DNA from: Plantactinospora mayteni
GTDB taxonomy: Bacteria; Actinomycetota; Actinomycetes; Mycobacteriales; Micromonosporaceae
Assembly: GCF_016862935.1 (NCBI RefSeq)
Contig: NZ_BONX01000004.1
Coordinates: forward strand, 310,001-374,000
Direction of reading: 5' to 3'
Length of the DNA stretch: 64,000 nucleotides
Shown here: piece after piece, positions 1 through 64,000 of the stretch
Position numbering within the stretch: the first letter of the stretch is position 1
Layout of the letters: each line of letters starts with the position of its first letter
Made by a program: the position numbers and the translations under genes
The notes under the pieces: model-generated
Database searches by the model: none
Told to the model about the DNA's origin: nothing
The model's input: the letters and a program-made list of their open reading frames with translations, nothing else

Positions 1-3000
1 CGCCCTGCGTGGACACGTCCCCCGTGCCGGGGAGCGTGACCCCGTTGCCCACCCGACCGGACGTGAACGCCGCGCCACCGGCGAGCGTGCCGGGACGGGC
101 GCCGACCGAGTCCCCCGCGCTCGTACCGCTCGGCTCGTTCAGCGCCCAGTTGTGCACAAGAGACAGATCGCGGCCGGCCAGCACCCGGATCTCCTCGGCG
201 AAGAGCGTCCGGCTGTAGAGCGCCACGTCGTCGATAACACCGGGGAAGTAGTCGAACATCGTGCCGGCCCACCTGCTCCGCCCGATCTGCACCCGCCCGG
301 TCGGGTAGTCCCAGGCGTTGCTGTGCTGCTGTGTCGCCGCCAGCACGCCGTTGACGTACAGGTGCATCCGCCCGCCCTCGGCGTCGTAGACGGCGGCCAG
401 GTGAGTCCAGACGCCGACCTGCGCGGCGCCGCCGATCGCCCGGCGAGCCTCACCGCCGCCCTCGACGTCCCGGGTGAACATCACGAACGACCACTGCTTG
501 CCGGGCTCCGCCTCGATCCGGAACGACGAGACCGTCTGTCCGTCCTGGGAGACCACGCCGAGATGGTGGTCGCCCACCCGGTCCAGCCGCACCCAGGCGG
601 TAGCCGAGAAGCTGCGGTTGGTCCCGACCGCGTGGGGTGCACTGGCGGCACCCGTCGCACCGTCGAGCCGGAGCGCCTTGTCGGACGGGTCCGGGTGGGT
701 GCTCTGCCCGCCGACCAGCGTTACACCGCCCTCCACCTTGCCGGTGAGGCCGCGGCCGGACGAGTCGGGGATCTCGAGGCCAGCGCCGTCGATGCTGTCC
801 AGCCGCCACTGGCCGGCGGTGACCGCGCTCTGGGTGACGATGCCCTGGATCTCGGCCGCCGACAGCACGCGGCTGTACGCCCGCAGTTCGTCCACCGCGC
901 CGTTCCAGGTGTTGCCGACGGATCCGTTCATCCGCATCCGCCCGACGACGAGCTCGCCGGTGGCGTTGAACCCCGCGGCGCGCGTCGCGGACGCGGCGAG
1001 CCGGCCGTCGACGTAAAGCTCGATCCGTTTGCTCTCGGCGTCGTACACGCTCATGACGTGGGTCCACTGGCGCGGCTTGGCCGTACCGGCGGCACTGATG
1101 ACCGCCGAGTCCGCCGGCCGCGTCACCGCGTCGGCCGACGGCAGGTAGAACTCCCACCGGCCGCCGTCCGAATGCCGATAACCAAGGTAGAAGCCGCCGT
1201 TGACCGCACCGTCCTGGGTCACCGCCGTCGAGGCGCCGCCCGCCACCGTGGGCACCTCGTCCAGCCACAGCCAACCCCCGACGGTGAAGCTGCGATCCGT
1301 CCGCAACACCGGCGTTCCGGTACCCACGTAGTCGTCGGCCCCGCCGAGCTTGACCGCCCCGTTGTTCGGGCTGGTGATGTAGCGGGCGCCGCCGTGCAGC
1401 ACCGCCGAGGTCCCACCCGGCACCGCGTTCGGGGCGGCCCTGCCCCCGTCCCTCGGCGGGTCGAACTTCCAGTGTCCAAGCTGGACGTTGTCGCGGGTCA
1501 CGTCGGCGTTCACCTCGGCCACGGAGAGGGGGCGGTCGTAGACCTTCACCTCGTCGATGCCGCCGGCCATGCCGGAGCCGATCTCCAGCCTGCCCTCGGT
1601 GTGCCACGGCGCGATGTGCGGGGTCGTGCCGGCCAGCCGGCCGTTCACGTAGAGCCTGATCTTCTGCTCCGCGGCGTCGTAGACCCCCGCCAGGTGTGTC
1701 CACTCCCCCGCGATCGCCGGCGCGGTCAGGAAGGACCACCCGGGTGGGCTCGCCTGGTCGGCGTGCGGCAGTGCGAACGTCCACCCACGATCCGGCATGT
1801 ACTGGAGGCAGAACGCGCAGTTGTTGGCGCCGTGCTGGCTGACAAGCCCGTACGTGGCGCCGTCGGCCCGGTCGAGCCGTACCCACGCCGTCACCGAGAA
1901 ACTGTCGTCGGTCCGGACAGTGCTCGGCGTGCCCACCTTGCCCGTACCGTCCAGCCGCAGGCCGGGCCCAACCGCGCCGTTCCCGTACGCGACCGGGCCG
2001 GTGGCGGTGCCGTCCCGGTCGCCGAGGAAGCCGGTGTCCCGGAGGTTGCCGTCCAGCGACCACTGCGCCAGCGGGCCGTTGCCGGCGCGCACGTAGAAGC
2101 GGTGCATCCGCGGGTCGCTGCGGTTACCGGCCCGGTCGACGCTGCGCACGAACAGGGTGCGCGCGCCGTCACCGATTGGCGCGATGCTCACGGTCGCCGG
2201 CCCGCCGAGCGAGGACGCGTCCACCTTGTTGACCGTCTGGTCGTCGAAGCCCCACTGGTAGTGGTCGATGTCGTTGACGTTGACCCCGGTCTCGCCCGGC
2301 GCCACCGGCAGGAACGTGAACCTCCCCGGCACCCCCACGCCGCCGTGCCATCGGTTGTCGTCCTGGTACAGCGCGGCGACGACCCCAGGTGCGGAGCCGG
2401 GCCGATCCAGGTCCACCACGAAGGGTTGCCCGCCGCCGGCAGCGCTTTCCAGGTAGCCGTCGTGGCCATGCATCCACCACTCGACCCGCTTGCCGTTGTA
2501 GCCGGCCAGCGAGATCGGGGTGCTGTGCCGGTCTCCGTTGGCCATCCAGCCGCCGTTCCAGGCGTTCTCCACCCCGCCGACCCGGGTACGCCAGGCCGCG
2601 TAGAGGTTGTCGCCGTCCTGATCGGTCAGCGTGGCCTCGAAGCGGACGTCCGGCTGAGCGACGTACGGGATGCCGCCACACCAGCGGCACGGCTGCGGCA
2701 GCGGCGGGTCCATCCCGAGGGCCCGCGGCAGGTCCGGCTGGCTGTTGTAGGTCACCCGCATCACCGAGGCCTCGGCCTTGTACCGCCGCCAGGCGTACTT
2801 GTCGGTTTCGTCGGCGGCTTTGAGGAAGTACGTCGTGATCCCGCCCGCGTTGACGTGCCCGCGCACGTCGAAGCCGACCGGCTTGTCTCCCGCGCAGCCC
2901 TCGTAGTTGCTCCCCACGTTCTGGGTGGCGATCACGTCACCCTGTGGCGCGTTGTTCCACGTCGTCCCGCCGTAGATGCCGCTGCGCGCCTTGAGCAGTT

Positions 3001-4111
3001 GGTGCGGGCGGGTGTTGCACGACGGCCCGTACCCGACGAGCGCGTCGAACGTGGCGTGCAGGATCTGCTTGCCGGCCAGGAAGTCGGTGAAGAACTGGAA
3101 GTAGGAGCGAGCTACCCCGACGTCGTTGCAGGCTGCCCAGTCGCATTTCCCGACCTTCGCCCACTGGTCGTCGGAGTTGCCGTTCCAGTACGCCATGTCC
3201 GGATAGCCGGTGAAGACCTTCGTCCAGCCGTCCCGCGGCGGGTCGCCCGGCCTCGGGTCGATGGTCACCGGAAACCGGGTCCTCGGGTCGCGCAGCAGCG
3301 CCTGGTCCGGCGTCAGGACCAGCGCGGAGCCGGCCAACGCGACGCCGACGCGCGCCACCTTCCCCGCGCTGTCCCACATCACCGACGGCGGCGCCGTGAC
3401 GACGAGGGTGCCGCTGGCGTCCCGCGCCTCCAGCGCCCCCGCACGTGTCGCCGTCACCTTGAGGTCTTGCGTGGACAGTCCCAGGCGGATCCGCCGCAAC
3501 GCCGGCTGCCTGGCCGCCACCGCGCTCTTGACCACCAGGTGCTGGCTGTACCCGTCGACCTCGGCCCGCATCACGAGGTCGACACCGGGGAGCACCTCGG
3601 GGTACGTGGCGACCGCGCCGGCCAGCACCGGCGCCGGCAGCGTGCCTGGCCAGGCCAGCGCCATCCACCGGCCATCCCGTCCGTACCGCACCAGTGGCGC
3701 CGTGCCACCGCCACCGGACAGGACCAGATCGGATCCCACCGCCCGTGGCCGCACCGTCTTGTCAGGATGCCGGACGAGCGCGGTGTCGAGATCGAGCCAT
3801 CGTCCGTCGCGCGGCACTCGCTGTGGGTACGCGTGCAACGTCGCGGTCATCGTGCCGTCGGGCCGCGCGTCGACCACCCGGGTCGGGGTGGTCATGTTGG
3901 CCACCCGGACCGGGGTCCCTTGCGCGGCCGCGGCCCGAACCGCACTGCCCGGGTCGGGCGTCTCCCGCACCAGCGGCGCGCTCCCGCGATCCGTTTCCGG
4001 CGTGGACGTGACCGCCGAACCGGCCAGCGGCACCACGGCCGTCAGCAGCACGGCGACCGAAGCGACGAGACCCCGGCGTGAGAGGAACCGCAGGGACGAT
4101 TGGCGCAACAT
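1..4111 (-). CDS. Secreted DNRLRE/LamG-repeat protein, 3' end outside window
   Basis: Large exported protein, open for about 1370 codons from ATG at 4111 to the window edge with no stop. The first 33 or so residues look like a Sec signal peptide: basic MLRQSSLRFLSRRG, then a hydrophobic stretch ending near AGSAV. Residues about 290-450 resemble a DNRLRE domain (AYWNGNSDDQWAKVG, YFQFFTDFLAGKQ). An Ig-like linker region follows. From about residue 680 there are three LamG-like jellyroll repeats, each with the pattern SFSVTAWVRLD, WTHLAGVYDA, LYVNGRLA, GGIDEVKVYDR, and a fourth begins at the edge (VGNGVTLPGTGDV). LamG domains usually bind carbohydrate or other extracellular ligands; the role here is unknown. 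It diverges from the MarR gene. The long open frame on the opposite strand is an antisense shadow. Confidence 0.85.
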   Translation of the reverse strand, partial: MLRQSSLRFLSRRGLVASVAVLLTAVVPLAGSAVTSTPETDRGSAPLVRETPDPGSAVRAAAAQGTPVRVANMTTPTRVVDARPDGTMTATLHAYPQRVPRDGRWLDLDTALVRHPDKTVRPRAVGSDLVLSGGGGTAPLVRYGRDGRWMALAWPGTLPAPVLAGAVATYPEVLPGVDLVMRAEVDGYSQHLVVKSAVAARQPALRRIRLGLSTQDLKVTATRAGALEARDASGTLVVTAPPSVMWDSAGKVARVGVALAGSALVLTPDQALLRDPRTRFPVTIDPRPGDPPRDGWTKVFTGYPDMAYWNGNSDDQWAKVGKCDWAACNDVGVARSYFQFFTDFLAGKQILHATFDALVGYGPSCNTRPHQLLKARSGIYGGTTWNNAPQGDVIATQNVGSNYEGCAGDKPVGFDVRGHVNAGGITTYFLKAADETDKYAWRRYKAEASVMRVTYNSQPDLPRALGMDPPLPQPCRWCGGIPYVAQPDVRFEATLTDQDGDNLYAAWRTRVGGVENAWNGGWMANGDRHSTPISLAGYNGKRVEWWMHGHDGYLESAAGGGQPFVVDLDRPGSAPGVVAALYQDDNRWHGGVGVPGRFTFLPVAPGETGVNVNDIDHYQWGFDDQTVNKVDASSLGGPATVSIAPIGDGARTLFVRSVDRAGNRSDPRMHRFYVRAGNGPLAQWSLDGNLRDTGFLGDRDGTATGPVAYGNGAVGPGLRLDGTGKVGTPSTVRTDDSFSVTAWVRLDRADGATYGLVSQHGANNCAFCLQYMPDRGWTFALPHADQASPPGWSFLTAPAIAGEWTHLAGVYDAAEQKIRLYVNGRLAGTTPHIAPWHTEGRLEIGSGMAGGIDEVKVYDRPLSVAEVNADVTRDNVQLGHWKFDPPRDGGRAAPNAVPGGTSAVLHGGARYITSPNNGAVKLGGADDYVGTGTPVLRTDRSFTVGGWLWLDEVPTVAGGASTAVTQDGAVNGGFYLGYRHSDGGRWEFYLPSADAVTRPADSAVISAAGTAKPRQWTHVMSVYDAESKRIELYVDGRLAASATRAAGFNATGELVVGRMRMNGSVGNTWNGAVDELRAYSRVLSAAEIQGIVTQSAVTAGQWRLDSIDGAGLEIPDSSGRGLTGKVEGGVTLVGGQSTHPDPSDKALRLDGATGAASAPHAVGTNRSFSATAWVRLDRVGDHHLGVVSQDGQTVSSFRIEAEPGKQWSFVMFTRDVEGGGEARRAIGGAAQVGVWTHLAAVYDAEGGRMHLYVNGVLAATQQHSNAWDYPTGRVQIGRSRWAGTMFDYFPGVIDDVALYSRTLFAEEIRVLAGRDLSLVHNWALNEPSGTSAGDSVGARPGTLAGGAAFTSGRVGNGVTLPGTGDVSTQG

Positions 4112-4202
4112 GAACCCCCCGATCAAGGCTTGTGGGTCGCCAGTGTGCCGACAGGGTCCTTTCAGAATCCTTTCAGCGGACTGGCGGGTCAGCTTCCGGC
4201 GC

Positions 4203-4231
4203 TTTACATGACTGAGTCAGTCAATTAGCAT
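4203..4231 (+). promoter_or_regulatory. Promoter with operator palindrome in the spacer, upstream of marR-like gene
   Basis: A -35 box TTTACA (4203-4208) and a -10 box TAGCAT (4226-4231, fitting TANNNT) are 17 nt apart. The spacer is almost filled by the perfect palindrome TGACTGA-G-TCAGTCA (4209-4223). The predicted transcription start falls on or next to the A of the ATG at 4238, so the message would be leaderless. MarR-type repressors commonly bind such dyads and repress their own promoter. Boxes and palindrome are seen; occupancy and start site are inferred. Confidence 0.6.
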
Positions 4232-4237
4232 CGGGGA

Positions 4238-4741
4238 ATGGATGATCGGGACGTCAATCTCGTCGCCGCGCTCGTGCTCGGCCTGGCGGACGCGCTTGAG
4301 CGGGCCGCCGAAGAGGCCGGTGCACCGGGTTCGACCGTGGCGTCGGCGTTGACGACGATCCTGTTCAACCCTGGGGAGCGGATCGACGACCTGAGTCGTG
4401 TACTCGGGATCACCGGCTCCGGGACGGTCCGGCTGGTCGACCGGCTGGTTCGTGACGGGCTGGTGGAACGGCGGCACGGCACTGACCGGCGCAGCGTGGC
4501 GCTCTGGCTGACCGCCGCCGGCGAGACCTCGGCTTGGCAGATCGTCGCCGCCCGGCGCGAGGTGTTGCGGCGGGCACTCGCACCGGTAGACGAGGCACAA
4601 CGGCAGACCCTTGCCGCAGCGGCCGAGTCGGTGCTGGCCGGCCTCGCCGTCGACCGGCAGCGCGCCGACCGGATCTGCCGGCTCTGCGACTACCTGGCCT
4701 GCCCGCAGGACCGCTGCCCAGTGGAACTGGCTGTCTCGTGA
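4238..4741 (+). CDS. MarR-family transcriptional regulator
   Basis: A 167-residue winged-helix regulator. The DNA-binding region spans about residues 25-100: helix-turn-helix RIDDLSRVLGITGSGTVRLV followed by the wing DGLVERRHGTDRRSVAL, the DRR being typical of MarR proteins. The C-terminus has a Cys cluster (RICRLCDYLACPQDRC) that could bind metal or sense thiols, which is an inference. The next gene, a DJ-1/PfpI protein, follows after about 13 nt and is probably cotranscribed and co-regulated. The start is ATG at 4238, where the likely promoter predicts a leaderless transcript. Confidence 0.85.
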   Translation: MDDRDVNLVAALVLGLADALERAAEEAGAPGSTVASALTTILFNPGERIDDLSRVLGITGSGTVRLVDRLVRDGLVERRHGTDRRSVALWLTAAGETSAWQIVAARREVLRRALAPVDEAQRQTLAAAAESVLAGLAVDRQRADRICRLCDYLACPQDRCPVELAVS

Positions 4742-4754
4742 TGGGAGCATGAAC

Positions 4755-5357
4755 ATGACCACCTACGGACTACTGCTGTTCGAAGCCGTCGAGGAGCTCG
4801 ACTTCGTCGGCCCCTGGCAGGTATTCACGACCTCCTCGCTGCGCCGCAACCACGCGGACACGGTGGTAACGATCGCCGAGCACAGCGGCCCGGTCCGGTG
4901 CAACCGAGGCATGCGCGTGCTGCCCGACCACACCCTGGACGACCACCCCGCACTGGATGTCCTGCTCGTGCCCGGCGGTGGCCACAGCCGCATCGAAGCG
5001 GAAATGAAAAACCACACGCTCACCGACTGGATCCGCCGCACCGCAGCCGCGGCCAGCTGGGTGACCAGCGACTGCACCGGCGCGTTCCTGCTGCACGCCG
5101 CCGGCGTCACGCGCGGCCGCCGGGTGGCGACCGAGCGGGCCAACGAGGACGTCCTGGAAGCACTCGGCGACGTCACCGTGGTCCGCGACGCTCGCTACGT
5201 CGTCGACGGCAACCTGGTCACCAGCCAGGGCGTCTCGGCGGGCATCGACATGTCCCTGTGGCTGATCGGGAAGCTGCACGGCCGCGCACACGCACGTGAC
5301 GTCATCCGCACGATCCAGTACGAGCCGGCACCGCCCTACCAGGCCGACGACGTGTGA
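4755..5357 (+). CDS. DJ-1/PfpI family protein (class I GATase-like)
   Basis: A 200-residue protein of the DJ-1/PfpI superfamily, in the subgroup resembling the N-terminal domain of GATase-AraC regulators. It starts YGLLLFEAVEELDFVGPWQV, has LVPGGGH near residue 75, and the nucleophile elbow SDCTGAFLLHAAG with the Cys expected to be catalytic. Known members include isonitrile hydratases, peptidases and chaperone-like proteins, so the substrate cannot be assigned. ATG 4755 is preferred over 4749 because GGGAG at 4743-4747 is then 7 nt upstream. It follows the MarR gene closely and is probably its target. Confidence 0.8.
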   Translation: MTTYGLLLFEAVEELDFVGPWQVFTTSSLRRNHADTVVTIAEHSGPVRCNRGMRVLPDHTLDDHPALDVLLVPGGGHSRIEAEMKNHTLTDWIRRTAAAASWVTSDCTGAFLLHAAGVTRGRRVATERANEDVLEALGDVTVVRDARYVVDGNLVTSQGVSAGIDMSLWLIGKLHGRAHARDVIRTIQYEPAPPYQADDV

Positions 5358-5455
5358 CGGCTGGCCGGGCGCGGGGATTTGTCGCCGGTTTTCGGCGTAC
5401 GGGTCGGAGTACACGGCTAGCCCCGCGCCTGGATCCGGCGCCTTAGCGTGGCAGG

Positions 5456-6817
5456 GTGGCAGTCCCCCGCATGCCGCCGCCGTCGGAGATGAGCCGCCGG
5501 CTGACGTTCCTGTTCGCGTTGGCGGCGGGAGTGGCCGTCGCCAACCTGTACTGGGCGCAGCCGCTGCTCAACGTCATCGCAGGCGATCTACGCGCCGCGA
5601 CCGCGACGGCCGGTTGGCTCGTCACCGCGACGCAGGTCGGGTACGCGGTCGGCGTGCTCCGGCTCGTGCCGCTCGGCGACGTCCTGGACCGCCGCCGGTT
5701 CATCCCGGTGATGCTGCTGACCTCGGCCGCCGCACTGCTGCTGTGCGCGCTGGCGCCGTCGATCGGCGTACTCCTCTTCGCGCTGGGTGTGCTCGGCGTG
5801 ACGACGATTGCCGGGCAGGTCCTCACACCGCTCGCCGGGGACCTGGCCGGCGACGCCCACCGCGGTCGGATCGTCGGCGTTGTCGGGTCCGGGACCCTCA
5901 CCGGTATCCTGGCCTCCCGCACGATCAGCGGGCTCGTCGCCGGCGCCGTCGGGTGGCGTGCGATCTTCGCCCTCGCCGCAGTTGTCGCCGTCCTGCTCGC
6001 GGTCCTGCTCTACCGCGCGATTCCACCGCTGGCACCGCGCACACGCATGCCATACCCGCAGCTCATCGCCTCGGTCGGCGCGGTGGTCATGCGCGAGCGT
6101 GCGGCCCGATGGACCCTGGTCCTGGCCGCCACCGGGTTCGCCGCGTTCTCGCTGTTCTGGACGGCGCTGACGTTCCTGCTCGGCGGCCCACCGTTCCGGT
6201 ACCCGGTAGCGGTGATCGGGTTGTTCGGGTTGGCTGGCCTCGCTGGTGTCCTTTCCGGCCTGCACGGCGGTCGTCTGCACGACCGCGGTTGGTCGCTTCC
6301 GGCCACCGGCGCAGCCTGGGTACTGGCCCTCGGTGCCTTCGTCGTCGCGGCGTTCGCCGGCCGGTCCGTCGCACTTGTCATCATCGCGATCATCATGATC
6401 GATGTCACCCTCCAGACGCAGGCCCTCCTCAACCGGGCGCGGCTGTTCGCCCTCTCCCACGAGGCCCGCAGCCGGCTCAACACGGCGCTGGCTACCGGCA
6501 ACTTCATCGGCGCTGCGCTCGGCTCCGCCGCCGCGACCACGCTCTGGTTCGCCGGCGGCTGGACGGCGGTCACGATCACGGGAACGGCGCTCTGCTGCTT
6601 CGCGCTCACCGTGTGGGCGCTGGGACGTCGTGGTCCACTCGTGATCCGCTTCGCCGTGCCGGACGGCGCTGCGCCGGACCGCAGGGAAACCTCCCTCAAC
6701 CGCACGCCATCAATACGCAGTGCTCGTAGTGCTGCGGACAGGATTCGGCGGAGCAGGAGCGCGAAGCCGGCCGGCTGCTCTACGTCACCCCGGAACTCAG
6801 CGCCTCCCATACATTGA
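5456..6817 (+). CDS. MFS transporter, DHA1-type efflux
   Basis: A polytopic membrane protein of up to 453 residues with about twelve hydrophobic segments. It opens LFALAAGVAVANLYWAQPLL, typical of a drug-efflux MFS subgroup, and carries GDVLDRRRFIPVM, a variant of the MFS motif A loop between helices 2 and 3. Hydrophobic segments end near residue 395. The last 55 or so residues are Arg/Ser-rich (RSARSAADRIRRSRSAKPAG) and unlike an MFS tail, so the native stop may have been lost by a small indel. The start is GTG 5456; ATG at 5471 or 5489 is possible. The substrate is unknown. Confidence 0.8.
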   Translation: MAVPRMPPPSEMSRRLTFLFALAAGVAVANLYWAQPLLNVIAGDLRAATATAGWLVTATQVGYAVGVLRLVPLGDVLDRRRFIPVMLLTSAAALLLCALAPSIGVLLFALGVLGVTTIAGQVLTPLAGDLAGDAHRGRIVGVVGSGTLTGILASRTISGLVAGAVGWRAIFALAAVVAVLLAVLLYRAIPPLAPRTRMPYPQLIASVGAVVMRERAARWTLVLAATGFAAFSLFWTALTFLLGGPPFRYPVAVIGLFGLAGLAGVLSGLHGGRLHDRGWSLPATGAAWVLALGAFVVAAFAGRSVALVIIAIIMIDVTLQTQALLNRARLFALSHEARSRLNTALATGNFIGAALGSAAATTLWFAGGWTAVTITGTALCCFALTVWALGRRGPLVIRFAVPDGAAPDRRETSLNRTPSIRSARSAADRIRRSRSAKPAGCSTSPRNSAPPIH

Positions 6818-7056
6818 TCGCGCCGGTGATCAGGGAGTGCCGGGCGGGCAGGTCGCATCCTTCCGCCCTCGGCGCGGTCAACCGCTGAGGTGTCGTTTGA
6901 CCGACTTGCCTACGGTGTAGCTGTCCATCCGTGGACATCGCTATTTTGTCATCGCCTGATCCCGACAGGAGCCCCTGCAAGCCGGTGAATCCTGGCTGCC
7001 GGGCCGCCGTCGAGAACTCGACGGGAGAGAACCGATCACGTTGAGAGGAGCAGCCG

Positions 7057-7545
7057 TTGTTGACCGAGGCATTGGCGGTACTGGCCGCCAACGGCGGGGC
7101 GGCCCTGGTCGCGGCCATGGCCACCGACGCCTGGCAGGCCGCCCGCAACGGTACGGCCCGGCTGTTCGGGCGCCAGGGGTCCCAGCGTCAGGCCGCCATC
7201 GAAGCCCAGTTGGATGGCAACATCGTCTTGGTTGAGCGGGCCAGCGATCCCGCTCAGGCGCGGCATGGGCTGGCGCCGTTGTGGCAGATGGAGCTGATCC
7301 GGCTGCTGGAAGAGCACCCCGAGGCCGAAGCCGAACTGCGGGAACTCGTCACCCACATACGTGATGCGCTGCCCGCCGCGCAGCAGCAGTGGACGCAGGT
7401 GGTGATGACCAACATCGCCCGCGACAACTCCCGGCTGTTCGCCGCGCTGGGGGGCAACGTCATCTACCACGAGTACCCCTCGTCCACGGCCGGCGGAGAG
7501 CACCCCTCACCGCCGTCGGGTGCGGCAGTCGACAGCTCGGACTGA
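7057..7545 (+). CDS. Small protein partnered with a STAND NTPase
   Basis: A 162-residue protein I do not recognise by function. The N-terminus (LAVLAANGGAALVAAMATDA) is small-residue rich and hydrophobic and may be a membrane-associated or buried helix. The middle is predicted helical (PLWQMELIRLLEEHPEAEAE), and the C-terminal 25 residues are Ser/Pro/Gly-rich and probably disordered. TTG at 7057 is chosen because AGAGGAG lies 6 nt upstream. It ends 5 nt before the large NTPase gene, so the two are almost certainly cotranscribed. A sensor or adaptor role for the NTPase is inference from context only. Confidence 0.65.
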   Translation: MLTEALAVLAANGGAALVAAMATDAWQAARNGTARLFGRQGSQRQAAIEAQLDGNIVLVERASDPAQARHGLAPLWQMELIRLLEEHPEAEAELRELVTHIRDALPAAQQQWTQVVMTNIARDNSRLFAALGGNVIYHEYPSSTAGGEHPSPPSGAAVDSSD

Positions 7546-7550
7546 CTGCC

Positions 7551-10500
7551 GTGGACGGCGTGTTCGGGCAGCTCGGGCGGGTACAGAGCGCCCATCAGCA
7601 GGTGTGGGTCGAGAATGGCTTCGGCTACGGGGTGATTGGCGCGGACCTGCACGTCTTCGGTGACGGCAGACCGGTGTACCTGCTCACCGAGGCCGGCGGG
7701 CGGGCGGACCTGAGGCTCGCGGTGGACGAGCACGGGTTGCCGGCTCAGCCGAGCCACCTGCTCAACGCCCGCCACGCCGTCGTGGACTTCACCGGCCGCA
7801 GCCGTGAGGTCGACGACCTAACCGCCTGGCGCGACGGCGGTGGCGACCACGCGGTCCGCTGGCTACACGCCCCGGGCGGCCAGGGCAAGACCCGCCTGGC
7901 CAACCACATCGCCGGGTTGGCCGCCCGCGAGGGGTGGAAGGTGATCGCCGCCGAACACACGCCAGCCCGGGTGGTCGACGCCGAGGATCAGACCAGCCAC
8001 GACCTGCGCGTCGGACCCGCCCGCGGGCTGCTGATGCTCGTCGACTACGCCGATCGGTGGCCACTGACCCACCTGACATGGCTGTTCAGCAACAAGGTAC
8101 TCAACCAGGACGTGCCGGTGCGGATACTGCTCCTCGCCCGCAACGAGCACGTCTGGCCCGCCCTGCGCCACGCCCTCGCCCAGGCCGGCTGGCCGCCCGA
8201 TAGCTGCACCAGCCAGGCGTTGGGGGCCCTGCCACGGGTCCGGGACGCCCGCCGCAGCATGTTCGTCGCCGCCCGGGACTGCTTCGCCCGCCACTACGGC
8301 ACGGCGAACACGACCGCGATCAGCGTGCCCGACTGGCTGGAGCGCGACGAGTTCGGCCTCACCCTCGCCGTGCACATGGCGGCGCTGGTCGCCGTCGACC
8401 GCCACGCCCGCCGCGCGCCCGAGCCGCAGGCGCCGCCCGAGGGCATGACGGCACTGACCGCCTACCTGCTGGAACGCGAGAGCCTCCACTGGTACGCCCT
8501 CCACGACACCGTCGACACCGTGGCGGGCGGGCGTACGGCGTTCCGCACCGACCCGCGCCAGATGCGCCGAGCCGTCTTCATCGCCGCCCTCACCGGGCCC
8601 CTGGGCTACCGGGACGCCAGGGCGGCGCTGGACAGAGTCGGTGTCGGCGGCGACGCCGACCAGGTGCTCACCGACCACACGTTCTGCTACCCGCCCACCG
8701 ACCCCCGGACAGTCCTGGAGCCCCTCTACCCCGACCGTCTCGCCGAGGACTTCCTGGCCTTGTGCCTGCCCGGCCATGGCACACCCGGTCACGAGTCGGA
8801 CGCCTGGACCCACGGCACACCCGAGGTGTTGCTCACCCCAGCAACCGGCGACAAGCCGCTACCGCCGTATGCCGCCCGTGCGATCACCTTCCTCACCGCC
8901 GCCAGCGAGCGCTGGCCCCACCTCATCGCCACCCTGGAAGGACTGGAACGCCTCCTACCACAGGACCCGAACGACGCGGCCGGTGACCTCACCGTCGCAG
9001 GGGCCGACCTCACCGACCGCCTCGCACGACACCGCCTGCCAACCCTCACCGATCCCGCCGTACGCGCCGAGTTGCACGATCTCCTGGGTCGCTGGCTCGA
9101 CCGGGCCGACCGGGACGAAGAGGCGGCCACCGCGCTCGGCGAAGCCACCCGGCTCTACCGCCCACTGGCCGCGGTCGAACCGCAGGTTTTCGGGCCCAAG
9201 CTCGGCTGGTCAGCGCTGAACCTCGCCCAGGTTCTGGTCGGCCTGGGCATAGTGCCCAGCCCGGACGACGTCTGGCAGCTGTCGACCGGCGGTAACGCGA
9301 TACGACCCCGCTCGGCCCGTCCAGACGAGGCGTTGGGAGCGCTCCGCGAGTCGGTCGAGATCTTCCGCCGACTGGCGCGCGACTACCCCGCCGAACACGA
9401 GGAAAATCTCGGCGCGGTGCTCTCCGCAGCAAGCGTCTACGTGCCGCATCTGGGCACGGCCGAGGAATCGCTGGCGTACGCCCGTGAGTGCGTCGACCTC
9501 GCCCGCCGGCTGGCGCGCAACTACCCAGAGAAGTACGCGGATGCCGTGCCACTTACGCTGGCGAATCTCGCGAGCAACCTGGTGTCCTCGGAACCGGAAC
9601 AGGCCGTGGTTCTCGCCCGGGAGGCTGTCGACGGTGCCCGCCGGGTGGCCCGCGATGCTCCCGCCGAGCCCGAGCCAGAGGATGATCCTTACTTCCCGCT
9701 CTACTTCACGCTGGCCGTCCAGGCCGGAGTGCTGCTACGACTGGGCCGCGCCGAACCGGCCGTCGCCGTCCTCGACGAGGCTGTGCGGACCTGCCTGCTG
9801 ACTCGGCGACAGGACGATCCGGACGGCTTCGATGCCTGGACTGAAACGGTCTTCCTGACGGTGGCTCTGATGTGGGTGCAAGGACCTGTGCACGACGACG
9901 CGGAGGTCGGCCTGGAGGCGGCTAGACAGGTAATTCGCCGGGAGGCGCAGGTCAACCCCACCGCCCACGGGGAAGGGCTGTATCGCGCCTTTCTCATGCT
10001 CGACTACAGGTCGCGCTGGCTGGAGCGATGGGAACTGTTCCTTGCCGTGCAACGCGACATGATCGACCTCCTGCGATCCTCCGACCACGCACTTCGATGC
10101 GACGCTCTCACCGGGGTGTTGGCCACCCACGGTTCCGTCCTGCTGATGCTGGGGCGGTGGGACGAGGCTCTGGACGTGATCGGCGAGATGGCCGAGGAAC
10201 TCGTGTGGCAGGGCGTCGGTGGGCTCGAGTACTGCCTTGCGGGAGCGCTGACCGCGGTGGCCGCCGACGGCTCAGACCATTGGCGTGACAATCCCGGCTA
10301 CGAAGGGGTGGCGCAGGACGAGGCCGTCGTCAGGATGAGCCAGATAGCGGCGGCGTACCGTCAGTCGCATCGCGGCGAACGACACGAGCGCGATCACGGC
10401 CTTGCCGTAACGCTGAAGCTGCTGGCCGAGGCACTGTGGATTATGGACCGGCCGTGGGAGTCCCTGACCGCGAGCGGGGAGGCTGTGGAGGCTCGCCGGC

Positions 10501-10943
10501 AGCTGGCACGTGGCGGATCCGCCGAACACCAGGAATATCTCGCGTTCGCGCTGCAATACCACGCCCGGAAGGCAGGGCGCCTCGGAGAGCGTCAAGAGGC
10601 GGCAGTCGCGGCGAAGGAGGCGGCGCACCTCTACGACCGACTCGCACGCGAGGACTTCGCCACGCATGCGCCGACCCTCGCCGCGACGCTGCACATCCTG
10701 GCAGTCAACCTGTCGTGGTTGCACCCGGCGGAGGCACTGGAACCGGAACGACGGGCGGTCGAGATCCTGGACCGGCTGGCCAGCAGCGAACCGGCCACGC
10801 ACCAAGCCAATTTCGCCAACGCACTGGACGCGCTCGCCAGCCTCCTCCACCAGTTGGGGCGGGAGCAGGAAGCGCGCGCTGCGGAGAGCCGGGCAGCCGA
10901 GCTACATGGGCGCCTTGCCGCCGGTGGCAAGCCGCCCACCTGA
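7551..10943 (+). CDS. STAND-type P-loop NTPase with C-terminal TPR-like repeats
   Basis: About 1130 residues. A Walker A motif, APGGQGKTRL, lies near residues 104-113, and a Walker B-like LLMLVDYAD near residues 158-166, followed by RILLLARNE as in a sensor strand. This is the layout of STAND ATPases, which couple ligand sensing to oligomerisation. From about residue 515 the protein is helical and repetitive with TPR-like units (LDRADRDEEAATALGEATRL, RPDEALGALRESVEIFRRLA, SLAYARECVDLARRLARNYP), probably the sensor or protein-binding region. No toxin, nuclease or TIR domain is recognisable. GTG 7551 follows the stop of the small partner gene by 5 nt; the longer upstream frame overlaps that gene and is not credible as a start. 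Confidence 0.75.
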   Translation: MDGVFGQLGRVQSAHQQVWVENGFGYGVIGADLHVFGDGRPVYLLTEAGGRADLRLAVDEHGLPAQPSHLLNARHAVVDFTGRSREVDDLTAWRDGGGDHAVRWLHAPGGQGKTRLANHIAGLAAREGWKVIAAEHTPARVVDAEDQTSHDLRVGPARGLLMLVDYADRWPLTHLTWLFSNKVLNQDVPVRILLLARNEHVWPALRHALAQAGWPPDSCTSQALGALPRVRDARRSMFVAARDCFARHYGTANTTAISVPDWLERDEFGLTLAVHMAALVAVDRHARRAPEPQAPPEGMTALTAYLLERESLHWYALHDTVDTVAGGRTAFRTDPRQMRRAVFIAALTGPLGYRDARAALDRVGVGGDADQVLTDHTFCYPPTDPRTVLEPLYPDRLAEDFLALCLPGHGTPGHESDAWTHGTPEVLLTPATGDKPLPPYAARAITFLTAASERWPHLIATLEGLERLLPQDPNDAAGDLTVAGADLTDRLARHRLPTLTDPAVRAELHDLLGRWLDRADRDEEAATALGEATRLYRPLAAVEPQVFGPKLGWSALNLAQVLVGLGIVPSPDDVWQLSTGGNAIRPRSARPDEALGALRESVEIFRRLARDYPAEHEENLGAVLSAASVYVPHLGTAEESLAYARECVDLARRLARNYPEKYADAVPLTLANLASNLVSSEPEQAVVLAREAVDGARRVARDAPAEPEPEDDPYFPLYFTLAVQAGVLLRLGRAEPAVAVLDEAVRTCLLTRRQDDPDGFDAWTETVFLTVALMWVQGPVHDDAEVGLEAARQVIRREAQVNPTAHGEGLYRAFLMLDYRSRWLERWELFLAVQRDMIDLLRSSDHALRCDALTGVLATHGSVLLMLGRWDEALDVIGEMAEELVWQGVGGLEYCLAGALTAVAADGSDHWRDNPGYEGVAQDEAVVRMSQIAAAYRQSHRGERHERDHGLAVTLKLLAEALWIMDRPWESLTASGEAVEARRQLARGGSAEHQEYLAFALQYHARKAGRLGERQEAAVAAKEAAHLYDRLAREDFATHAPTLAATLHILAVNLSWLHPAEALEPERRAVEILDRLASSEPATHQANFANALDALASLLHQLGREQEARAAESRAAELHGRLAAGGKPPT

Positions 10944-11192
10944 GCCGCGAGAACCCAGAACCGGACGGCAGGAATCCGCCCCCACCGTGCAGCGGACGCG
11001 CCATGCTCCGATACATGGTCCGATCGGAGGCGGCTTCATCGGCCCCGCCACTTCGTTGTGCAGACCGTCAAGCGACAACGGTGCTCCCGGCAACCCGCTG
11101 GGGCAGCCGGCCCACGGCTGCGACGCTCCCGGTCACACAGCCGAGATTCCGTGTCAGGTTGGCCTGGCTGGTGGGCGGGTATGCCGCCCGAC

Positions 11193-11220
11193 TTGACGCA
11201 TGCCGTTATGGGTATACGAT
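11193..11220 (+). promoter_or_regulatory. Predicted promoter of the arsR-like operon, leaderless
   Basis: TTGACG (11193-11198) and TACGAT (11215-11220, matching TANNNT) are separated by 16 nt. The expected start site, 7-8 nt after the -10 box, coincides with the ATG at 11228. This supports that ATG over the in-frame ATG at 11219, which lies inside the promoter. Seen in sequence; the start site is inferred. Confidence 0.55.
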
Positions 11221-11227
11221 GGCCGCC

Positions 11228-11569
11228 ATGGCACGAGCAGCGACGACGTCGGACGTCTTCAACGCGATCGCCGAGCCGCAGCGCCGGGAGATCCTGGTGC
11301 TGTTGCGGGCGGGTGAGCGGCCGGTGACCGAGTTGGCCCAGGAACTGGGGATGACCCAGCCGGGGGCGTCCAAACACCTGCGGGTGCTCCGGGAGGTCGG
11401 GCTGGTACGGGACCGCAAGGCAGGCAAGCAGCGCCTGTACGGGCTTGACGCCCGCGGGCTGCGACCGGTTCACGAGTGGACCGGCGGGTTCGAGCGGTTC
11501 TGGAACGAGAGCTTCGACCGGCTGGACGCGTACGTGCAGGACCTGAAGCAGGCAAGGCAGGAGGAGTAG
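11228..11569 (+). CDS. ArsR-family winged-helix repressor
   Basis: 113 residues, the usual length for ArsR/SmtB regulators. The winged helix is complete: DVFNAIAEPQRREILVLLRA, then VTELAQELGMTQPGASKHLR as the recognition helix-turn-helix, and LVRDRKAGKQRLYGLD as the wing. There is no cysteine pair for metal sensing, so it belongs to the non-metal subgroup commonly found beside SRPBCC (AHSA1) genes. The SRPBCC gene starts 3 nt after its stop. Probably a repressor of this three-gene operon. Confidence 0.85.
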   Translation: MARAATTSDVFNAIAEPQRREILVLLRAGERPVTELAQELGMTQPGASKHLRVLREVGLVRDRKAGKQRLYGLDARGLRPVHEWTGGFERFWNESFDRLDAYVQDLKQARQEE

Positions 11570-11572
11570 CTG

Positions 11573-12079
11573 ATGAGCGAGATGGGACGAGGAGCGCCGG
11601 CGCAGTCCGCGACGGCTGACCGCGAGATCGTGATCTCCCGGGTCATCGATGCCCCACGGGAGCTGGTGTTCGAGGCGTTCACCGAGGTGCGGCACCTGTC
11701 GCGGTGGTGGGGGCCGGAGGGGTTCACCACCACCACGCGGTCCTTCGAGTTCCGCGTCGGCGGTGAGTGGGACTTCGTGATGCACGGACCGGACGGGACG
11801 GACTACCAGGAATGGATCACCTGGACCAAGATCGTCCCGCCGGAGGGGATCGCGCTGCTCCATGGTGAGTCCCGCGACGACCCGAACGCCTTCGAGTCGG
11901 TCCTGACGTTCGCGCCCGACGGGGCGGCGACCCGGATCGAGATGCACACGGTGTTCCCCACCAGGGAGTTGCGCGACGAAGCGGTCGAGAAGTACCACGC
12001 GATCGAGGGCGGCCAGCAGACGCTGAGCAACCTGGCGGCCTACATCGCCGAGATCACCCAGAAGAAGGATGGCCGCTGA
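11573..12079 (+). CDS. SRPBCC (AHSA1-like) domain protein
   Basis: 168 residues forming one START/Bet v1-like fold: it begins with EIVISRVIDAPRELVFEAFT, contains HLSRWWGPEGFTTTT and FRVGGEWDFVMHGPDG, and ends in a long C-terminal helix. Members of this Aha1-like group bind hydrophobic ligands; most have no known reaction. ArsR plus AHSA1 pairs are common in actinomycetes. The start codon is 3 nt after the ArsR stop, with GGAGG in the end of the ArsR coding region as ribosome site. The stop overlaps the next start by 1 nt (TGATG). Confidence 0.8.
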   Translation: MSEMGRGAPAQSATADREIVISRVIDAPRELVFEAFTEVRHLSRWWGPEGFTTTTRSFEFRVGGEWDFVMHGPDGTDYQEWITWTKIVPPEGIALLHGESRDDPNAFESVLTFAPDGAATRIEMHTVFPTRELRDEAVEKYHAIEGGQQTLSNLAAYIAEITQKKDGR

Positions 12080-12699
12080 TGGCCGGGAAAGTGTTCTTCA
12101 GTGTGTCGATGTCGCTGGACGGGTTCATCGCGCCCGAGTCGCTCGGGGAGTTGATGGGGCGGCAGTGGGTGGAACTCCAGGCGTGGGTCTTCCCGCAGCG
12201 GTTCTTCCGGGAGAACCTGAAGCTCGGCGGGGGCGGCGAGGAAGGGCGCGACAACGACATCGTGCGGGAGACGTTCGAGCGTACCGGCGCGAGCGTCATG
12301 GGCAAGCGCATGTTCGATGCCGGCGAGCAGATGTGGCCGGAGGAGGCACCGTTCCACACGCCGGTCTTCGTCGTGACGCACGAGAAGCGTGACCCCTGGG
12401 AGCGGCCGGGCGGGACCACCTTCCACTTCGTCAACGACGGCATCGAGACCGCGCTCGACCAGGCCCGCGAGGCCGCCGGTGATCGCGACGTCCGCATCGC
12501 GGGCGGCGGCGCGACGATCCTGGAGTACGTGAACGCCGGCCTGATCGACGAGTTCTCGATCGCGCTCTCGCCCGTGCTGTTCGGCGCCGGAATCCGCCTG
12601 TTCGAGGGCGTGGACGCCGGCCGCGTGGCCCTGGAGCCGGTCCGCACGGAATCCTCCCCGAGGGTGACGCACCTGACCTACGCAGTCCGGGAGCGGTAA
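12079..12699 (+). CDS. RibD C-terminal/dihydrofolate reductase-like protein
   Basis: 206 residues of the RibD-C/DHFR-like family: it begins VFFSVSMSLDGFIAP, has ASVMGKRMFDAGEQMW and IAGGGATILEYVNAGLIDEF, and ends in the usual LTYAVRER strand. The family binds NADPH and reduces pterin- or pyrimidine-type substrates; isolated copies are mostly uncharacterised. It is the third gene of the ArsR operon, with its ATG overlapping the SRPBCC stop by 1 nt. Confidence 0.8.
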   Translation: MAGKVFFSVSMSLDGFIAPESLGELMGRQWVELQAWVFPQRFFRENLKLGGGGEEGRDNDIVRETFERTGASVMGKRMFDAGEQMWPEEAPFHTPVFVVTHEKRDPWERPGGTTFHFVNDGIETALDQAREAAGDRDVRIAGGGATILEYVNAGLIDEFSIALSPVLFGAGIRLFEGVDAGRVALEPVRTESSPRVTHLTYAVRER

Positions 12700-12721
12700 C
12701 TGTCTCGACCTCAGCGCTCCC
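12689..12721. terminator. Possible bidirectional terminator between convergent genes
   Basis: GGGAGCG (12689-12695) and CGCTCCC (12715-12721) could pair across a 19-nt loop. It sits between the convergent reductase and SGNH hydrolase genes. There is no clear T tract, so it is only a candidate. Confidence 0.3.
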
Positions 12722-12730
12722 CCGCCGAGG

Positions 12731-13921
12731 TCAGCAACGCCGTGAGATCCTCGACGCGCTGATCGGGCCGTCGAGAGCGAACGCCCGCTTGGCGAAGCGT
12801 TCCGCGATGCGGCGGTGGGTGCGGGCGTCGGGGTGGAGCTGGTCGGGCAGCGGCAGCTCGGCGAAGTCGACCTTGCCGTAGAGGTCGAGGCCGTCGAGGT
12901 GGTACAGGTGCGGATCGTCGGCCGCTCGCTGCGCGGTGATCCGGGCCAGCTCGTCCCGGATGACGACGAGGGTCAGCTTTCCGCTCGCCCGCTCCGCCGG
13001 ATCGCCGGTAGCCCGGAACCGCAACTGTCCGGCGTCGAGGGCGGCGAGGTCGAACGTGCCGGGGCCGGGTGTGTCCTCGTGGATGGGGCAGTAGATGGGT
13101 GAGACGACCAGCAGTGGTGTGCTGGGGTGGCCGTCCCGGATGGTGTCGAGGAAGCCGTGCACGGCCGGGGTGAAGGCGCGGAGCCGCATCAGGTCGGTGT
13201 TGACCAGGTTGATGCCGATCTTCACGCTGATGATGTCGGCGGGGGTGTCCCGCAGGGTGCGGGCGGTGAACGGGTCGAGCAGGGCGCTGCCGCCGAGGCC
13301 GAGGTTGACCAGGTCGACGCCGCCGAGGGCGGCGGCGAGGGCCGGCCAGGTGGTGGCGGGGCTGGCGGCGTTGGAGCCCTGACTGATCGAGCTGCCGTGG
13401 TGCAGCCACACCCTTCGGCCCGGGTTGGTTGCGGGCGCGACGGGGGCGTCGGTGCGCAGGGCGACGAGTTCGGTGGCCTCGTTGTACGGCAGCCAGATCT
13501 CGAGGTCCTTCATCCGGTCGGGTAGGTCGGTGAAGCGGATGGTGCCGGGCGGACCAGTCCGATGCTCGGTGGTGCCGGTGGTCATGTCGATGGTCAGCGT
13601 GTCACCGCCGGTCACGCTGGCCTGGCCGGTCAGGTGACCGTCGACGAGCAGGTCGTACACGCCGACCGGGCGGGGCGGGAGGCCCTGGTAGATCCGCCTG
13701 GTGGGCAGCGCGTCCAGTTCGACCGCGGTGGCGCGGGTGCGGATGGCCAGCCGTACGCCGGCGGGTTGGGTCTCCACCATGGCGAGCTGTCCGTCGGTGT
13801 TCTGGGCGCGGGCCCAGGCGGGCAGCCGGTGCGGTAGCACTCCTCTGGTGGTGTGTTGCAGGTCGAGGGCGCCGTGCAGAAGGTCCGTGGTGATGGGGGT
13901 GGTGATCCAGGCGGGAGGCAT
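12731..13921 (-). CDS. SGNH/GDSL-type hydrolase
   Basis: 396 residues. The N-terminal 170 residues look like a beta-sandwich (VGVYDLLVDGHLTGQAS). The SGNH catalytic domain follows: block I HHGSSISQGSN near residue 178 with the nucleophilic Ser, block II NLGLGGSALLDP, block III KIGINLVN, and block V LPDQLHPDARTH with Asp and His. It is probably an ester hydrolase; the substrate is unknown. There is no signal peptide from ATG 13921. An alternative GTG at 13987 overlaps the stop of the response regulator by 4 nt (GTGA) and would add 22 residues, making translational coupling to the two-component genes possible. Confidence 0.8.
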   Translation of the reverse strand: MPPAWITTPITTDLLHGALDLQHTTRGVLPHRLPAWARAQNTDGQLAMVETQPAGVRLAIRTRATAVELDALPTRRIYQGLPPRPVGVYDLLVDGHLTGQASVTGGDTLTIDMTTGTTEHRTGPPGTIRFTDLPDRMKDLEIWLPYNEATELVALRTDAPVAPATNPGRRVWLHHGSSISQGSNAASPATTWPALAAALGGVDLVNLGLGGSALLDPFTARTLRDTPADIISVKIGINLVNTDLMRLRAFTPAVHGFLDTIRDGHPSTPLLVVSPIYCPIHEDTPGPGTFDLAALDAGQLRFRATGDPAERASGKLTLVVIRDELARITAQRAADDPHLYHLDGLDLYGKVDFAELPLPDQLHPDARTHRRIAERFAKRAFALDGPISASRISRRC

Positions 13922-13983
13922 GTTCTCGTTCCGTCGGTCGATGTCGGACAGTGCTGGAGGGCGGGAACCGTCCAAGCCACCGT

Positions 13984-14586
13984 TCACAGCCAGTCGTGTT
14001 CGCGGGCGTAGCGCGCCGCTTCGTGGCGGGTCCGCGTCTGGGTCTTGCGCATGGCGTTGGAGAGGTAGTTGCGTACGGTGCCCGGCGCGAGGTGGAGTCG
14101 GGCGGCGATGTCGGCGACCGAGTAGCCCTCGCCGGTGACCCGCAGCACGTCGGCTTCGCGGTCGGTGAGGGGGCAGTCCTCGGTGACGGCGAGCGCGGAC
14201 ACGTCCGGGTCGATCCAGCGTTTGCCGGTGTGCAGGGTGGCGATGACGGAGGTGATGTGGGCCGGTTCGGCGGATTTGCTGACGAAGCCCTGGACGCCGA
14301 GCTTCAGGGCCTTGCGGAGAACGCCGGGGCGGGCGTGCCGGGTCAGCATGAGGACCACCTGCTCCGGCAGCGTTCGGCGGATCTCCGCGACGGCGCCGAG
14401 TCCGTCCACGCCCGGCATCTCCAGGTCGATGACCAGTACGTCAGGGCGGTGCCGCAGGGTGGCTGCGATGGCCGTCTGGCCGTCCTGCGCCTCGGCCAGG
14501 ACGGTGATGTCGCCCTCCAACGGCAACAGCGCGGCCAGGGCCGTGCGGAGCAGCACCTCGTCGTCGGCGAGCACGATGGTAGTCAT
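13984..14586 (-). CDS. NarL/DesR-like response regulator
   Basis: 200 residues: a receiver domain followed by a LuxR-type helix-turn-helix. The receiver is canonical, with the acidic pair in IVLADDE, phospho-acceptor Asp54 in LVIDLEMPG, and Lys near 104 in GFVSKSAE. The output domain at about 135-200 has LTDREADVLRVTGEGYSVAD and IAARLHLAPGTVRNYLSNAM. It overlaps the kinase gene by 4 nt, so the two are translated as a pair. Likely targets are its own promoter region and the divergent ABC exporter. Confidence 0.88.
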   Translation of the reverse strand: MTTIVLADDEVLLRTALAALLPLEGDITVLAEAQDGQTAIAATLRHRPDVLVIDLEMPGVDGLGAVAEIRRTLPEQVVLMLTRHARPGVLRKALKLGVQGFVSKSAEPAHITSVIATLHTGKRWIDPDVSALAVTEDCPLTDREADVLRVTGEGYSVADIAARLHLAPGTVRNYLSNAMRKTQTRTRHEAARYAREHDWL

Positions 14587-15740
14587 CGGCCATGCTCCCC
14601 CGGGGTCGTCGGGGCCGCGTCGACACGAGCGGGTGGGAAGACCGCGGCCGTCAGGAACCGCTCGTCCTGCTGTTCCACGGTCAGCTCTCCTCCGTCGCCT
14701 GCCACCCGTTGCCTCAGCGCCGACAGCCCCCTGAGCTCGGGGAGCCTGTCGGCCGCCACTCCGTCGTTGACGATGGTGATGCCCGACCCGGACAGCGTGA
14801 TCTGCACCTGGGTGGCTTGCGCGTGGCGGAGGATGTTGGTGGTCGTCTCGCGCAGTACCTGGCCGAGGAGTTCGCTGGTGCGGGCGTCGACCTCGGCCTC
14901 CCGGGTCACCCGAACCCGGATGCCGGCGGCCTCGAACAGGTTCTTCGCGTTCTCGATCTCCGCGGTCAGGTTGAGTCGCCGTTGGGCGTACGCGAGTTCC
15001 TTGGTCTGGGCGATGGTGTCGCTGACCAGGGCGTACGTCTCACGCAGCTCCTTCTCCGCCCGTCCGGTGTCGCGGAGCAGCAGTCTCTGCGCCAGCGCGA
15101 TCTTCAGCTTCACCACGTGCAGGGTGTGGCCCTGGATGTCGTGCAGGTCGCTGGCGAACCGGACCCGTTCCCGGACGACGGCCAGCTCGGCTTCGCGCTC
15201 CCGGGTCTGTTCGAGCTCCCGGATGAGGTCGTAGAACCGCTCGCCCACCATCGTCATGACCGCCACCAGCACGGTAAGCCCCGTCGGGATGAGGACGTAG
15301 GCAACCAGGACGTCGCGGACGTCGTCCCGCTGCACCAGCAGCCGCACCGCGCCGACGACGGCGACGTAGGAGAACAGCCCGGCCACCACCAGAGCCCGAC
15401 GCCGCCGTACCTGGCGCAGGGCGAGGGAACCCACGGCGCAGACACCCCAGTACGCGTTCGGGCTGCCCGTCAGCAGCACCCCCAGCGGCCACACCGCTCC
15501 CGCCACGATCACGCAGGGCAGCACGACCCGGGCCAGGTCGTTGGCCGTCCACCGCTCGAAGGCCACCAACGCCGCACCGACACCCGGCGCCAGGACGACG
15601 ACGTGCCACCAGGTGTGCGTGTCGATGTACAGCAGAACCACCGCGGCGATCACGATCGGCGGCAGTGACGTCGCCAGATTGAGCCGGCGCAGCCGTCCCT
15701 GCGTCGTCTGAGTGAAGCGCGGCGATCTTGCGGTCACCAT
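14583..15740 (-). CDS. DesK-like sensor histidine kinase
   Basis: About 385 residues with 5-6 transmembrane segments in the first 165 residues (LPPIVIAAVVLLYI, HVVVLAPGVGAALVAF, LVAYVLIPTGLTVLVAVM). A coiled linker leads to a HisKA_3 dimerisation domain, FASDLHDIQGHTLHVVKLKI, with the phospho-accepting His at about 196. The ATPase domain is compact (LRETTTNILRHAQATQVQ as N box, ITIVNDGVAADR as G1). This architecture senses membrane state or cell-envelope stress in DesK-like kinases. ATG 15740 is preferred over an upstream TTG at 15758. Confidence 0.85.
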   Translation of the reverse strand: MVTARSPRFTQTTQGRLRRLNLATSLPPIVIAAVVLLYIDTHTWWHVVVLAPGVGAALVAFERWTANDLARVVLPCVIVAGAVWPLGVLLTGSPNAYWGVCAVGSLALRQVRRRRALVVAGLFSYVAVVGAVRLLVQRDDVRDVLVAYVLIPTGLTVLVAVMTMVGERFYDLIRELEQTREREAELAVVRERVRFASDLHDIQGHTLHVVKLKIALAQRLLLRDTGRAEKELRETYALVSDTIAQTKELAYAQRRLNLTAEIENAKNLFEAAGIRVRVTREAEVDARTSELLGQVLRETTTNILRHAQATQVQITLSGSGITIVNDGVAADRLPELRGLSALRQRVAGDGGELTVEQQDERFLTAAVFPPARVDAAPTTPGEHGR

Positions 15741-15771
15741 CCCAGTATCCGGCGGCAACCGGCCACGACCA

Positions 15772-15800
15772 GTGACACCACGTCACATGCGCTCGTGACA
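15772..15800. promoter_or_regulatory. Candidate operator between kinase and ABC exporter operons
   Basis: In the 104-bp divergent intergenic region, GTGAC (15772-15776) and GTCAC (15782-15786) form an inverted repeat with a 5-nt spacer, and a third half-site GTGACA lies at 15795-15800. This geometry suits a dimeric NarL-family regulator such as the adjacent one. Binding is inferred. Confidence 0.45.
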
Positions 15801-15844
15801 CGGCGCCACTGACGGGTCGGCTGCGCCCGCGCTGTCATGGTGGC

Positions 15845-16744
15845 ATGTCCACCACACCAGTCATCGAAGTCGAACGCCTGAACCTCAGCTACGGCGACTT
15901 CCACGCCGTGCAGAACCTCTCCTTCCAGGTACGGCCAGGCGAGCTCTACGCGCTGCTCGGCACCAACGGAGCCGGGAAGACCTCGACCCTGGAGACCATC
16001 GAGGGACACCGGACGCCGACCTCCGGCACCGTACGCGTCTTCGGGCACGGCCCGGACGACCGGCGCACAGTACGTCCCCGGATGGGCGTCATGCTCCAGG
16101 AGAGCGGATTCTCCCCGGACCTCACCGTCCGCGAGTCCGTCGACCTGATCGGCCGGCTCACCCGGCGGACCGACGACGTCGACCGCGTGCTCGACCTCGT
16201 CGGCCTCAGCGACCGGGCCGGCAGGAAGGTCGCCCAGCTCTCCGGCGGCGAGAAGCGTCGACTGGACTTCGCGACCGCCGCCTACGGAACGCCGGAGCTG
16301 CTCTTCCTGGACGAGCCGACCACCGGCCTGGACATCCAGTCCCGGGATGCACTCTGGGCCACAGTGGACCGGCTCCGCGAGGACGGCGCCACCATCGTGC
16401 TCACCACGCACTACCTGGAGGAGGCACAGCAGCGCGCCGACCGGATCGGGCTCATGCACCAGGGGACCCTCCACCGCGAGGGCACCGTCTCCGAACTGAC
16501 CCGCACCCTGCCGGCGGTCATCCGCTTCTCCCTCCCCGCATCAGTGCCGGCGCTGCCGCTACAAGCCGTCGTCGACCGCGACGGCAAGGCCCTGGTCGAG
16601 ACGTTCACCATGCAGAAGGATCTGCACCTCCTGCTCGGCTGGGCGCAGGACCACGCGGTGGAGCTGCGGGACCTGGAGGCCGGGCCGACCCGGCTCGACG
16701 ACGTCTTCCGCGCCATCGGCAGTGCACCCAGCCACGCCAACTGA
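15845..16744 (+). CDS. ABC transporter ATP-binding protein (ABC-2 type)
   Basis: 299 residues. The ATPase domain has Walker A LGTNGAGKTSTLE (about 38-50), Q-loop MLQESGFSPDL, signature LSGGEKRRL (about 134), Walker B LLFLDEPTTGLD and switch His in VLTTHYLEE. The C-terminal tail of about 70 residues is the usual accessory domain of drug/antibiotic-type exporters. The permease gene follows 18 nt later. The divergent two-component system probably controls it. Confidence 0.92.
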   Translation: MSTTPVIEVERLNLSYGDFHAVQNLSFQVRPGELYALLGTNGAGKTSTLETIEGHRTPTSGTVRVFGHGPDDRRTVRPRMGVMLQESGFSPDLTVRESVDLIGRLTRRTDDVDRVLDLVGLSDRAGRKVAQLSGGEKRRLDFATAAYGTPELLFLDEPTTGLDIQSRDALWATVDRLREDGATIVLTTHYLEEAQQRADRIGLMHQGTLHREGTVSELTRTLPAVIRFSLPASVPALPLQAVVDRDGKALVETFTMQKDLHLLLGWAQDHAVELRDLEAGPTRLDDVFRAIGSAPSHAN

Positions 16745-16762
16745 CCCGTCCGTGAGAGGAAC

Positions 16763-17488
16763 GTGACCGTGCTTTCCATCGCTTCCAGCGAACTGATCCA
16801 GATCTTCCGGAACCGGCTGGTGCTGATCACCAGCTTCATCATCCCGGTGGCCGTCTCTGCCCTCTTCGTCCGCCAACACGAGACCTTCGCGGCCATCGGC
16901 AGCCTCGGCTACATCGCGGCGATCGTGATGTTCACCGTTGCCGCGTTCGGGCTCTACGCCACCGCCGTCACCACCCTGGCATCGCGGCGGCAGAACCTCT
17001 TCCTGAAACGACTGCGGTCCACCGCCGCCGCCGACTCCACCATCCTCGCCGGCCTGCTGCTGCCCCCCACCGCGATCGCCGTGGTGCAGGTGGCCGCGAT
17101 CCTGACCGCGCTGGCCATGGTCGCCGGTGAGCCGGACAACGTACCCCTGCTGGTGGTGGCGGTCCTCGCGACCCTGGCCATGATGATCGGCCTGGGCCTG
17201 GCCACCGCGGGACTGACCAACTCCCCCGAGCACGCCCAGGTCACCACCCTGCCCGTCACCCTCGGCGTGATCGCCGTGGCCAGCTGGGTGGGCATCAGCG
17301 GCACCGAGGACCTCACCCTGCTCAAGCGGCTGCTCCCCGGCGGCTCCGCCACCGAGCTGACCGTGAACGCCTGGAACGGCGGCATCGCCGTGACCGACTC
17401 CCTCCTGCTGCTGGCGCCGACGCTGGGCTGGGTCGTCGTCGCCGTCGTGCTCGCCACCCGACTCTTCCGCTGGGAGCCCCGCCGGTGA
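16763..17488 (+). CDS. ABC-2 type transporter permease
   Basis: 241 residues with about six membrane segments (LVLITSFIIPVAVSALFV, YIAAIVMFTVAAFGLYATAV, LLLPPTAIAVVQVAAIL, VTLGVIAVASWVGI, LGWVVVAVVLATRLF). It forms the membrane half of the exporter with the preceding ATPase; the substrate is unknown. The start is GTG 16763 with GAGAGG upstream. Its stop is near the GPP34-family gene, which may belong to the same transcript. Confidence 0.85.
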   Translation: MTVLSIASSELIQIFRNRLVLITSFIIPVAVSALFVRQHETFAAIGSLGYIAAIVMFTVAAFGLYATAVTTLASRRQNLFLKRLRSTAAADSTILAGLLLPPTAIAVVQVAAILTALAMVAGEPDNVPLLVVAVLATLAMMIGLGLATAGLTNSPEHAQVTTLPVTLGVIAVASWVGISGTEDLTLLKRLLPGGSATELTVNAWNGGIAVTDSLLLLAPTLGWVVVAVVLATRLFRWEPRR

Positions 17489-17526
17489 CCGGTCCGACAG
17501 GTTCCACTCGACGAAAGGCACGACCG

Positions 17527-18249
17527 ATGCCCGAACGACCCGCTGATTCCTTCGACCGCCGGGCCGAAACGTCCGGCGCGGCGGGCTGGTCGGACCCCCC
17601 GACCCTGGCGGAGGATCTCCTGCTCCTCCTGTTCCAGCCCCGTTCCGGCTCCATCGCGGGAGAGAACACCCTCTTCTACGTCCTCGGCGGTTCCGTGCTC
17701 GCGGACCTGGCCCTCGGCGGTCACCTGACCACGGCGACCCGGGGGCGGATCAGGAGCGTGGAGGGTCAGGCACCGTCGGATGACCTCCTCCGCTCGGCGT
17801 GGGGCTACCTCTCCATGAAGCCCCGGGGTGTGCAGACGGCCCTCGCGGCGATCGGCCCCCAACTGCGCGAGCCCGTGTTGGAGCGCCTCGTCGGACGGGG
17901 CGACATCGACCGAGAGAACCGCAAGGTGCTCGGCCTGTTCCGTACGACCGCCCTCCATGAGGGTGGAAGCGGACGCCGAGCCGGCCTCCTGGCGGAGGTC
18001 CGGCGGGTCCTCGTCGACGGCGCTGAACCCCTGGCCCGGATTGCCGCACTCGCGGCACTGCTCTCGGCGAGTGGGACCCTCCCACAGTTCCACCACGAGA
18101 TCCCCTGGAAATCGTCCGTGATCACGCGGGCCAAGGAACTCGAGCGAGGCAACTGGGGCGCCGCAGCCGCAGCGGAAGCCGTGACCCGAACCGTGACCGC
18201 AACCGTCATCAACAACGTCGTCGCCGTCACCGTCCTTCCCCGAAGCTAG
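17527..18249 (+). CDS. GPP34 (GOLPH3-like) family protein
   Basis: 240 residues matching the GOLPH3/GPP34 fold: TLAEDLLLLLFQ at the start, VLGGSVLADLALGGHLTT, KVLGLFRTTALHE, then a hydrophobic C-terminal helix (ATVINNVVAVTVLP). Eukaryotic members bind phosphatidylinositol-4-phosphate at the Golgi; the actinobacterial proteins have no established function. ATG 17527 has GAAAGG 8-9 nt upstream. GTG 17485, overlapping the permease stop by 4 nt, is an alternative that adds 14 residues. Confidence 0.75.
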   Translation: MPERPADSFDRRAETSGAAGWSDPPTLAEDLLLLLFQPRSGSIAGENTLFYVLGGSVLADLALGGHLTTATRGRIRSVEGQAPSDDLLRSAWGYLSMKPRGVQTALAAIGPQLREPVLERLVGRGDIDRENRKVLGLFRTTALHEGGSGRRAGLLAEVRRVLVDGAEPLARIAALAALLSASGTLPQFHHEIPWKSSVITRAKELERGNWGAAAAAEAVTRTVTATVINNVVAVTVLPRS

Positions 18250-18468
18250 ACCACCCCGCCCCCCGCGCTCAATGCCGAACTCGAACCGCCCGGACCCACA
18301 CGTAGGCGACGGCGGTAGGCCCTGGGTCGTCGCCGGTGTCCTCGTCACCATCGTCACGGCACCTGCGCCGCCGCCGTCGGAATCCTGGACAAGGCCACGA
18401 GCGCCTTCCCGCTCACCGACGGTTGAGAAACCGTCGGCCCCGCGTGGCTCACTTCCCGTACGGCCACC

Positions 18469-18600
18469 ATGAACTGGGAACGCGAGCCCGGCGAGAAGGT
18501 CGAGGAGTTCGTCGCCGCCCTGCTGCTAGTCACCCGCCCACGCGGGAAACCGCATCGCTCCCTCCCGCGGTAGTCGCATCCGGCGTCGCGTACCTCAACC
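18469..18600 (+). pseudogene. N-terminal fragment of an unidentified protein with a frameshift
   Basis: ATG 18469 reads MNWEREPGEKVEEFVAALLL and stops at TAG 18571. Removing one A from the AAA at 18546-18548 restores a continuation (RGNRIAPSRGSRIRRR) that fits the first part, suggesting a one-base insertion in a homopolymer. Only about 45 codons remain before a different gene fragment begins. I believe it resembles the head of a restriction-endonuclease-like family, but this is from memory of sequence style and is weak. Confidence 0.35.
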
Positions 18601-18791
18601 TCGAGGCGCAGGGCTGGGCGGGCACCGCGTTGAGCCTCGACGTGAAGCTGAAGGTGTACGACCCGAGCGGCGCTGCCGGTGTCAACATCGACCTCGTCCG
18701 CATCGCCGCCAGCGCACGGCGCGCCGAGCGTGGCGGCTACGCCACCGAGGCGACCCCGCTGCTCAAGTCCCCGCCGGGCAAGGCCGTCTGA
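18579..18791 (+). pseudogene. C-terminal fragment of an inositol-3-phosphate synthase-like protein
   Basis: About 70 codons, GVAYLNLEAQGWAGTALSLD then KLKVYDPSGAAGVNIDLVRI and PLLKSPPG, resemble the C-terminal part of inositol-3-phosphate synthases (pattern: strands, K-L-x-V-x-D, S/G-A-G-V-x-x-D, MKSPP). No upstream catalytic or NAD-binding part is present in any frame, so this is a remnant. Confidence 0.45.
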
Positions 18792-18984
18792 CGCGCCACG
18801 GCACGATCCGGAGGGCCTCATACGTCGACAGCCGTCGACAATACGCCGTGTCGATGGCGGATCCTCGATGGAGATCGCTGCAGGCTCGTCGCCGCGAGAC
18901 GGGCCCGTGGCCGATGATCCAGCCGTCACCCCCGTACCCGCGAATAGGTTGCCCTCGTGGCTGACCCGCGTCGAGAGGCTCAGC

Positions 18985-19791
18985 TCACCCGATGCGGCCG
19001 ATGCCGCCGAAGAGGTAGACCTCCGGCTCGTCGGACTCCGGGTCGGGGCGCCAGCGCGAACACGTAACGACGCCGGGCTCCAGCAGATCCAACCCGTCGA
19101 AGAAGCGTTCGAGCTCCATCTTCGTCCTGGCTCGGATTGGCGTGCCGCCGCGCTCGGTGGTTTCCCGCATCACGCGCAGCATCGGCTCGCCGTGGATCTC
19201 CGCAGTGGAGTGGGTGAGCACCAGGTAGCTACCGGTGGGCATCGCCTGCACCAGCTGCGCGACGGAGCCGTACGCCACGTCGTCGTCCATGAGGTGGTTG
19301 ACGACGCCGAGGAGCATGAGCCCGATCGGCTGCGAGAAGTCGAGCGTCTGCCGCGCGGCCGCGAGTATCGTGTCCGGCTGCCGCAGATCAGCTTCGACGT
19401 AGTCGCAGCTGCCTCCCGGCGCGCTGGTCAGGAGCGCACACGCATGCGCCATGACGAGCGGGTCGTTGTCGATGTAGACCACCCGGCAACGCGGGTCGAG
19501 GGACTGCGCGACCTCGTGGGTGTTGTCCGCCGAGGGGAGCCCGGTGCCGACGTCGAGGAACTGACGGATGTCGGCATCCTCGACGAGAAACCTGACCACG
19601 CGCTTGAGGAACGCGCGCTCGGACTTGGCCCCGATGGGGATGTCCGGGATGTGTGCGATCACCTCATCGCCGACGGCCCGGTCGACCGCGAAGTGATCCT
19701 TGCCGCCGAGCCAGTAGTTCCAGACCCGCGCCGAGTGCGGAACCGTGGTGTCCAGTTTGGAGTTTGAAGGGAACCCCCGGTCCTCGGTCAT
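18985..19791 (-). CDS. SAM-dependent methyltransferase (DUF574/Methyltransf_19-like)
   Basis: 268 residues. It has the family hallmark near the N-terminus (DTTVPHSARVWNYWLGGKDH) and the SAM-binding motif FLDVGTGLPSADNTHEVAQ, then VVYIDNDPLVMAHACAL and a C-terminal LFGGIGRI. These proteins are abundant in actinomycetes, often near secondary metabolism, with unknown substrates. ATG 19791 is chosen because it precedes the conserved start; ATG 19827 would add 12 residues. It is convergent with the GPP34 gene across a stretch of gene remnants. Confidence 0.8.
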   Translation of the reverse strand: MTEDRGFPSNSKLDTTVPHSARVWNYWLGGKDHFAVDRAVGDEVIAHIPDIPIGAKSERAFLKRVVRFLVEDADIRQFLDVGTGLPSADNTHEVAQSLDPRCRVVYIDNDPLVMAHACALLTSAPGGSCDYVEADLRQPDTILAAARQTLDFSQPIGLMLLGVVNHLMDDDVAYGSVAQLVQAMPTGSYLVLTHSTAEIHGEPMLRVMRETTERGGTPIRARTKMELERFFDGLDLLEPGVVTCSRWRPDPESDEPEVYLFGGIGRIG

Positions 19792-19929
19792 GAGGGCATT
19801 CTTCGCACCGAAGGGGCGGTGACGCAAGTCGGGCGGCGGTCCGACGGCAGCGTTACCACAGCCCTGACTGACCGCCGTCGTGTCTGCGGTGTCGTCGCAA
19901 CACCGAGAGATGACTGACCGTGGCTATCG

Positions 19930-20285
19930 GACCCTGCCAGCGCTCCGCGGGGTGCGGTGCCGACCCCGGCGATAGCACCGGCCGCCGCGAACCCCGCGAC
20001 GAGGAGCACGGCGACCACGACGGCCAGGTGCCGTACCACGATCACGGTGATCGGGATCCGGCCGGCCGCCAGCAGGTTCCAGCGGCCGGCGTCTTCCTCA
20101 CCGCGGGTGATCCGGGTGGCGGCGAGCAGCCCTCATACCCTGGCGAGGACGGCGAGGATGGTGCCCGTTCGCCAGACAGTGAACCCACCCGGATCGTCCA
20201 GCGCGACCGGCTGGCCGAAGAGGGTACGGATAGCCGGGTTCTCGGCCAACGCGGCAAGCGCCGTCCGGTTCCTGGCCGGCTGTCG
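19930..20285 (-). pseudogene. N-terminal remnant of an ABC-2 exporter permease with a nonsense codon
   Basis: Reading from about 20285 down, the frame gives AENPAIRTLFGQPVALDDPG, GGFTVWRTGTILAVLARV, an in-frame TGA at 20135-20133, then GLLAATRITRGEEDAGRWNL and VRHLAVVVAVLLVAGFAAAG. This matches the first membrane segments and the TRxTRGEEDAGRxELL loop of the large 'exporter of polyketide antibiotics' permeases. The TGA replaces what is usually Trp in this position. The rest of the gene (about 400 residues) and its ATPase partner are absent. Confidence 0.55.
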
Positions 20286-20529
20286 ACGCCGGGCGGTGGT
20301 GTGCGAACGGCTGCTGCCGGTGGCTTTGGACGAGGCGGCATCCTACGGCACGCTCGGTGAACTGGAGCACCGGTTGCGGCGTCACGCCGAGCCGGAACCG
20401 GTGTGTCCGGTCGTGCTGCACCTGATCTGGACCGGCGCCCTGACGGCGGACCTTCACCGTGGACCGCTGAGTGTGAGCACGCCGCTGGCTGTCGGGACGC
20501 CGCGGTCGGTGTGGTGCTGGTCGGGCTGA
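20286..20529 (+). pseudogene. C-terminal fragment resembling TnsA-like endonuclease subunit
   Basis: The plus-strand frame ending at TGA 20529 reads VVCERLLPVALDEAASYGTL, then CPVVLHLIWTGALTADLHRG. The pattern 'h-h-W-T-G-x-L-x-A-D-L-x-x-P-L' is like the C-terminus of TnsA-type transposase subunits in actinomycetes. It abuts the ABC-2 permease remnant head-on, so a Tn7-like insertion followed by decay may have made this junction. The assignment is tentative. Confidence 0.35.
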
Positions 20530-20570
20530 CTGCGAAACAGCGCGAACAGGTAGCGCAGCGGGGCAACCCG

Positions 20571-21782
20571 TCAGATCGGCGGCGCCGGTGGCTCGGGCGG
20601 CTTGCCCCACGCCCGCCGCGCATCGGCGAGGGCCACCCCGGCCAGCACGACCCCGGCTGCGACCAGCACGACCAGCGGCGGCGCCCAGAGCAGCGCTGGG
20701 AAGAGCAGGACCAGCGCACCGATGGCGACAAGCCGGGACGGGGATACTCGACCGAACACCTCGTGTTCGAAGCGGGACCGGCCCACCATGTACACGGCCG
20801 GCCCAGCGAGGATCGCCGCGATCCACACGGCCGGGGCATGCCCGAGCGGACGGGCGATCGCCAGCTCGTAGCCGATCGCCATGGTGATGACACCGGCGAT
20901 CATGATCATGTGGGAATCGGCGGCAGACTGCCCGATGCGTGCCGGAGTCGGGCTCGCCTGGACCGCCTCGGCGAGGATCTGGCCGGCGCGGTAGAAGTAG
21001 ATCCGCCAGATCAGGATCGACTTTCCCACGGCGATCGCGAAGGCCACCGTCGACGCCAGGGAACGCCCCTCGCTCACGTAGGTCAGCCCGGTGACCAACA
21101 CCACCTCGCCGAGAGCCACGAGGAAGAACTGCTGGTACCGCTCGGCCAAATGCGCGCCGGCGATGGACCATTGGGCGGGAGCCGAACGCCCGAGGCCGGG
21201 CACCGGCCAACCGAACCGGTTGGCCAAATACTCGATGGCCAAGGCTGGTCCCCAGAAGAACAACCGAGCTCCGGACCGCGCGAACAGCACGCCTGAGATC
21301 CACAGAACCGCCGTCGCCGCGTAGGTGATCAACATCCGCACCTTGAGTCGCTGCCGCTCGTCGCCGCGGAGCGCTATGGCGAGCAGCAGCGGCCGGCTCA
21401 CCTGAGCGATCACGTAACCAGCCACGAAGGTGGCCGCGGCGTTGCGAAAGGCATGCGGGATCCCCACTCCCATCACCATGCTGGCCACCAGCGCGATCAG
21501 CACGACGAGCTGGATCATCGGCTGGTACGGGTCGTACCGGCTGGTCGTCCAGGCGGTGCCCTGCCAGACCGCCCAGAGGACGAGCAGCAGGAAGATCGTT
21601 TTGACGGCGCTGACCACGTTCAGGCCGAAGTCGTGCAAGCCATGAGCCATCGTGAGGCTCTCCACGCCCCGGGACACCACCTGGGTCAGCGCGAAGACGA
21701 AGGCCAGGTCGAAGAAGAGCTCCAGGAACGAGGCGCGCCCCGTCGCCTCCTTGGGCAGCAGCTTCCTCGGATCTCCCAGCAT
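20571..21782 (-). CDS. ltrA: Low-temperature requirement protein A (LtrA) family membrane protein
   Basis: 403 residues, almost entirely membrane-embedded with about ten to twelve segments. The conserved LtrA start is clear: GRASFLELFFDLAFVFALTQ. Other family signatures are YDPYQPMIQLVVLIALVASM, HLAERYQQFFLVALGEVVLV and the Arg-rich cytosolic loop RGDERQRLKVRM. LtrA was first linked to growth at low temperature in Listeria; the biochemical role is unknown. ATG 21782 has GGTGG about 4 nt upstream. It stands alone between remnants. Confidence 0.88.
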   Translation of the reverse strand: MLGDPRKLLPKEATGRASFLELFFDLAFVFALTQVVSRGVESLTMAHGLHDFGLNVVSAVKTIFLLLVLWAVWQGTAWTTSRYDPYQPMIQLVVLIALVASMVMGVGIPHAFRNAAATFVAGYVIAQVSRPLLLAIALRGDERQRLKVRMLITYAATAVLWISGVLFARSGARLFFWGPALAIEYLANRFGWPVPGLGRSAPAQWSIAGAHLAERYQQFFLVALGEVVLVTGLTYVSEGRSLASTVAFAIAVGKSILIWRIYFYRAGQILAEAVQASPTPARIGQSAADSHMIMIAGVITMAIGYELAIARPLGHAPAVWIAAILAGPAVYMVGRSRFEHEVFGRVSPSRLVAIGALVLLFPALLWAPPLVVLVAAGVVLAGVALADARRAWGKPPEPPAPPI

Positions 21783-22134
21783 GATCCACCCGTCCGCGGG
21801 GTGCCGTCCCGCTCAGGCAGTCGTAGCGCATCTGGGGAACGAGCGTCGCCACAACCCGCAAAGGCAAATGCGGCTGGCAAGGAAGTGGTAGGCGGTTCAC
21901 CTGGAGCGCCCGGGCGGCTTACCCCACGTGCCGTACCTCAGCCCACCACGGTGACCGGCAGGCGAGATGGGGCGACGACCGGCCGTCCAAGATCGCCACA
22001 TCCTCCTCGCCGCCGACCGGGCGCTCTGTCCGGATCCAGGTCCGGGCGGCTCCGTTCTGGTCAGGCGGCGTCGGCGCCGTTCGAGAGGGCCGCCGAGCGG
22101 GTTCAGCCCGAGCGCGTACGCTCCGACGCTCACA
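21783..22134. other. Intergenic stretch with no recognisable gene
   Basis: About 350 bases between LtrA and the broken reading frames further right. I see no complete gene, no strong promoter and no clear repeat. Short open frames here are Arg/Pro-rich and look non-coding. Confidence 0.5.
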
Positions 22135-22593
22135 GCAGGGCGATGCCGGCGCCGTGCCCCCAGTCGCCGACCAATACCGGCGGATCGGACCACACGTCCA
22201 GCGACAGGCCGGCGAGCGCGACCGCAGTGCCCGCCTCGATCGGCCGAACGGCCCACAGCAACCAGGATGGGCCGGCGGACTCGTCGTCCTGGGCCAGCCC
22301 GACCTGCGGCGCCCCGAATCAGAACATCCCGAGCAAACCAGCAGCGCGCTGCCGCTGGCCGGCCCGGCAACCGGCAAGCTCGTGCAGGAGCACCCGGACC
22401 AGCACAGGGCCGTCGAATGCCGGGCCGACGCGGTAGCGGGCCTCCCGTGCCGTGGCGAGCGGATACGCCACCAGCACGCCCACCCGGTCAGCAGCACCCC
22501 GAGCGGAACCGCCGCCGCCAGTGCGATCGCCTGGCAGTGGCGGCGGACCAGGGCGGTACCGGCCAGCAGCTGTGCACCGAGGACCCGAGGTGT
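22135..22593 (-). pseudogene. Frameshifted remnant of an unrecognised, partly membrane protein
   Basis: Reading leftwards from 22593, one frame gives VLGAQLLAGTALVRRHCQAI and LAAAVPLGVLLTG, then coding character moves to another frame (VGVLVAYPLATAREARYRVG, LVRVLLHELAG) and again after a stop to SWLLWAVRPIEAGTAVALAG and PVLVGDWGHGAGIALL, ending at a TGA near 22136. The protein-like segments in changing frames suggest a decayed gene. I do not recognise the family. Confidence 0.35.
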
Positions 22594-22901
22594 CGCTCGG
22601 GAATACAGCACCTCACCATGCCGTCCGACAGTGCCGTGCCGTAAGGCAGTTCGCCGAGTGTCCTGCCGGAACCGCTGGTGATCGTGATTCTCGGCGTGTC
22701 GAAGCCGAGTTCGCTGACGTCGAGATCCAGTGCGCGCAGCGCGTCGAGCGCGTTCACCGCGAGAGTCAGAAAGACGCCCGCGTTGTCCGCGGTTCGGTCG
22801 TATGCCTCGTAGACGACTGCTCTGATCCCCGCCTTGTGCAAGGCGATCGCGCTCGCCGATCCCGAGATGCCACCACCGACGATCATCGCTGTGTATGTCA
22901 T
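22590..22901 (-). pseudogene. N-terminal remnant of an FAD-dependent monooxygenase
   Basis: ATG 22901 begins MTYTAMIVGGGISGSASAIA, a Rossmann GxGxxG FAD-binding start, then continues VVYEAYDRTADNAGVFLTLA and PRITITSGSGRTLGELPYGT. After about 95 residues the frame loses similarity and ends. An intact family member would be 380-500 residues. Its start codon lies inside the 33-bp palindrome shared with the divergent TetR gene, so it was probably the regulated target. Confidence 0.6.
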
Positions 22902-22923
22902 GCACTGAGTGCATGACATACAC
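22891..22923. promoter_or_regulatory. 33-bp perfect palindrome, TetR operator
   Basis: Two 16-nt arms, GTGTATGTCATGCACT (22891-22906) and its exact reverse complement (22908-22923), flank a single central G. It lies between the divergent monooxygenase remnant and the TetR gene and overlaps the remnant's start codon. Length and symmetry are typical of a TetR-family operator. Confidence 0.75.
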
Positions 22924-22970
22924 TTGAGGGGAGTGCAAGCCGCTGCCCGAGCGCGAATAATGTGGGGGCG

Positions 22971-23708
22971 ATGAACGACAAGCTGCCAGCTGGGCTCGAT
23001 CTGCTCTGGGGGCGACTGGACGAGCCGGCGCCGGAACCCAGGCAGGGTTTGAGCCTGTCCCGCATCGTGCGCGCGGCGGTGGAGGTGGCCGACACCGGCG
23101 GCCTCGAGGCGGTGTCGATGGCCAGGATCGCCGAGCGGCTGGGCTTCACCACGATGGCGCTCTACAGGCACGTCAAGAGCAAGAACGAGATGCTGCTGCT
23201 GATGCTGGACTCGGTCGCGTCCGTGCCCGCCGAACTCGACGAGCCCTGCGACGACTGGCGACTCGGCCTACAGCGCTGGTGCCGGTCACAGTGGCTGATG
23301 CTGCACGCCCATTCCTGGATCGTGCAGCTGCCCGTCACCGGGCCGCCGATCACACCCAACCAGTTGACGTGGACCGACCGCGCCCTGCGCATGCTGCACG
23401 ACACCGGACTCACCGAAGCCGACAAGGCCGGCGTGGTCCTGCTGGTCGCCAACTACATGCTCACCACCGCACGGCTGAGCACGGACCTCGGCCCAGCCGC
23501 TTCGGGAGAATCGGTCGCCGCCTACAGCACTCTGCTCGGTGGTCTTGTTGACGCGCAACGGTTTCCCGCACTGCGTACGGCCATCGACGCGGGCGCGTTC
23601 GACTATCCCCCGGACGCCACCGAGGAAGAGCGGCAGTTCGACTACTCGTTCGGCCTCGACCGCATCCTGGACGGCGTGGAAACGCTCATCCGACACCGTG
23701 CCGGATGA
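22971..23708 (+). CDS. TetR/AcrR-family regulator with TetR-type C-terminal domain
   Basis: 245 residues. The DNA-binding helix-turn-helix is at about 25-75: LSLSRIVRAAVEVADTGGLE, VSMARIAERLGFTTMALYRH. The longer C-terminal domain (WLMLHAHSWIVQLPVTGPP, FDYSFGLDRILDGVETLI) is that of the tetracycline-repressor-like C-terminal family. ATG 22971 is preferred, with GGGGG just upstream; GTG 22962 adds three residues. It probably binds the palindrome at 22891-22923. Its neighbour and likely target is now a fragment, leaving the regulator orphaned. Confidence 0.85.
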   Translation: MNDKLPAGLDLLWGRLDEPAPEPRQGLSLSRIVRAAVEVADTGGLEAVSMARIAERLGFTTMALYRHVKSKNEMLLLMLDSVASVPAELDEPCDDWRLGLQRWCRSQWLMLHAHSWIVQLPVTGPPITPNQLTWTDRALRMLHDTGLTEADKAGVVLLVANYMLTTARLSTDLGPAASGESVAAYSTLLGGLVDAQRFPALRTAIDAGAFDYPPDATEEERQFDYSFGLDRILDGVETLIRHRAG

Positions 23709-23839
23709 GCGCGGCAGCCCGGGGAAGAACCAGGTGGAGATGGCGCCAGAGCGCGGCGACTGCCGGGACCCGTGCCCAGGATCATCCCCGCGACGCCGCA
23801 CCATTTGGCGGTGGACGAGCGCGAGGCATCTGAACAGCG

Positions 23840-23995
23840 ACAGCCGGATGGCCCGTCGCCCTCGCCTTCACGCCGTGCGCGCACACCTGCTGGAGATGGC
23901 GGGCGACCATGCGGCCGCCCGCCGTTGCTACCTACCGGTCCCGCACCGTACGGCCGGCCTTCCCAAGCGGCGTCACCTCCAGAACCGGGCTTCCC
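23840..23995 (+). pseudogene. C-terminal remnant of an ECF-type sigma factor
   Basis: One frame reads LHAVRAHLLEMAGDHAAARR then TAGLPKRRHLQNRASR. This matches the C-terminal repeat of ECF sigma factors of the type with a TPR-like extension (HAVRAHLLE-A-GD--AA...T-LPE-R-L--RA). No upstream sigma2/sigma4 region remains. The 320-base gap between the TetR and MMPL genes holds nothing else I recognise. Confidence 0.45.
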
Positions 23996-24028
23996 GACCG
24001 CCGTCGGAAGGCCCGTGGCGGAAGGTTG

Positions 24029-26146
24029 TCACCTGCCCGCGCCCACGAGAGCGGGTTCGGGGTTGGACTCGCCGGTCGGCGGCTGGGGGTCGTCGTGGTG
24101 TTTGGACAGCTTGCTGGGCCACCACATCCATCGACCCGCATCCACAGTCAGGGCGGTGACCAGCACCGAGCGGACGATCATGGTGTCCAGCAGCACGCCG
24201 AACGCCACCGTGAACCCTAGCTGCGCCGCGAAGACCAACGGCAGTGATCCCAGCGCCGCGAAGGTACCGGCCAGTACCAGACCCGCCGAAGTGATCACAC
24301 CGCCGGTGGCGGACAGTCCGGTCCGCGCGCCGTTCCGGGTGCCGTGCAGTTGCGCGTCTTCCCGTACCCGGGTGACCAGGAAGATGTTGTAGTCGATGCC
24401 CAGGGCGACCAGGAACACGAACACCAGGAGTGGGAAGTTCGCGTCCGCCCCGGCGAAGCCGAACACGTGGTTGAACATCAGAGCGCTCACGCCGAGGGCC
24501 GCTCCGAACGACAGCACCACCGTCGCCATGAGCAGCAGTGGTGCGACGATCGCCCGTAGCAGCAGCGTGAGGATGAGGAAGACAACGATCAGTACGACGG
24601 GGATGATCACCTTGGCGTCGCGGGCGGCCGACTGTTGTGTGTCGAGTGCGATCGCCGTGCTGCCGCCGAGCCGGGCATCCGCACCCTCGATCTTGTGGAC
24701 TGCGGTTCTGGCCTGCTCGACGGTGTGCATCGCGGCCTTGCTGCCGGGAGCGTCCTCGAGCGTCCCGAGAACGAAGGCGTCACCATCCTTGATCATGGGC
24801 GTCGCGACGTCGGCGATCCCTGGTACGGCTGACAGCACGGTCTTGACCTGCTCCGCCGAGGCGGCCTTGGCCACGACGTAGATGGGGTCACCCGACCCGG
24901 CCGGGAAGTGCCTGGACTGGATCTCCTCGCCGACGACCGCCTGCGGCTCATTGGTGAACTGGCCCTTGCTCGGGATCCCATCGGCCTTGAGCCCCGTCAC
25001 CCCGATCGTCATGACGCCGAGGACGAGCGCGGTGCCGACCCACACGATCCGCGGCCGGCGGGAGATGGCGGTGCCGATCCGCGTCCAGATGCTGTCCTTG
25101 GCCGTCCCGACGGAGCCGTACGACGGCTTCACCGGCCAGAAGATCCAGCGGCCGCAGATGACCAGCAGGGCCGGCATCAGGGTGACCATGGCGAGCAGCC
25201 CGACAAGGATACCGATGGCACAGGCCGGGCCGAGGCCCTTTGTGGAGTTGAGAGTGGCCAGCAGCAGCACCAGCAGGCTGACAGCGACGGTCGCGGCGCT
25301 GGCGATGATCGCGGGGCTGGAGCGGTACAGGGCCTCCGCCATCGCCTCGTGCCGGTCCTCGTGTCGCCGCAACTCCTCCCGGTACCGGGAGATGAGCAGT
25401 AGCGCGTAGTCGGTGGCGGCGCCGAACACCAGTACGGTCAAGATGAGGCTGGTCTGCGTGTTGACGGTTAGCCCGGCGTTCTTCGCCAGCAGGTAGATCA
25501 CCGCTTCCGCCGTAACCAGGGCGCCGCCAGCGGTCAGCAGCGGCAGCAGTGGCAGCAACGGGCTGCGGTAGGTGAACAGCAGGATGACGACCACCACCAA
25601 GGCGGTGATCATCCCCAGGGCGCCTCCTCCGCTGAAGGCCGTTATGGAGTCGGATGCGTAACCGGCCGGTCCGGTGACGTGGAACCCGAGACCGTTGGCG
25701 TTCTGTTCGCCGATCTTGGTCATCGCGTCGACGACCTCGTGGGCCCCGTCCCAGCCCTCGTTACCGTCGTCAACCTGGACCACGGTCTGGATGGCCTTGC
25801 CGTCCTGGGACTTCAATGGGCCCTGTGGCTGCCCCACGACCTTGTCGATGCCCTTGAAGGCGTCAGCGTCGGCGTGGGCCTTGGCCATGTCGGCCGGGGT
25901 GACACCCTCGGGCCGGTCGTAGATCACGATCGCGGGCAGGGTCTCGGCGGGCTGGAACTTCTTGGCCTGGTCCAGGACCTTGGTCGCCTCCGCGTTGCTG
26001 GGCAGCCACGCCGAATTGTCGTTCTTCTCGACGTCGCCCAGGTTGCCGGCCAACATGAAGGCTGGCACCAGCAGGGCGATCCAGACGGCCACGATGGCCC
26101 ATTTCGTGATCCTGCCACTGGGCAAGGTCATTACTTTTCGCAACAT
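24029..26146 (-). CDS. MMPL/RND-family transporter
   Basis: 705 residues with the duplicated MMPL layout: an N-terminal helix (KWAIVAVWIALLVPAFMLAG), an extracytoplasmic loop, five or six helices including GAATDYALLLISRYREELRR, a second helix-loop-helix unit from about residue 370, and the matching VALGIDYNIFLVTRVREDAQ in the C-terminal half. The paired D-Y motifs are the proton-relay positions of the family. Actinobacterial members export lipids or small drugs. ATG 26146 has AGGAA 5 nt upstream. Confidence 0.92.
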   Translation of the reverse strand: MLRKVMTLPSGRITKWAIVAVWIALLVPAFMLAGNLGDVEKNDNSAWLPSNAEATKVLDQAKKFQPAETLPAIVIYDRPEGVTPADMAKAHADADAFKGIDKVVGQPQGPLKSQDGKAIQTVVQVDDGNEGWDGAHEVVDAMTKIGEQNANGLGFHVTGPAGYASDSITAFSGGGALGMITALVVVVILLFTYRSPLLPLLPLLTAGGALVTAEAVIYLLAKNAGLTVNTQTSLILTVLVFGAATDYALLLISRYREELRRHEDRHEAMAEALYRSSPAIIASAATVAVSLLVLLLATLNSTKGLGPACAIGILVGLLAMVTLMPALLVICGRWIFWPVKPSYGSVGTAKDSIWTRIGTAISRRPRIVWVGTALVLGVMTIGVTGLKADGIPSKGQFTNEPQAVVGEEIQSRHFPAGSGDPIYVVAKAASAEQVKTVLSAVPGIADVATPMIKDGDAFVLGTLEDAPGSKAAMHTVEQARTAVHKIEGADARLGGSTAIALDTQQSAARDAKVIIPVVLIVVFLILTLLLRAIVAPLLLMATVVLSFGAALGVSALMFNHVFGFAGADANFPLLVFVFLVALGIDYNIFLVTRVREDAQLHGTRNGARTGLSATGGVITSAGLVLAGTFAALGSLPLVFAAQLGFTVAFGVLLDTMIVRSVLVTALTVDAGRWMWWPSKLSKHHDDPQPPTGESNPEPALVGAGR

Positions 26147-26414
26147 GGGGATTCCTCATTGTTCAGTCGACGTGGGAGAGCCTGTCGGGATCGATGGCGG
26201 CGTGGATTCCGCACACCTGGCTGTCACCCCGAAGTGAGGTCGGGGACGACGACGGCGAAGGGGGTGTCGTCGGCGGGCAGCAGCGCCGAAGGGTCGCCGT
26301 TGACGCTGCGGTAGACGACATCGAGAGCCTTGCCGAGGTGGGGGTGACACCGGCGAGTTCGGCCGTGCAGAACGTACGCGATGCTGACCTGGTTCGCGGT
26401 GGCTTGTCGGCTCC

Positions 26415-27314
26415 TTAGCGGCTGATCTGCCGCGGGACCGTCATCGCGGCGAGTTTGTCTGGGTTGCGGATGGCGTAGAAGTTGGTGATCTTTCCGTCGA
26501 TGATCTCGATCAGGAGGACACCTTGAGGGTGGTCGCCGCCGAGGTGGGCGACCATCGCGGGCGCGTTGTTGCAGTTGGCCAGTTGGATCCGCATCCCCGG
26601 CACCTGCCGGCTTGCCCGAAAGAGGTCCATGAGGACGGCGGCCACCTTCTGCGCACCCACCACCGGCCGGCGCGCTGCGGTGGCCTTGCCGCCGCTGTCG
26701 GCGGTCCAGGTGACGTTCGGCGCGAGCAGAGAGAGCAGCCCTGCCATGTCACCGGTGGCCGCCGCAGTCATGAACTCCTCGGTGACCTGCGCGGTCTTCG
26801 CGGCGTCGGCGGGCTGGAATCGCCTGCGTCGCGCCCGCACGTGCTCGCGGGCGCGGTGCGCCATCTGGTGCACCGCCGTCACGGATTTGCCCACCGATGC
26901 GGCGATTTCGTCGTAGCCGAAGCCGAACACCTCGCGCAGCACGAACACCGCACGCTCATCCGGGCTGAGTGTTTCGAGCAGTACGAGCATCGCCATCGAC
27001 ACCGACTCGGCGAGCACCACATCGACCGACGGGTCGTTCTCGTCGAGCAGCAGTGGTTCGGGCAGCCACGGGCCGACGTAGTCCTCGCGACGGCGCGCAC
27101 TCGCCCGCAACGCGTTGAGCGTCTGACGGGTCACCAGCCGTGCCAGGTACGACCTGGTGTCCCGCACCGTCGCGAGGTCCACCTCGGCCCACCGCAGATA
27201 GCTGTCCTGCAACACGTCGTCGGATTCGGTGGCCGAGCCGAGTATTTCGTAGACGATCGTAAACAGCAGCGGCCGCAACAGGGTGAACCGCTCGGCATGC
27301 TCGTCGGTGGTCAC
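26415..27314 (-). CDS. ECF41-type RNA polymerase sigma factor with SnoaL-like extension
   Basis: 299 residues. Sigma2 (about 5-70) has LLFTIVYEILGSATESDDVL, and sigma4 (about 105-160) has LSPDERAVFVLREVFGFGYD and EIAASVGKSVTAVHQMAHRA. A C-terminal SnoaL-like domain carries WTADSGGK near 200, a variant of the ECF41 DGGGK motif, and NPDKL near 283; both motifs are known to modulate ECF41 activity in place of an anti-sigma factor. The start is GTG 27314, which overlaps the stop of the upstream oxidoreductase gene by 4 nt. Sigma-oxidoreductase pairing is characteristic of this group. Confidence 0.88.
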   Translation of the reverse strand: MTTDEHAERFTLLRPLLFTIVYEILGSATESDDVLQDSYLRWAEVDLATVRDTRSYLARLVTRQTLNALRASARRREDYVGPWLPEPLLLDENDPSVDVVLAESVSMAMLVLLETLSPDERAVFVLREVFGFGYDEIAASVGKSVTAVHQMAHRAREHVRARRRRFQPADAAKTAQVTEEFMTAAATGDMAGLLSLLAPNVTWTADSGGKATAARRPVVGAQKVAAVLMDLFRASRQVPGMRIQLANCNNAPAMVAHLGGDHPQGVLLIEIIDGKITNFYAIRNPDKLAAMTVPRQISR

Positions 27315-28498
27315 GGGGACGTGACCGCCCGCGCGGCCGAGGCCGACTGCTCCAGCCGCCGACCGCCCTTGACCCACGCCGTGGAACCCGGCTCGCGGGC
27401 CTCGCGACGGATCCTCGACACCGCGACCTTGCAGGTAAACTCCTTGATCGCGGCGCCCAGCCGGCCACCGATGTAGAGGTTCACCGCAGTGTCATCCTTG
27501 CGGGCGAGCTGTCGCATGGCGGTGTGCCGGCCGAGGCTGACGCACGACCCGGTGAGGGCCTGGTCAATCACCGCCGGTGCGGTCCCCGCGATGTGGCTCA
27601 GCACGGTGTTGGCGGCCTGGGCCCCCAGCGCCCCGGCGGCCTGGCAGCTCATCCGCAGCGGGTGGCCCGACGGTGCCGCAGCGTCGCCGGTGGCGACCAC
27701 CCGGTCGTCGTCGACACTGGCCAACGTCTCGTCGGTGAGCAGTCGGCCGAGCGTGTCGGTGCGCAGCCCGCTCGCGACCGCCAGCCCCGGCACGCCGAAA
27801 CCGGTCGCCCAGATGGTCAGTACGCTCGACCGCACCGTACCGTCGGCGAGGACGACCGCATCCGGCCCGACCTCGGTTACCACGTCAGCTTCGAGCACGG
27901 TGACACCGTGCCGGGACAGCCACCTGGCGGCGTATCGGCGACCGGGCGCACTCCAAGACGACACCATGGCTCCCCCACACACCAGGGTGACCGCGCGTCC
28001 CTGCTCGGCCAGCTCGGCCGCCGTCTCGACGCCGGTCAACCCGCCGCCGACCACGGTGACCGGAGCGTCGACGGGCAACTCCGCCAGCCTGGCGCGCAGC
28101 CGCCGCGCAGCCTCGAACTCCGCGACGGGGAAAGCGAACTCGGCCGCGCCAGGCACCGACGAGGGTACCGCCGCGGTGCTGCCGACCGCGTAGATGACGT
28201 AGTCGTAGCTCAGCGCGCGGCCCGACGCCAACCGCACCGCCCGGGCGGCGGTGTCGATGCGTGTGGCGCTGTCGACCACCAACTGGATGCCTTCGCCGAG
28301 CAGTGTGCCGTAGTCGATCGTGGCGTCGCCGGTGCCGGCCACGAACTGGTGCAGCCGCACCCGTTCGACGAAGTCCGGCCGGGGATTGACCAGCGTGATG
28401 TCGACGTCGGCGCGCATCCGCAGATGGTTAGCCGCGAGCGTTCCGGCATAACCACCGCCGATGACGACGACCTTGTGACGTGTGTCGTGCTCAGTCAT
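27311..28498 (-). CDS. FAD-dependent NAD(P)H oxidoreductase (NDH-2/AIF-like)
   Basis: 395 residues with two dinucleotide-binding motifs: FAD site KVVVIGGGYAGTLAANHL near residue 9, and NAD(P)H site VTVVGGGLTGVETAAEL near residue 150. ATGDAAAPSGHPLRMS gives the second FAD contact. Overall it resembles type II NADH dehydrogenase/AIF-like reductases. ATG 28498 has GGGGG immediately upstream. It is cotranscribed with the ECF41 sigma gene (GTGA overlap), the usual 'oxidoreductase' partner of ECF41 loci and a likely member of its regulon. Confidence 0.85.
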   Translation of the reverse strand: MTEHDTRHKVVVIGGGYAGTLAANHLRMRADVDITLVNPRPDFVERVRLHQFVAGTGDATIDYGTLLGEGIQLVVDSATRIDTAARAVRLASGRALSYDYVIYAVGSTAAVPSSVPGAAEFAFPVAEFEAARRLRARLAELPVDAPVTVVGGGLTGVETAAELAEQGRAVTLVCGGAMVSSWSAPGRRYAARWLSRHGVTVLEADVVTEVGPDAVVLADGTVRSSVLTIWATGFGVPGLAVASGLRTDTLGRLLTDETLASVDDDRVVATGDAAAPSGHPLRMSCQAAGALGAQAANTVLSHIAGTAPAVIDQALTGSCVSLGRHTAMRQLARKDDTAVNLYIGGRLGAAIKEFTCKVAVSRIRREAREPGSTAWVKGGRRLEQSASAARAVTSP

Positions 28499-28506
28499 GC
28501 CCCCAA

Positions 28507-28549
28507 GACACCGCGGAACGCCGACACCTGACACGACGTGATGCACGTC
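28507..28549 (-). promoter_or_regulatory. Possible ECF41-type promoter and dyad upstream of the oxidoreductase-sigma operon
   Basis: On the minus strand TGTCAGG (28533-28527), a 16-nt spacer and TGTC (28510-28507) partly match the ECF41 promoter described as TGTCACA-N16-CGTC. The dyad GACGTG-ATG-CACGTC (28535-28549) lies just upstream. Matches are imperfect and the function is inferred. The rest of the interval to 28889 holds only a 14-bp palindrome, ACCATGATCATGGT (28816-28829), and no gene that I can support. Confidence 0.35.
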
Positions 28550-28889
28550 ACCCCACCTCGATGACGCGGCAACACACCGTACCGGCCGCGCAGCGCCTTT
28601 CCCGGCACCAGCCGGGTGCCGACGGCCGCGAGCGTCCACTGACCCTCGGGCACGCAGGCCCGGCCGTCCGGCAAGCGCTGCTCGGGCGTACGCGATCCTT
28701 CGCCCGGTGCGGGGACCGGGCGCAGCCGCCAAGGGGTGTTTGCCTGCCAGCCGACGGTCGATTAGGGCGTTTGTCGACCTGGAGTCGATGTTGATCGGCT
28801 TCCTTCCCGAGCATTACCATGATCATGGTTTCGGGCCTGATCGACTACCGCCGGTACGTCGGGTCGCGGTTCACCGACAGGGGTGTGGT

Positions 28890-29513
28890 TCAGTGCCGGC
28901 AGGCCCGCAGCCCAGCCATGATGACCTCCACGAGCCGTGCCCTGGTGTCGGTGTCGATGGGCTCCGCCGGCTGCCACGGGGTTAGCGGGCGCAGGTAGGC
29001 CAGCCCTACCAGGCAGTCGGTGGCCAGGTCGACGTCGAGGTCGGCGGGCAGTTCGCCCCGCTGGACGGCGCGCTGGAGCAACCGGGCGGCTGCGGCACGT
29101 CGGGGTTGCTCGGCGATGGTGTGTATTGCTTCCGCGAACGGGCGATTGCGGGTGGCCTCGGCGGTCAGATCAGCGAGGATGCGGATGGCACCCAGGTCCG
29201 CCCGCAGAGCGGAGGCGTAGGCCACGAACCTGGTGACGTCCTCACGGAGCGTCCCCGTGTTCGGGAGTGGAACGGCCTGGTCCGCGAGACGGGTGAGGAG
29301 GTCGAGCACCAGGGGTTCCTTGGACGCCCAGCGGCGGTAGATAGCGGCCTTGCCGACGCCGGCACGGCGGGCGACGGCGTCCATGGACATCCGCGCGTAC
29401 CCGCCCTCGGTCAGCTCGGTCAGAGCAGCCTGCACGATCGCGTCGGTGACCTCGGCACGCAGCCCGGCTGCGCCGGCTGCCCGGCGGGAAGGGCGGGTAG
29501 CAGCGTCAGCCAT
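28890..29513 (-). CDS. TetR/AcrR-family regulator
   Basis: 207 residues. The helix-turn-helix is at about 22-70: AIVQAALTELTEGGYARMSM, DAVARRAGVGKAAIYRRWAS, KEPLVLDLL. The C-terminal domain (TLREDVTRFVAYASALRADL, AEQPRRAAAARLLQRAVQRG) is the TetR C-terminal type common in actinomycetes. ATG 29513 is chosen with GAGG 7 nt upstream; the much longer frame upstream runs through the divergent promoter. It is divergent from the FAD monooxygenase gene and probably represses it. Confidence 0.88.
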   Translation of the reverse strand: MADAATRPSRRAAGAAGLRAEVTDAIVQAALTELTEGGYARMSMDAVARRAGVGKAAIYRRWASKEPLVLDLLTRLADQAVPLPNTGTLREDVTRFVAYASALRADLGAIRILADLTAEATRNRPFAEAIHTIAEQPRRAAAARLLQRAVQRGELPADLDVDLATDCLVGLAYLRPLTPWQPAEPIDTDTRARLVEVIMAGLRACRH

Positions 29514-29531
29514 GCGCCATCCTCGGGAGAC

Positions 29532-29598
29532 GGAACGGTTGCGTTCCATCGTATGCCGACCTAGTGTTGGCCGCCATGGAACGGAACCGTTCCGTTCC
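29532..29598. promoter_or_regulatory. Two GGAAC-type operators in the TetR/monooxygenase intergenic region
   Basis: Site 1 is GGAACG-GTTG-CGTTCC (29532-29547). Site 2 is a 21-bp palindrome with arms GGAACGGAAC and GTTCCGTTCC around one C (29578-29598). They share the GGAACG half-site and lie between the divergent genes, one near each start. The TetR neighbour is the likely binder. Confidence 0.65.
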
Positions 29599-29625
29599 TC
29601 GCGTGACATGGGCGCTGGTGATGCA

Positions 29626-31161
29626 ATGACCGGATCTGCTGACGTCCTGGTCGTCGGAGCGGGGCCTGCCGGCCTCGCGCTGGCCTGCGCCCTGCGGCTG
29701 CACGACGTGGATGTCCGGGTAATCGACCAGGCACCGGGGGCGGCCACCACCTCACGCGCCAACCTCCTGCACGCCCGAGGCGCCGAGGTGCTCGACCGGC
29801 TGGGCGCGCTGGGCGACCTGCCCGACCGGTCCGCCCCGGCGCTCGTTCTCACCACCTACATCAGCGGCCGACCAGCAATGACGATCCGCTTCGGCGACCC
29901 GGGCCTGGGCACCGCCCGCCCGGCACTGGTACTGCCCCAAGCCGACATCGAGGCCGCGCTGCGCGACCGTCTCGTCGAGTTGGGCGGCACGGTGGAATGG
30001 AGCAGCACGCTGGTCGACCTCAACCAGGACGCGGACGGCGTGACCGCCGTGCTTGACAGTGGGGAGACGATCCGGGCCGGTTGGTTGGCCGGTTGCGACG
30101 GCGCGCACAGCACGGTCCGCAAGCTGGCCGGCATCGGCTTCCCCGGCGCACCGCTGACCGACCAGTGGCTGCTGGCCGACGCACACGCCGACTTCGGCCT
30201 AGACCGCGCCGGCGGGCACGGCTGGGCCCACCAGGACGGGCCGCTGTTCATGATGCCGATGCCGTCGGTCGACGGCGCCGACAACGTGTGGCGGCTGATG
30301 GCCTACCTGCCGGGCTCCACCGACGAAAAGCTCCAGGAGCCGGAGATCATGGAGCGGTTCCGGCGACTGCTGCCCAAGCGTGCGGGCCTGGCCGGAGACC
30401 GGCTTCGGGACGCGATCTGGACCTCGGTCTACCGCGTCCACCGGCGCCTTGCCACGGACTATCGCCAGGGCCACATCCTCCTGGCCGGCGATGCCGCCCA
30501 CATCCACAGCCCCTCCGGCGGTCAGGGCATGATCACCGGGATCGGCGACGCGGAGAACCTCGGGTGGAAGCTCGCGTTGGTGATCCACGGCCGCGCCAAG
30601 GCGGCACTGCTGGACACCTACGAGGCCGAGCGTCGCCCGCTCGCGACCGAGGTGTTGCGCACCACCAGCACCATCGCCCGGCTACAGATCGGCAACGGCC
30701 CGCTGGTTCGTCTGCTCACCAGATGGGTCCTGATGCCCATCTTCCGCCAGCCGGCAGTGCAACGCCAGGGAACCCTGGTCGCCTCACAGCTCAACGTGAA
30801 CTACCGCCGAGGCCCGCTCGCCGGCCGTATCGCCCGGTTCAGCCGACACCCACGACCCGGTGACCGGGTAGCCGATCTTTCCTGCCAGCGTCACGACGGC
30901 ACCACGACCCGGCTGCATGCCGAACTCGGTGGGCGCTGGGGGCTGCTCGCCGCCGGTAACCGCGCGCAGGCCTGGCACGAGGAGGTCAGCGCCCGGCTTG
31001 GCGACCGCGTCGTGCCGCTCGCGCCGATCGACCGGCAGGGCGGCCCCAACGACGAGGTCTGGCTGATCCGTCCCGACGCCCATCTGGCCTGGCGTGGCCA
31101 ATCAGGCGCAGACGGACCGGGGCGCTGGCTAGATGCCGCGCTGCAACAGGGACGCGTCTGA
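29626..31161 (+). CDS. FAD-dependent aromatic monooxygenase (PHBH-like)
   Basis: 511 residues of the class A flavin monooxygenase family. The FAD Rossmann motif is VLVVGAGPAGLALACALRLH at about 7-26, the DG motif is AGWLAGCDGAHSTVRKLAGI near 150, and the second FAD motif is GHILLAGDAAHIHSPSGGQG near 285, followed by a thioredoxin-like C-terminal domain. These enzymes hydroxylate aromatic or polyketide substrates and some inactivate antibiotics. ATG 29626 is preferred over 29608. It is controlled by the divergent TetR gene through the GGAAC operators. Confidence 0.88.
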   Translation: MTGSADVLVVGAGPAGLALACALRLHDVDVRVIDQAPGAATTSRANLLHARGAEVLDRLGALGDLPDRSAPALVLTTYISGRPAMTIRFGDPGLGTARPALVLPQADIEAALRDRLVELGGTVEWSSTLVDLNQDADGVTAVLDSGETIRAGWLAGCDGAHSTVRKLAGIGFPGAPLTDQWLLADAHADFGLDRAGGHGWAHQDGPLFMMPMPSVDGADNVWRLMAYLPGSTDEKLQEPEIMERFRRLLPKRAGLAGDRLRDAIWTSVYRVHRRLATDYRQGHILLAGDAAHIHSPSGGQGMITGIGDAENLGWKLALVIHGRAKAALLDTYEAERRPLATEVLRTTSTIARLQIGNGPLVRLLTRWVLMPIFRQPAVQRQGTLVASQLNVNYRRGPLAGRIARFSRHPRPGDRVADLSCQRHDGTTTRLHAELGGRWGLLAAGNRAQAWHEEVSARLGDRVVPLAPIDRQGGPNDEVWLIRPDAHLAWRGQSGADGPGRWLDAALQQGRV

Positions 31162-31250
31162 GTTCGCAGCCGAGCCGCCTGAGACCTGAAACAGCGTGCG
31201 ATCCGGCGTGATCGTAGTGATCACATCGTCCGGCCGGCCGTAGACGCACT

Positions 31251-31379
31251 CACCCACGCACCACCATGCGCTACGACCGCGCCCGCAAAAACCTCGACCG
31301 CCACCCCAACTACATCCTCGCCGCCTACATGGCCTCCGGAACCTCTTTCGTATCGGAGTTCCGCGTCCTTATGTGTTGA
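31251..31379 (+). pseudogene. C-terminal remnant of a tyrosine recombinase/integrase
   Basis: The frame from 31251 reads HPRTTMRYDRARKNLDRHPN then YILAAYMASGT and ends at TGA 31377-31379. The T-T-x-x-Y-D-R pattern with the nucleophilic Tyr and the following helix is typical of phage-type integrases in actinomycetes. The upstream catalytic R-H-x-x-R boxes are missing. The remaining gap between the monooxygenase and cupin genes shows nothing else. Confidence 0.6.
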
Positions 31380-31461
31380 TCTTTCCTAACATGGCGATTC
31401 CCACCAATCTCAACCGATTCCGGGCAGCACTCCTGGTGATTAGTGGTTTACCCGGAACGGT

Positions 31462-31959
31462 TCAGTCCCAGTTGTCGTGCCGGGTGCCGAAGGCGTCCCG
31501 CTCGGACTCGCTAATCTCCAGCGAACCATCGCGCAGCTTGAGGAGGGTTTCGAAGTACTCCTCTCGGGGCGCGCCCGGCGCGAACAGCAACAGCATCGAC
31601 GCCGGCTCACCGGACTCGTTGCGGAACCCGTGTATCCCGCCAGGTGGTACGTGCAGGAAGTCTCCGGCGCCGGCGTCGACCCATCGGTCGCCGGAGTACA
31701 GCCGGATGTTTCCGTCAAGGACGAAGAACGACTCGGAAAGGCCGCGGTGGAAGTGCGGGCCGGGTCCGCTTAGCTCCGGGCTGAAGTCCCACCGGTAGAG
31801 GCCGAAGTCGCCGAACGTCTCCGTTCCGCGCGCGAGGTAGGTGACCTTCACCCCGTTTGGATAGGTGATGTCCGGTGGCTGGTCCGCTCTTCTGAGGTGC
31901 GTGCGGCTGTGACCGTGTTCTCCGTCGTAGCGCGAAGGTGGGTAGGCGGGTAGCGACAA
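31462..31959 (-). CDS. Cupin-domain protein
   Basis: 165 residues, a single small cupin barrel: motif 1 is GPGPHFHRGLSESFFVLDG (H-x-H and Glu) and motif 2 is GDFLHVPPGGIHGFRN (His), enough to bind one metal. A helical tail follows. TTG 31959 is chosen because AAGGAA lies 5 nt upstream and the sequence after it (SLPAYPPSRY) begins the conserved part. Function is not assignable. Confidence 0.75.
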   Translation of the reverse strand: MSLPAYPPSRYDGEHGHSRTHLRRADQPPDITYPNGVKVTYLARGTETFGDFGLYRWDFSPELSGPGPHFHRGLSESFFVLDGNIRLYSGDRWVDAGAGDFLHVPPGGIHGFRNESGEPASMLLLFAPGAPREEYFETLLKLRDGSLEISESERDAFGTRHDNWD

Positions 31960-32165
31960 CGCGGTTCCTTCCCATTGTGTCTGAGCCAGGGTGCCGGTGA
32001 CGGGTTCCGTCGCCGAGCCTAGAACCTCGACGAGTCGGCAACCGACCGGCCGGACAGGTCGCGGGCATAGGAAGTTGTACCGGGGGTGACCCGGGCGAGG
32101 CGTGGACGATCTTTGGTGCGTGGGGCGTGAGGTGAACGAGCGGGCGAGGGCAGGGAGTACACGTC
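31960..32165. other. Intergenic region between divergent cupin and small ankyrin-like gene
   Basis: About 200 bases with no clear gene. GGGAG near 32153 serves the rightward small gene. No strong dyad is seen. Confidence 0.4.
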
Positions 32166-32366
32166 GTGAGTGAGACACGAGACGGTCCGGCGGGGATGCC
32201 TACCGCGTACGCGATGAGCAAGGATCTGGGGAGTTGCTCGTTGATGCACGCGGTCGAGCGCAACGAACGACGGGGCGTCGCCGCCCTGCTGCCGGGTGAC
32301 GCCGCCATCGACACGGTCAGCGCCGACGGCATGACCGCGCTGCAACTGCCGCGGCTGGCAGCGTGA
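32166..32366 (+). CDS. Short ankyrin-like protein, possibly truncated
   Basis: 66 residues from GTG 32166 with GGGAG 8 nt upstream. SLMHAVERNERRGVAALLPG then TVSADGMTALQLPRLAA follows the pattern of one and a half ankyrin repeats (xLHxAVxxxxxxxVxxLL, D-x-x-G-x-T-A-L-x-x-A). Ankyrin proteins normally have several repeats, so this is either a truncated gene or a small protein. Ribosome site and repeat pattern support coding, but it is short. Confidence 0.35.
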   Translation: MSETRDGPAGMPTAYAMSKDLGSCSLMHAVERNERRGVAALLPGDAAIDTVSADGMTALQLPRLAA

Positions 32367-32458
32367 TTGGCGCTGGTACTCGAAGCGGCCACGCGATGAC
32401 GCGAGGGCTGGTGTCGGGGTGGGCGGACATGCCGACGGTCGGATGGCCGTGCTGGACT

Positions 32459-33043
32459 TCATCGGGCGGGGGTGGTCAGGTGGTGCAGGAGTTTGCGTGC
32501 CAGGGCGTCCAGGGTGGTCAGTTCTCGGGGCGTGAGGTTGGCCAGCAGGGCGGTGACGTTGGCGGTGTGCTGCGTCATGGCGGCGTCGACGGTGTCGTAG
32601 CCCTGTTCGGTCAGGCGGATCTGGAAGCTGCGCCGGTCGGCGCGGTCCAGGGAGCGTTCGATCATTCCGGCGGACTCCAGCCGGTCCAGCCGGTTGGTCA
32701 TCCCTGCTCGGGAGAGCATCAGCAGGTCGGACAGATGTGAAGGGCTGAGGGCGTACGGGGCCCCAGATCGGCGCAGCGCTGCCAGGACGTCGAACTCGCC
32801 GCGTTGCAGGCCGAACTTGGTGAACACCTGCTCCTGGGCGGGGCCGAGGAGCAGGTTCACGCGGCCCAGCCGGCCGACCACCGCGATCGCGGTGAGGTCC
32901 AGGTCCGGGCGTTCCCGCTGCCAGGCGGTGACCACCGCGTCCACCGCGTCCGGGGCGGCTGTCGGATTGTTCCCGCGCGTGGCGGGAGCAGTGTCGGGTG
33001 AGGTGGAAGCGGGGGTGTGGTCATACCTGTTTGCGGCGCTCAT
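32459..33043 (-). CDS. MarR-family transcriptional regulator
   Basis: 194 residues with a Ser/Thr/Pro-rich head of about 30 residues, then a complete MarR fold: VFTKFGLQRGEFDVLAALRR, recognition helix-turn-helix SPSHLSDLLMLSRAGMTNRL and wing MIERSLDRADRRSFQIRLTE. It is divergent from a cupin gene, with dyads in the 82-bp spacer. Probably autoregulatory and controlling the rightward cupin/reductase genes. Confidence 0.87.
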   Translation of the reverse strand: MSAANRYDHTPASTSPDTAPATRGNNPTAAPDAVDAVVTAWQRERPDLDLTAIAVVGRLGRVNLLLGPAQEQVFTKFGLQRGEFDVLAALRRSGAPYALSPSHLSDLLMLSRAGMTNRLDRLESAGMIERSLDRADRRSFQIRLTEQGYDTVDAAMTQHTANVTALLANLTPRELTTLDALARKLLHHLTTPAR

Positions 33044-33062
33044 GCCCTCACTCTAGTTCGAG

Positions 33063-33118
33063 GTCAGATACAAGCGCCATCTTATAGTTTGACATCGTAC
33101 TATCTGACGTGCAATCAT
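33063..33118. promoter_or_regulatory. MarR operator and cupin promoter
   Basis: GTCAGATA (33063-33070) and TATCTGAC (33101-33108) are exact inverted copies. Inside them ATAGT (33084-33088) and ACTAT (33099-33103) form a second dyad. On the plus strand TTGACA (33089-33094) is a consensus -35 box, and AATCAT (33113-33118) a fair -10 box 18 nt on, placing the start near the cupin ATG at 33126. A repressor on these dyads would cover the -35 box. Confidence 0.55.
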
Positions 33119-33125
33119 CTCTGGC

Positions 33126-33650
33126 ATGAGCGGAACGCACCCGCCGGGGACGCCTCCGGCCGAGCAGCCCGGGTTCAAGCCCCTGGTGGTACACGCGCAG
33201 GACGCTGAGTTCCTTGGCGCAGGGTCAGACACCATCGCGCTGCTGGCCGACGCGTCGGCCACCGGTGGCCTACTGGGAGCCAGTCGCACAACCTTGGGGC
33301 GAGGCAGGGACGGCGCGACCCCGCACTATCACCGTGGCTCGGCCGAGTTGTTCTTCGTCCTGGACGGGCGGCTGCAGGTCCTGGCGGGCGAGGAGGTGGT
33401 GGAGGTCGAGGCCGGCGGCACCCTCGTGGTCCCGCCGCACACCGTTCACGCCTTCGCGGCCGCTTCGGGGTCAGGTGCCGACGCGCTGATCGTGATCACC
33501 CCGGGTGTGGAGCGGTTCGCCTATTTCCGCCTGCTGGAACGCGTCCGCCACGGCCGCGCCGACCCCCAGGATCTGCTGGCGGTCCAAGACCGCTTCGACA
33601 CCCACTTCGTCGACAGCACCCCTTGGCGACGAACTCGCGCAGCCGCCTGA
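33126..33650 (+). CDS. Cupin-domain protein under MarR control
   Basis: 174 residues with one cupin barrel at about 60-130: ATPHYHRGSAELFFVLDGRL supplies the H-x-H-(x)-E motif, and GGTLVVPPHTVHAFAAA the second His. A helical tail follows (RFAYFRLLERVRHGRADPQD). It resembles the cupin at 31462-31959 in layout but is not a close copy. There is no good ribosome site, consistent with a leaderless start at 33126. It is followed 54 nt later by a reductase-like gene. Confidence 0.8.
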   Translation: MSGTHPPGTPPAEQPGFKPLVVHAQDAEFLGAGSDTIALLADASATGGLLGASRTTLGRGRDGATPHYHRGSAELFFVLDGRLQVLAGEEVVEVEAGGTLVVPPHTVHAFAAASGSGADALIVITPGVERFAYFRLLERVRHGRADPQDLLAVQDRFDTHFVDSTPWRRTRAAA

Positions 33651-33704
33651 CCGCACCCTCAACCCGTATCAACACCTAGCTGCACACACTCCTAGGGAGA
33701 CATC

Positions 33705-34253
33705 ATGCGAAAGATCATCGCTTCCACCTACACCACCCTCGACGGCTTCATCGACGACCCGCACCTGTGGTCCATGCAGCACAACAGCGAGGACGCCATG
33801 GCGTACGCGCTGAACCTCACGCTCGGCTGCGACGCGCTCCTGCTCGGCCGCGCCACCTACGAAGGCATGGCCCAGGCATGGCCAGCCATGGGCGGCAACC
33901 CCTACGCCGACCACGTCAACAGCATCGCCAAATACGCCGTGTCCTCGACCCTCGAAAAGCCGGCCGAGTGGGACAACTCGCACCTCATCCCGGGCGACAA
34001 GCTCATCGAAGCCGTGACCGCGCTGAAATCCGAAGCCGGCAAGGACATCCTCATCTGGGGCAACGGCCGACTCACCGACGATCTGGCCAAGCACGGGCTC
34101 CTGGACGAATACAAAGTCTGGATCTACCCCGTCATCAAGGGCGGCGGCGAGGCCCTCTTCCGCCCCGAGAGCGTCACCACCGTCGAACTCGTCGACAGCA
34201 CCACCTTCACCTCGGGCGTCGTCGTCCTGACCTACCGCCCCACGCGCCCCTGA
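33705..34253 (+). CDS. RibD C-terminal/dihydrofolate reductase-like protein
   Basis: 182 residues: KIIASTYTTLDGFIDDPHLW at the start, CDALLLGRATYEGMAQAWPA, and ILIWGNGRLTDDLAKHGLLD with the G-x-G NADPH loop. It belongs to the same broad family as the protein at 12079-12699 but is a different subgroup. TAGGGAGA lies about 6 nt before ATG 33705. Probably cotranscribed with the preceding cupin; a strong hairpin follows. Confidence 0.82.
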   Translation: MRKIIASTYTTLDGFIDDPHLWSMQHNSEDAMAYALNLTLGCDALLLGRATYEGMAQAWPAMGGNPYADHVNSIAKYAVSSTLEKPAEWDNSHLIPGDKLIEAVTALKSEAGKDILIWGNGRLTDDLAKHGLLDEYKVWIYPVIKGGGEALFRPESVTTVELVDSTTFTSGVVVLTYRPTRP

Positions 34254-34297
34254 CCCGAGCCACCGCAAACCGACCGTGGCATAACTGAAGCATCCGA

Positions 34298-34333
34298 GGG
34301 CCGTGGGCCGCCAGCAATGGCGACTCACGGCCC
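34298..34333 (+). terminator. Rho-independent-like terminator after the cupin-reductase pair
   Basis: GGGCCGTG (34298-34305) pairs with CACGGCCC (34326-34333), and inside it CGCCA (34309-34313) pairs with TGGCG (34318-34322) around GCAA. The hairpin is followed by ATTCTTCTTC. It lies 45 nt after the reductase stop. Confidence 0.6.
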
Positions 34334-34361
34334 ATTCTTCTTCTCCGAGAAGGGCCAACCC

Positions 34362-34661
34362 GTGAATCCCAGCCTCGTACTCGCTGCTATCGTCTCCACG
34401 CTCGCTCCCACACCCGCACCGTCTCCCACCCCGTCGGCACCCCCCGTTGCCCGGACCTTCCGCTTCCTACGCCACGAGCACTACTTCGAAGACCTCAATG
34501 GCTTCGGAACGCGGATGACCGACCGCATGACCATCAGCGCACCCTTGGGGCCGTTGGGCGCGGTGGTGACCCGGGCACTGATCGCGCCGTACCAACGACG
34601 CCTGTTGAAGCGAAGGACAGCCCACATCAAGTGCCTGGCAGAAGCCCGCAACAGGACGTGA
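34362..34661 (+). pseudogene. C-terminal remnant of an SRPBCC ligand-binding protein
   Basis: The in-frame sequence from about 34452 (RTFRFLRHEHYFEDLNGFGT, DRMTISAPLGPLGAVVTRAL, YQRRLLKRRTAHIK) matches the last strands and long helix of a polyketide-cyclase-like SRPBCC domain. The front half is replaced by an unrelated Pro/Thr-rich stretch, PTPAPSPTPSAPPVA. An upstream ATG at 34317 lies inside the terminator hairpin, so normal expression is unlikely. Confidence 0.45.
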
Positions 34662-34721
34662 CGATCCCGCGAGGCATCCGCAACTGCCGCCGCCCGTGCG
34701 GCGCCGCCCCAGCTAGAGCCG

Positions 34722-34928
34722 TCACCCTTCGCGACCGACCTGCTGCGAGATCGATGCCCAGACCCGCCGACGAGCGCGCACGGCCGGTCTCAGATCGGCT
34801 GGCGAAGCAGTTGCCATCCACGCGTCAGCCAGGGCCTGCATCACCTGACGAAGATCGAACCAGAAGACACCACCAGGACGTTTAATCTTGTGGAGACGCA
34901 CAGCCTCCGTGGTCTCCCCGGCGCTCAC
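34722..34928 (-). CDS. Small hypothetical protein
   Basis: 68 residues from GTG 34928 with AGGG 7 nt upstream, beginning MSAGETTEAVRLHKIKRPGG and continuing VFWFDLRQVMQALADAWMAT. Its first 30 codons use A/T-ending codons (ATT, AAA, CGT, CCT, GGT) far more than the neighbours, suggesting foreign origin. I recognise no family. The flanking 34662-35141 interval shows nothing else I can support. Confidence 0.3.
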   Translation of the reverse strand: MSAGETTEAVRLHKIKRPGGVFWFDLRQVMQALADAWMATASPADLRPAVRARRRVWASISQQVGREG

Positions 34929-35141
34929 ACAAGCACCCTAGGCGAGAGCAAGTAGGTGCTTGGCCGCACCGGTCCGCTCGGCGGCGTTCAGCCGAGCTGT
35001 TCCGCCAGTCCGACGATGATGCCCTCGGCGCCAGCGGCACCGTCGTCCACCGCGCCTCGGGCATCGACCGGAGGCTGGCTGGGCGGCCGGTCCCCCTCTA
35101 AACTCCCGGACGATCAAGAGATTCGGGGAAAGCGAGCTGGA

Positions 35142-37919
35142 GTGGTCGAATCAGTACCAAACCAGGAAGCTATCGGATGCCCCCGCCCTAATCAGGCGAC
35201 CACGCCGGAAGAATTCGTCGCGGCGCTGCGCGAACTTCGGGCGTGGGCCGGGATCACCTACCGCCAGCTCGCCGCCAAGGCACAGACGGCCGGTGACCTC
35301 TTGCCGGCCAGCACGATCGCGTCGACGTTGAGCCGCTCGACCGTGCCCCGGCCCAGGTTCGTCGAGGCGTTCGTCCGGGCGTGTGGCGGTGACGAGGCGA
35401 CTGTGGCCAGTTGGGTAAGGGCACGAAACGCGGTGGCGGCCCGGACCGTCACGACTCCGGACACCGCAGCCACGGTGTCGAGCGCCGCACCGGTGACACC
35501 GGAGAACGTCTCCGTCGCTTCGCGTCCCGCGCCCGTACCGCCCGCTGCCGGATTGTGGCCGGCACCCGTCGAGTCGACGCCGGCGGAACCTCCGCCGCTC
35601 CGATCGACCTGGTCGGTGCCGGCGTCACTGCCCGGCGATATCGCCGACTTCACCGGCCGGGTCGCACACATCGATTACCTCCGCCGGCTGCTCACCACCG
35701 CCGAAGACGACGGCGAGGCGGCGACCGCGCCGGTCATCGCCGCGCTGTCCGGGATGGGCGGCGTCGGCAAGACCGCGCTCGCGGTACGCGTCGCGCACCT
35801 GGTCGCCGACGAGTTCCCGGACGGTCAGCTGTACGTCAACCTACGCGGCGCGGAGGCCGTGCCGCTGGACACCGGTCTCGTGCTGGCCCGCTTCCTACGG
35901 GCGCTCGGGGTGGACGGGCGGGCAGTGCCACACGACCCGGACGAACGGGCCGAGGTCTACCGCGACCGGCTGGCCGGCCGCAGGGTGCTCGTGGTCCTCG
36001 ACAACACGCGGTCCGAGGAGCAGATCAGGCCGCTGCTGCCCGGCACGGGCAACTGCGCGGTCCTGGTGACGAGCCGCGCCCGACTGACCGGCATCGAGGG
36101 CGCCAGGTTCATCGACCTCGACATGTTCTCCGCCTCGGAGGCCACGCACCTGCTGTGTCAGATCGCCGGACCTGATCGCGTCGCCGCGCAGGCCGCCGAC
36201 GCCCGGGAGATCGTCGACCTGTGCGCCGGGCTGCCGCTCGCGGTCCGGATCGCCGCGGCGCGGCTCGCCGCCCGGCGTTCCTGGCCACTGGCCACGGTCG
36301 CGATCATGCTGCGCGAGCAGAGCCGGCGACTCGATCGGCTGGCCACCGGGGATCTCGCGGTCCGCGCCTCACTCGAGTTGAGCTACCGAGGGCTGGATGT
36401 ACCGCTGCGACGGCTGTTCCGCCGGCTCGGCCTCTTCGACATGCCGGACTTTCCGTACTGGCTTCCCGCGCTTGTGCTCGGCTGCCCGCCCGAGGAGGCG
36501 ATCGAGTACGCCGAGGCGTTGGTCGACGCGCAACTGCTCGCCGTGGCCGTCCCCGACGTCGCCGGTCAGCTCCGTTACCGGTTCCACGACCTGGTCCGCC
36601 TGTACGCGCGGGAACGCGCGGTCATCGAGGAACCGGAGGAGGACCGACGACGGGTACTCGAACTCGGACTCGGCGGGTGGCTGGCCTTCGCCGAGCGGCT
36701 GGCGACCGGAATCCCCGGGCCGTCGTTCGCGGAGATCAGGGGTTCGGCGATCCGGCCGGCGATCGACTGGGCCGACGGCGTGCTGCGGTTGGTAGACCCG
36801 GTCCGCTGGTTCGACGCCGAGCGGGTGGCGCTGCTCGCCGCGGTACGCCAGGCGTGCCAGCTCGACCTCGACCCGCTCGCCTTCGACCTGGCCGGCTGCC
36901 TGGAGAAGTACTTCGACCTGCGCGGCCTGTACGCCGAATGGGCCAGCACGAACGACGCGGTGCTGGCCACGTGCCAGCGAGCCGGCAACCGGCTCGGCGA
37001 GGCCGTCATGCTTCGCGGGCTGATCGACGTGCTGACCTGGGCGCTCGGCGCCCGTGACGGGGTGGCGATGGCCCGGCTGCGCAGCGAGGCGTTCCGGCTG
37101 CTCGACATGTTCACCGAACTCCAGCACGAGGCGGGCAGCTCGGACGCCGCGGTGATGTGCTCGTGGGCGATGATCGCTGCGGGTGATTATCGGTCCGCGG
37201 TCTCGCTGGCGATCCGGGCGCTCCGCCTCGCCGAGTCGTCCGGGCATCTCGGCGGGCGGGTGCGTGCCTGTCTGGGGCTGGCCGTCGCGAATTTCGAGCA
37301 GGCCAGATACGAGCCGGCGGTCCAGTACGCCGCTGCCGCGCTGGAGCATGCCCGCGCGCTCGGGAACCCCCGGTCCGAGGCGACCGCCCTACAGTTCCTC
37401 GGAATCGGCTACCAGGGACTCGGCGACCTGGAAACCAGCGAACGGATGCTCGACGACTCGCTGGCGATCACGCGACGTTACCGTGACCACTACACGGAGG
37501 TGCTGACCATCCTCGGGCTGGCGCGCGTGTACCTCCGGCGCGGCAACTCACGAGCCCGCGCGGTCGCCGAGTCGGCGATGCTGTTGAGCCGCGAATACAA
37601 CATGAGCCACCACCTCGCCGAGGCGCTGGAGATCCTGGGCGAGATCGAGTTGGCCGAGGGACATGTGCGGCGGGCGATCGGCCTTCTGGAGGAGTCGGTG
37701 GCGCTGTGGCGTACCCGCGGCTGGCACTCGTATCAGGCGAAGGCCCTCACCACCCTGGGACGGGCGTACGCGGGCGTGGACCCCGAGGCGGCACACACCG
37801 CGTTCGACGAGGCCCGCCGACTGTTCGCCCGGATGGGGGACGCCGAACGGGCAGCCGACCTGGCGCGGCTCGTCGAGCCGGGCACAATATCGGCGAACGC
37901 TCGTTCCGAGGCGGGGTGA
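35142..37919 (+). CDS. XRE-HTH/NB-ARC/TPR regulator (AfsR-like STAND protein)
   Basis: 925 residues. Residues about 20-100 form an Xre-like helix-turn-helix module (TPEEFVAALRELRAWAGITY, RQLAAKAQTAGDLLPASTIA). After a Pro/Thr-rich linker comes an NB-ARC ATPase: Walker A ALSGMGGVGKTALA at about 202, Walker B RVLVVLDNTRSEEQ at about 280, GxP motif CAGLPLAVRIAAAR near 365. The C-terminal 350 residues are TPR repeats (FLGIGYQGLGDLETSERMLD). The BTAD output domain of true SARPs is absent. Such proteins are frequent cluster regulators. GTG 35142 is the likely start. It stands at the left border of the NRPS-PKS cluster. Confidence 0.82.
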   Translation: MVESVPNQEAIGCPRPNQATTPEEFVAALRELRAWAGITYRQLAAKAQTAGDLLPASTIASTLSRSTVPRPRFVEAFVRACGGDEATVASWVRARNAVAARTVTTPDTAATVSSAAPVTPENVSVASRPAPVPPAAGLWPAPVESTPAEPPPLRSTWSVPASLPGDIADFTGRVAHIDYLRRLLTTAEDDGEAATAPVIAALSGMGGVGKTALAVRVAHLVADEFPDGQLYVNLRGAEAVPLDTGLVLARFLRALGVDGRAVPHDPDERAEVYRDRLAGRRVLVVLDNTRSEEQIRPLLPGTGNCAVLVTSRARLTGIEGARFIDLDMFSASEATHLLCQIAGPDRVAAQAADAREIVDLCAGLPLAVRIAAARLAARRSWPLATVAIMLREQSRRLDRLATGDLAVRASLELSYRGLDVPLRRLFRRLGLFDMPDFPYWLPALVLGCPPEEAIEYAEALVDAQLLAVAVPDVAGQLRYRFHDLVRLYARERAVIEEPEEDRRRVLELGLGGWLAFAERLATGIPGPSFAEIRGSAIRPAIDWADGVLRLVDPVRWFDAERVALLAAVRQACQLDLDPLAFDLAGCLEKYFDLRGLYAEWASTNDAVLATCQRAGNRLGEAVMLRGLIDVLTWALGARDGVAMARLRSEAFRLLDMFTELQHEAGSSDAAVMCSWAMIAAGDYRSAVSLAIRALRLAESSGHLGGRVRACLGLAVANFEQARYEPAVQYAAAALEHARALGNPRSEATALQFLGIGYQGLGDLETSERMLDDSLAITRRYRDHYTEVLTILGLARVYLRRGNSRARAVAESAMLLSREYNMSHHLAEALEILGEIELAEGHVRRAIGLLEESVALWRTRGWHSYQAKALTTLGRAYAGVDPEAAHTAFDEARRLFARMGDAERAADLARLVEPGTISANARSEAG

Positions 37920-37984
37920 TTCTCATCTACGGGCGCGACCGCCGGGTGATCCCGCAGCCGGCCCTCGTCGAGAACCGGGCCAGC

Positions 37985-38275
37985 AGCTGGCCGCCGACGA
38001 TGCCCTGCGGCACACCGGTCGTGCCGGACGTGGCAGCCAGGTAGATCGCGCTACCCGCTGGGCCGGCCGGTAGCCGTAAGGCGGGCGGCGGGTACCGCGT
38101 CGATCACCACGTCGAGCCCTTGTGGACAGATGTACCGCAGTGCGGCCGGGACGTCGCCGGCCGCGGGATCACGCACACCTGTCGCGGCGGTCGCCGACCG
38201 CCGCCGCTCGGCCGGCCGCTCGGCCGGATATCCGGCGTGGAGAACGGTAAATCGGCGCCGGCGCGTCTCCGCACC
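37985..38275 (-). pseudogene. Remnant copy of an NRPS adenylation-domain segment
   Basis: Read on the minus strand this stretch gives VLHAGYPAERPAERRR, GVRDPAAGDVPAALRYICPQ, then TSGTTGVPQGIVGG. It is clearly homologous to the second A domain of the NRPS at 44568-49529 (nucleotides about 45910-46190), including an identical run of about 20 bases at the TGVPQGIVGG motif. The substitutions and missing flanks show an old, decayed duplication. From 38276 to 38542 I see only the leader of the LuxR gene. Confidence 0.7.
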
Positions 38276-38542
38276 GTACCGTCCGACGTTGTTCGAGTCC
38301 GTTCCGAACAGTGCGAGTCGGTTGTTGGGCAGTCGCGCCGGTGATGTACTTCGCCATCGGCAGTTCTGACGACTACCGCCCCTACACATCCGGGTGGTGG
38401 CCGTGTATTCCGCTGCGCCGCGGTTAGCGCTGGCGCGCGGGAAAACACGTACCACGTTCGACACGCATGTGGAGCTCGACCGGCGTCGCCGCTCGTGGCT
38501 GCAAGCGGTTGAAGTGGCAACAACGACGGGGAAGGGGTTCAG

Positions 38543-39157
38543 ATGATTACAGTGAGCGTTTTCGGCGCGTGCCCGATATATGTACACGGCTTGACCGTCA
38601 CGTTGGGCGATAAAGGTTTCGCGGTACGTGACGTGACGCGCTCCCCGCTGAGTTCCCGATGGTTTACCGACGTCTTCCTGATCGACCTGGCCACGCTTCA
38701 GGACATGACATTGGACGATCTGTTGGCCATGGACGCACCGGCCGCACCCGTCACGGTCCTCGTCGACGACACCAGCGCCGAAAGCATCGACGGTTTCGTC
38801 CGGGCGGGCGTCGCCGGAGTCCTCGACCACTGTGCGCCGGTCAACATCGTCGCGGAGGGGCTGCGGGCGGTCGCCGGTGGAAAAAGCTTCATCGGCACCT
38901 CGGTCGCCGCTGACATCAGCGGCCGGCCCGGCCCCGGCCCGCAACCCGACGAGCCGGATGCGCTGTCACCAAGGGAGCTTCAGGTGCTCACCCAGATCGC
39001 GCGCGGCCTCACCCACCGGCAGGGCGCCCGCGCCCTCGGCATCAGCCAGCACACCTTCGACACGTACATCAAGCGCATCAGGTCGAAGCTCGGGGTCGGG
39101 AACAAGGCGGAGCTGACGCGCGCCGCCGTCATGCGCGACCTGGGCCGGGCGAGCTGA
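38543..39157 (+). CDS. LuxR-family regulator with atypical receiver domain
   Basis: 204 residues. The C-terminal helix-turn-helix (LSPRELQVLTQIARGLTHRQ, GISQHTFDTYIKRIRSKLGV) is NarL/LuxR type. The N-terminal 120 residues have a receiver-like fold, but the acidic pair is missing (SVFGACPIYVHG in place of the usual D-D/E) although an Asp remains in FLIDLATL, so control by phosphorylation is doubtful. It is a paralogue of the regulator at 51278-51874: both end in GNKA-LTRAAV. AAGGGG precedes ATG 38543. The nitroreductase gene follows by 1 nt. Confidence 0.85.
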   Translation: MITVSVFGACPIYVHGLTVTLGDKGFAVRDVTRSPLSSRWFTDVFLIDLATLQDMTLDDLLAMDAPAAPVTVLVDDTSAESIDGFVRAGVAGVLDHCAPVNIVAEGLRAVAGGKSFIGTSVAADISGRPGPGPQPDEPDALSPRELQVLTQIARGLTHRQGARALGISQHTFDTYIKRIRSKLGVGNKAELTRAAVMRDLGRAS

Positions 39158-39158
39158 G

Positions 39159-39827
39159 GTGGCCGTTCCTCCCCGTGACACCCTCTCCCCCGACGAACTG
39201 CTGACCACCACCCGCAGCGTGCGGCGACGGCTGGATCTGACGCGCCCGGTTCCCGCGGCGCTGATCGACGAATGCATTGCGGTCGCGGTGCAGGCACCGA
39301 CCGCGCAGAACGCCCAGAACTGGCACTGGATCGTCGTCACCGACGCCGATCTTCGGCGCCAGATCGGCCACTACTACCGGCGGGCATATTACGCGTACCT
39401 GGAGGAGGGGGTCCGGGAGCGCCTGGCTGCCGGTACCCACGGCGGCGGCGCCGGCCAGAGTCCCGCCGAGCAGCGGCAGGCACACAGTTCCCGCTACCTC
39501 GCCGACCACATGGGCGAAGTGCCGGTGCTGGTCATAGCGGCCATCGACGTCGGCCAGCCCACGCTGCCGCCGGGCAATCAAGCGGGGTTGTGGGGGTCGC
39601 TGCTGCCGGCCGCCTGGTCCTACGCGCTGGCGGCTCGGGCACGCGGTCTCGGTACCACGTGGACGATGCTGCACCTACGCCACGAACAGGAGATCGGCCA
39701 CTTGCTGCGGCTGCCGGAGACCGTGTTCCAGGGCGTACTGCTGCCGACAGCGTATTTCCTCGGCGACACATTCCGGCCCGCCCGGCGCACACCACTCTCC
39801 ACGGTGATACACCGCGACGGTTGGTGA
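39159..39827 (+). CDS. Nitroreductase-family FMN oxidoreductase
   Basis: 222 residues with the nitroreductase layout: TTTRSVRRRLDLTRPVPAAL (Arg residues contacting FMN phosphate), VQAPTAQNAQNWHWIVVTD (A-P-S/T-x-x-N-x-Q-x-W motif), and SLLPAAWSYALAARARGLGT before the C-terminal cap. The family performs FMN-dependent reductions or dehydrogenations; in peptide pathways relatives oxidise azolines or reduce nitro groups. GTG 39159 lies 1 nt after the LuxR stop with GAGG overlapping, so the two are coupled. Position suggests tailoring, but the reaction is unknown. Confidence 0.85.
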   Translation: MAVPPRDTLSPDELLTTTRSVRRRLDLTRPVPAALIDECIAVAVQAPTAQNAQNWHWIVVTDADLRRQIGHYYRRAYYAYLEEGVRERLAAGTHGGGAGQSPAEQRQAHSSRYLADHMGEVPVLVIAAIDVGQPTLPPGNQAGLWGSLLPAAWSYALAARARGLGTTWTMLHLRHEQEIGHLLRLPETVFQGVLLPTAYFLGDTFRPARRTPLSTVIHRDGW

Positions 39828-39857
39828 CCGCCTGGTGGCTTTCGGCGCTGCCGACCT

Positions 39858-39878
39858 GCACCGACCCGGTGTCGGTGC
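39858..39878. terminator. Terminator between convergent nitroreductase and NRPS genes
   Basis: GCACCGAC (39858-39865) and GTCGGTGC (39871-39878) form a perfect 8-bp stem with a 5-nt loop between two convergent genes. There is no T tract, as is usual in high-GC actinomycetes. Confidence 0.5.
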
Positions 39879-39965
39879 GTACTGCCGGTGGAACACACAT
39901 GCCGGACACGATCGGTGCGGTGGCACGGGTACGCCGCCGCACCGTCATGGCCCGGCGGGACGGCT

Positions 39966-42900
39966 TCACCTGGACCCGCTTTCCTCCAGCGCCGGGTCGC
40001 GCACGCCGTCCAGTTCCGCCACCACGCCGGCAACCGTCGGACTACCCAGCATCCTCATCAGATCGAGGTCGACGCCGAGGGACGAGTTGATCCGGGCGAC
40101 GAGGCGGGTTGCCAGGAGGGAATGCCCGCCCAGCTCGAAGAAGTCGTCGTCGAGGGAAACCGACGGGATCCCGAGGATCTCCGCGAAGAGGCTTCCGACA
40201 ACCCTCTCCCGCAGTGTCGTCGGGGCCCGACCCGTCGACCGGGCGCCGTAGTCGGGGACCGGCAATGCCCGCCGGTCGAGCTTCGCGTTCGGGGTCAGCG
40301 GCAACGCGTCCAGCGCCACGAACGCGGCCGGCACCATGTAATCGGGCAACACCCGGGCCAGGTTCGACCGCAGTTGGCTGAGGTCGACGTCGACGCCGCC
40401 GACGGTCGCCAGGTATGCGACCAGGCGCTTGTCGCCCGGTGTGTCCTCCCGGACGATCACCGCCGCCTCCGTGACCGACGGATGGGTGCGGATGGCGTTT
40501 TCGATCTCCGCCGGTTCGATCCGGAAGCCGCGCAACTTCACCTGGTCGTCGGCGCGCCCGGCGAAGAGCAGGAATCCGTCGCTCGTCCACCGCGCCAGGT
40601 CTCCGCTGCGGTACATCCGCTCGCCCGGTGTTCCGAACGGGTTCGGCACGAACCGGGCCGCCGTCATTCCCGCACAGCCGAGGTAACCGCGGCCCAGGTT
40701 GGCACCGGCGAGATAGATCTCCCCCAGCATCCCGGGAGGAACCGGATTGAGGTACTCGTCCAGTACGTACACCCGGGAGTTGAACACCGGCCGGCCAATG
40801 GTGGGGCGGTCGTACTCGGCGAGCCGGCAGCCGGTCGCCTCCACGCCGAACTCGCTGGGGCCGTAGTAGTTGAACGCGGTGGTGCGCGGCGCCGCGCGGA
40901 GGTCGTTCCACAGGGCCTGACCGACCGCCTCGCCGCCGAGCATCAAGGTCCTGGGTGCGTTGTCACCGGCGACCACGCCATGCGCGACGAGCTGCTGCGC
41001 GAAGCTGGGTGTGACGTCGAGCTGCCCGACGCCGTGCGCCACGACGTACTCGACCATCCGTGCGGGATCACGTCGGTGCAGCTCATCCAAGAGATGCAAC
41101 TCGTGTCCGGCGATCATCGCCAGCACGCCTTCCCACGAGGTGTCGAACGACAGCGAGGCCGAGAGCGCCACCCGGAGCCGGTGCCCGGACGTCGCGGGCG
41201 GTGGGAAGGTGACCTCGGCGTGGTAGTGCCACAGGTTCGCCACCGCCCGGTGCAGCACCGTCACCCCCTTCGGGCGCCCGGTCGAGCCGGAGGTGTAGAT
41301 GACGTAGGCCGCGTGGTCCAACCGGAGCGGGGCGCGGTCGGCGTCCGTGGGGTCGTGTTCGGGGCGGGCTCGCTGGTCGTGGTCGGTGACCAGGACCGGG
41401 CTGGCCGCCACCCCGTCGACGGCCGCCGCGAGGGACTCGGTCGTCACCAACGCCACCGGCTGTGCGTCGGCAATGACGGCGCGGATGCGGTCGATCGGGA
41501 GGCACGGGTCGATCGGCGTGTAGACCCCGCCCGCCTTCCCGACCGCCAGCCAAGCGACGACGGCCTCCGCCGTCCTGGGCAGCGCGACGGTGACCAGCGA
41601 ATCGGGGCGTACCCCGATGTCGATGAGGTGGTGGGCGAGCCGGTTGGCCCAGGCGTTGAGTTCGCGGTAGCGGAGCCGTACCGCTCCGCTGACCAGCGCG
41701 GTAGCGTCCGGAGTCGCCTCCACCCGCTCCTCGAAGATCCTGGTGATCGTCTTGTCGGGTAGCGCCACGCCGGTGTCGTTCCAGGCCCGCAGCAGTTCCT
41801 GTTCCGCCGGGGTCCGGACGTCCAGCGTCGTCAGTTCGCGGTCCGGCTCGGTGCCGAGCATGTCCAGCCAGTGGACGAACCGTTCCGCCAGTACCGCGGC
41901 CGTCTGCGTGTCGAAGAGGTCGATTGCGTACTCGACGGCTCCGCTGATCCCTTGTGCGGTCCCGTCCGGCGTCGTCCGCTGCCGCATCACGAGGCTCAGA
42001 TCGGCACGCGCCGCGGTCATCGCGCGCAGCTCGACCTGCGTGTCGACGGCTGGCAGGTCCAGCGCCAGCTCAGCGTCGTGAACCTCGACACCGACCTGGG
42101 CCAGCGGGTAGAGGGAACGGGACCGGGCGGGCTTGAGGTCCTCGACAAGCCGCTCGAAGGGCACGTTCTGGTGCACGGCCGCGGCGAGGCTGAAGTCGCG
42201 GACCCGGCCGACGAGGTTCCGGAACGTCGGGTTGCCCGACACGTCCACCCGGAGGACCACCACATTGCCGACCAGGCCGACCAGGTCAGCCAGCGCCTCG
42301 TCGGTGCGGCCGGCGACCGGGACGCCGAGCGGGACATCCGTGCCGGCACCCAACCTCGACAGCATGGCCGCGACAGCCGCCTGTAGCACCACGGCCAGGG
42401 TCGTCCGAGCCTGCTCGCCGATGACCCGCAGCGCCGCGTGGGTACCCGGTGGGATGTCGAAGCGGATCTCCCCGCAACGGTTGTCGGAGGTCGCCGGTCG
42501 GGCACGATCGGATGGCAGCGCCAACTCCTCCGGCAGCCCGGCCAGCGTCTCCCGCCAGAAGCGCAGCCCGGCCGCCATCGGGCCGTCCTCGTCCTCGGTG
42601 CAATCCAGCAGGTGCCGTCGGCAGAGGCTGAACTGCGTGTACGGCACTGCCGGCGGTGGCAGGGCGGGCACTGCCCCGCGCAGCCGCGCCCGGTACGCCA
42701 CGCCCAGGTCCCGCAGCAGCGGAGCGATCGACCAGCTGTCGGCGACGATGTGGTGCAGGACCAGCACCAGCACGTGTTCGTCCGGCGCCAGCCGCAGCAA
42801 CGATGCCCGCACCGGCAGGTCTACGGCCAGGTCGAACGGGGGCGACGCCGCAGCGCGTACCTCGTCGTCGAGCTGCGGCGGAGCGCATTCCACCACTCGC

Positions 42901-43142
42901 AGCGACAGGGGCCGCTCGGCCGGCGGCAGCACCGTCTGGTGTGGCTCTCCCGCTGCTTCCGTGAACCTGGTCCGGAGGCTTTCGTGCCGGCCGACCACAT
43001 CCGCCAGGGCCAGCTCCAGAATTGCCACCTCGACTGGCCCGCGCATTCGCACCACGACCGGTAGGTGGTGTGTGGCGCCCGGCCCAGACAGCCGATCCAG
43101 ATACCACAGCCGCTCCTGGGCGGACGACAACGGGAACACCAT
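39966..43142 (-). CDS. Non-ribosomal peptide synthetase, C-A-T module
   Basis: 1058 residues. The condensation domain has the active-site motif HHIVADS (Gly replaced by Ser) near 131. The A domain has A3 YVIYTSGSTGRPKGV near 610, A5 FNYYGPSEFG, A8 GRADDQVKLRGFRIEPAEIE and A10 LTPNAKLDRRAL with the catalytic Lys. The carrier domain has DDFFELGGHSLLATR with Ser at about 1008. Pocket residues read by eye are D-T-E-D-M-G-Y-V-E-K; the extra acidic residues suggest a basic amino acid (inference). GGAGG precedes three in-frame starts, GTG 43145, ATG 43142 and GTG 43139. There is no TE or E domain. It diverges from the desaturase. Confidence 0.93.
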   Translation of the reverse strand: MVFPLSSAQERLWYLDRLSGPGATHHLPVVVRMRGPVEVAILELALADVVGRHESLRTRFTEAAGEPHQTVLPPAERPLSLRVVECAPPQLDDEVRAAASPPFDLAVDLPVRASLLRLAPDEHVLVLVLHHIVADSWSIAPLLRDLGVAYRARLRGAVPALPPPAVPYTQFSLCRRHLLDCTEDEDGPMAAGLRFWRETLAGLPEELALPSDRARPATSDNRCGEIRFDIPPGTHAALRVIGEQARTTLAVVLQAAVAAMLSRLGAGTDVPLGVPVAGRTDEALADLVGLVGNVVVLRVDVSGNPTFRNLVGRVRDFSLAAAVHQNVPFERLVEDLKPARSRSLYPLAQVGVEVHDAELALDLPAVDTQVELRAMTAARADLSLVMRQRTTPDGTAQGISGAVEYAIDLFDTQTAAVLAERFVHWLDMLGTEPDRELTTLDVRTPAEQELLRAWNDTGVALPDKTITRIFEERVEATPDATALVSGAVRLRYRELNAWANRLAHHLIDIGVRPDSLVTVALPRTAEAVVAWLAVGKAGGVYTPIDPCLPIDRIRAVIADAQPVALVTTESLAAAVDGVAASPVLVTDHDQRARPEHDPTDADRAPLRLDHAAYVIYTSGSTGRPKGVTVLHRAVANLWHYHAEVTFPPPATSGHRLRVALSASLSFDTSWEGVLAMIAGHELHLLDELHRRDPARMVEYVVAHGVGQLDVTPSFAQQLVAHGVVAGDNAPRTLMLGGEAVGQALWNDLRAAPRTTAFNYYGPSEFGVEATGCRLAEYDRPTIGRPVFNSRVYVLDEYLNPVPPGMLGEIYLAGANLGRGYLGCAGMTAARFVPNPFGTPGERMYRSGDLARWTSDGFLLFAGRADDQVKLRGFRIEPAEIENAIRTHPSVTEAAVIVREDTPGDKRLVAYLATVGGVDVDLSQLRSNLARVLPDYMVPAAFVALDALPLTPNAKLDRRALPVPDYGARSTGRAPTTLRERVVGSLFAEILGIPSVSLDDDFFELGGHSLLATRLVARINSSLGVDLDLMRMLGSPTVAGVVAELDGVRDPALEESGSR

Positions 43143-43145
43143 CAC

Positions 43146-43478
43146 CCTCCACCGCAGCTCGTGCCGTTCCGAAAGCCAGGCCGGACCAGGAACAAGATAT
43201 CCAGCTCGATGATCCAGCGACCTGTCGCAGGTTTCTGGGACCCCTCCGGCCGGACACGGCGGCCCCGATCCGTGACAGCCTCTATCACTGAATCTCTTTC
43301 AACCTGAACCGCGCGGCGCGTGCGCCCGACTCCACCTGCGACCACGACGGACCGCAAGGGGAGGTTGAAAAGGTTCACCGGCTTCGTCGGTGTCGACCCG
43401 GCCCCGCACCGCTCCGCACGACCTGGCGCATCGACCCGAAGCCGTCCGATCCGAGATGCCTGCCACGGAGCTGACGCA
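43146..43478. promoter_or_regulatory. Divergent promoter region, NRPS and desaturase
   Basis: About 330 bases with no supported gene. It must hold both divergent promoters. CTGAA occurs twice 16 nt apart near 43274-43294, next to TTTCAA. The spacing equals that of the repeats before the second LuxR gene, but the sequence similarity is slight. Confidence 0.4.
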
Positions 43479-44426
43479 GTGTCCGAGACGACAACCGCGC
43501 CGCAGCCGGAGATACTCTTCCAGCGCGCCCGGGTTACGCCCCACGACCAGCGGGTCTTCGTCGTCAAGCTCGTCGTCGCGCTGGCCATCACGTTCACCGG
43601 GATCGCCTTGGTGCTGGTCGGCAACGCCGTGACGATCGTCGTCGGCATCATCGTGCTGGGTGCCGTCTACACCCACATGGTCGAGCTACAGCATCAGTGC
43701 CTGCACCACTCCGCGTTCCTACGGCCCGCACCACACCGGGTGGTGGGCCTCCTCCTGGGGCTGCCGATGCTCGTCTCGTACAGCCATTACCGGGTGCGCC
43801 ACCTCCAGCACCACCGACACCTCGGCACCGACAGGGACACCGAGTTCTTCGGCTTCGACAGCCGGGGGCCGCTCACCATGGCCACCCTCGTGCACGGGCT
43901 GTTCGACTACCGCCGGCTCGTCATCGTCATGGTCGCCAGTTGGCGGAGTTGGAGGGGCAACTGGCGGTACGAGGACGGGCAGATCTCGGAGCGGCTCCGC
44001 CGGGACTGCACGGTCGAGTACCGCCTGATCGGCGGCGCGATAGTCGGCGCTGTGCTGGCTCCGGTCGGCGGCCTCGGCGAACTCGTACTGCAACTGTGGG
44101 TCGCTCCGCTCCTGCTGGTGGCGGTCCCCCTCCACTTCGCCGTGGAACTCCCCGAACACGTCATGTGCGACGACACCCGGGACGTACTCCGGAACACCCG
44201 CTCGATCACCGGCAGTCGACTGAGCACCTGGTTCACCAACGGCAACAACCTGCACATCGAGCACCACGCCGCGATGACCGTGCCACTGCACCGGCTGCCG
44301 GAGCGGCACCCGCGGGTCAGGCAGATCGCCAAGTACGTCGAACGCAGCTACTGGTCGTTCTACCGGGAGGTGATCCGGGAGGTAGCCGGTACCCGGCGGC
44401 GCCACGCGCGCGAGATCCCCCCGTAG
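43479..44426 (+). CDS. Membrane fatty acid desaturase-like enzyme
   Basis: 315 residues with four or so membrane segments (VVALAITFTGIALVLVG, TIVVGIIVLGAVYTHMV, LRLIGGAIVGAVLAPVGG region) and the three histidine boxes of di-iron membrane desaturases: HQCLHH at about 72, HLQHHRH at about 107 and HIEHH at about 260. Members introduce double bonds or hydroxyls into acyl chains or related substrates, sometimes while bound to a carrier protein. Start GTG 43479 has GGAG 8 nt upstream. Its place between NRPS genes suggests a tailoring role in this cluster. The long upstream frame extension is non-coding. Confidence 0.85.
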   Translation: MSETTTAPQPEILFQRARVTPHDQRVFVVKLVVALAITFTGIALVLVGNAVTIVVGIIVLGAVYTHMVELQHQCLHHSAFLRPAPHRVVGLLLGLPMLVSYSHYRVRHLQHHRHLGTDRDTEFFGFDSRGPLTMATLVHGLFDYRRLVIVMVASWRSWRGNWRYEDGQISERLRRDCTVEYRLIGGAIVGAVLAPVGGLGELVLQLWVAPLLLVAVPLHFAVELPEHVMCDDTRDVLRNTRSITGSRLSTWFTNGNNLHIEHHAAMTVPLHRLPERHPRVRQIAKYVERSYWSFYREVIREVAGTRRRHAREIPP

Positions 44427-44441
44427 TGCCCGCACATCGCA

Positions 44442-44456
44442 GGGTCGGACCGACCC
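44442..44456. terminator. Hairpin between convergent desaturase and NRPS genes
   Basis: GGGTCGG-A-CCGACCC forms a palindrome immediately after the desaturase stop, followed by CCCCACCGGGG. Both genes converge here, so a bidirectional terminator is plausible. Confidence 0.45.
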
Positions 44457-44567
44457 CACCGGGGGCTGCTCGCGCGCCCCGCTGACAGCCACGGGAGCAG
44501 GTCGCCACCGGATCGATCGTCCGGCGGACGGTCGTCGCGGTCGGAGGATCCTCGGTGCGAGCCGGCG

Positions 44568-47500
44568 TCATCGGCTCCGGTGCGTACCACGGGCAGCGAG
44601 ACGGCGCTCCCGCAACGTGCCGATGTTCCGACCGGGCCGCCAGCCCGCCGTGCCGACGGACGCACCGGCCGTGAAGTGCTGGGCCAGCGCGCGCACCGTG
44701 GGGTGTTCGAAGAGCAGGGTGACCGGCACGCTGCGGCCGAGTCGCTCCTCCAACCCGACATGCAGGACCGCCATCAGCAGCGAACTGCCGCCCAGGTCGA
44801 AGAAGTTCACGGTCACCGCGACCTGGTCGACGCGGAGGACTTCGCACCAGAGCGCGGCGATGGTCCGTTCCATTTCGGACACCGGCGCGGTGTGGCCAGG
44901 GTGGCGGACCGGCGGCGGCTCGGGAAGCGCACCCCGATCGACCTTGCCATTGCCGCTCACCGGGATCGCGTCCACGACGACGATCCGCGCCGGCAACACC
45001 GGCTCGGGGAGCACCGTGCGGAGGAACGCACGGATCCCTGGTTCGTCCGGCTCCGCGCCTGGCGCCGCGACGACGCCCGCGATGACGACCGGTACGCCCG
45101 CCTGCCCGCTCCGGACCGCGGCGACGGCATCCGCCACCGCCGGATGCTCGCGTAGCCGGCGCTCGATCTCCGCCAGTTCGAATCGGACGCCGTTGATCTT
45201 CACCTGGTCGTCGGGTCGGCCCAACACGGTCACCGTGCCGTCGGTGCCGTACCGGCCCAGGTCGCCGGTGGCGAACCGACGGTGCCCGGGCACCGGGTCG
45301 CCGGTGAAACGGCCAGGATCCGGACCGCGCAGGTAGCCCTCGGCCAGGTATCGGCCGCGGATCACGATCTGCCCGCGCTCGCCGACCGCGGCCGGCCGAC
45401 CGGCCCCGTCGACAACGAGCAACTGCGTGCCCGGGGCGCCCGCACCAACCGGCGCCGGACCGTCGACAGGCTCGCCGGAGCACCGCTGCGGGACCACGGC
45501 CAGCGCGGCGACCTGCGGCGTCTCGGTGGCTCCGTAGGCGTTGACCACGACGGCGTGCGGCGCCCACGAGCGCACCCGCTCGACATCGGATCGTCGCATC
45601 GTGTCACCGCCGAGCACGATCAGCCGGGCCGCCGACGTCGGCGCGCCCCGCGGCCGGGCCAGGAGTCTGGCCAGCGGTGGGGTCAGGTGCACTACGGTGA
45701 CCCGCTGGTCGGCGAGCCACCGACGCAGGGCGGCCGGGGCCAGCAGGAGTTCTCCGGGAGGCACGCACGCGGTTCCCCCCACCCACAGCGGGGTCAACAG
45801 GTCACGCAGCAGTGGATCGTGGGCCAGACCGGACAGGACCGCGAACCGGTCGCCGGGTCCGAGGTCGAACCGGTCGACGTACCAGCGCAGGAAGTGGGCG
45901 ACCGGGGTGGCGCCGCCGACGATGCCCTGCGGTACGCCGGTCGTGCCCGAGGTGAAGGCCACGTACATCGCCGGATCGGCGGGGGCCGGCCCCGGGCTGC
46001 CGTCGACCGGCGCCGCCCCGTCCGCCACGTCCAGCCACTGCGGGCAGACCCGCCGCACCGCCGACGGGAGGTCACCGGCCGCGGGATCACGCACACCGGT
46101 CCGGGCATCCACCTGCCGCAGCTGCTCGGCAAGCCGCTCGGCGGGGTACCCGGCGTCGAGAACGGTGAATGCGGCACCGGCGGCCATGATGCCCAGGAGC
46201 GCAGGAACCAACGCCGGCGTTCGGGCGGCGAACACCGGGACCACGTCGCCCGGTCCGACGCCGGCGGCGAGCAGCCTGCCGGCCAGCTCGACGGCACGGT
46301 CGTACACGTCGGCGTAGCTCAGGTCACCGCCACCACCGGTCACCGCCGTCCGGCCGGGACAGCGTTCCCGGACCGACCACAGGGTCGCCAGCAACGGCGG
46401 TGCCGGGTCGGGCGCCAGGTCCAGGGCCTCGTCGGGTAGCGCCCTCCGGCTCGCCGGTGTCCGCACGTCGTGCTGGCCGACGGGTACGTCCGGGTGGGTG
46501 CAGACCGCGTCGAGCAGCAACAGGTACTGGTCCGTTAGCTCGGCGGCGTGCCCCGCGTCGATCACACCGGTGTCGTGTACCAGCCGCAGCCGGTAGCCGT
46601 CCGGCTCCTCGGTGAGATAGACGTTCAGGTCGAAGAGGGCACCGGTTGCCGGCGGCTGCGCGAACTCGGTGTGCAGACCCGTCATCTCCGGCGCCGCTGT
46701 CGGCGAACCGAGCAGGTTGAACCAGGCCCGGAACAGCGGGCTGCGGCGCGGGTTCCCGCCGAGACCGAGATCCACGACGATCCGGTCGAACGGCGCCTCG
46801 GAGTGGGCCACCCCGGCCCCGACGGCCTGGCCGACCCGTCGCACCGCGCTGGTGAACGTCATCTCCCCGGGGATGCGGAGCCGCAACGGCAGCGTGGTGA
46901 CGAAGAAGCCGACGACGAGGTCGAGCTCTTCGCGATCGCGGGCGGCGTGCGGCACGCCCACCACCAGGTCCGGCCGCCCCGACCAGCGACCGAGCAACGC
47001 GGCGAACGCGGTGAGCAGCACCGTGTACTCGGTTGTCCGGTGGCCGCTGGCAGTGGCCCGGATCCGTGCGGTCAGCGCCTCGGAGAGCCGCCGGGAAACC
47101 TCGCCCAGGGACCCGCCGCCCGGGCCCTCCGGGTCGGGCAGATCCAGCGGCGGCGGCAGGTCCGACAGGTGCTCACGCCAGTATTCAAGATCCGCGTCGA
47201 CCGTCCCGTCGGCCAACCGTCGCGCCTGCCAGGCCGCGACGGCGGCGAAGCTGACCGGCAGTGCCGGCAGGTCCGGTGCCGCTCCGGCCACCAGTGCGGA
47301 GTACACCTGGCCCAGCTCGCGAACGAGGACGCGTTCGGACCAGCCGTCGAAGACGATGTGGTGCACGACGATCAGCAACTCGTGGCGATCGGGAGCGTGG
47401 CGCAGCAACGCCACCCGGATCGGCGGCCCGGCGGTGAGGTCGAAGGGTACTCGGATCCGTTCCTCGACGAGGTCGGCGGCGGATCGGTCGGCGACCTCGA

Positions 47501-49529
47501 CCAGCTCGACCTGGAGCGGCCCGGACTGGACAGCGTGTTGCCGCGGAGCGCCGTCGCTGCCGGCGGTGATCCTCGTCCGCAGCGCGTCGTGGCGCTCGAC
47601 CAGCAGGGCGAGGGCACGGTTGAGGAGGTCGCGGTCCAGAGAGCCGGTCAGGCGCACCAGGGCCGGAATGTGGTACGCCGGATTGTCGGGCTCAAGCCGG
47701 TGAAGAAGCCAGATCCGTCGCTGCAACGGGGAGAGCGGCGTCGCCCTGCCCGGAGGCCCGGCGGTTTCCTTCGGCACGGCGCTGGCGATTCCGCCGACGG
47801 TGGGCGCGGCGAACACCTCGGCGTCCGACACGTCGGTGCGCAGCGCCGCGCGGACGGCAGCCGCGAGCCGCGTCGCCGTGATCCAGCTGCCACCGGCGTC
47901 GAAGAGGTCCTCGTCGTCGGTACCGGGCGGCTGACCCAGCAGCTCTCCCCAGAGCGCCCCGATCACGGCGGCTGGGGAGGTGTCGCCCAGGTCCACGCTG
48001 GACTGTCGGACCAGCTCCTGTCGATCGAGCCCGCCGCCGGGGGTGGCCGGCAGCCGATCCCAGAGCCGCACCGCGACCGGCACCATCGCCGGGGGTAGCG
48101 TCGCCGCGGCGTGGTCCCGCAGCCGCTGTTCGAGCCCTTCCTTCGCGCCGACCGGAACGACGTGTGCGACCAGCACGGCGTCACCGGTTCGCCGCACCAA
48201 CACCGTCGCGACGGACGAGACACCGCGATGGCGGGCCAAGGTCGCCTCCACCGCGCGCAGCGATCCTCGTACCCCGCGAATCTCGATCTCGTCGTCGGCG
48301 CGGCCGACAGAGACCAGGGCGCCGTCGGGCCGCTGCCGGACGAGGGCGCCGGTCCGGTACATCCGCTCGCCCGGCGGTCCTTCGGGGCACGGGACAAACC
48401 GCTCCGCCGTGGCGACCGGATGCCCGTGGTACCCGCGGGCGGCCGTCGGGCCGGCGAGATACAGCTCGCCGGTACGACCAGCGGGAACCGGCCGCAGATC
48501 CGCGTCGAGCACGAGGGCCCGGACGCCGGGGAACGGGCGGCCGATCGGCACTCGGTCGCCGTCAGGCTCGCCGGCCGTGACGTCATGGGACAGGTTCTCG
48601 ACCGCCGTCTCGGCGGTGCCGTAGACGTTGTGCAGCCGAGCGTCGGGCGCCACCCGCAGCAGCCGCAACGACTGCGCCACCGGCCAGTCCTCGCCCCTCA
48701 CCAGGATCTGCCGCAGCGGGATGGTGCGGCCGGTCCGCTCCGCGTGGTCGACCAGTGGGCGCAGCACGGTGGGGGTGAAGACGGCGTGCTGCGCGCCGGT
48801 CCGCTCGATCAGGTCGAGCAGCCGCGGCGGATCCAGCACCTGGTGGGTGTCACAGAGGACCAGCCGCCCACCGGATCCCAGCGCCCTCACCAGGTCGCCG
48901 ACGTAGACCTCGAACGACGGCGTCGCCACGCAGAGGTAACCGCCCTCCCGGTGGCCGGGGTCGGACCGAAGGGCGACGGAGTCGACGGCGGCCAGGATCG
49001 CCCGGTGTGGCACGGCGACCGGTCTGGACTCCCCGGCCGTTCCGAGGGTCGGCACGAGATAGGCGAGGTGGTCCGGTGTCATCGGCACGGCTGGCGGGTG
49101 CACCGGTTCGGCCGCGAGTTCCGCCCGGTCGACATCCAGCAGCACCGTCGCCGCGCACCGGTCCGCGTACGGCAGCACCGCAGCGGCCGTCCCGACCAGG
49201 GCGCGGGCGCTGGCGGCGGCCAGCATCGCCGCTACCCGCACCGGCCGGGTCCGTGGGTCGATCGGTAGGTAGACCCCGCCCGCCGACCAGATGCCGAGGG
49301 CGGCGACCGGCCCGTCGGCGCTGTCCCGGTCGACGATCACGGCGACGACGTCCTCGGTACCGACGCCGAGGCGCCGCAGGCGGTGCGCCAACTGGTTCGC
49401 GCGGATCCCCAACTCGCGGTAGGCCAGTGCCCCGGCCGTGCCGACCACGGCCACGGCGTCGGGGCGCGCCACGGCGTGCTGCGCGATCCGTTGGTGGACC
49501 AGGTGCGCCACAGCCGGGTCCCAGGTCAT
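44568..49529 (-). CDS. Non-ribosomal peptide synthetase, A*-T*-C-A-T
   Basis: 1653 residues. The first A domain is degenerate: A3 is YLVPTLGTAGESRPVAV, the Asp binding the amino group is Glu (PSFEVYVGD), and A10 is PATPGGGLDR, lacking the catalytic Lys. The following carrier reads LFDAGGSWITATR, where Trp stands at the Ser position. Next come a normal C domain (HHIVFDG near 721), a second A domain (A3 YVAFTSGTTGVPQGI, A8 GRPDDQVKINGVRFELAEIE, A10 SGNGKVDRGAL) and a normal carrier (FFDLGGSSLLMAV). The second A domain resembles Lys2-type adenylation domains (SGLAHDPLLRDLLTPLWVGG; pocket by eye D-P-R-H-V-G-A-Q-V-K). Start ATG 49529 has GGAG 7 nt upstream. There is no release domain. Confidence 0.92.
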   Translation of the reverse strand: MTWDPAVAHLVHQRIAQHAVARPDAVAVVGTAGALAYRELGIRANQLAHRLRRLGVGTEDVVAVIVDRDSADGPVAALGIWSAGGVYLPIDPRTRPVRVAAMLAAASARALVGTAAAVLPYADRCAATVLLDVDRAELAAEPVHPPAVPMTPDHLAYLVPTLGTAGESRPVAVPHRAILAAVDSVALRSDPGHREGGYLCVATPSFEVYVGDLVRALGSGGRLVLCDTHQVLDPPRLLDLIERTGAQHAVFTPTVLRPLVDHAERTGRTIPLRQILVRGEDWPVAQSLRLLRVAPDARLHNVYGTAETAVENLSHDVTAGEPDGDRVPIGRPFPGVRALVLDADLRPVPAGRTGELYLAGPTAARGYHGHPVATAERFVPCPEGPPGERMYRTGALVRQRPDGALVSVGRADDEIEIRGVRGSLRAVEATLARHRGVSSVATVLVRRTGDAVLVAHVVPVGAKEGLEQRLRDHAAATLPPAMVPVAVRLWDRLPATPGGGLDRQELVRQSSVDLGDTSPAAVIGALWGELLGQPPGTDDEDLFDAGGSWITATRLAAAVRAALRTDVSDAEVFAAPTVGGIASAVPKETAGPPGRATPLSPLQRRIWLLHRLEPDNPAYHIPALVRLTGSLDRDLLNRALALLVERHDALRTRITAGSDGAPRQHAVQSGPLQVELVEVADRSAADLVEERIRVPFDLTAGPPIRVALLRHAPDRHELLIVVHHIVFDGWSERVLVRELGQVYSALVAGAAPDLPALPVSFAAVAAWQARRLADGTVDADLEYWREHLSDLPPPLDLPDPEGPGGGSLGEVSRRLSEALTARIRATASGHRTTEYTVLLTAFAALLGRWSGRPDLVVGVPHAARDREELDLVVGFFVTTLPLRLRIPGEMTFTSAVRRVGQAVGAGVAHSEAPFDRIVVDLGLGGNPRRSPLFRAWFNLLGSPTAAPEMTGLHTEFAQPPATGALFDLNVYLTEEPDGYRLRLVHDTGVIDAGHAAELTDQYLLLLDAVCTHPDVPVGQHDVRTPASRRALPDEALDLAPDPAPPLLATLWSVRERCPGRTAVTGGGGDLSYADVYDRAVELAGRLLAAGVGPGDVVPVFAARTPALVPALLGIMAAGAAFTVLDAGYPAERLAEQLRQVDARTGVRDPAAGDLPSAVRRVCPQWLDVADGAAPVDGSPGPAPADPAMYVAFTSGTTGVPQGIVGGATPVAHFLRWYVDRFDLGPGDRFAVLSGLAHDPLLRDLLTPLWVGGTACVPPGELLLAPAALRRWLADQRVTVVHLTPPLARLLARPRGAPTSAARLIVLGGDTMRRSDVERVRSWAPHAVVVNAYGATETPQVAALAVVPQRCSGEPVDGPAPVGAGAPGTQLLVVDGAGRPAAVGERGQIVIRGRYLAEGYLRGPDPGRFTGDPVPGHRRFATGDLGRYGTDGTVTVLGRPDDQVKINGVRFELAEIERRLREHPAVADAVAAVRSGQAGVPVVIAGVVAAPGAEPDEPGIRAFLRTVLPEPVLPARIVVVDAIPVSGNGKVDRGALPEPPPVRHPGHTAPVSEMERTIAALWCEVLRVDQVAVTVNFFDLGGSSLLMAVLHVGLEERLGRSVPVTLLFEHPTVRALAQHFTAGASVGTAGWRPGRNIGTLRERRLAARGTHRSR

Positions 49530-49931
49530 CCGCGATGCTCCGCTCTCGATCACCGGCCCGTTCGGCACCGCCACCTCCCTGCCGACCACATCCTCCCGGT
49601 GCCTCCGATGCCGTACACGTCCCTGAAAACGAGTACCGCGCCGCGCCCCGAGCTGGCGGCGGGCCACCCCAGGGTGCGGCGGACCATCGCGGTGCTGGCG
49701 GGTTCATCACCGCCGTCCCGAGTTCTGGCGACAGGGGCGGGCGACGGCGCGGCCGTAGCATCCGGGAAGACGTAGGACACCGCGCCGCCGCGCGTTCATG
49801 GCACGTCTCCTGCCCGGGATCGTGCTCACCAGTCACAGACCTTGGAACGCGGCCTGGCCTCCGCCAACCGAGCGCCGACATGCCCGCCGGTTGGCGGCGC
49901 GGGGTCCCGGTGCTCTCCCGAGGAGTTGATT
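49530..49931. promoter_or_regulatory. Divergent promoter region, NRPS and mbtH-like gene, with leader dyad
   Basis: About 400 bases without a supported gene. CCGCCAACCG (49861-49870) and CGGTTGGCGG (49888-49897) are exact inverted 10-nt arms with a 17-nt loop, ending 34 nt before the mbtH-like start. It could be an operator or a leader stem-loop. Confidence 0.45.
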
Positions 49932-50150
49932 GTGTTCGACGACGAGGACCGCACGTTCCAGGTCGTGGTCAATGACGAGGAGCAGTACTCGATCTGGCCC
50001 GCCGACCGCGAGATACCGGCCGGTTGGCGGTCGTCCGGGCCGAGCGGGCCGAAGGCCGAGTGCTTGACGTACATCGACGAGGTGTGGACCGACCTGCGGC
50101 CACTGAGCCTGCGCGCCGGAATGGCTGCCGGAGACTGCGCCGCGGATTGA
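49932..50150 (+). CDS. MbtH-like protein, NRPS adenylation partner
   Basis: 72 residues, the standard size. It has the MbtH signature in full: [19 protein letters not shown], then [18 protein letters not shown]. MbtH proteins bind A domains and support their folding and activity, so this one probably serves one or more synthetases of the cluster. GTG 49932 is chosen because AGGAG lies 6 nt upstream; an upstream in-frame TTG is too close to that site. It is divergent from the A*-T*-C-A-T gene. Confidence 0.93.
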
Positions 50151-50154
50151 GCGC

Positions 50155-50172
50155 GTCGAGGGGCACCTCGAC
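50155..50172. terminator. Terminator between convergent mbtH-like and monooxygenase genes
   Basis: GTCGAGG (50155-50161), loop GGCA, and CCTCGAC (50166-50172) form a perfect 7-bp stem just after the mbtH-like stop and before the convergent monooxygenase stop. Confidence 0.5.
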
Positions 50173-50211
50173 AGGACCGCGCCTACGCCACGGACGCGAG
50201 ATCGGCCACCG

Positions 50212-51270
50212 CTAGCGGCCGTCGGTGCTGCCCACCGGCACGGACTCGGCGGCGGGCCCGCCCGCTGGGGTGGCAACGGACCGCAGCGACTCCGCGAGGC
50301 GCACCGCGATCTCCGCGTTCCGGATGTCCGCCTCCGCGCGTGGCGCCTGAAGGATCAGTGTGGTGATGCCCATGTCGAGGTAGCGGGCGAACGTCCGAGC
50401 CACCTCAGCATGGCTGCCGACGAGGTACGGGCAGTACTCCCGGCCCGACCGGAGTGGATACAGCCAGTAGCAGTCGTCCGTGCTGAGCCGGGTTTCGGCG
50501 TCCGCCTGGAGCCTCCGGTACCAGTGTGAATCGGTGGAGCGGGAGGCTATCCGCGCCAGCCGTTCGGCCACCGGATCCTTCGGGCAGCGTTCGTGGGCGA
50601 CCCGCCACGCCTCCTCACCGGTGTCCCGGGCGATGATCCCCACCCGGATGCCGGCGCCGGCGAGCGCCGACGACCCGGGTTCGTACTCGCTCAACGCACG
50701 CGGATACGTGAGCCGCACGACGCCGAGTTCGCGGGCCGCCCGATGACATGCCTCCGACGCACCCGCCACGAAGATCCGGGGCATCAGGTCGGCCGGCAAC
50801 GCGGGTCTCAGCAGGGCCTCCGGCATGTCGTAGTGGCGTCCGGCGTGGCTCATCGGCTCCTGGTCGACCAACAGTGCGGTGATGATCCTGCCGTACTCGA
50901 CGAGCTGGTCGTACCGCTCGTCGTGGTCCAGCCGGCAGCCGAGGGCGCGCAGGTGATCCGGGTGGCCGCCGGTCACCAGGTTGAGGTCGACCGGCCGGCC
51001 GTACAGGAAGCTCATGGTGCTGACCAGGCGGGCGGCGGTGAACGGGTGCATGTACACCGGCTGTGCGGCCACCAACGGCACGAGCCGCTCGGTGCGTTCC
51101 AGGAGGAACTGGCCGAGGGCCCACGGATCGCCGGCATGGTGGTCGGTGAAGATCAGCAGGCCCCGGCACGCCGAGGCTTCCGCCCACCGCGCCACCTCCA
51201 GCGCCCGCTCCCGGTAATGCGTGGGGGACGGCTCGTCCGCCCGCGGGCTCGTCGCGTACAGCTCCAGCAC
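50212..51270 (-). CDS. LLM-class (luciferase-like) flavin-dependent monooxygenase
   Basis: 352 residues with a luciferase-like TIM barrel: RALEVARWAEASACRGLLIF, TERLVPLVAAQPVYMHPFTA, RPVDLNLVTGGHPDHLRALG, DHDERYDQLVEYGRIITALL. These match SsuD/alkanesulfonate monooxygenase-like members that use FMNH2 and O2. In NRPS clusters relatives hydroxylate carrier-bound or free substrates; the exact reaction here is unknown. GTG 51270 starts 7 nt after the LuxR stop with GAAGG upstream, so it is cotranscribed with that regulator. Confidence 0.87.
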   Translation of the reverse strand: MLELYATSPRADEPSPTHYRERALEVARWAEASACRGLLIFTDHHAGDPWALGQFLLERTERLVPLVAAQPVYMHPFTAARLVSTMSFLYGRPVDLNLVTGGHPDHLRALGCRLDHDERYDQLVEYGRIITALLVDQEPMSHAGRHYDMPEALLRPALPADLMPRIFVAGASEACHRAARELGVVRLTYPRALSEYEPGSSALAGAGIRVGIIARDTGEEAWRVAHERCPKDPVAERLARIASRSTDSHWYRRLQADAETRLSTDDCYWLYPLRSGREYCPYLVGSHAEVARTFARYLDMGITTLILQAPRAEADIRNAEIAVRLAESLRSVATPAGGPAAESVPVGSTDGR

Positions 51271-51277
51271 TGAACCG

Positions 51278-51874
51278 CTACCTTCCCGGAGTCGGTGACG
51301 GCTGGCAGAAGTCGCCGAGTACGGCCGCACGGGTGAGGTCGGCCTTGTTGCCCAGCGCGAGCTTTGCCCGGATGCGCTTGACGTAGGTGTCGACGGTGTG
51401 GCCGCTGATCCCGAGCAACCGGGCGATCTGACTGTGGGTGAGGCCGCGGGCGATGTGACGTAGCACCTGTCGTTCCCTCGGGGACAGCGCCGGCCGTTCG
51501 GCGTCGGACGCGGTCCCGAAATGGTGACCGCCCTTGACGACGACCCGCGTCGCCTCGCGTACGGCGTCCGGGGCGGCGGCGCGACCCACGAATCCCGCGA
51601 CACCCGCCCGCAGGTACCGTGCCACGTCCTCGTCGGCGGCGGCCGGAAGCGTCAGCAGCACTGGCGCCACCCGGGCCGACCGGTGGGTGAACTCCTCCAC
51701 CGTGGTGCCCCGCAACGCCTGCGGGTCGGCCACCACCACGTCGGTACGCCACGAGGGCGCGTCGGTGGCGGTGCCCTGCGCGCCGGAAACGGTGAACCCG
51801 TCGCGGCTGAAGATGTCCACCAGGCCCGCGAGGAAAATGGGACTGCGTTCAACAACGTGAACTCGGATCACCAT
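51278..51874 (-). CDS. LuxR-family regulator with atypical receiver domain
   Basis: 198 residues. The helix-turn-helix is LSPRERQVLRHIARGLTHSQ, IARLLGISGHTVDTYVKRIR. The receiver-like domain has only one acidic residue at the start (VHVVERSPIFLAGL) and an Asp in VVVADPQALRG, so it may not be phosphorylated. It is paralogous to the regulator at 38543-39157. ATG 51874 follows GGGGG closely; GTG 51871 is an alternative. It sits inside the biosynthetic operon, after the PKS and before the monooxygenase, with its own 173-bp upstream region containing direct repeats. Confidence 0.87.
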   Translation of the reverse strand: MVIRVHVVERSPIFLAGLVDIFSRDGFTVSGAQGTATDAPSWRTDVVVADPQALRGTTVEEFTHRSARVAPVLLTLPAAADEDVARYLRAGVAGFVGRAAAPDAVREATRVVVKGGHHFGTASDAERPALSPRERQVLRHIARGLTHSQIARLLGISGHTVDTYVKRIRAKLALGNKADLTRAAVLGDFCQPSPTPGR

Positions 51875-51887
51875 GGCCCCCGGTCGC

Positions 51888-51925
51888 TCACTTTCCTGGT
51901 GTTTCACTTTCCTGGTACTCACTTG
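51888..51925. repeat. 16-bp-period direct repeats upstream of LuxR gene
   Basis: TCACTTTCCTGGT occurs at 51888-51900 and 51904-51916, with a partial copy TCACTT at 51920-51925, all at a 16-bp step. It lies 14 nt upstream of the LuxR start. Tandem direct repeats of this kind are often operator sites for cluster regulators; the binder is unknown. Confidence 0.6.
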
Positions 51926-52047
51926 ACGCAGATGCGAAAACGAACGTAGGTCAACCCTCCGGGCCGTCGCTGCCGCCAGTTCTGGGGACAGCGACGCCGG
52001 TCGACGAAATGAGGTGACCTCGTCGACCGGGAAATCCCGTCGAAGGT

Positions 52048-55000
52048 TCATCCCTCCGATTCGGCCAGCATTGCCAGCAGCCCGCCGAACGTCCTCCGCT
52101 CCAGCAGCAGACCGATGCTGAGCCGCACCCCGAACACCGCCCGGATCTGGGCCATCAACTCGACCGCGGCGAGCGAGTTCCCACCGGCGTCGAAGAAATC
52201 CTCGTCGTCGCCGGTCGGCGGAGTACCGAGGATCTGCGCCCACAGATCGCGCAGTCGTACGTCGGGGTCGGCCTGGGACGCCGGGATGGCCGGGGAGGCG
52301 GTCACGCCCACCGTCGCCGGTGGCGCACTCACCGCCGACGGGAGGACTGATGGCTCCGCCACGGTCGGTTCCAGTACGGCGCCCAGCGGGACCGGTCGGC
52401 CATCCTCGTACGGCCGTACCAACACCACTCCGGAGGCGCGGGCGGAGAGCAACCGCCACAGCAGGCGTACGCCCTCGTCGGGGTCGAGCCCGCTGGCCGG
52501 TGCCGGCTCCTGGTGGCCCGGCGGCGCCGTGGCCGCGCCGGACGGCGGGGCCTGCCGGTCCCAGCCGTCGGTGAAGTCGGTACGCCGCATCGTGAAGCCC
52601 TGCACCGAAGCGAGGACGGTGCCGTCTTCGGCGATCAGGTCGACGTCGCCGAGCGCGGTGTCGGCATCGGCGGGCCGACGCCGCGCGTGTCCGTACAGCC
52701 GTCCGGGTAGGTTCCGGTAGAGCACCAGCCGCCGGTAGACGAAGGGTACGAACGACGTCTGCTCCGGGGTGCGGATCGCCGCGGTCGCGGTGTCCAACAG
52801 TGCGGGATGTAGCCGGTGCTCGGTCAGGTCGGACGCGAACGCCGGGGACAGCTCCAGCCGGAGAAGGTGTTCTTCGGTCGACCGCCACGCCTCGGCGGTG
52901 TTGTGCCAGCGCGGCCCGAGCTGGAACGGACGTGGGCCACCACCGGCGGAACCGCCGGCGGGTCCGGCTGCCTCGATGCGGTGCCGGATCGCGTCGACGT
53001 CGACCCGCCGGTCGTCGACCTGTTCGGCCTCGGTGCTGGTGGCGACCCGGCCGGTGACGTGCTCGGTCCACTCCCCTACCGGGTCGGCCACCGGACGTGA
53101 CGCGACGGCGAAGTCGTGCGCGTCCGCGCCGTCGGGCGCGGGTTGCAGCGTGAGGCGTACCTCCCGCCGTTTCTGGTCGTACAGTGGTGCCCGGAAGACC
53201 ACGTCGGTCAGTTCCACCACGCACGCCGGGTCGCCGGCGCGCTCGGTCACGACGGTGACGACCAGGTCGAGATATCCGGTCCCGGGCATGAGCGGTTTGC
53301 GCGCCACCCGGTGCTCGTCGAGGACCCAGTGGGTGGCCGCGCCGACCTCACCGGCCCAGACGATCTCGGCTGCCGGCGGCAACGGTGCGGCGTGCCGGGT
53401 ACCGACGGTGGCACCGGCGGCCAGTGCGGCGACGGTACGTGACAGCCGCATCAGGTCCGGGCCGTCCGGATCGACCATGCCGGCGCCCTGCCAGACCGGC
53501 CAGTCGATGCTGAGCACCCGGCCGTCGGCGAGCGGCGAGACCGCCGCGGTCGCATCGAGGAAACAGTTCGCCGCGGCGTAGTCGGCGCCACCGACCAGGC
53601 CCTCCGCGCCGGCCCGGCTCGCGAAGAACACCGCGAAGTCCAGTGGTGGGCGGGTCGTGAAGACTTCGGTGAGGGCGACGGTGCCGAACGTCTTCGGCCG
53701 GAGTACGGCCACGGCGTCGGCCGGCTTCCGGAACGCGACCATCCGGTCGCCCGGTACGCCGGCGAGGTGGAACAGGCCGGCCACCGGACCGTACCGGGTG
53801 GTCACGGCGTCGACCACCGCGGCGAGGGCGGCGGCGTCGGAGACGTCGGCGCCCATCGTCAGCACCTCGGCGCCCTGCGCACGCAGCTCGGCCACGGCGT
53901 CGCGGGCCTGCCCGGTGGCCGGGTCGTCGACGGCTCCGGCGGTGGGGTCATGTCGTCCGACCAGCACGAGACGCGGGCGCAGACCGGTGCGGGCGAGGCC
54001 GAACGCCACCGCCGTGCCGAGACCACCGAAACCGCCGGTGATCAGGTACACGCCCTGTTCCCGGATGACCTCCCGGTCGGCCGTCGGCACGGTGAGCGGT
54101 CGTTCGACGGGCAGCCATCGCTGCCGGCCGCGCAGCGCCACCACCGGTGTGGCGCGGTCGACCCGCAGTTCCTCGGCCACCTCGGCGGCGGGTACCCGGG
54201 CACCGACGTCGATGACCCGTGCGGTCAGGCCGGGCGCCTCGCCACCGAGGGTACGCACCAACCCCAGCGCGGTCGCCTTCGCGGGAACGACCGGGTCGCT
54301 GCCGGACACGTCGACAGCCCCCGCCGTGATCACGACGAGACGTGGCGGTGTGCGCCCGGGCGGGTGGCGCAACGCGCCCTGAGCGAGTGCCAGCAGGCTG
54401 CTGAACGCGACGTCCAGCTGGCCCGGCAGGGTGCCGGACGTCGCTTCCGGCATCGGGTCGAGCGCCGCGGCGTGCACCAGGACGTCGGGGTACCCGCCCC
54501 GCTCGGCGAGCGTCGACAGCACCCGGTCCAGGTCGTCGTGCCGGCCGATGTCCACGGTGAACTCACCCGCCCGCTCGGCGTACCCGGTGCCGGGCCGTAC
54601 CCGGACGACCCGCAGGCCGGCGCGTTGCGTGGCGAGCAGCACGGCCATGGCCGCGTCTCCGGAAGCGGGCAGGAGCACCAGGGCGGTACCGCCGGCCGGG
54701 AGCGGTGCCGCTGGCCGCTCCTGCGGACTCCACCCCAGCACGCTGAAGGGGACGGCCTCGGCGGTGGAGTGCGAGGACTCGGCCGCCGGCCCGTGCTCGA
54801 CCGCCCCGACCGGCTCGGCTTCGACGACCGGGGCTGGCGGGGCCACCCGTGCACGCCGGTCGACCCAGTACCGCCTGCGTCGGTACGGGTAGCCGGGCAG
54901 GGCGGCGCGGCGCATCGGGCTCGGCTGCCCCGCGGCGGCCCAGTCGATCGGCACCCCGCGCACCCACAACCGGGTGGCTGCCGTCAACGCCCCCGCGACC

Positions 55001-57501
55001 GAGTCCTCGGACAGGGTCACCGCGACGGCCCGGCCCTGCCTGGCCAGCGCGGGATGGGTACGCGCCAGCCCGGTGAGGGTGTTGCCGTGCCCGGACTCCA
55101 GCAGGGTGTGTTCACCCTCGGCCAGCAACCGCTCCATCGCCGGCCAGAACCGGACCGGGTGGAGCAGTTGATCGGTCCAGAACGCCGGGTCGGTCGCCTC
55201 CTCGGCGGTGACCGAGCGACCGGTCCGCGCGCTGATCAGCCGCAGCCGGGGCGCGCGTGGCCGCACGTCGGCGAAGGCGGTACGCCACCGTGTGACGGCG
55301 GCGGCCCACCCCGGGTGGTGGAACGCGTGGGCGGTGGGAAGCATCCGGGACCGGATGTCCCGCCCCAGCAGCGCCGTACGGAGCTTCTCCAGCGCCTCGG
55401 TGGGTCCGGAGAGGACGGTCTGCCGTGGCCTGTTGATCGCGGCGACCACGACCTCACCGGACGCTCCGTCGGCCAGCAGCTCCGTCATGGCGTCGACCGG
55501 GGCGGCGACGGCGAGCATGCCACCTTCGCACGGGTGCGCGGCCATCGCCGCGGCGCGGGCGCCGACGATCCGTGCCGCGTCCGGCAGGTCGAACACGCCG
55601 GCGACGGTGGCCGCGACGAGTTCGCCGAGGCTGTGGCCCAGCACGGTGGCGGGTGCGGCACCCAGGCCGGTCCACATGGCCGCCATCGAGTATTCGACGG
55701 CGAACAGCAGCGGCTGGACGACGGTCGGATCCGGCGGCAACACCGCACCCGTGGTCCAGGTGTCGTACAGCTCGACGCCGTCCTTCTCGAACAGCTCCAG
55801 GCACTCGTCCATCGCCACGGTGAAGGCGCGTACCGTGCCGTACAGCCCCGTCGCCATCCCGGGCCGTTCACTGCCCTGGCCGGGGAACAGCAGTGTCGTC
55901 GCGGCGTCGTCGGCGACCTGCCCGGTCGCCACCCGACGACGGTCGCCGCGCAATCCGGCCGCGGCCTCGGCGGCGGTGGCGGCGACGAGGCCGGCACGTA
56001 CCGGATGGTGGGTACGGCCGTGCTGCAAGGTCGCCGCCGCGTCGGCGAACCCGATCTCGCCGCACCTGTCGAGGTACCCGCCCAGCCGGTCGGCGAGTTC
56101 GGCGACACCTCCCTCGTCGCGCGCCGACCAGATCAGCGCTCGCGGCTCGCCGGTGACGGGCTGCTCCAGCGGCGCCGGGCCCTCCGCGAGCACCAGGTGG
56201 GCGTTCGTACCGCCGACGCCGAGGGAGCTGACCGCCGCGACCCGGGGCCGGTCGGGCCGGCGCGGCCACGGCCGCAGCGCGGTGGCCACCTCGAACGGCG
56301 TCTTGTCCAGCTCCAGCCGGGGGTTGACGGCCGCCACGTTGATGGTCGGCACGATCGCCCCGTGCTCCAGCATGAGGACCGTCTTGATCAACGACGCCAC
56401 CCCGGCGGCGGCCGACAGGTGCCCGATGTTCGACTTCACCGACCCGATCGCGATGCTGGCCGGTGGCAGCGGCTCGGCCACCAGGGTGGTGTACGCGTCG
56501 GTGAGTGCCGCCACCTCGACCGGGTCACCGAGGGCGGTGCCGGTGGCGTGCGCCTCGACGTGCCCGATCTCGGACGGGTCGGTCGCCGCGAGCGCCATCG
56601 CCTCCACGATCGCGGCGGTCTGCCCGGTGACGCTGGGTGCGCTGTAGCTGACCTTGTCGGCGCCGTCGTTGTTGACCACGCTGGCCCGGATGACGGCGCG
56701 GATGTTGTCCCCGGCGGCGATCGCGTCGGTGAGGCGTTTGAGCGCCACCACACCGGCGCCGCTGCCGAAGATGGTGCCGTTGCCGGACGCGTCGAACGGT
56801 CGGCAGTGCCCGTCCGGGGTGTACACCCCGCCGGGTGTCCACACGTGACCGTGGCCGAGCGGCAGGTCGACCACCGCCCCACCGGCGATCGCCATGTCAC
56901 ACTCCCCGGACCGCAGCGACTCGCTCGCCAGATGTACCGCGACCAGCGAGCTGGAGCAGGCGGTGTGCACCGAGACGCCCGGCCCCCGCAGCGCCAGCTT
57001 GTGATTGACCCGGGTGGCGAAGTAGTCGATGAAGTTGAAGGTCGCGGCGAACAGTCCGGGGGCGCCGGGATAGCCGAGCAGATGGTGGTAGTAGTAGTCC
57101 GGCGGACCGGAGGTGCCGAACACGCCGACGCCTTCTTCGATGTGGAACGCGTCGTACCCGGCGTTCTCCAGCGCGGCGTGGCACAGTTCCAGGAACAGCC
57201 GGAGCTGCGGGTCGGCGATCTCGGCCTCGTTCGTGGACATCCCGAACAGGTCCGCGTCGAACAGGTCCGGGTCGTCGATCGCCGGTGCGGCGGCGACGTA
57301 GTCGGGGTTGGTCACGTCAGCTTCGGGGACCCCGGCGGCCCGGAGCTCGTCGGGGGTGAAGAAGGTGATCGACTCCCGGCCCTCGATCAGGTTGCGCCAG
57401 AACTGGTCGACGTCGCGTGCGCCGGGCAGGCGGCATGCCATGCCGACCACCGCGATCGGTTCGACGGAATGCGTTGGCGTGGAAGCTGCCACCACTGTCA
57501 T
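52048..57501 (-). CDS. Type I polyketide synthase, KS-AT-KR-DH-ACP
   Basis: 1817 residues. KS: Cys in VHTACSSSLVA near 177, His in EAHATGTALGDP and NIGHLSAAAG. AT: GHSLGELVAA near 620, and HAFH motif (PTAHAFHHPG), pointing to malonyl-CoA. KR: NADPH motif LITGGFGGLG near 1155, and catalytic Tyr/Asn in GGADYAAANCF. DH: HRVARKPLMPGTGYLDL near 1396 keeps His but has Arg for the Gly of HxxxGxxxxP; Asp is in HPALLDTATAA. ACP: EDFFDAGGNSLAAVEL near 1775. KR before DH is an unusual order. No ER or TE is present. ATG 57501 overlaps the upstream carrier gene stop by 4 nt. Confidence 0.93.
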   Translation of the reverse strand: MTVVAASTPTHSVEPIAVVGMACRLPGARDVDQFWRNLIEGRESITFFTPDELRAAGVPEADVTNPDYVAAAPAIDDPDLFDADLFGMSTNEAEIADPQLRLFLELCHAALENAGYDAFHIEEGVGVFGTSGPPDYYYHHLLGYPGAPGLFAATFNFIDYFATRVNHKLALRGPGVSVHTACSSSLVAVHLASESLRSGECDMAIAGGAVVDLPLGHGHVWTPGGVYTPDGHCRPFDASGNGTIFGSGAGVVALKRLTDAIAAGDNIRAVIRASVVNNDGADKVSYSAPSVTGQTAAIVEAMALAATDPSEIGHVEAHATGTALGDPVEVAALTDAYTTLVAEPLPPASIAIGSVKSNIGHLSAAAGVASLIKTVLMLEHGAIVPTINVAAVNPRLELDKTPFEVATALRPWPRRPDRPRVAAVSSLGVGGTNAHLVLAEGPAPLEQPVTGEPRALIWSARDEGGVAELADRLGGYLDRCGEIGFADAAATLQHGRTHHPVRAGLVAATAAEAAAGLRGDRRRVATGQVADDAATTLLFPGQGSERPGMATGLYGTVRAFTVAMDECLELFEKDGVELYDTWTTGAVLPPDPTVVQPLLFAVEYSMAAMWTGLGAAPATVLGHSLGELVAATVAGVFDLPDAARIVGARAAAMAAHPCEGGMLAVAAPVDAMTELLADGASGEVVVAAINRPRQTVLSGPTEALEKLRTALLGRDIRSRMLPTAHAFHHPGWAAAVTRWRTAFADVRPRAPRLRLISARTGRSVTAEEATDPAFWTDQLLHPVRFWPAMERLLAEGEHTLLESGHGNTLTGLARTHPALARQGRAVAVTLSEDSVAGALTAATRLWVRGVPIDWAAAGQPSPMRRAALPGYPYRRRRYWVDRRARVAPPAPVVEAEPVGAVEHGPAAESSHSTAEAVPFSVLGWSPQERPAAPLPAGGTALVLLPASGDAAMAVLLATQRAGLRVVRVRPGTGYAERAGEFTVDIGRHDDLDRVLSTLAERGGYPDVLVHAAALDPMPEATSGTLPGQLDVAFSSLLALAQGALRHPPGRTPPRLVVITAGAVDVSGSDPVVPAKATALGLVRTLGGEAPGLTARVIDVGARVPAAEVAEELRVDRATPVVALRGRQRWLPVERPLTVPTADREVIREQGVYLITGGFGGLGTAVAFGLARTGLRPRLVLVGRHDPTAGAVDDPATGQARDAVAELRAQGAEVLTMGADVSDAAALAAVVDAVTTRYGPVAGLFHLAGVPGDRMVAFRKPADAVAVLRPKTFGTVALTEVFTTRPPLDFAVFFASRAGAEGLVGGADYAAANCFLDATAAVSPLADGRVLSIDWPVWQGAGMVDPDGPDLMRLSRTVAALAAGATVGTRHAAPLPPAAEIVWAGEVGAATHWVLDEHRVARKPLMPGTGYLDLVVTVVTERAGDPACVVELTDVVFRAPLYDQKRREVRLTLQPAPDGADAHDFAVASRPVADPVGEWTEHVTGRVATSTEAEQVDDRRVDVDAIRHRIEAAGPAGGSAGGGPRPFQLGPRWHNTAEAWRSTEEHLLRLELSPAFASDLTEHRLHPALLDTATAAIRTPEQTSFVPFVYRRLVLYRNLPGRLYGHARRRPADADTALGDVDLIAEDGTVLASVQGFTMRRTDFTDGWDRQAPPSGAATAPPGHQEPAPASGLDPDEGVRLLWRLLSARASGVVLVRPYEDGRPVPLGAVLEPTVAEPSVLPSAVSAPPATVGVTASPAIPASQADPDVRLRDLWAQILGTPPTGDDEDFFDAGGNSLAAVELMAQIRAVFGVRLSIGLLLERRTFGGLLAMLAESEG

Positions 57502-57860
57502 CCTTTCCGCTCTCGGAGCCGGGACCTGAGGTCCCGCCGGTCCTGCACGGCGGAGCGGTGGGTCCGCCCCGCTGCCGTCGGCAGGGTCGTCGCCGGCAGC
57601 GCCGCCTGCCCGGCGAGGTGCCGGGCGAGCGACCGGCGGGTCGGGTACTTGAAGAACACCGTCACCGGCAGGCCCGGCGGGAGTCGGCCGGCGAGCCGCT
57701 CGAAGACGCCGACCAGCGTCGCGGAGGTGAGACCGGCCTCGAAGAAGCTGGCGTCGGCGGGCATCCGAAGCCCGCTGACCTCCAGGATCACCATGGCGAG
57801 CACGGTCTCCCAGGCGGTCGCGTCCAGGTCCGGCAGGTCCGGATCCACCGCTGCTGTCAT
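57498..57860 (-). CDS. Free-standing acyl/peptidyl carrier protein
   Basis: 120 residues. The carrier motif ASFFEAGLTSATLVGVFERL has the phosphopantetheine Ser in GLTS, and VFFKYPTRRSLARHL is the usual fourth-helix region. The tail of about 30 residues is basic. It overlaps both neighbours by 4 nt (ATGA), linking the upstream NRPS to the downstream PKS. It may accept the glycyl intermediate and pass it to the KS, an inference from order alone. Confidence 0.85.
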   Translation of the reverse strand: MTAAVDPDLPDLDATAWETVLAMVILEVSGLRMPADASFFEAGLTSATLVGVFERLAGRLPPGLPVTVFFKYPTRRSLARHLAGQAALPATTLPTAAGRTHRSAVQDRRDLRSRLRERKG

Positions 57861-60800
57861 CGGCCGGTCCCGCCGGTCTGGATCAGCGCGGCGAGCGCGG
57901 CCGGAGTCGGGGCCCGGAACACCATCGCCATCGTCACCGGTACGCCGAGCCGGCTGGTGACAGCGGTCGCCAGGCGCACTGCGACGAGCGAGTTGCCGCC
58001 GTTGAGGAACAGGTTGTCGAGCGGCCCCACCGCCGGGCGGGACAGCACCGACCGCCACAACTCCACGAGTACCGCCTCGGTCGTGTCGGCCGGTTCCCGG
58101 TCCCCGTCGGCGGGCACCGGCGCCCCGTCGACCGGTAGGTCACGCCCGGCGAGCGCCCGGTGGTCGGTCTTGCCGTTGTCGGTGGACGGCAGTTCCGGCA
58201 GTACGACGACCTGGGCGGGCATGCTGTAGGCGGGCAGCCGGCGGGCGGCGTACGACCAGATGTCGGCGGTCAGTCCGGGCCGCTCGGTGGCCGCGACGAA
58301 CGCGACGAGCCGGCCGTCGGCGCTCGGGTCGCCGCGCAGCGCGACGCTGGCCGCGCGGACCTCGGGATGGTCCTCCAGAACGCTCTCCACCTCACCCAGC
58401 TCGATACGGTGGGCACGTAGCTTGACCTGGCGGTCCTCCCGGCCGAGCAGTTCCAGCTGGCCGTCCGGTCGCCAGCGAGCCACGTCACCGGTCCGGTAGC
58501 CACGCCCCACGGCCTCGGTGTCGCGGAACCGTTCCCCGGTCAGGTCCGGCTGGTTGTGGTATCGCACGGCAACGCCGTCGCCGCCGATGTACAGCTCGCC
58601 GGCCAGCCCCACCGGACGGGGCCGGCCGCGGGGGTCCAGCACCGCCACCCGGGTGTTGCTGATCGGGGTCCCGATGGTCACCGGCCCGGCGGGGCTGAGT
58701 TCGGCCGCAGTGGACCAGATCGTGGTCTCCGTCGGCCCGTACACGTTGAGCACCCGGGCACCGGTCGCGTGCAACTGTTCGGCGAGCGGGGCGGACAGCG
58801 GCTCACCGCCGCACAGGACGGTACGGCCGACGAGTCGCCCCTTCGCGGCGGGTGCGGCGAGCCGCCACGTCGTCGGCGTGGCCTGCACGGCGGACACGTC
58901 CGCGTCGTCGATCAGTTCGACCAGCGCGTCGGGGCTGGCCCGCAGCTCGTCCGCGGCGACCACGACCCGGCCGCCCACCGACAGCGGCAGGAACAACTCC
59001 AGCGCGGAGATGTCGAACGCGAACGTGGTGAGCCACATCATGCTGGTGGTGCTGTCCATGTCCAGCTCGGTGGCGAAGTGCCGGACAACGTTGGCGAGGT
59101 TCCGATGGGTCAGCACCACGCCCTTCGGTCGACCGGTCGAGCCCGACGTGTAGATGAGGTACGCCGGGGCTTCCGGGTCCAACCCGGAGAACGTGGGTAG
59201 CCGGTCGAGTGAGGTGAGTTTCCCGAACGCCGGTACCGGTAGCACGGTGCGACCGGCGGCGCAGCCTTCCGGCGGGTCGCCGATCACGACGCGGCAGTCC
59301 GCGTCGGTGAGCTGCTCGACGAGCCGGGCGGGCGGATGGTCGGGATCCAGTGGCAGGTACGCCGCGCCGGCCGCCCAGACCCCGAGCGCGGCAGCCGCCA
59401 CCGGGGCACCGCGCGGCGCGGCGATCGCGACAACCGACCCTGGCCCGGCACCGAGGTCGGCCAACTTGCCGGCGGTCGCGGCGCCGGCCCGGAGGAGCTG
59501 GGCGTACGTCACCGGCCTGCCGCCCTCGACGACGGCCGTCGCGGCAGGGTGCCGGCGAGCCACCGCGTCCACCATGCCGAGCACCGTGCCCGGTTCCGGC
59601 CACGCCACGGCCGTGCGGTTGGCGTCGGCGACCAGCCGGCGGTCCGCGGCGGTACGCAGGTCGAAGTCGCCCAGCGGCCTCGTCGGGTCGGCTGCGGCCT
59701 GTGTCAGCACCACGTCGAGCCGCTCCAGGAACGTCCGCGCGAGGCTCGGGTCGTACGCCTCGGTGCTGGCCAGGAGATACGCGACGGTCTGCGCGCCGAT
59801 CCGGGCCACCGTAAGCTCCAGGTCGAAGCGGCTGAGCCCGGTCGACACGTCCCGGATGCGCGACCCGGCACCGACCGGCTCCGGATCCGGCGCTCCCGGG
59901 CGGAAGTTGAACAGGCAGCGGACCAGCCGGTTGCGCCACCAACTCGGATCGGCGCCGGCCGTGCCGACGTGGCCCCGGGCGAGTACCTCGAACGGCACCG
60001 GCCCGTGCTCGATGGGGTCGACCATCAGCCGGGTCACCCGGGCCACCAACGTCTCGAACGGCATCGCGGCGGCGAGCGTCACCCGCAACGGAAGCGTCGC
60101 GACGTGGTAGCCGACCGCGCCACCCCCGGCGGCGGTACTTCCGGCACGGGTGTCCATCATGACCCCGACCAGCGCGTCGTCCGCCGCGCCATGCCCGCGC
60201 AGGGTGGCGTAGTAGGCGGACAGCAGCACGATCGCGTCGGTCGTGTGGCATCGGCGACGCAGCGTCGCCAGGGCCTGTACCGCCTCGTCGGCCATCGGCC
60301 GTTCCACGAGATGGCCGGCGAAGGTGGGTGGGCCGACCGGGTCCTGTGCACCCTCCAGGCGCATTCCCGCCGAGTCGTGGCCGGCGACGTGGTCCCGCCA
60401 GAACCGCAACGCCTGCGGTGGCACCGTCGCCGGTGGCAGCTCGATCGGTGGCGGCAGGGTGGGCGGTTCACCGTCGGCGGCGATCGCCTCGTACGCCTGC
60501 CCCAACTCGTCGACGAGCACCCGCAGGCTCGCCGCGTCGATCACGATGTGGTGGGCGACCAGGCAGACGATCTGCCGGTGGGGACCGACGGCGAACAGGC
60601 CGACCCGGAGCAGCGGGGGCTCGTCCAGGGTGAACGGGGCGGCGGCGTACGCCCGCAGGTCCGCCTCGACCGTCTCGGGTGTGCTGCCGTACACATCGAG
60701 TTCGAGCGGTACGTCGGCGTCGGTGGGTCGTCGCACCGGCACCCCGTCAACGGCCGAAAACGACGTACGCAGGCTCGCGTGCCGCCGCACCAACCAGTTC

Positions 60801-60973
60801 AGGGCTTCCCGCAGCGGCCACCAGCGGGGCGGGCGGTCGAACTCGATGGCCAGCGCCACGTTGGACACCGCCCGGTCCGGGACCAGTTGGTGCAGCAGCC
60901 ACAGTGCTTCGGTCCCGGGGTCCAACGCGACGCCGTCGAGGGGCGGCGGCGCGCTGTCGGGGGCGGCGGTCAC
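57857..60973 (-). CDS. Non-ribosomal peptide synthetase, C-A-T module, glycine-like
   Basis: 1038 residues. The C domain has HHIVIDA near 140 (Gly of HHxxxDG replaced by Ala). The A domain has A3 YLIYTSGSTGRPKGV near 606, A5 LNVYGPTETTIW, A8 GREDRQVKLRAHRIELGEVE and A10 PSTDNGKTDHRAL. The pocket residues read as D-I-L-Q-L-G-V-I-W-K, one change from the classic glycine code D-I-L-Q-L-G-L-I-W-K. The carrier domain has NLFLNGGNSLVAVRL near 993. Start GTG 60973 overlaps the thioesterase stop by 4 nt. Its stop overlaps the carrier-protein start. Confidence 0.93.
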   Translation of the reverse strand: MTAAPDSAPPPLDGVALDPGTEALWLLHQLVPDRAVSNVALAIEFDRPPRWWPLREALNWLVRRHASLRTSFSAVDGVPVRRPTDADVPLELDVYGSTPETVEADLRAYAAAPFTLDEPPLLRVGLFAVGPHRQIVCLVAHHIVIDAASLRVLVDELGQAYEAIAADGEPPTLPPPIELPPATVPPQALRFWRDHVAGHDSAGMRLEGAQDPVGPPTFAGHLVERPMADEAVQALATLRRRCHTTDAIVLLSAYYATLRGHGAADDALVGVMMDTRAGSTAAGGGAVGYHVATLPLRVTLAAAMPFETLVARVTRLMVDPIEHGPVPFEVLARGHVGTAGADPSWWRNRLVRCLFNFRPGAPDPEPVGAGSRIRDVSTGLSRFDLELTVARIGAQTVAYLLASTEAYDPSLARTFLERLDVVLTQAAADPTRPLGDFDLRTAADRRLVADANRTAVAWPEPGTVLGMVDAVARRHPAATAVVEGGRPVTYAQLLRAGAATAGKLADLGAGPGSVVAIAAPRGAPVAAAALGVWAAGAAYLPLDPDHPPARLVEQLTDADCRVVIGDPPEGCAAGRTVLPVPAFGKLTSLDRLPTFSGLDPEAPAYLIYTSGSTGRPKGVVLTHRNLANVVRHFATELDMDSTTSMMWLTTFAFDISALELFLPLSVGGRVVVAADELRASPDALVELIDDADVSAVQATPTTWRLAAPAAKGRLVGRTVLCGGEPLSAPLAEQLHATGARVLNVYGPTETTIWSTAAELSPAGPVTIGTPISNTRVAVLDPRGRPRPVGLAGELYIGGDGVAVRYHNQPDLTGERFRDTEAVGRGYRTGDVARWRPDGQLELLGREDRQVKLRAHRIELGEVESVLEDHPEVRAASVALRGDPSADGRLVAFVAATERPGLTADIWSYAARRLPAYSMPAQVVVLPELPSTDNGKTDHRALAGRDLPVDGAPVPADGDREPADTTEAVLVELWRSVLSRPAVGPLDNLFLNGGNSLVAVRLATAVTSRLGVPVTMAMVFRAPTPAALAALIQTGGTGR

Positions 60974-61737
60974 CGGACCGCCCGGGGCGCCGCCGGCAGG
61001 TCCCCCGACACCGCGGCGGCGACCTGCGCCGCCAGCGCGTCGCAGGCGTCGTCGAGGAGCCAGTGGCCGCCGTCGACCAGCCGGACGTCGAGCGGGTGGC
61101 TGGTGTGGCGGCGCCAGCCGAGGAACGCGCCGCGCGGACTGCCGTCGGCGCGGCCGAAGGACACGGTCACCGGGATCGGCAGGGGCAGGTCGGGCTGGTG
61201 CCGGTAGCCGGCGAGCCAGGTGAAATCGGCCCGTACGGCCGGCTCGGCGACCTTCTGTAGCCGGGGGTTGCGCCCGAGGCTCGCCGGTACGCCCCCGGAC
61301 TCGACCAGTTCCGTCCAGAGCAGGTCGGCCGGCAGGTGGGCGATCCGCCTCGGCCGCCTGGCGATGTCCGGCGCCTCGTAGGAGACCACCACCAGCCGGA
61401 GCGGCAGCGTCGCCGACCGGGCCCGTAGCATCCGGGCCAGTCCGTAGGCGAGCAGTGCGCCGCCGCAGTAGCCGAGCAGTACGTACGGCTGGTCGAGCCG
61501 TCCGGTGATCTCGTCGACGAGTTCCTCGGCCAGGTCCTCGAAGCGAGTACGGGCCGGCTCGTCGAGCCGCGCCTGGCGGCCCGGCAGGTTCGCCGCCCAC
61601 ACGGACATCCCCTGTGCGGCGGCGGCGCGGCCGAACGGGGCGAGCTGCGCGCAGCCCGCCCCGGCGTGCGGGAACGCGAAGACCCGCAGGCCGGTGTCGT
61701 CGGCCACCGGCAGGAACCAGTCCCGGGCGTCGGTCAC
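60970..61737 (-). CDS. Type II thioesterase with a cysteine nucleophile
   Basis: 255 residues of the alpha/beta-hydrolase thioesterase family: LRVFAFPHAGAGCAQLAPFG at the start (oxyanion region), nucleophile elbow VLLGYCGGALLAYGLARM near 89 with Cys where Ser (GHSxG) is usual, Asp in VSFGRADGS, and His in VDGGHWLLDD. Type II thioesterases clear misprimed carriers; Cys-type thioesterases are known in some unusual release reactions. GGAAGGAGG lies just before GTG 61737, and both ends overlap neighbours by 4 nt. It is the only thioesterase visible in the window. Confidence 0.88.
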   Translation of the reverse strand: MTDARDWFLPVADDTGLRVFAFPHAGAGCAQLAPFGRAAAAQGMSVWAANLPGRQARLDEPARTRFEDLAEELVDEITGRLDQPYVLLGYCGGALLAYGLARMLRARSATLPLRLVVVSYEAPDIARRPRRIAHLPADLLWTELVESGGVPASLGRNPRLQKVAEPAVRADFTWLAGYRHQPDLPLPIPVTVSFGRADGSPRGAFLGWRRHTSHPLDVRLVDGGHWLLDDACDALAAQVAAAVSGDLPAAPRAVR

Positions 61738-64000
61738 GCCTCCTCCTTCCCGGTCGCGGACGGCGGCGTACGGCCAGCCAGCCGCGCCGCCAGCAGTGCC
61801 GGGGTCGGCGCCTCGAAGATCAGCTCGAAATCGACCGGGTGGCCGAGCGTGGCGCCGAGCCGCTCGGCGAGCCGCATCGCCAGGAGGGAATGGCCGCCGC
61901 TGAGGAAGAAGTTGGACTCCACCGTCAGCCGCGGGTCGTCCAGGACCTCCCGCCACACCTCGACGAGCAGCCGCTCGGTCGGGTCGTCCGGCATCGGCGC
62001 CTCGGGCGCGGCGGCACCGGCCCGCGCCACGGCCGCCGCGACCGCTCGGTAGTCGACCTTGCCGTTGCCGGTGAGCGGCAGGTCGGGCAGCAGCACGAAC
62101 CGGCTCGGCACCATCGCCGCCGGCAACCGGGCCGCAAGGTGGTCGTGCAGCCGGACGGTCAACGGCTGATCGGCGGAACCGCTGGCGGTGGGGTCGGTCG
62201 ACACGATCGCCGCGACCAGCCGCTGGTGTCCCGCCGGGTCGGGTTCGGCGATCACGGCGGCGGCCCGCACCTCGGGATGCCGTTCCAACACCGATTCGAC
62301 CTCGCCTGGTTCGACCCGGTGACCACGCACCTTGAGCTGCCGGTCGGCGCGGCCGAGATACTCCAGGATCCCGTCGGGGCGCTGCCGCACCCGGTCACCG
62401 GTGCGGTACAGCCGCCCGTGCCGCGGGTCGGTGACGAACCGCTCGGCGGTCAACGGCGGGTCGCCCCGGTAGCCGAGCGCCACCCCGGTACCGCCGATCC
62501 GCAACTCACCCGGCACCCCGACGGGCACGTCCGCGCCGGTGGAGTCGGTGACGTACCCGGTGGTGTTGGAGATCAGGGCACCGATCGGTACCGGCTCCGG
62601 CACCGGGGAGGTCAGCTCCGTCGCCGTCGACCAGATCGTCGTCTCCGTCGGCCCGTACACGTGGTACAGCCGGCACCCGGCCGCGAGCAGCTGTTCGGCG
62701 AGCGTCGGGGTGAGCGGCTCACCGCCGCTGAGCACCCGCCGGCCCCGCAACCGCTGCCCCAGCACGGGCGCGAGGTGGCGCCACAGCGTCGGCGTGGCCT
62801 GTAGCACGGTGACGTCACGGTCTACGACCAGGTCGAGCAGAGCCCCGGGATCGGCGCGGACCCGATCGGCCGCGACCACCACCTCGGCGCCGGTCACCAG
62901 CGGCAGGAACAACTCCAGCGCGGAGATGTCGAACGAGAAGGTGGTGCTCCACAGCACGCGGTCGGCCGTGGTCACCGCCAACTGCTCGCGGAAGTGGTGC
63001 ACCACGTTGGCGAGGTTGGCGTGCGACACCACCACCCCCTTGGGGCGGCCGGTGGAGCCGGACGTGTAGCTGACGTACGCGGGATCGTCGCCGGTCGTCG
63101 ACGACGCCGACAGGGTGCTCGCCAGCCCGGGGCGGGGTGCCGCCGGCAGGTCGACGACGGCCCGGTCGTGGTCGCGGCCCGCCGGCAGCGGCCGGTCGGC
63201 CAGCACCACCCGCACGCCGGAGTCGGCCAGTTGGAAGTCGATCCGCTGCGCCGGGTGCTCCGGCTCCAGCGGCAGGTACGCGGCGCCGACCGCCCAGCAT
63301 CCCAGCGCGCCGGCCGCGAGCTGCTTGCCGCGTTCGCCGTACAGGCCGACGACGTCGCCGCGGCCGACCCCGTGCGCCGACAGGTCCGCGGCGACCGCCA
63401 GGGCCCCGCGACACAGGTCGTCGTAGGTCCAGTCGTCGATCGCGACCGCCTGCGGTGTCTCCGCCGCCTGCTCGCGGATCAGGGTGCCGAGGGTGGCGGC
63501 CGGCCAGGTACGCGCGGGCCCCCGGGATGCCGCGCGTTCCCGCTCCCCGTCGGCGTCGCAGTCGACCGATCCGACCGGCCGGCAGGCGCCGGTCTCGTCC
63601 AGCGACTCGTCCAGGGCGATCAGCAACCGCTCCAGCCGAGCCAGCAGGGTCGTCGCGAGCCCGCGGTCGTGGACCTCGGTGCTGTAGCGGAAGTCGACGG
63701 TGAGCCTGTCCGCCTGGAACGAGGCGAGCAGTTCCAGGTCGACCCGGCTCACCGCGGTGTACGCGTCGATGCCGCGCACCGGTGCGCCCGCCATCGTCTG
63801 GTCGCCGGTGCCGGTGGGCAGGTTGTTGAACGTGTGCCGGAACAGTGGCACCCGCCAGTCCGCCGACCGCACCGGCAGGGCCGGCTGGATCGCCTCGAAC
63901 GACGCGTCGCCGTGTTCCAGACCGAGCAGGAACGCGTCGCGGGTGTGCCGGACGAGGGTGGTGAAGCCGGCGGCAAGGTCCACCGTGACCCGGATCGGCA
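61734..64000 (-). CDS. Non-ribosomal peptide synthetase, C(partial)-A-T, glycine-like, 5' end outside window
   Basis: 755 residues are visible; the frame is open to the edge and the sequence there (TTLVRHTRDAFLLGLEHGDA, PFRHTFNNLP region) is the C-terminal half of a condensation domain, so the GTG at 63983 is not the start. A domain: A3 YVSYTSGSTGRPKGV, A5 YHVYGPTETTIW, A8 GRADRQLKVRGHRVEPGEVE, A10 LTGNGKVDYRAV. The pocket reads D-I-L-Q-L-G-V-I-W-K, glycine-like and identical to that of the 57857-60973 module. Carrier: NFFLSGGHSLLAMRL. It is the first gene visible of the leftward operon and overlaps the thioesterase start. Confidence 0.9.
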   Translation of the reverse strand, partial: PIRVTVDLAAGFTTLVRHTRDAFLLGLEHGDASFEAIQPALPVRSADWRVPLFRHTFNNLPTGTGDQTMAGAPVRGIDAYTAVSRVDLELLASFQADRLTVDFRYSTEVHDRGLATTLLARLERLLIALDESLDETGACRPVGSVDCDADGERERAASRGPARTWPAATLGTLIREQAAETPQAVAIDDWTYDDLCRGALAVAADLSAHGVGRGDVVGLYGERGKQLAAGALGCWAVGAAYLPLEPEHPAQRIDFQLADSGVRVVLADRPLPAGRDHDRAVVDLPAAPRPGLASTLSASSTTGDDPAYVSYTSGSTGRPKGVVVSHANLANVVHHFREQLAVTTADRVLWSTTFSFDISALELFLPLVTGAEVVVAADRVRADPGALLDLVVDRDVTVLQATPTLWRHLAPVLGQRLRGRRVLSGGEPLTPTLAEQLLAAGCRLYHVYGPTETTIWSTATELTSPVPEPVPIGALISNTTGYVTDSTGADVPVGVPGELRIGGTGVALGYRGDPPLTAERFVTDPRHGRLYRTGDRVRQRPDGILEYLGRADRQLKVRGHRVEPGEVESVLERHPEVRAAAVIAEPDPAGHQRLVAAIVSTDPTASGSADQPLTVRLHDHLAARLPAAMVPSRFVLLPDLPLTGNGKVDYRAVAAAVARAGAAAPEAPMPDDPTERLLVEVWREVLDDPRLTVESNFFLSGGHSLLAMRLAERLGATLGHPVDFELIFEAPTPALLAARLAGRTPPSATGKEEA

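What the first reader, a model, noticed from the sequence alone, without database searches (positions are those of the whole stretch)
39159..64000. Hybrid NRPS-PKS cluster with an unusual tailoring set
Four NRPS proteins, one KS-AT-KR-DH-ACP PKS, a free carrier, MbtH-like protein, Cys-type thioesterase, membrane desaturase, LLM monooxygenase, nitroreductase and paired LuxR regulators occur together. Two adjacent glycine-like modules feed a single malonyl extension predicted to reduce and dehydrate, and two further NRPS proteins sit on separate transcription units. I do not recognise a known pathway with this combination.
Basis: partly seen in the sequence, partly recalled or inferred. Interest (0 to 1): 0.7.

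Follow-up and report, generated by a model that had tools for sequence, protein, structure and literature searches.

The report
Peptide assembly line with tRNA-dependent ligase
An actinobacterium carries a large gene cluster for an unknown small molecule in which a normal peptide-polyketide assembly line appears to be helped by a separate enzyme that borrows an amino acid from a transfer RNA, a combination known from one characterised pathway but here in a different form.

Summary
The hybrid NRPS-PKS cluster is real and the listed parts are present, but the window cuts it. The same tight operon runs past 64000 and adds two more KS-AT-KR-DH-ACP PKSs, a second Cys-type thioesterase with carrier, and a LanB-like protein (70277-72661). 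That protein has the predicted LanB fold, no elimination domain, and conserved residues spaced like the ATP site of peptide aminoacyl-tRNA ligases (PEARLs); the genome's own true LanB lacks three of them. The closest characterised system is sna/threopeptin (SnaE), whose ligase acts on a carboxylate freed by a ureido-forming C domain. That C signature is absent here. Instead, in 14 of 18 rows of this ligase's group the gene abuts a KS-AT-KR-DH PKS, and many such clusters carry an A domain with Arg239 (DPRHVGAQVK here; 35 of 157 A domains near LanB-like genes, 0 of 78 in background). I propose that this A domain loads an acidic residue whose free carboxylate the ligase extends. The substrate is inferred, and three clusters with this A domain lack a nearby ligase. 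The window's A-T-C-A-T NRPS has a dead first A-T pair. New variant of a known kind.

The parts
34956..37919 (+). Regulator, HTH_31 + NB-ARC + TPR
   Evidence: Pfam; a homologue (35%) followed by a LuxR homologue in the G104 stretch
38543..39157 (+). LuxR-type regulator (GerE)
   Evidence: Pfam
39159..39827 (+). Nitroreductase-fold protein (nearest NCBIfam model BluB, far below cut-off)
39966..43142 (-). NRPS D: C-A-T; code read DTEDMGYVEK or DTWDMGYVEK depending on the alignment; substrate not assigned
43320..44426 (+). Membrane FA_desaturase-family protein (nearest NCBIfam model GntB arginine hydroxylase, far below cut-off)
44568..49667 (-). NRPS C: A1-T1 dead by motif, then C-A2-T2; A2 code DPRHVGAQVK (Arg239 type)
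49842..50150 (+). MbtH-like protein
50212..51273 (-). LLM1, luciferase-like monooxygenase
51278..51874 (-). LuxR-type regulator inside the operon
52048..57501 (-). PKS3: KS-AT(malonyl, HAFH)-psiKR-KR-DH-ACP
57498..57863 (-). CP0, free carrier protein
57857..60967 (-). NRPS B: C-A-T, code DILQLGVIWK (Gly)
60970..61737 (-). TE2, discrete thioesterase-family protein with Cys motif GYCGG
61734..64000 (-). NRPS A: C-A-T, code DILQLGVIWK (Gly); the gene runs past the window end to 64862. Beyond it, same operon, coordinates continued past the window: PKS2 64859-70177, LanB-like predicted PEARL-type ligase 70277-72661, SDR-like frame in 72662-73707, PKS1 73708-79137, free carrier CP1 79234-79515, Cys-type thioesterase TE1 79512-80378 (all minus strand)
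   Evidence: beyond the window

Best explanation
The locus is one hybrid NRPS-PKS cluster whose operon carries a PEARL-type ligase. Shown by sequence: the operon, the domain orders, the Gly-type codes, the dead motifs of A1-T1, and a LanB-like protein with a predicted LanB fold, PEARL-like ATP-site residues and no elimination domain. Inferred: the ligase activates a free carboxylate of the assembly-line product with ATP and joins to it an amino acid taken from a charged tRNA, as proposed for SnaE in threopeptin. The free carboxylate does not come from a ureido-forming C domain of the known kind. The most likely source is an acidic residue (Glu, Asp or a homologue) loaded by A2 of the window's NRPS C through its side chain, so that its alpha-carboxylate stays free. 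The dead A1-T1 is then passed over and the C-A2-T2 half works as an extension module. The Gly modules and three malonyl modules that reduce and dehydrate build the rest, and the Cys-type thioesterases with the free carriers may shuttle acyl or aminoacyl groups between carriers.
For: Operon: from LLM1 to TE1 the genes overlap or lie at most 173 bp apart, except one gap of 1046 bp that holds an SDR-like frame. LanB-like protein: PF04738 hit E 6.6e-21; AlphaFold2 model pLDDT 85.7, pTM 0.87; best PDB folds MibB, TbtB, MadB, NisB, GodF (E 3.8e-22 to 1.9e-16), next glutathione synthetase, an ATP-grasp enzyme by my recall, at E 6e-3. PEARL residues from PMC11962472 (passages): BhaBCTrp Asp558/Glu575 (17 apart), Glu813-x-Arg815, Tyr205/Arg208 (3 apart); here Asp500/Glu517 (17 apart), Glu766-x-Arg768, Tyr139/Arg142 (3 apart). 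In 80 LanB-like rows Asp500, Glu517 and Arg142 are 80 of 80, Glu766 and Arg768 79 of 80 (the last row ends before), Tyr139 76 of 80. The genome's own LanB on contig C62, next to the genome's only PF14028 match, has Tyr139, Arg142 and Glu766 but a gap, Gln and Ala at 500, 517, 768. Adjacency: in 11 of 11 closest relatives examined a PKS of this type lies next to the LanB-like gene. Arg239 A domains: 35 of 157 in 79 LanB-like loci against 0 of 78 (two of them with a gap there) in 20 NRPS regions without LanB.
Against: No step has been tested at the bench. The ligase residues were matched by motif and spacing to residues quoted in a paper, not by alignment with a PEARL sequence. Two further tRNA-contact residues of BhaBCTrp (Gln201, Arg197) have no counterpart at that spacing; those at Arg429, Arg715 and Phe755 were not checked. 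In one search the own-genome LanB aligns well to the family only at its C-terminal end, so its states at 500 and 517 are less sure than at 768. Sequence search of the PDB found nothing with the protein alone and only one LanB structure, MadB, at E 1.5 with the family profile. Three of the 13 best relatives of A2 (G108, G319, G350) have the Arg239 code and an adjacent PKS but no LanB-like gene in about 20 kb on each side, and one (G134) is undecided; G108 and G319 have no LanB-like match anywhere at E 1e-20. One ligase-group member, G161/L092, has the PKS but no Arg239 code in 80 kb. PMC12283262 (passages) gives a DPRH code to an alpha-aminoadipate A domain but an 80% identical one to Asn, so DPRH does not prove an acid. 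Side-chain activation by such pockets is recalled; I did not find it in print.
Confidence: 0.5

Rival explanations
1. [quoted passage not shown]
For: PEARLs act on C-terminal carboxylates of peptides (PMC11212132); the operon has discrete thioesterase-family proteins; a DPRH code is listed for Asn (PMC12283262).
Against: Does not explain why Arg239 codes are so enriched near LanB-like genes, or why no locus of 79 has both Arg239 and the ureido signature. But 37 of the 79 have neither, so other carboxylate sources must exist.
Confidence: 0.3
2. It works exactly as in threopeptin: a ureido-forming C domain reverses the chain and the ligase extends the exposed carboxylate.
For: Similar parts list: A-T-C-A-T, PKS, MbtH, thioesterase, LanB-like (PMC11212132).
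Against: EHHxxHDG is absent from the C domains of all four NRPS proteins (LHHIVADG, AHHIVIDA, VHHIVFDG, LHHIVADS), was not among the C motifs read in the stretches of the closest relatives, and is absent from the fetched loci of the 17 named members of the ligase group.
Confidence: 0.05
3. The LanB-like protein is a true dehydratase half that glutamylates Ser/Thr of an assembly-line intermediate.
For: LanB fold and PF04738 hit.
Against: The genome's only PF14028 elimination domain lies on another contig beside a different LanB; PEARL-like ATP-site residues are present here and lacking in that LanB.
Confidence: 0.08
4. The LanB-like gene is a bystander and the cluster is an ordinary uncharacterised NRPS-PKS.
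For: Three relatives keep the A2-PKS unit without it.
Against: It lies inside the operon and next to a PKS of the same kind in 14 of 18 rows of its group, two more being cut by contig ends.
Confidence: 0.07

Closest known systems
sna cluster / threopeptin, ligase SnaE (Yu and van der Donk 2024, PMC11212132; abstract and main text read to the end of the Discussion, no supplement)
   Same: Stand-alone LanB-like protein in an NRPS-PKS cluster; A-T-C-A-T NRPS, PKS, MbtH, discrete thioesterase.
   Different: No EHHxxHDG C domain; first A-T dead; PKSs are KS-AT-KR-DH-ACP instead of KS-AT-T; two Gly modules; Cys-type thioesterases with carriers; no acyl-CoA dehydrogenase among the proteins scanned (not every gene was scanned).
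PEARLs on ribosomal scaffold peptides (TglB, BhaBC; PMC11962472 passages, PMC11212132)
   Same: LanB-related; ATP-site and two tRNA-contact residues at matching spacing.
   Different: Sits in an NRPS-PKS operon; two other tRNA-contact residues do not match; a scaffold peptide gene was not looked for systematically.
Class I LanB dehydratases (NisB, MibB, TbtB, MadB, GodF)
   Same: Overall fold, Tyr139/Arg142 positions.
   Different: No PF14028 partner; Asp500, Glu517, Arg768 present, which the genome's own LanB lacks.
Aminoacyl shuttles SyrC, CmaE, CysB and TEII LgnA (PMC8748450, PMC7966384, PMC10956176; passages)
   Same: Discrete acyl-transfer proteins working between carriers; here thioesterase-family proteins beside free carriers.
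   Different: TE1 and TE2 have Cys (GYC[SG]G) where LgnA has Ser; shuttling is a guess from these parallels.

Membership tests
PEARL-type aminoacyl-tRNA ligase | LanB glutamylation-domain fold without elimination domain PF14028 nearby | tested here: met
   PF14028 only on contig C62
PEARL-type aminoacyl-tRNA ligase | ATP-site residues (Asp and Glu 17 apart, Glu-x-Arg near the C-terminus) | tested here: met
   control. Matched by motif and spacing, not by alignment to a PEARL
PEARL-type aminoacyl-tRNA ligase | tRNA-contact residues of the helix Arg-Gln-Tyr-Arg | tested here: inconclusive
   Tyr and Arg match, Gln and Arg upstream do not
PEARL-type aminoacyl-tRNA ligase | ATP- and aminoacyl-tRNA-dependent peptide bond formation | not testable with these tools
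   needs purified protein
sna/threopeptin-type cluster | Ureido-forming C domain EHHxxHDG | tested here: not met
sna/threopeptin-type cluster | A-T-C-A-T NRPS, PKS, MbtH, discrete TE and LanB-like gene together | tested here: met
   but the first A-T is dead by motif
Class I LanB dehydratase | Elimination domain PF14028 in the protein or next to it | tested here: not met
Enediyne PksE | KS-AT-ACP-KR-DH-PPT order (recalled) | tested here: not met
   KR-DH pair present, but ACP is last and no PPTase domain found. PMC9967187 (passage) calls the KR-DH pair specific to PksE; these PKSs do not fit that
Side-chain-activating A domains for acidic residues | Arg at 239 with DPRH-like code | tested here: inconclusive
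   Code DPRHVGAQVK; literature gives DPRH to aminoadipate and to Asn; side-chain activation recalled only
Known MIBiG cluster | Same gene order and domain set in a characterised cluster | not testable with these tools
   MIBiG/antiSMASH not available; in the listings of paper searches I saw only sna as a relative

The most novel reading that the evidence does not exclude
PEARL-type ligases form a general second amide-bond machine in actinobacterial assembly lines, recruited wherever the line leaves a carboxylate it cannot activate: either after ureido chain reversal (known) or after loading an acidic residue by its side chain through an Arg239 A domain (new, here with a KS-AT-KR-DH PKS; possibly also the DAR-coded A domain found in 19 loci, 17 of them with two LanB-like frames).
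Probability: 0.33. Interest if true: 0.75.

Novelty: new variant of a known kind. Interest (0 to 1): 0.6.

Why it matters
About two thousand NRPS/PKS clusters carry a protein annotated as lantibiotic dehydratase (PMC11212132), and I know of one that has been worked out. If the Arg239 A domain supplies the free carboxylate, a sequence rule would predict where the ligase acts and which clusters make side-chain-linked, tRNA-extended peptides, so many orphan clusters become testable. The window also holds an example of a loading module in decay that is intact in five relatives and absent from the gene in at least one (G104).

Tried and rejected
Ureido formation as in threopeptin: set aside on the C-domain signature. 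True dehydratase: set aside on PF14028 and on residues. Enediyne-type PKS: set aside on ACP position and no PPTase. A Cys-type Dieckmann cyclase (NcmC-like, PMC10956176 passages) for TE1/TE2: not favoured because both hit the thioesterase family PF00975 and sit beside carriers, but not excluded. A tRNA-Cys called inside the LanB-like gene (L009:8804-8897) is taken as a false call. First readings of a TE-C-A-T fusion and of a 964 aa LanB-like protein came from wrong starts and were dropped. 'unkX' (86263-86841) overlaps, antisense, a frame that matches SDR enzymes. A single-protein scan of genome contigs found nothing; the profile scan did. A sequence search of A2 in the PDB said nothing on specificity.

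Limits: codes were read from alignments anchored on NRPS A; some have gaps, and position 239 of NRPS D shifts with the alignment. Loci reach at most 10 kb on each side, so absences there are soft. One search returned the best 80 of 304 relatives (79 loci). Related rows are not independent, so the Fisher values are not used as proof. Background A domains come from 20 regions picked by hand from the listing, some of them alike (L195 and L203; L207 and L214).
Full report
Where it is. The window is G000:C4:310001-374000; the contig runs on to 432579. I read on and use window coordinates continued past 64000. Of the six other genomes of the own genus, one (G333) has LanB-like matches, distant ones (best E 6.2e-58), and five have none at E 1e-20.

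What is in the window. The genes from LLM1 (50212) to TE1 (80378) lie on the minus strand with overlaps of 4-7 bp or gaps of at most 173 bp, except one of 1046 bp in which an SDR-like frame is open. Order in the direction of transcription: TE1, CP1, PKS1, SDR-like, LanB-like, PKS2, NRPS A, TE2, NRPS B, CP0, PKS3, LuxR, LLM1. NRPS C, NRPS D, MbtH, the desaturase and the nitroreductase lie beyond gaps of 544 bp or more, or on the other strand.

Modules. NRPS A and B both read DILQLGVIWK, one letter from a code given for Gly (PMC12283262 passage). All three PKSs have the KS Cys motif and the first His motif; the second His motif was found by pattern in PKS1 and PKS3, not in PKS2. All have a malonyl-type AT motif (recalled rule), a KR with its nucleotide-binding motif, a DH after the KR, and a terminal ACP. 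The Gly of the DH motif HxxxGxxxxP is replaced in PKS2 and PKS3. NRPS C is A-T-C-A-T, but its first A has Glu at 235 and Gly in place of the A10 Lys, and its first carrier has Trp where the phosphopantetheine Ser belongs. Five relatives keep these residues (G002, G342, G135, G242, G174). In G104 and G080 the matching gene starts with the C domain (1184 and 1133 aa read); in G080 another frame with an A domain lies right upstream, so there the pair may be split off instead of lost. The second A reads DPRHVGAQVK.

The LanB-like protein. In Pfam at E 1 it matches PF04738, and weakly a DprA winged-helix model; its chosen start at 72661 is preceded by GGAGG. With 22 family sequences AlphaFold2 gave pLDDT 85.7, pTM 0.87, and Foldseek matched it to MibB, TbtB, MadB, NisB and GodF, then weakly to glutathione synthetase. 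PMC11962472 (passages) names the residues that PEARLs use for ATP and tRNA. Counterparts of Asp558, Glu575, Glu813, Arg815, Tyr205 and Arg208 are found here with the same local spacing and are almost invariant among 80 LanB-like rows; Gln201 and Arg197 have none at that spacing, and the match of Arg44 to BhaBCTrp Arg34 is only a guess. The same genome has a true LanB next to the genome's only elimination domain; aligned with the family it lacks three of the ATP-site residues and keeps Tyr139, Arg142 and Glu766 (the alignment is firm only at the C-terminal end). This is the best evidence that the cluster protein is a ligase and not a dehydratase.

Closest known system. PMC11212132 (abstract and main text to the end of the Discussion) shows by gene removal that SnaE is needed to add Thr to a bis-arginyl ureido product of Stackebrandtia nassauensis genes, that the ureido group comes from a C domain with signature EHHxxHDG, and that about two thousand NRPS/PKS clusters carry LanB-annotated proteins. 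No C domain of the four NRPS proteins here has that signature. In the listings and passages that I saw no other worked-out NRPS-PKS example appeared; most subscription papers are not in that library.

How general it is. Of the 79 named LanB-like loci (best 80 of 304), 77 have an NRPS A or C domain in the fetched stretch and the other two have a PKS domain. Seven have EHHxxHDG. In the tree the window's ligase falls among 18 rows on one side of a branch (SH-aLRT 100; the root is a midpoint, so the group is a clade only if the root is right). Of the 18, 14, the window included, have a complete KS-AT-KR-DH PKS within 150 bp; two more are cut by contig ends with the PKS end next to the gene (L095, L098) and two are not adjacent (L087, L088). 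None of the 17 named loci of the group has EHHxxHDG. In the first comparison, which overlaps with this set, 11 of 11 closest relatives had such a PKS next to the LanB-like gene, ten within about 100 bp (two of these, G351 and G134, show only the end of the PKS) and G141 at about 1.1 kb; in G080 and G141 the two genes are convergent.

The A domain beside it. I read pocket codes for the 157 A domains found in the 79 loci. Thirty-five have Arg at 239, in 35 different loci: 16 of the DPR[HDSQ] kind and 19 of the DAR kind; 17 of the latter 19 loci show two LanB-like frames. No locus has both Arg239 and EHHxxHDG; 37 have neither. Among 78 A domains of 20 NRPS regions without LanB, none has Arg239, two having a gap there. 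Of 16 named loci with an adjacent KS-AT-KR-DH PKS, 13 have a DPR code within 10 kb, including three outside the 18-row group (L111, L135, L144); L089 and L090 have it further away (as G104 and G342), and L092/G161 has none in 80 kb.

Reverse test, with its misses. A search of 150 family genomes with A2-T2 gave, besides the window itself, 13 hits with E up to 4.2e-90; all 13 have DPR[HN]xxxQxK. Of the next 16 loci read, one per genome, none has a DPR code and one (L243) has a DAR code; whether a LanB-like gene lies near L243 was not examined, and one search lists those of that genome on other contigs. The DPRD domain of G080 was not among the 13, so deeper members exist. LanB-like genes are near nine of the 13 (G143, G094, G075, G320, G323, G002, G342, G104, G135). 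G134 is a contig fragment and cannot be judged. G108, G319 and G350 have no LanB-like gene in about 20 kb on each side, though a KS-AT-KR PKS (DH not detected by that query, as also in G320) is next to the A domain in all three. The A domain and the PKS thus form the tighter unit, and the ligase is a frequent but not constant partner.

Model. The ligase needs a free carboxylate. An A domain that reads an acidic residue and activates its side chain would leave one. I recall that A domains of microcystin synthetase and of the penicillin tripeptide synthetase, which activate side-chain carboxyls, have such pockets with Arg239; in print I saw only that DPRH codes are listed for aminoadipate and for Asn (PMC12283262, passage). 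The step is therefore a hypothesis at about one in three. That a PEARL-type ligase acts in this pathway I hold at about two in three. What amino acid it adds is not known.

Other parts. TE1 and TE2 have Cys where thioesterases usually have Ser; homologues with GYC[GSA]G or GFCGG occur in G342, G104 (two), G002 (two), G135, G242 and G161, while more distant ones have Ser. In G342, G104, G135, G161 and G002 one lies right after a Gly module. Acyl shuttling between carriers is documented for SyrC, CmaE, CysB and LgnA (PMC8748450, PMC7966384, PMC10956176; passages). Genes further right (80.5-98 kb) add free-standing C domains, carriers, an LLM of the MupA/Atu3671 family, an acyl ligase, a second desaturase and others; some recur in G104 next to PKS1. 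Where the cluster ends on the right is not settled.

Verdict. A real hybrid cluster, a large part of it outside the window; new variant of a known kind. Interest rests on the ligase and its A-domain partner, not on the tailoring list.

Noticed in passing
continued coordinates 106372-108912 (L011:3372-5912): A second valyl-tRNA synthetase (NF000540 alt_ValS), 61% identical to another copy on contig C28; could be self-resistance or an aminoacyl-tRNA supply, or unrelated.
   Followed up: partly
continued coordinates 104685-106010 (L011:1685-3010): SerRS-like amino acid:[carrier protein] ligase by PDB match (4h2w, 3mey), near a free carrier at 100886-101152.
   Followed up: partly
L105, L121, L128, L136, L159 and others (19 loci): Loci of Streptomyces, Saccharothrix, Actinokineospora and others with an A domain of code DAR[S][VAC]SQMTK, 17 of 19 with two LanB-like frames; product unknown to me.
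   Followed up: no
L126, L129, L132, L145, L149, L158 (Saccharothrix) and L130 (Salinispora): LanB-like and A domains in one open frame or next to each other, followed by C-A NRPS frames.
   Followed up: no
G108, G319, G350 (L245-L250): A-T-C-A-T plus KS-AT-KR PKS clusters with the DPRH A domain but without LanB-like gene nearby; first A reads DVL[FA][VI]AWVCK.
   Followed up: partly
continued coordinates 82489-83568 (L012:7489-8568): 359 aa protein that looks by eye like a ParB/StrR-type regulator; Pfam gives only weak HTH hits.
   Followed up: no
L026 (G350:C76): A LanB-like relative with an in-frame TGA; left as it is.
   Followed up: no
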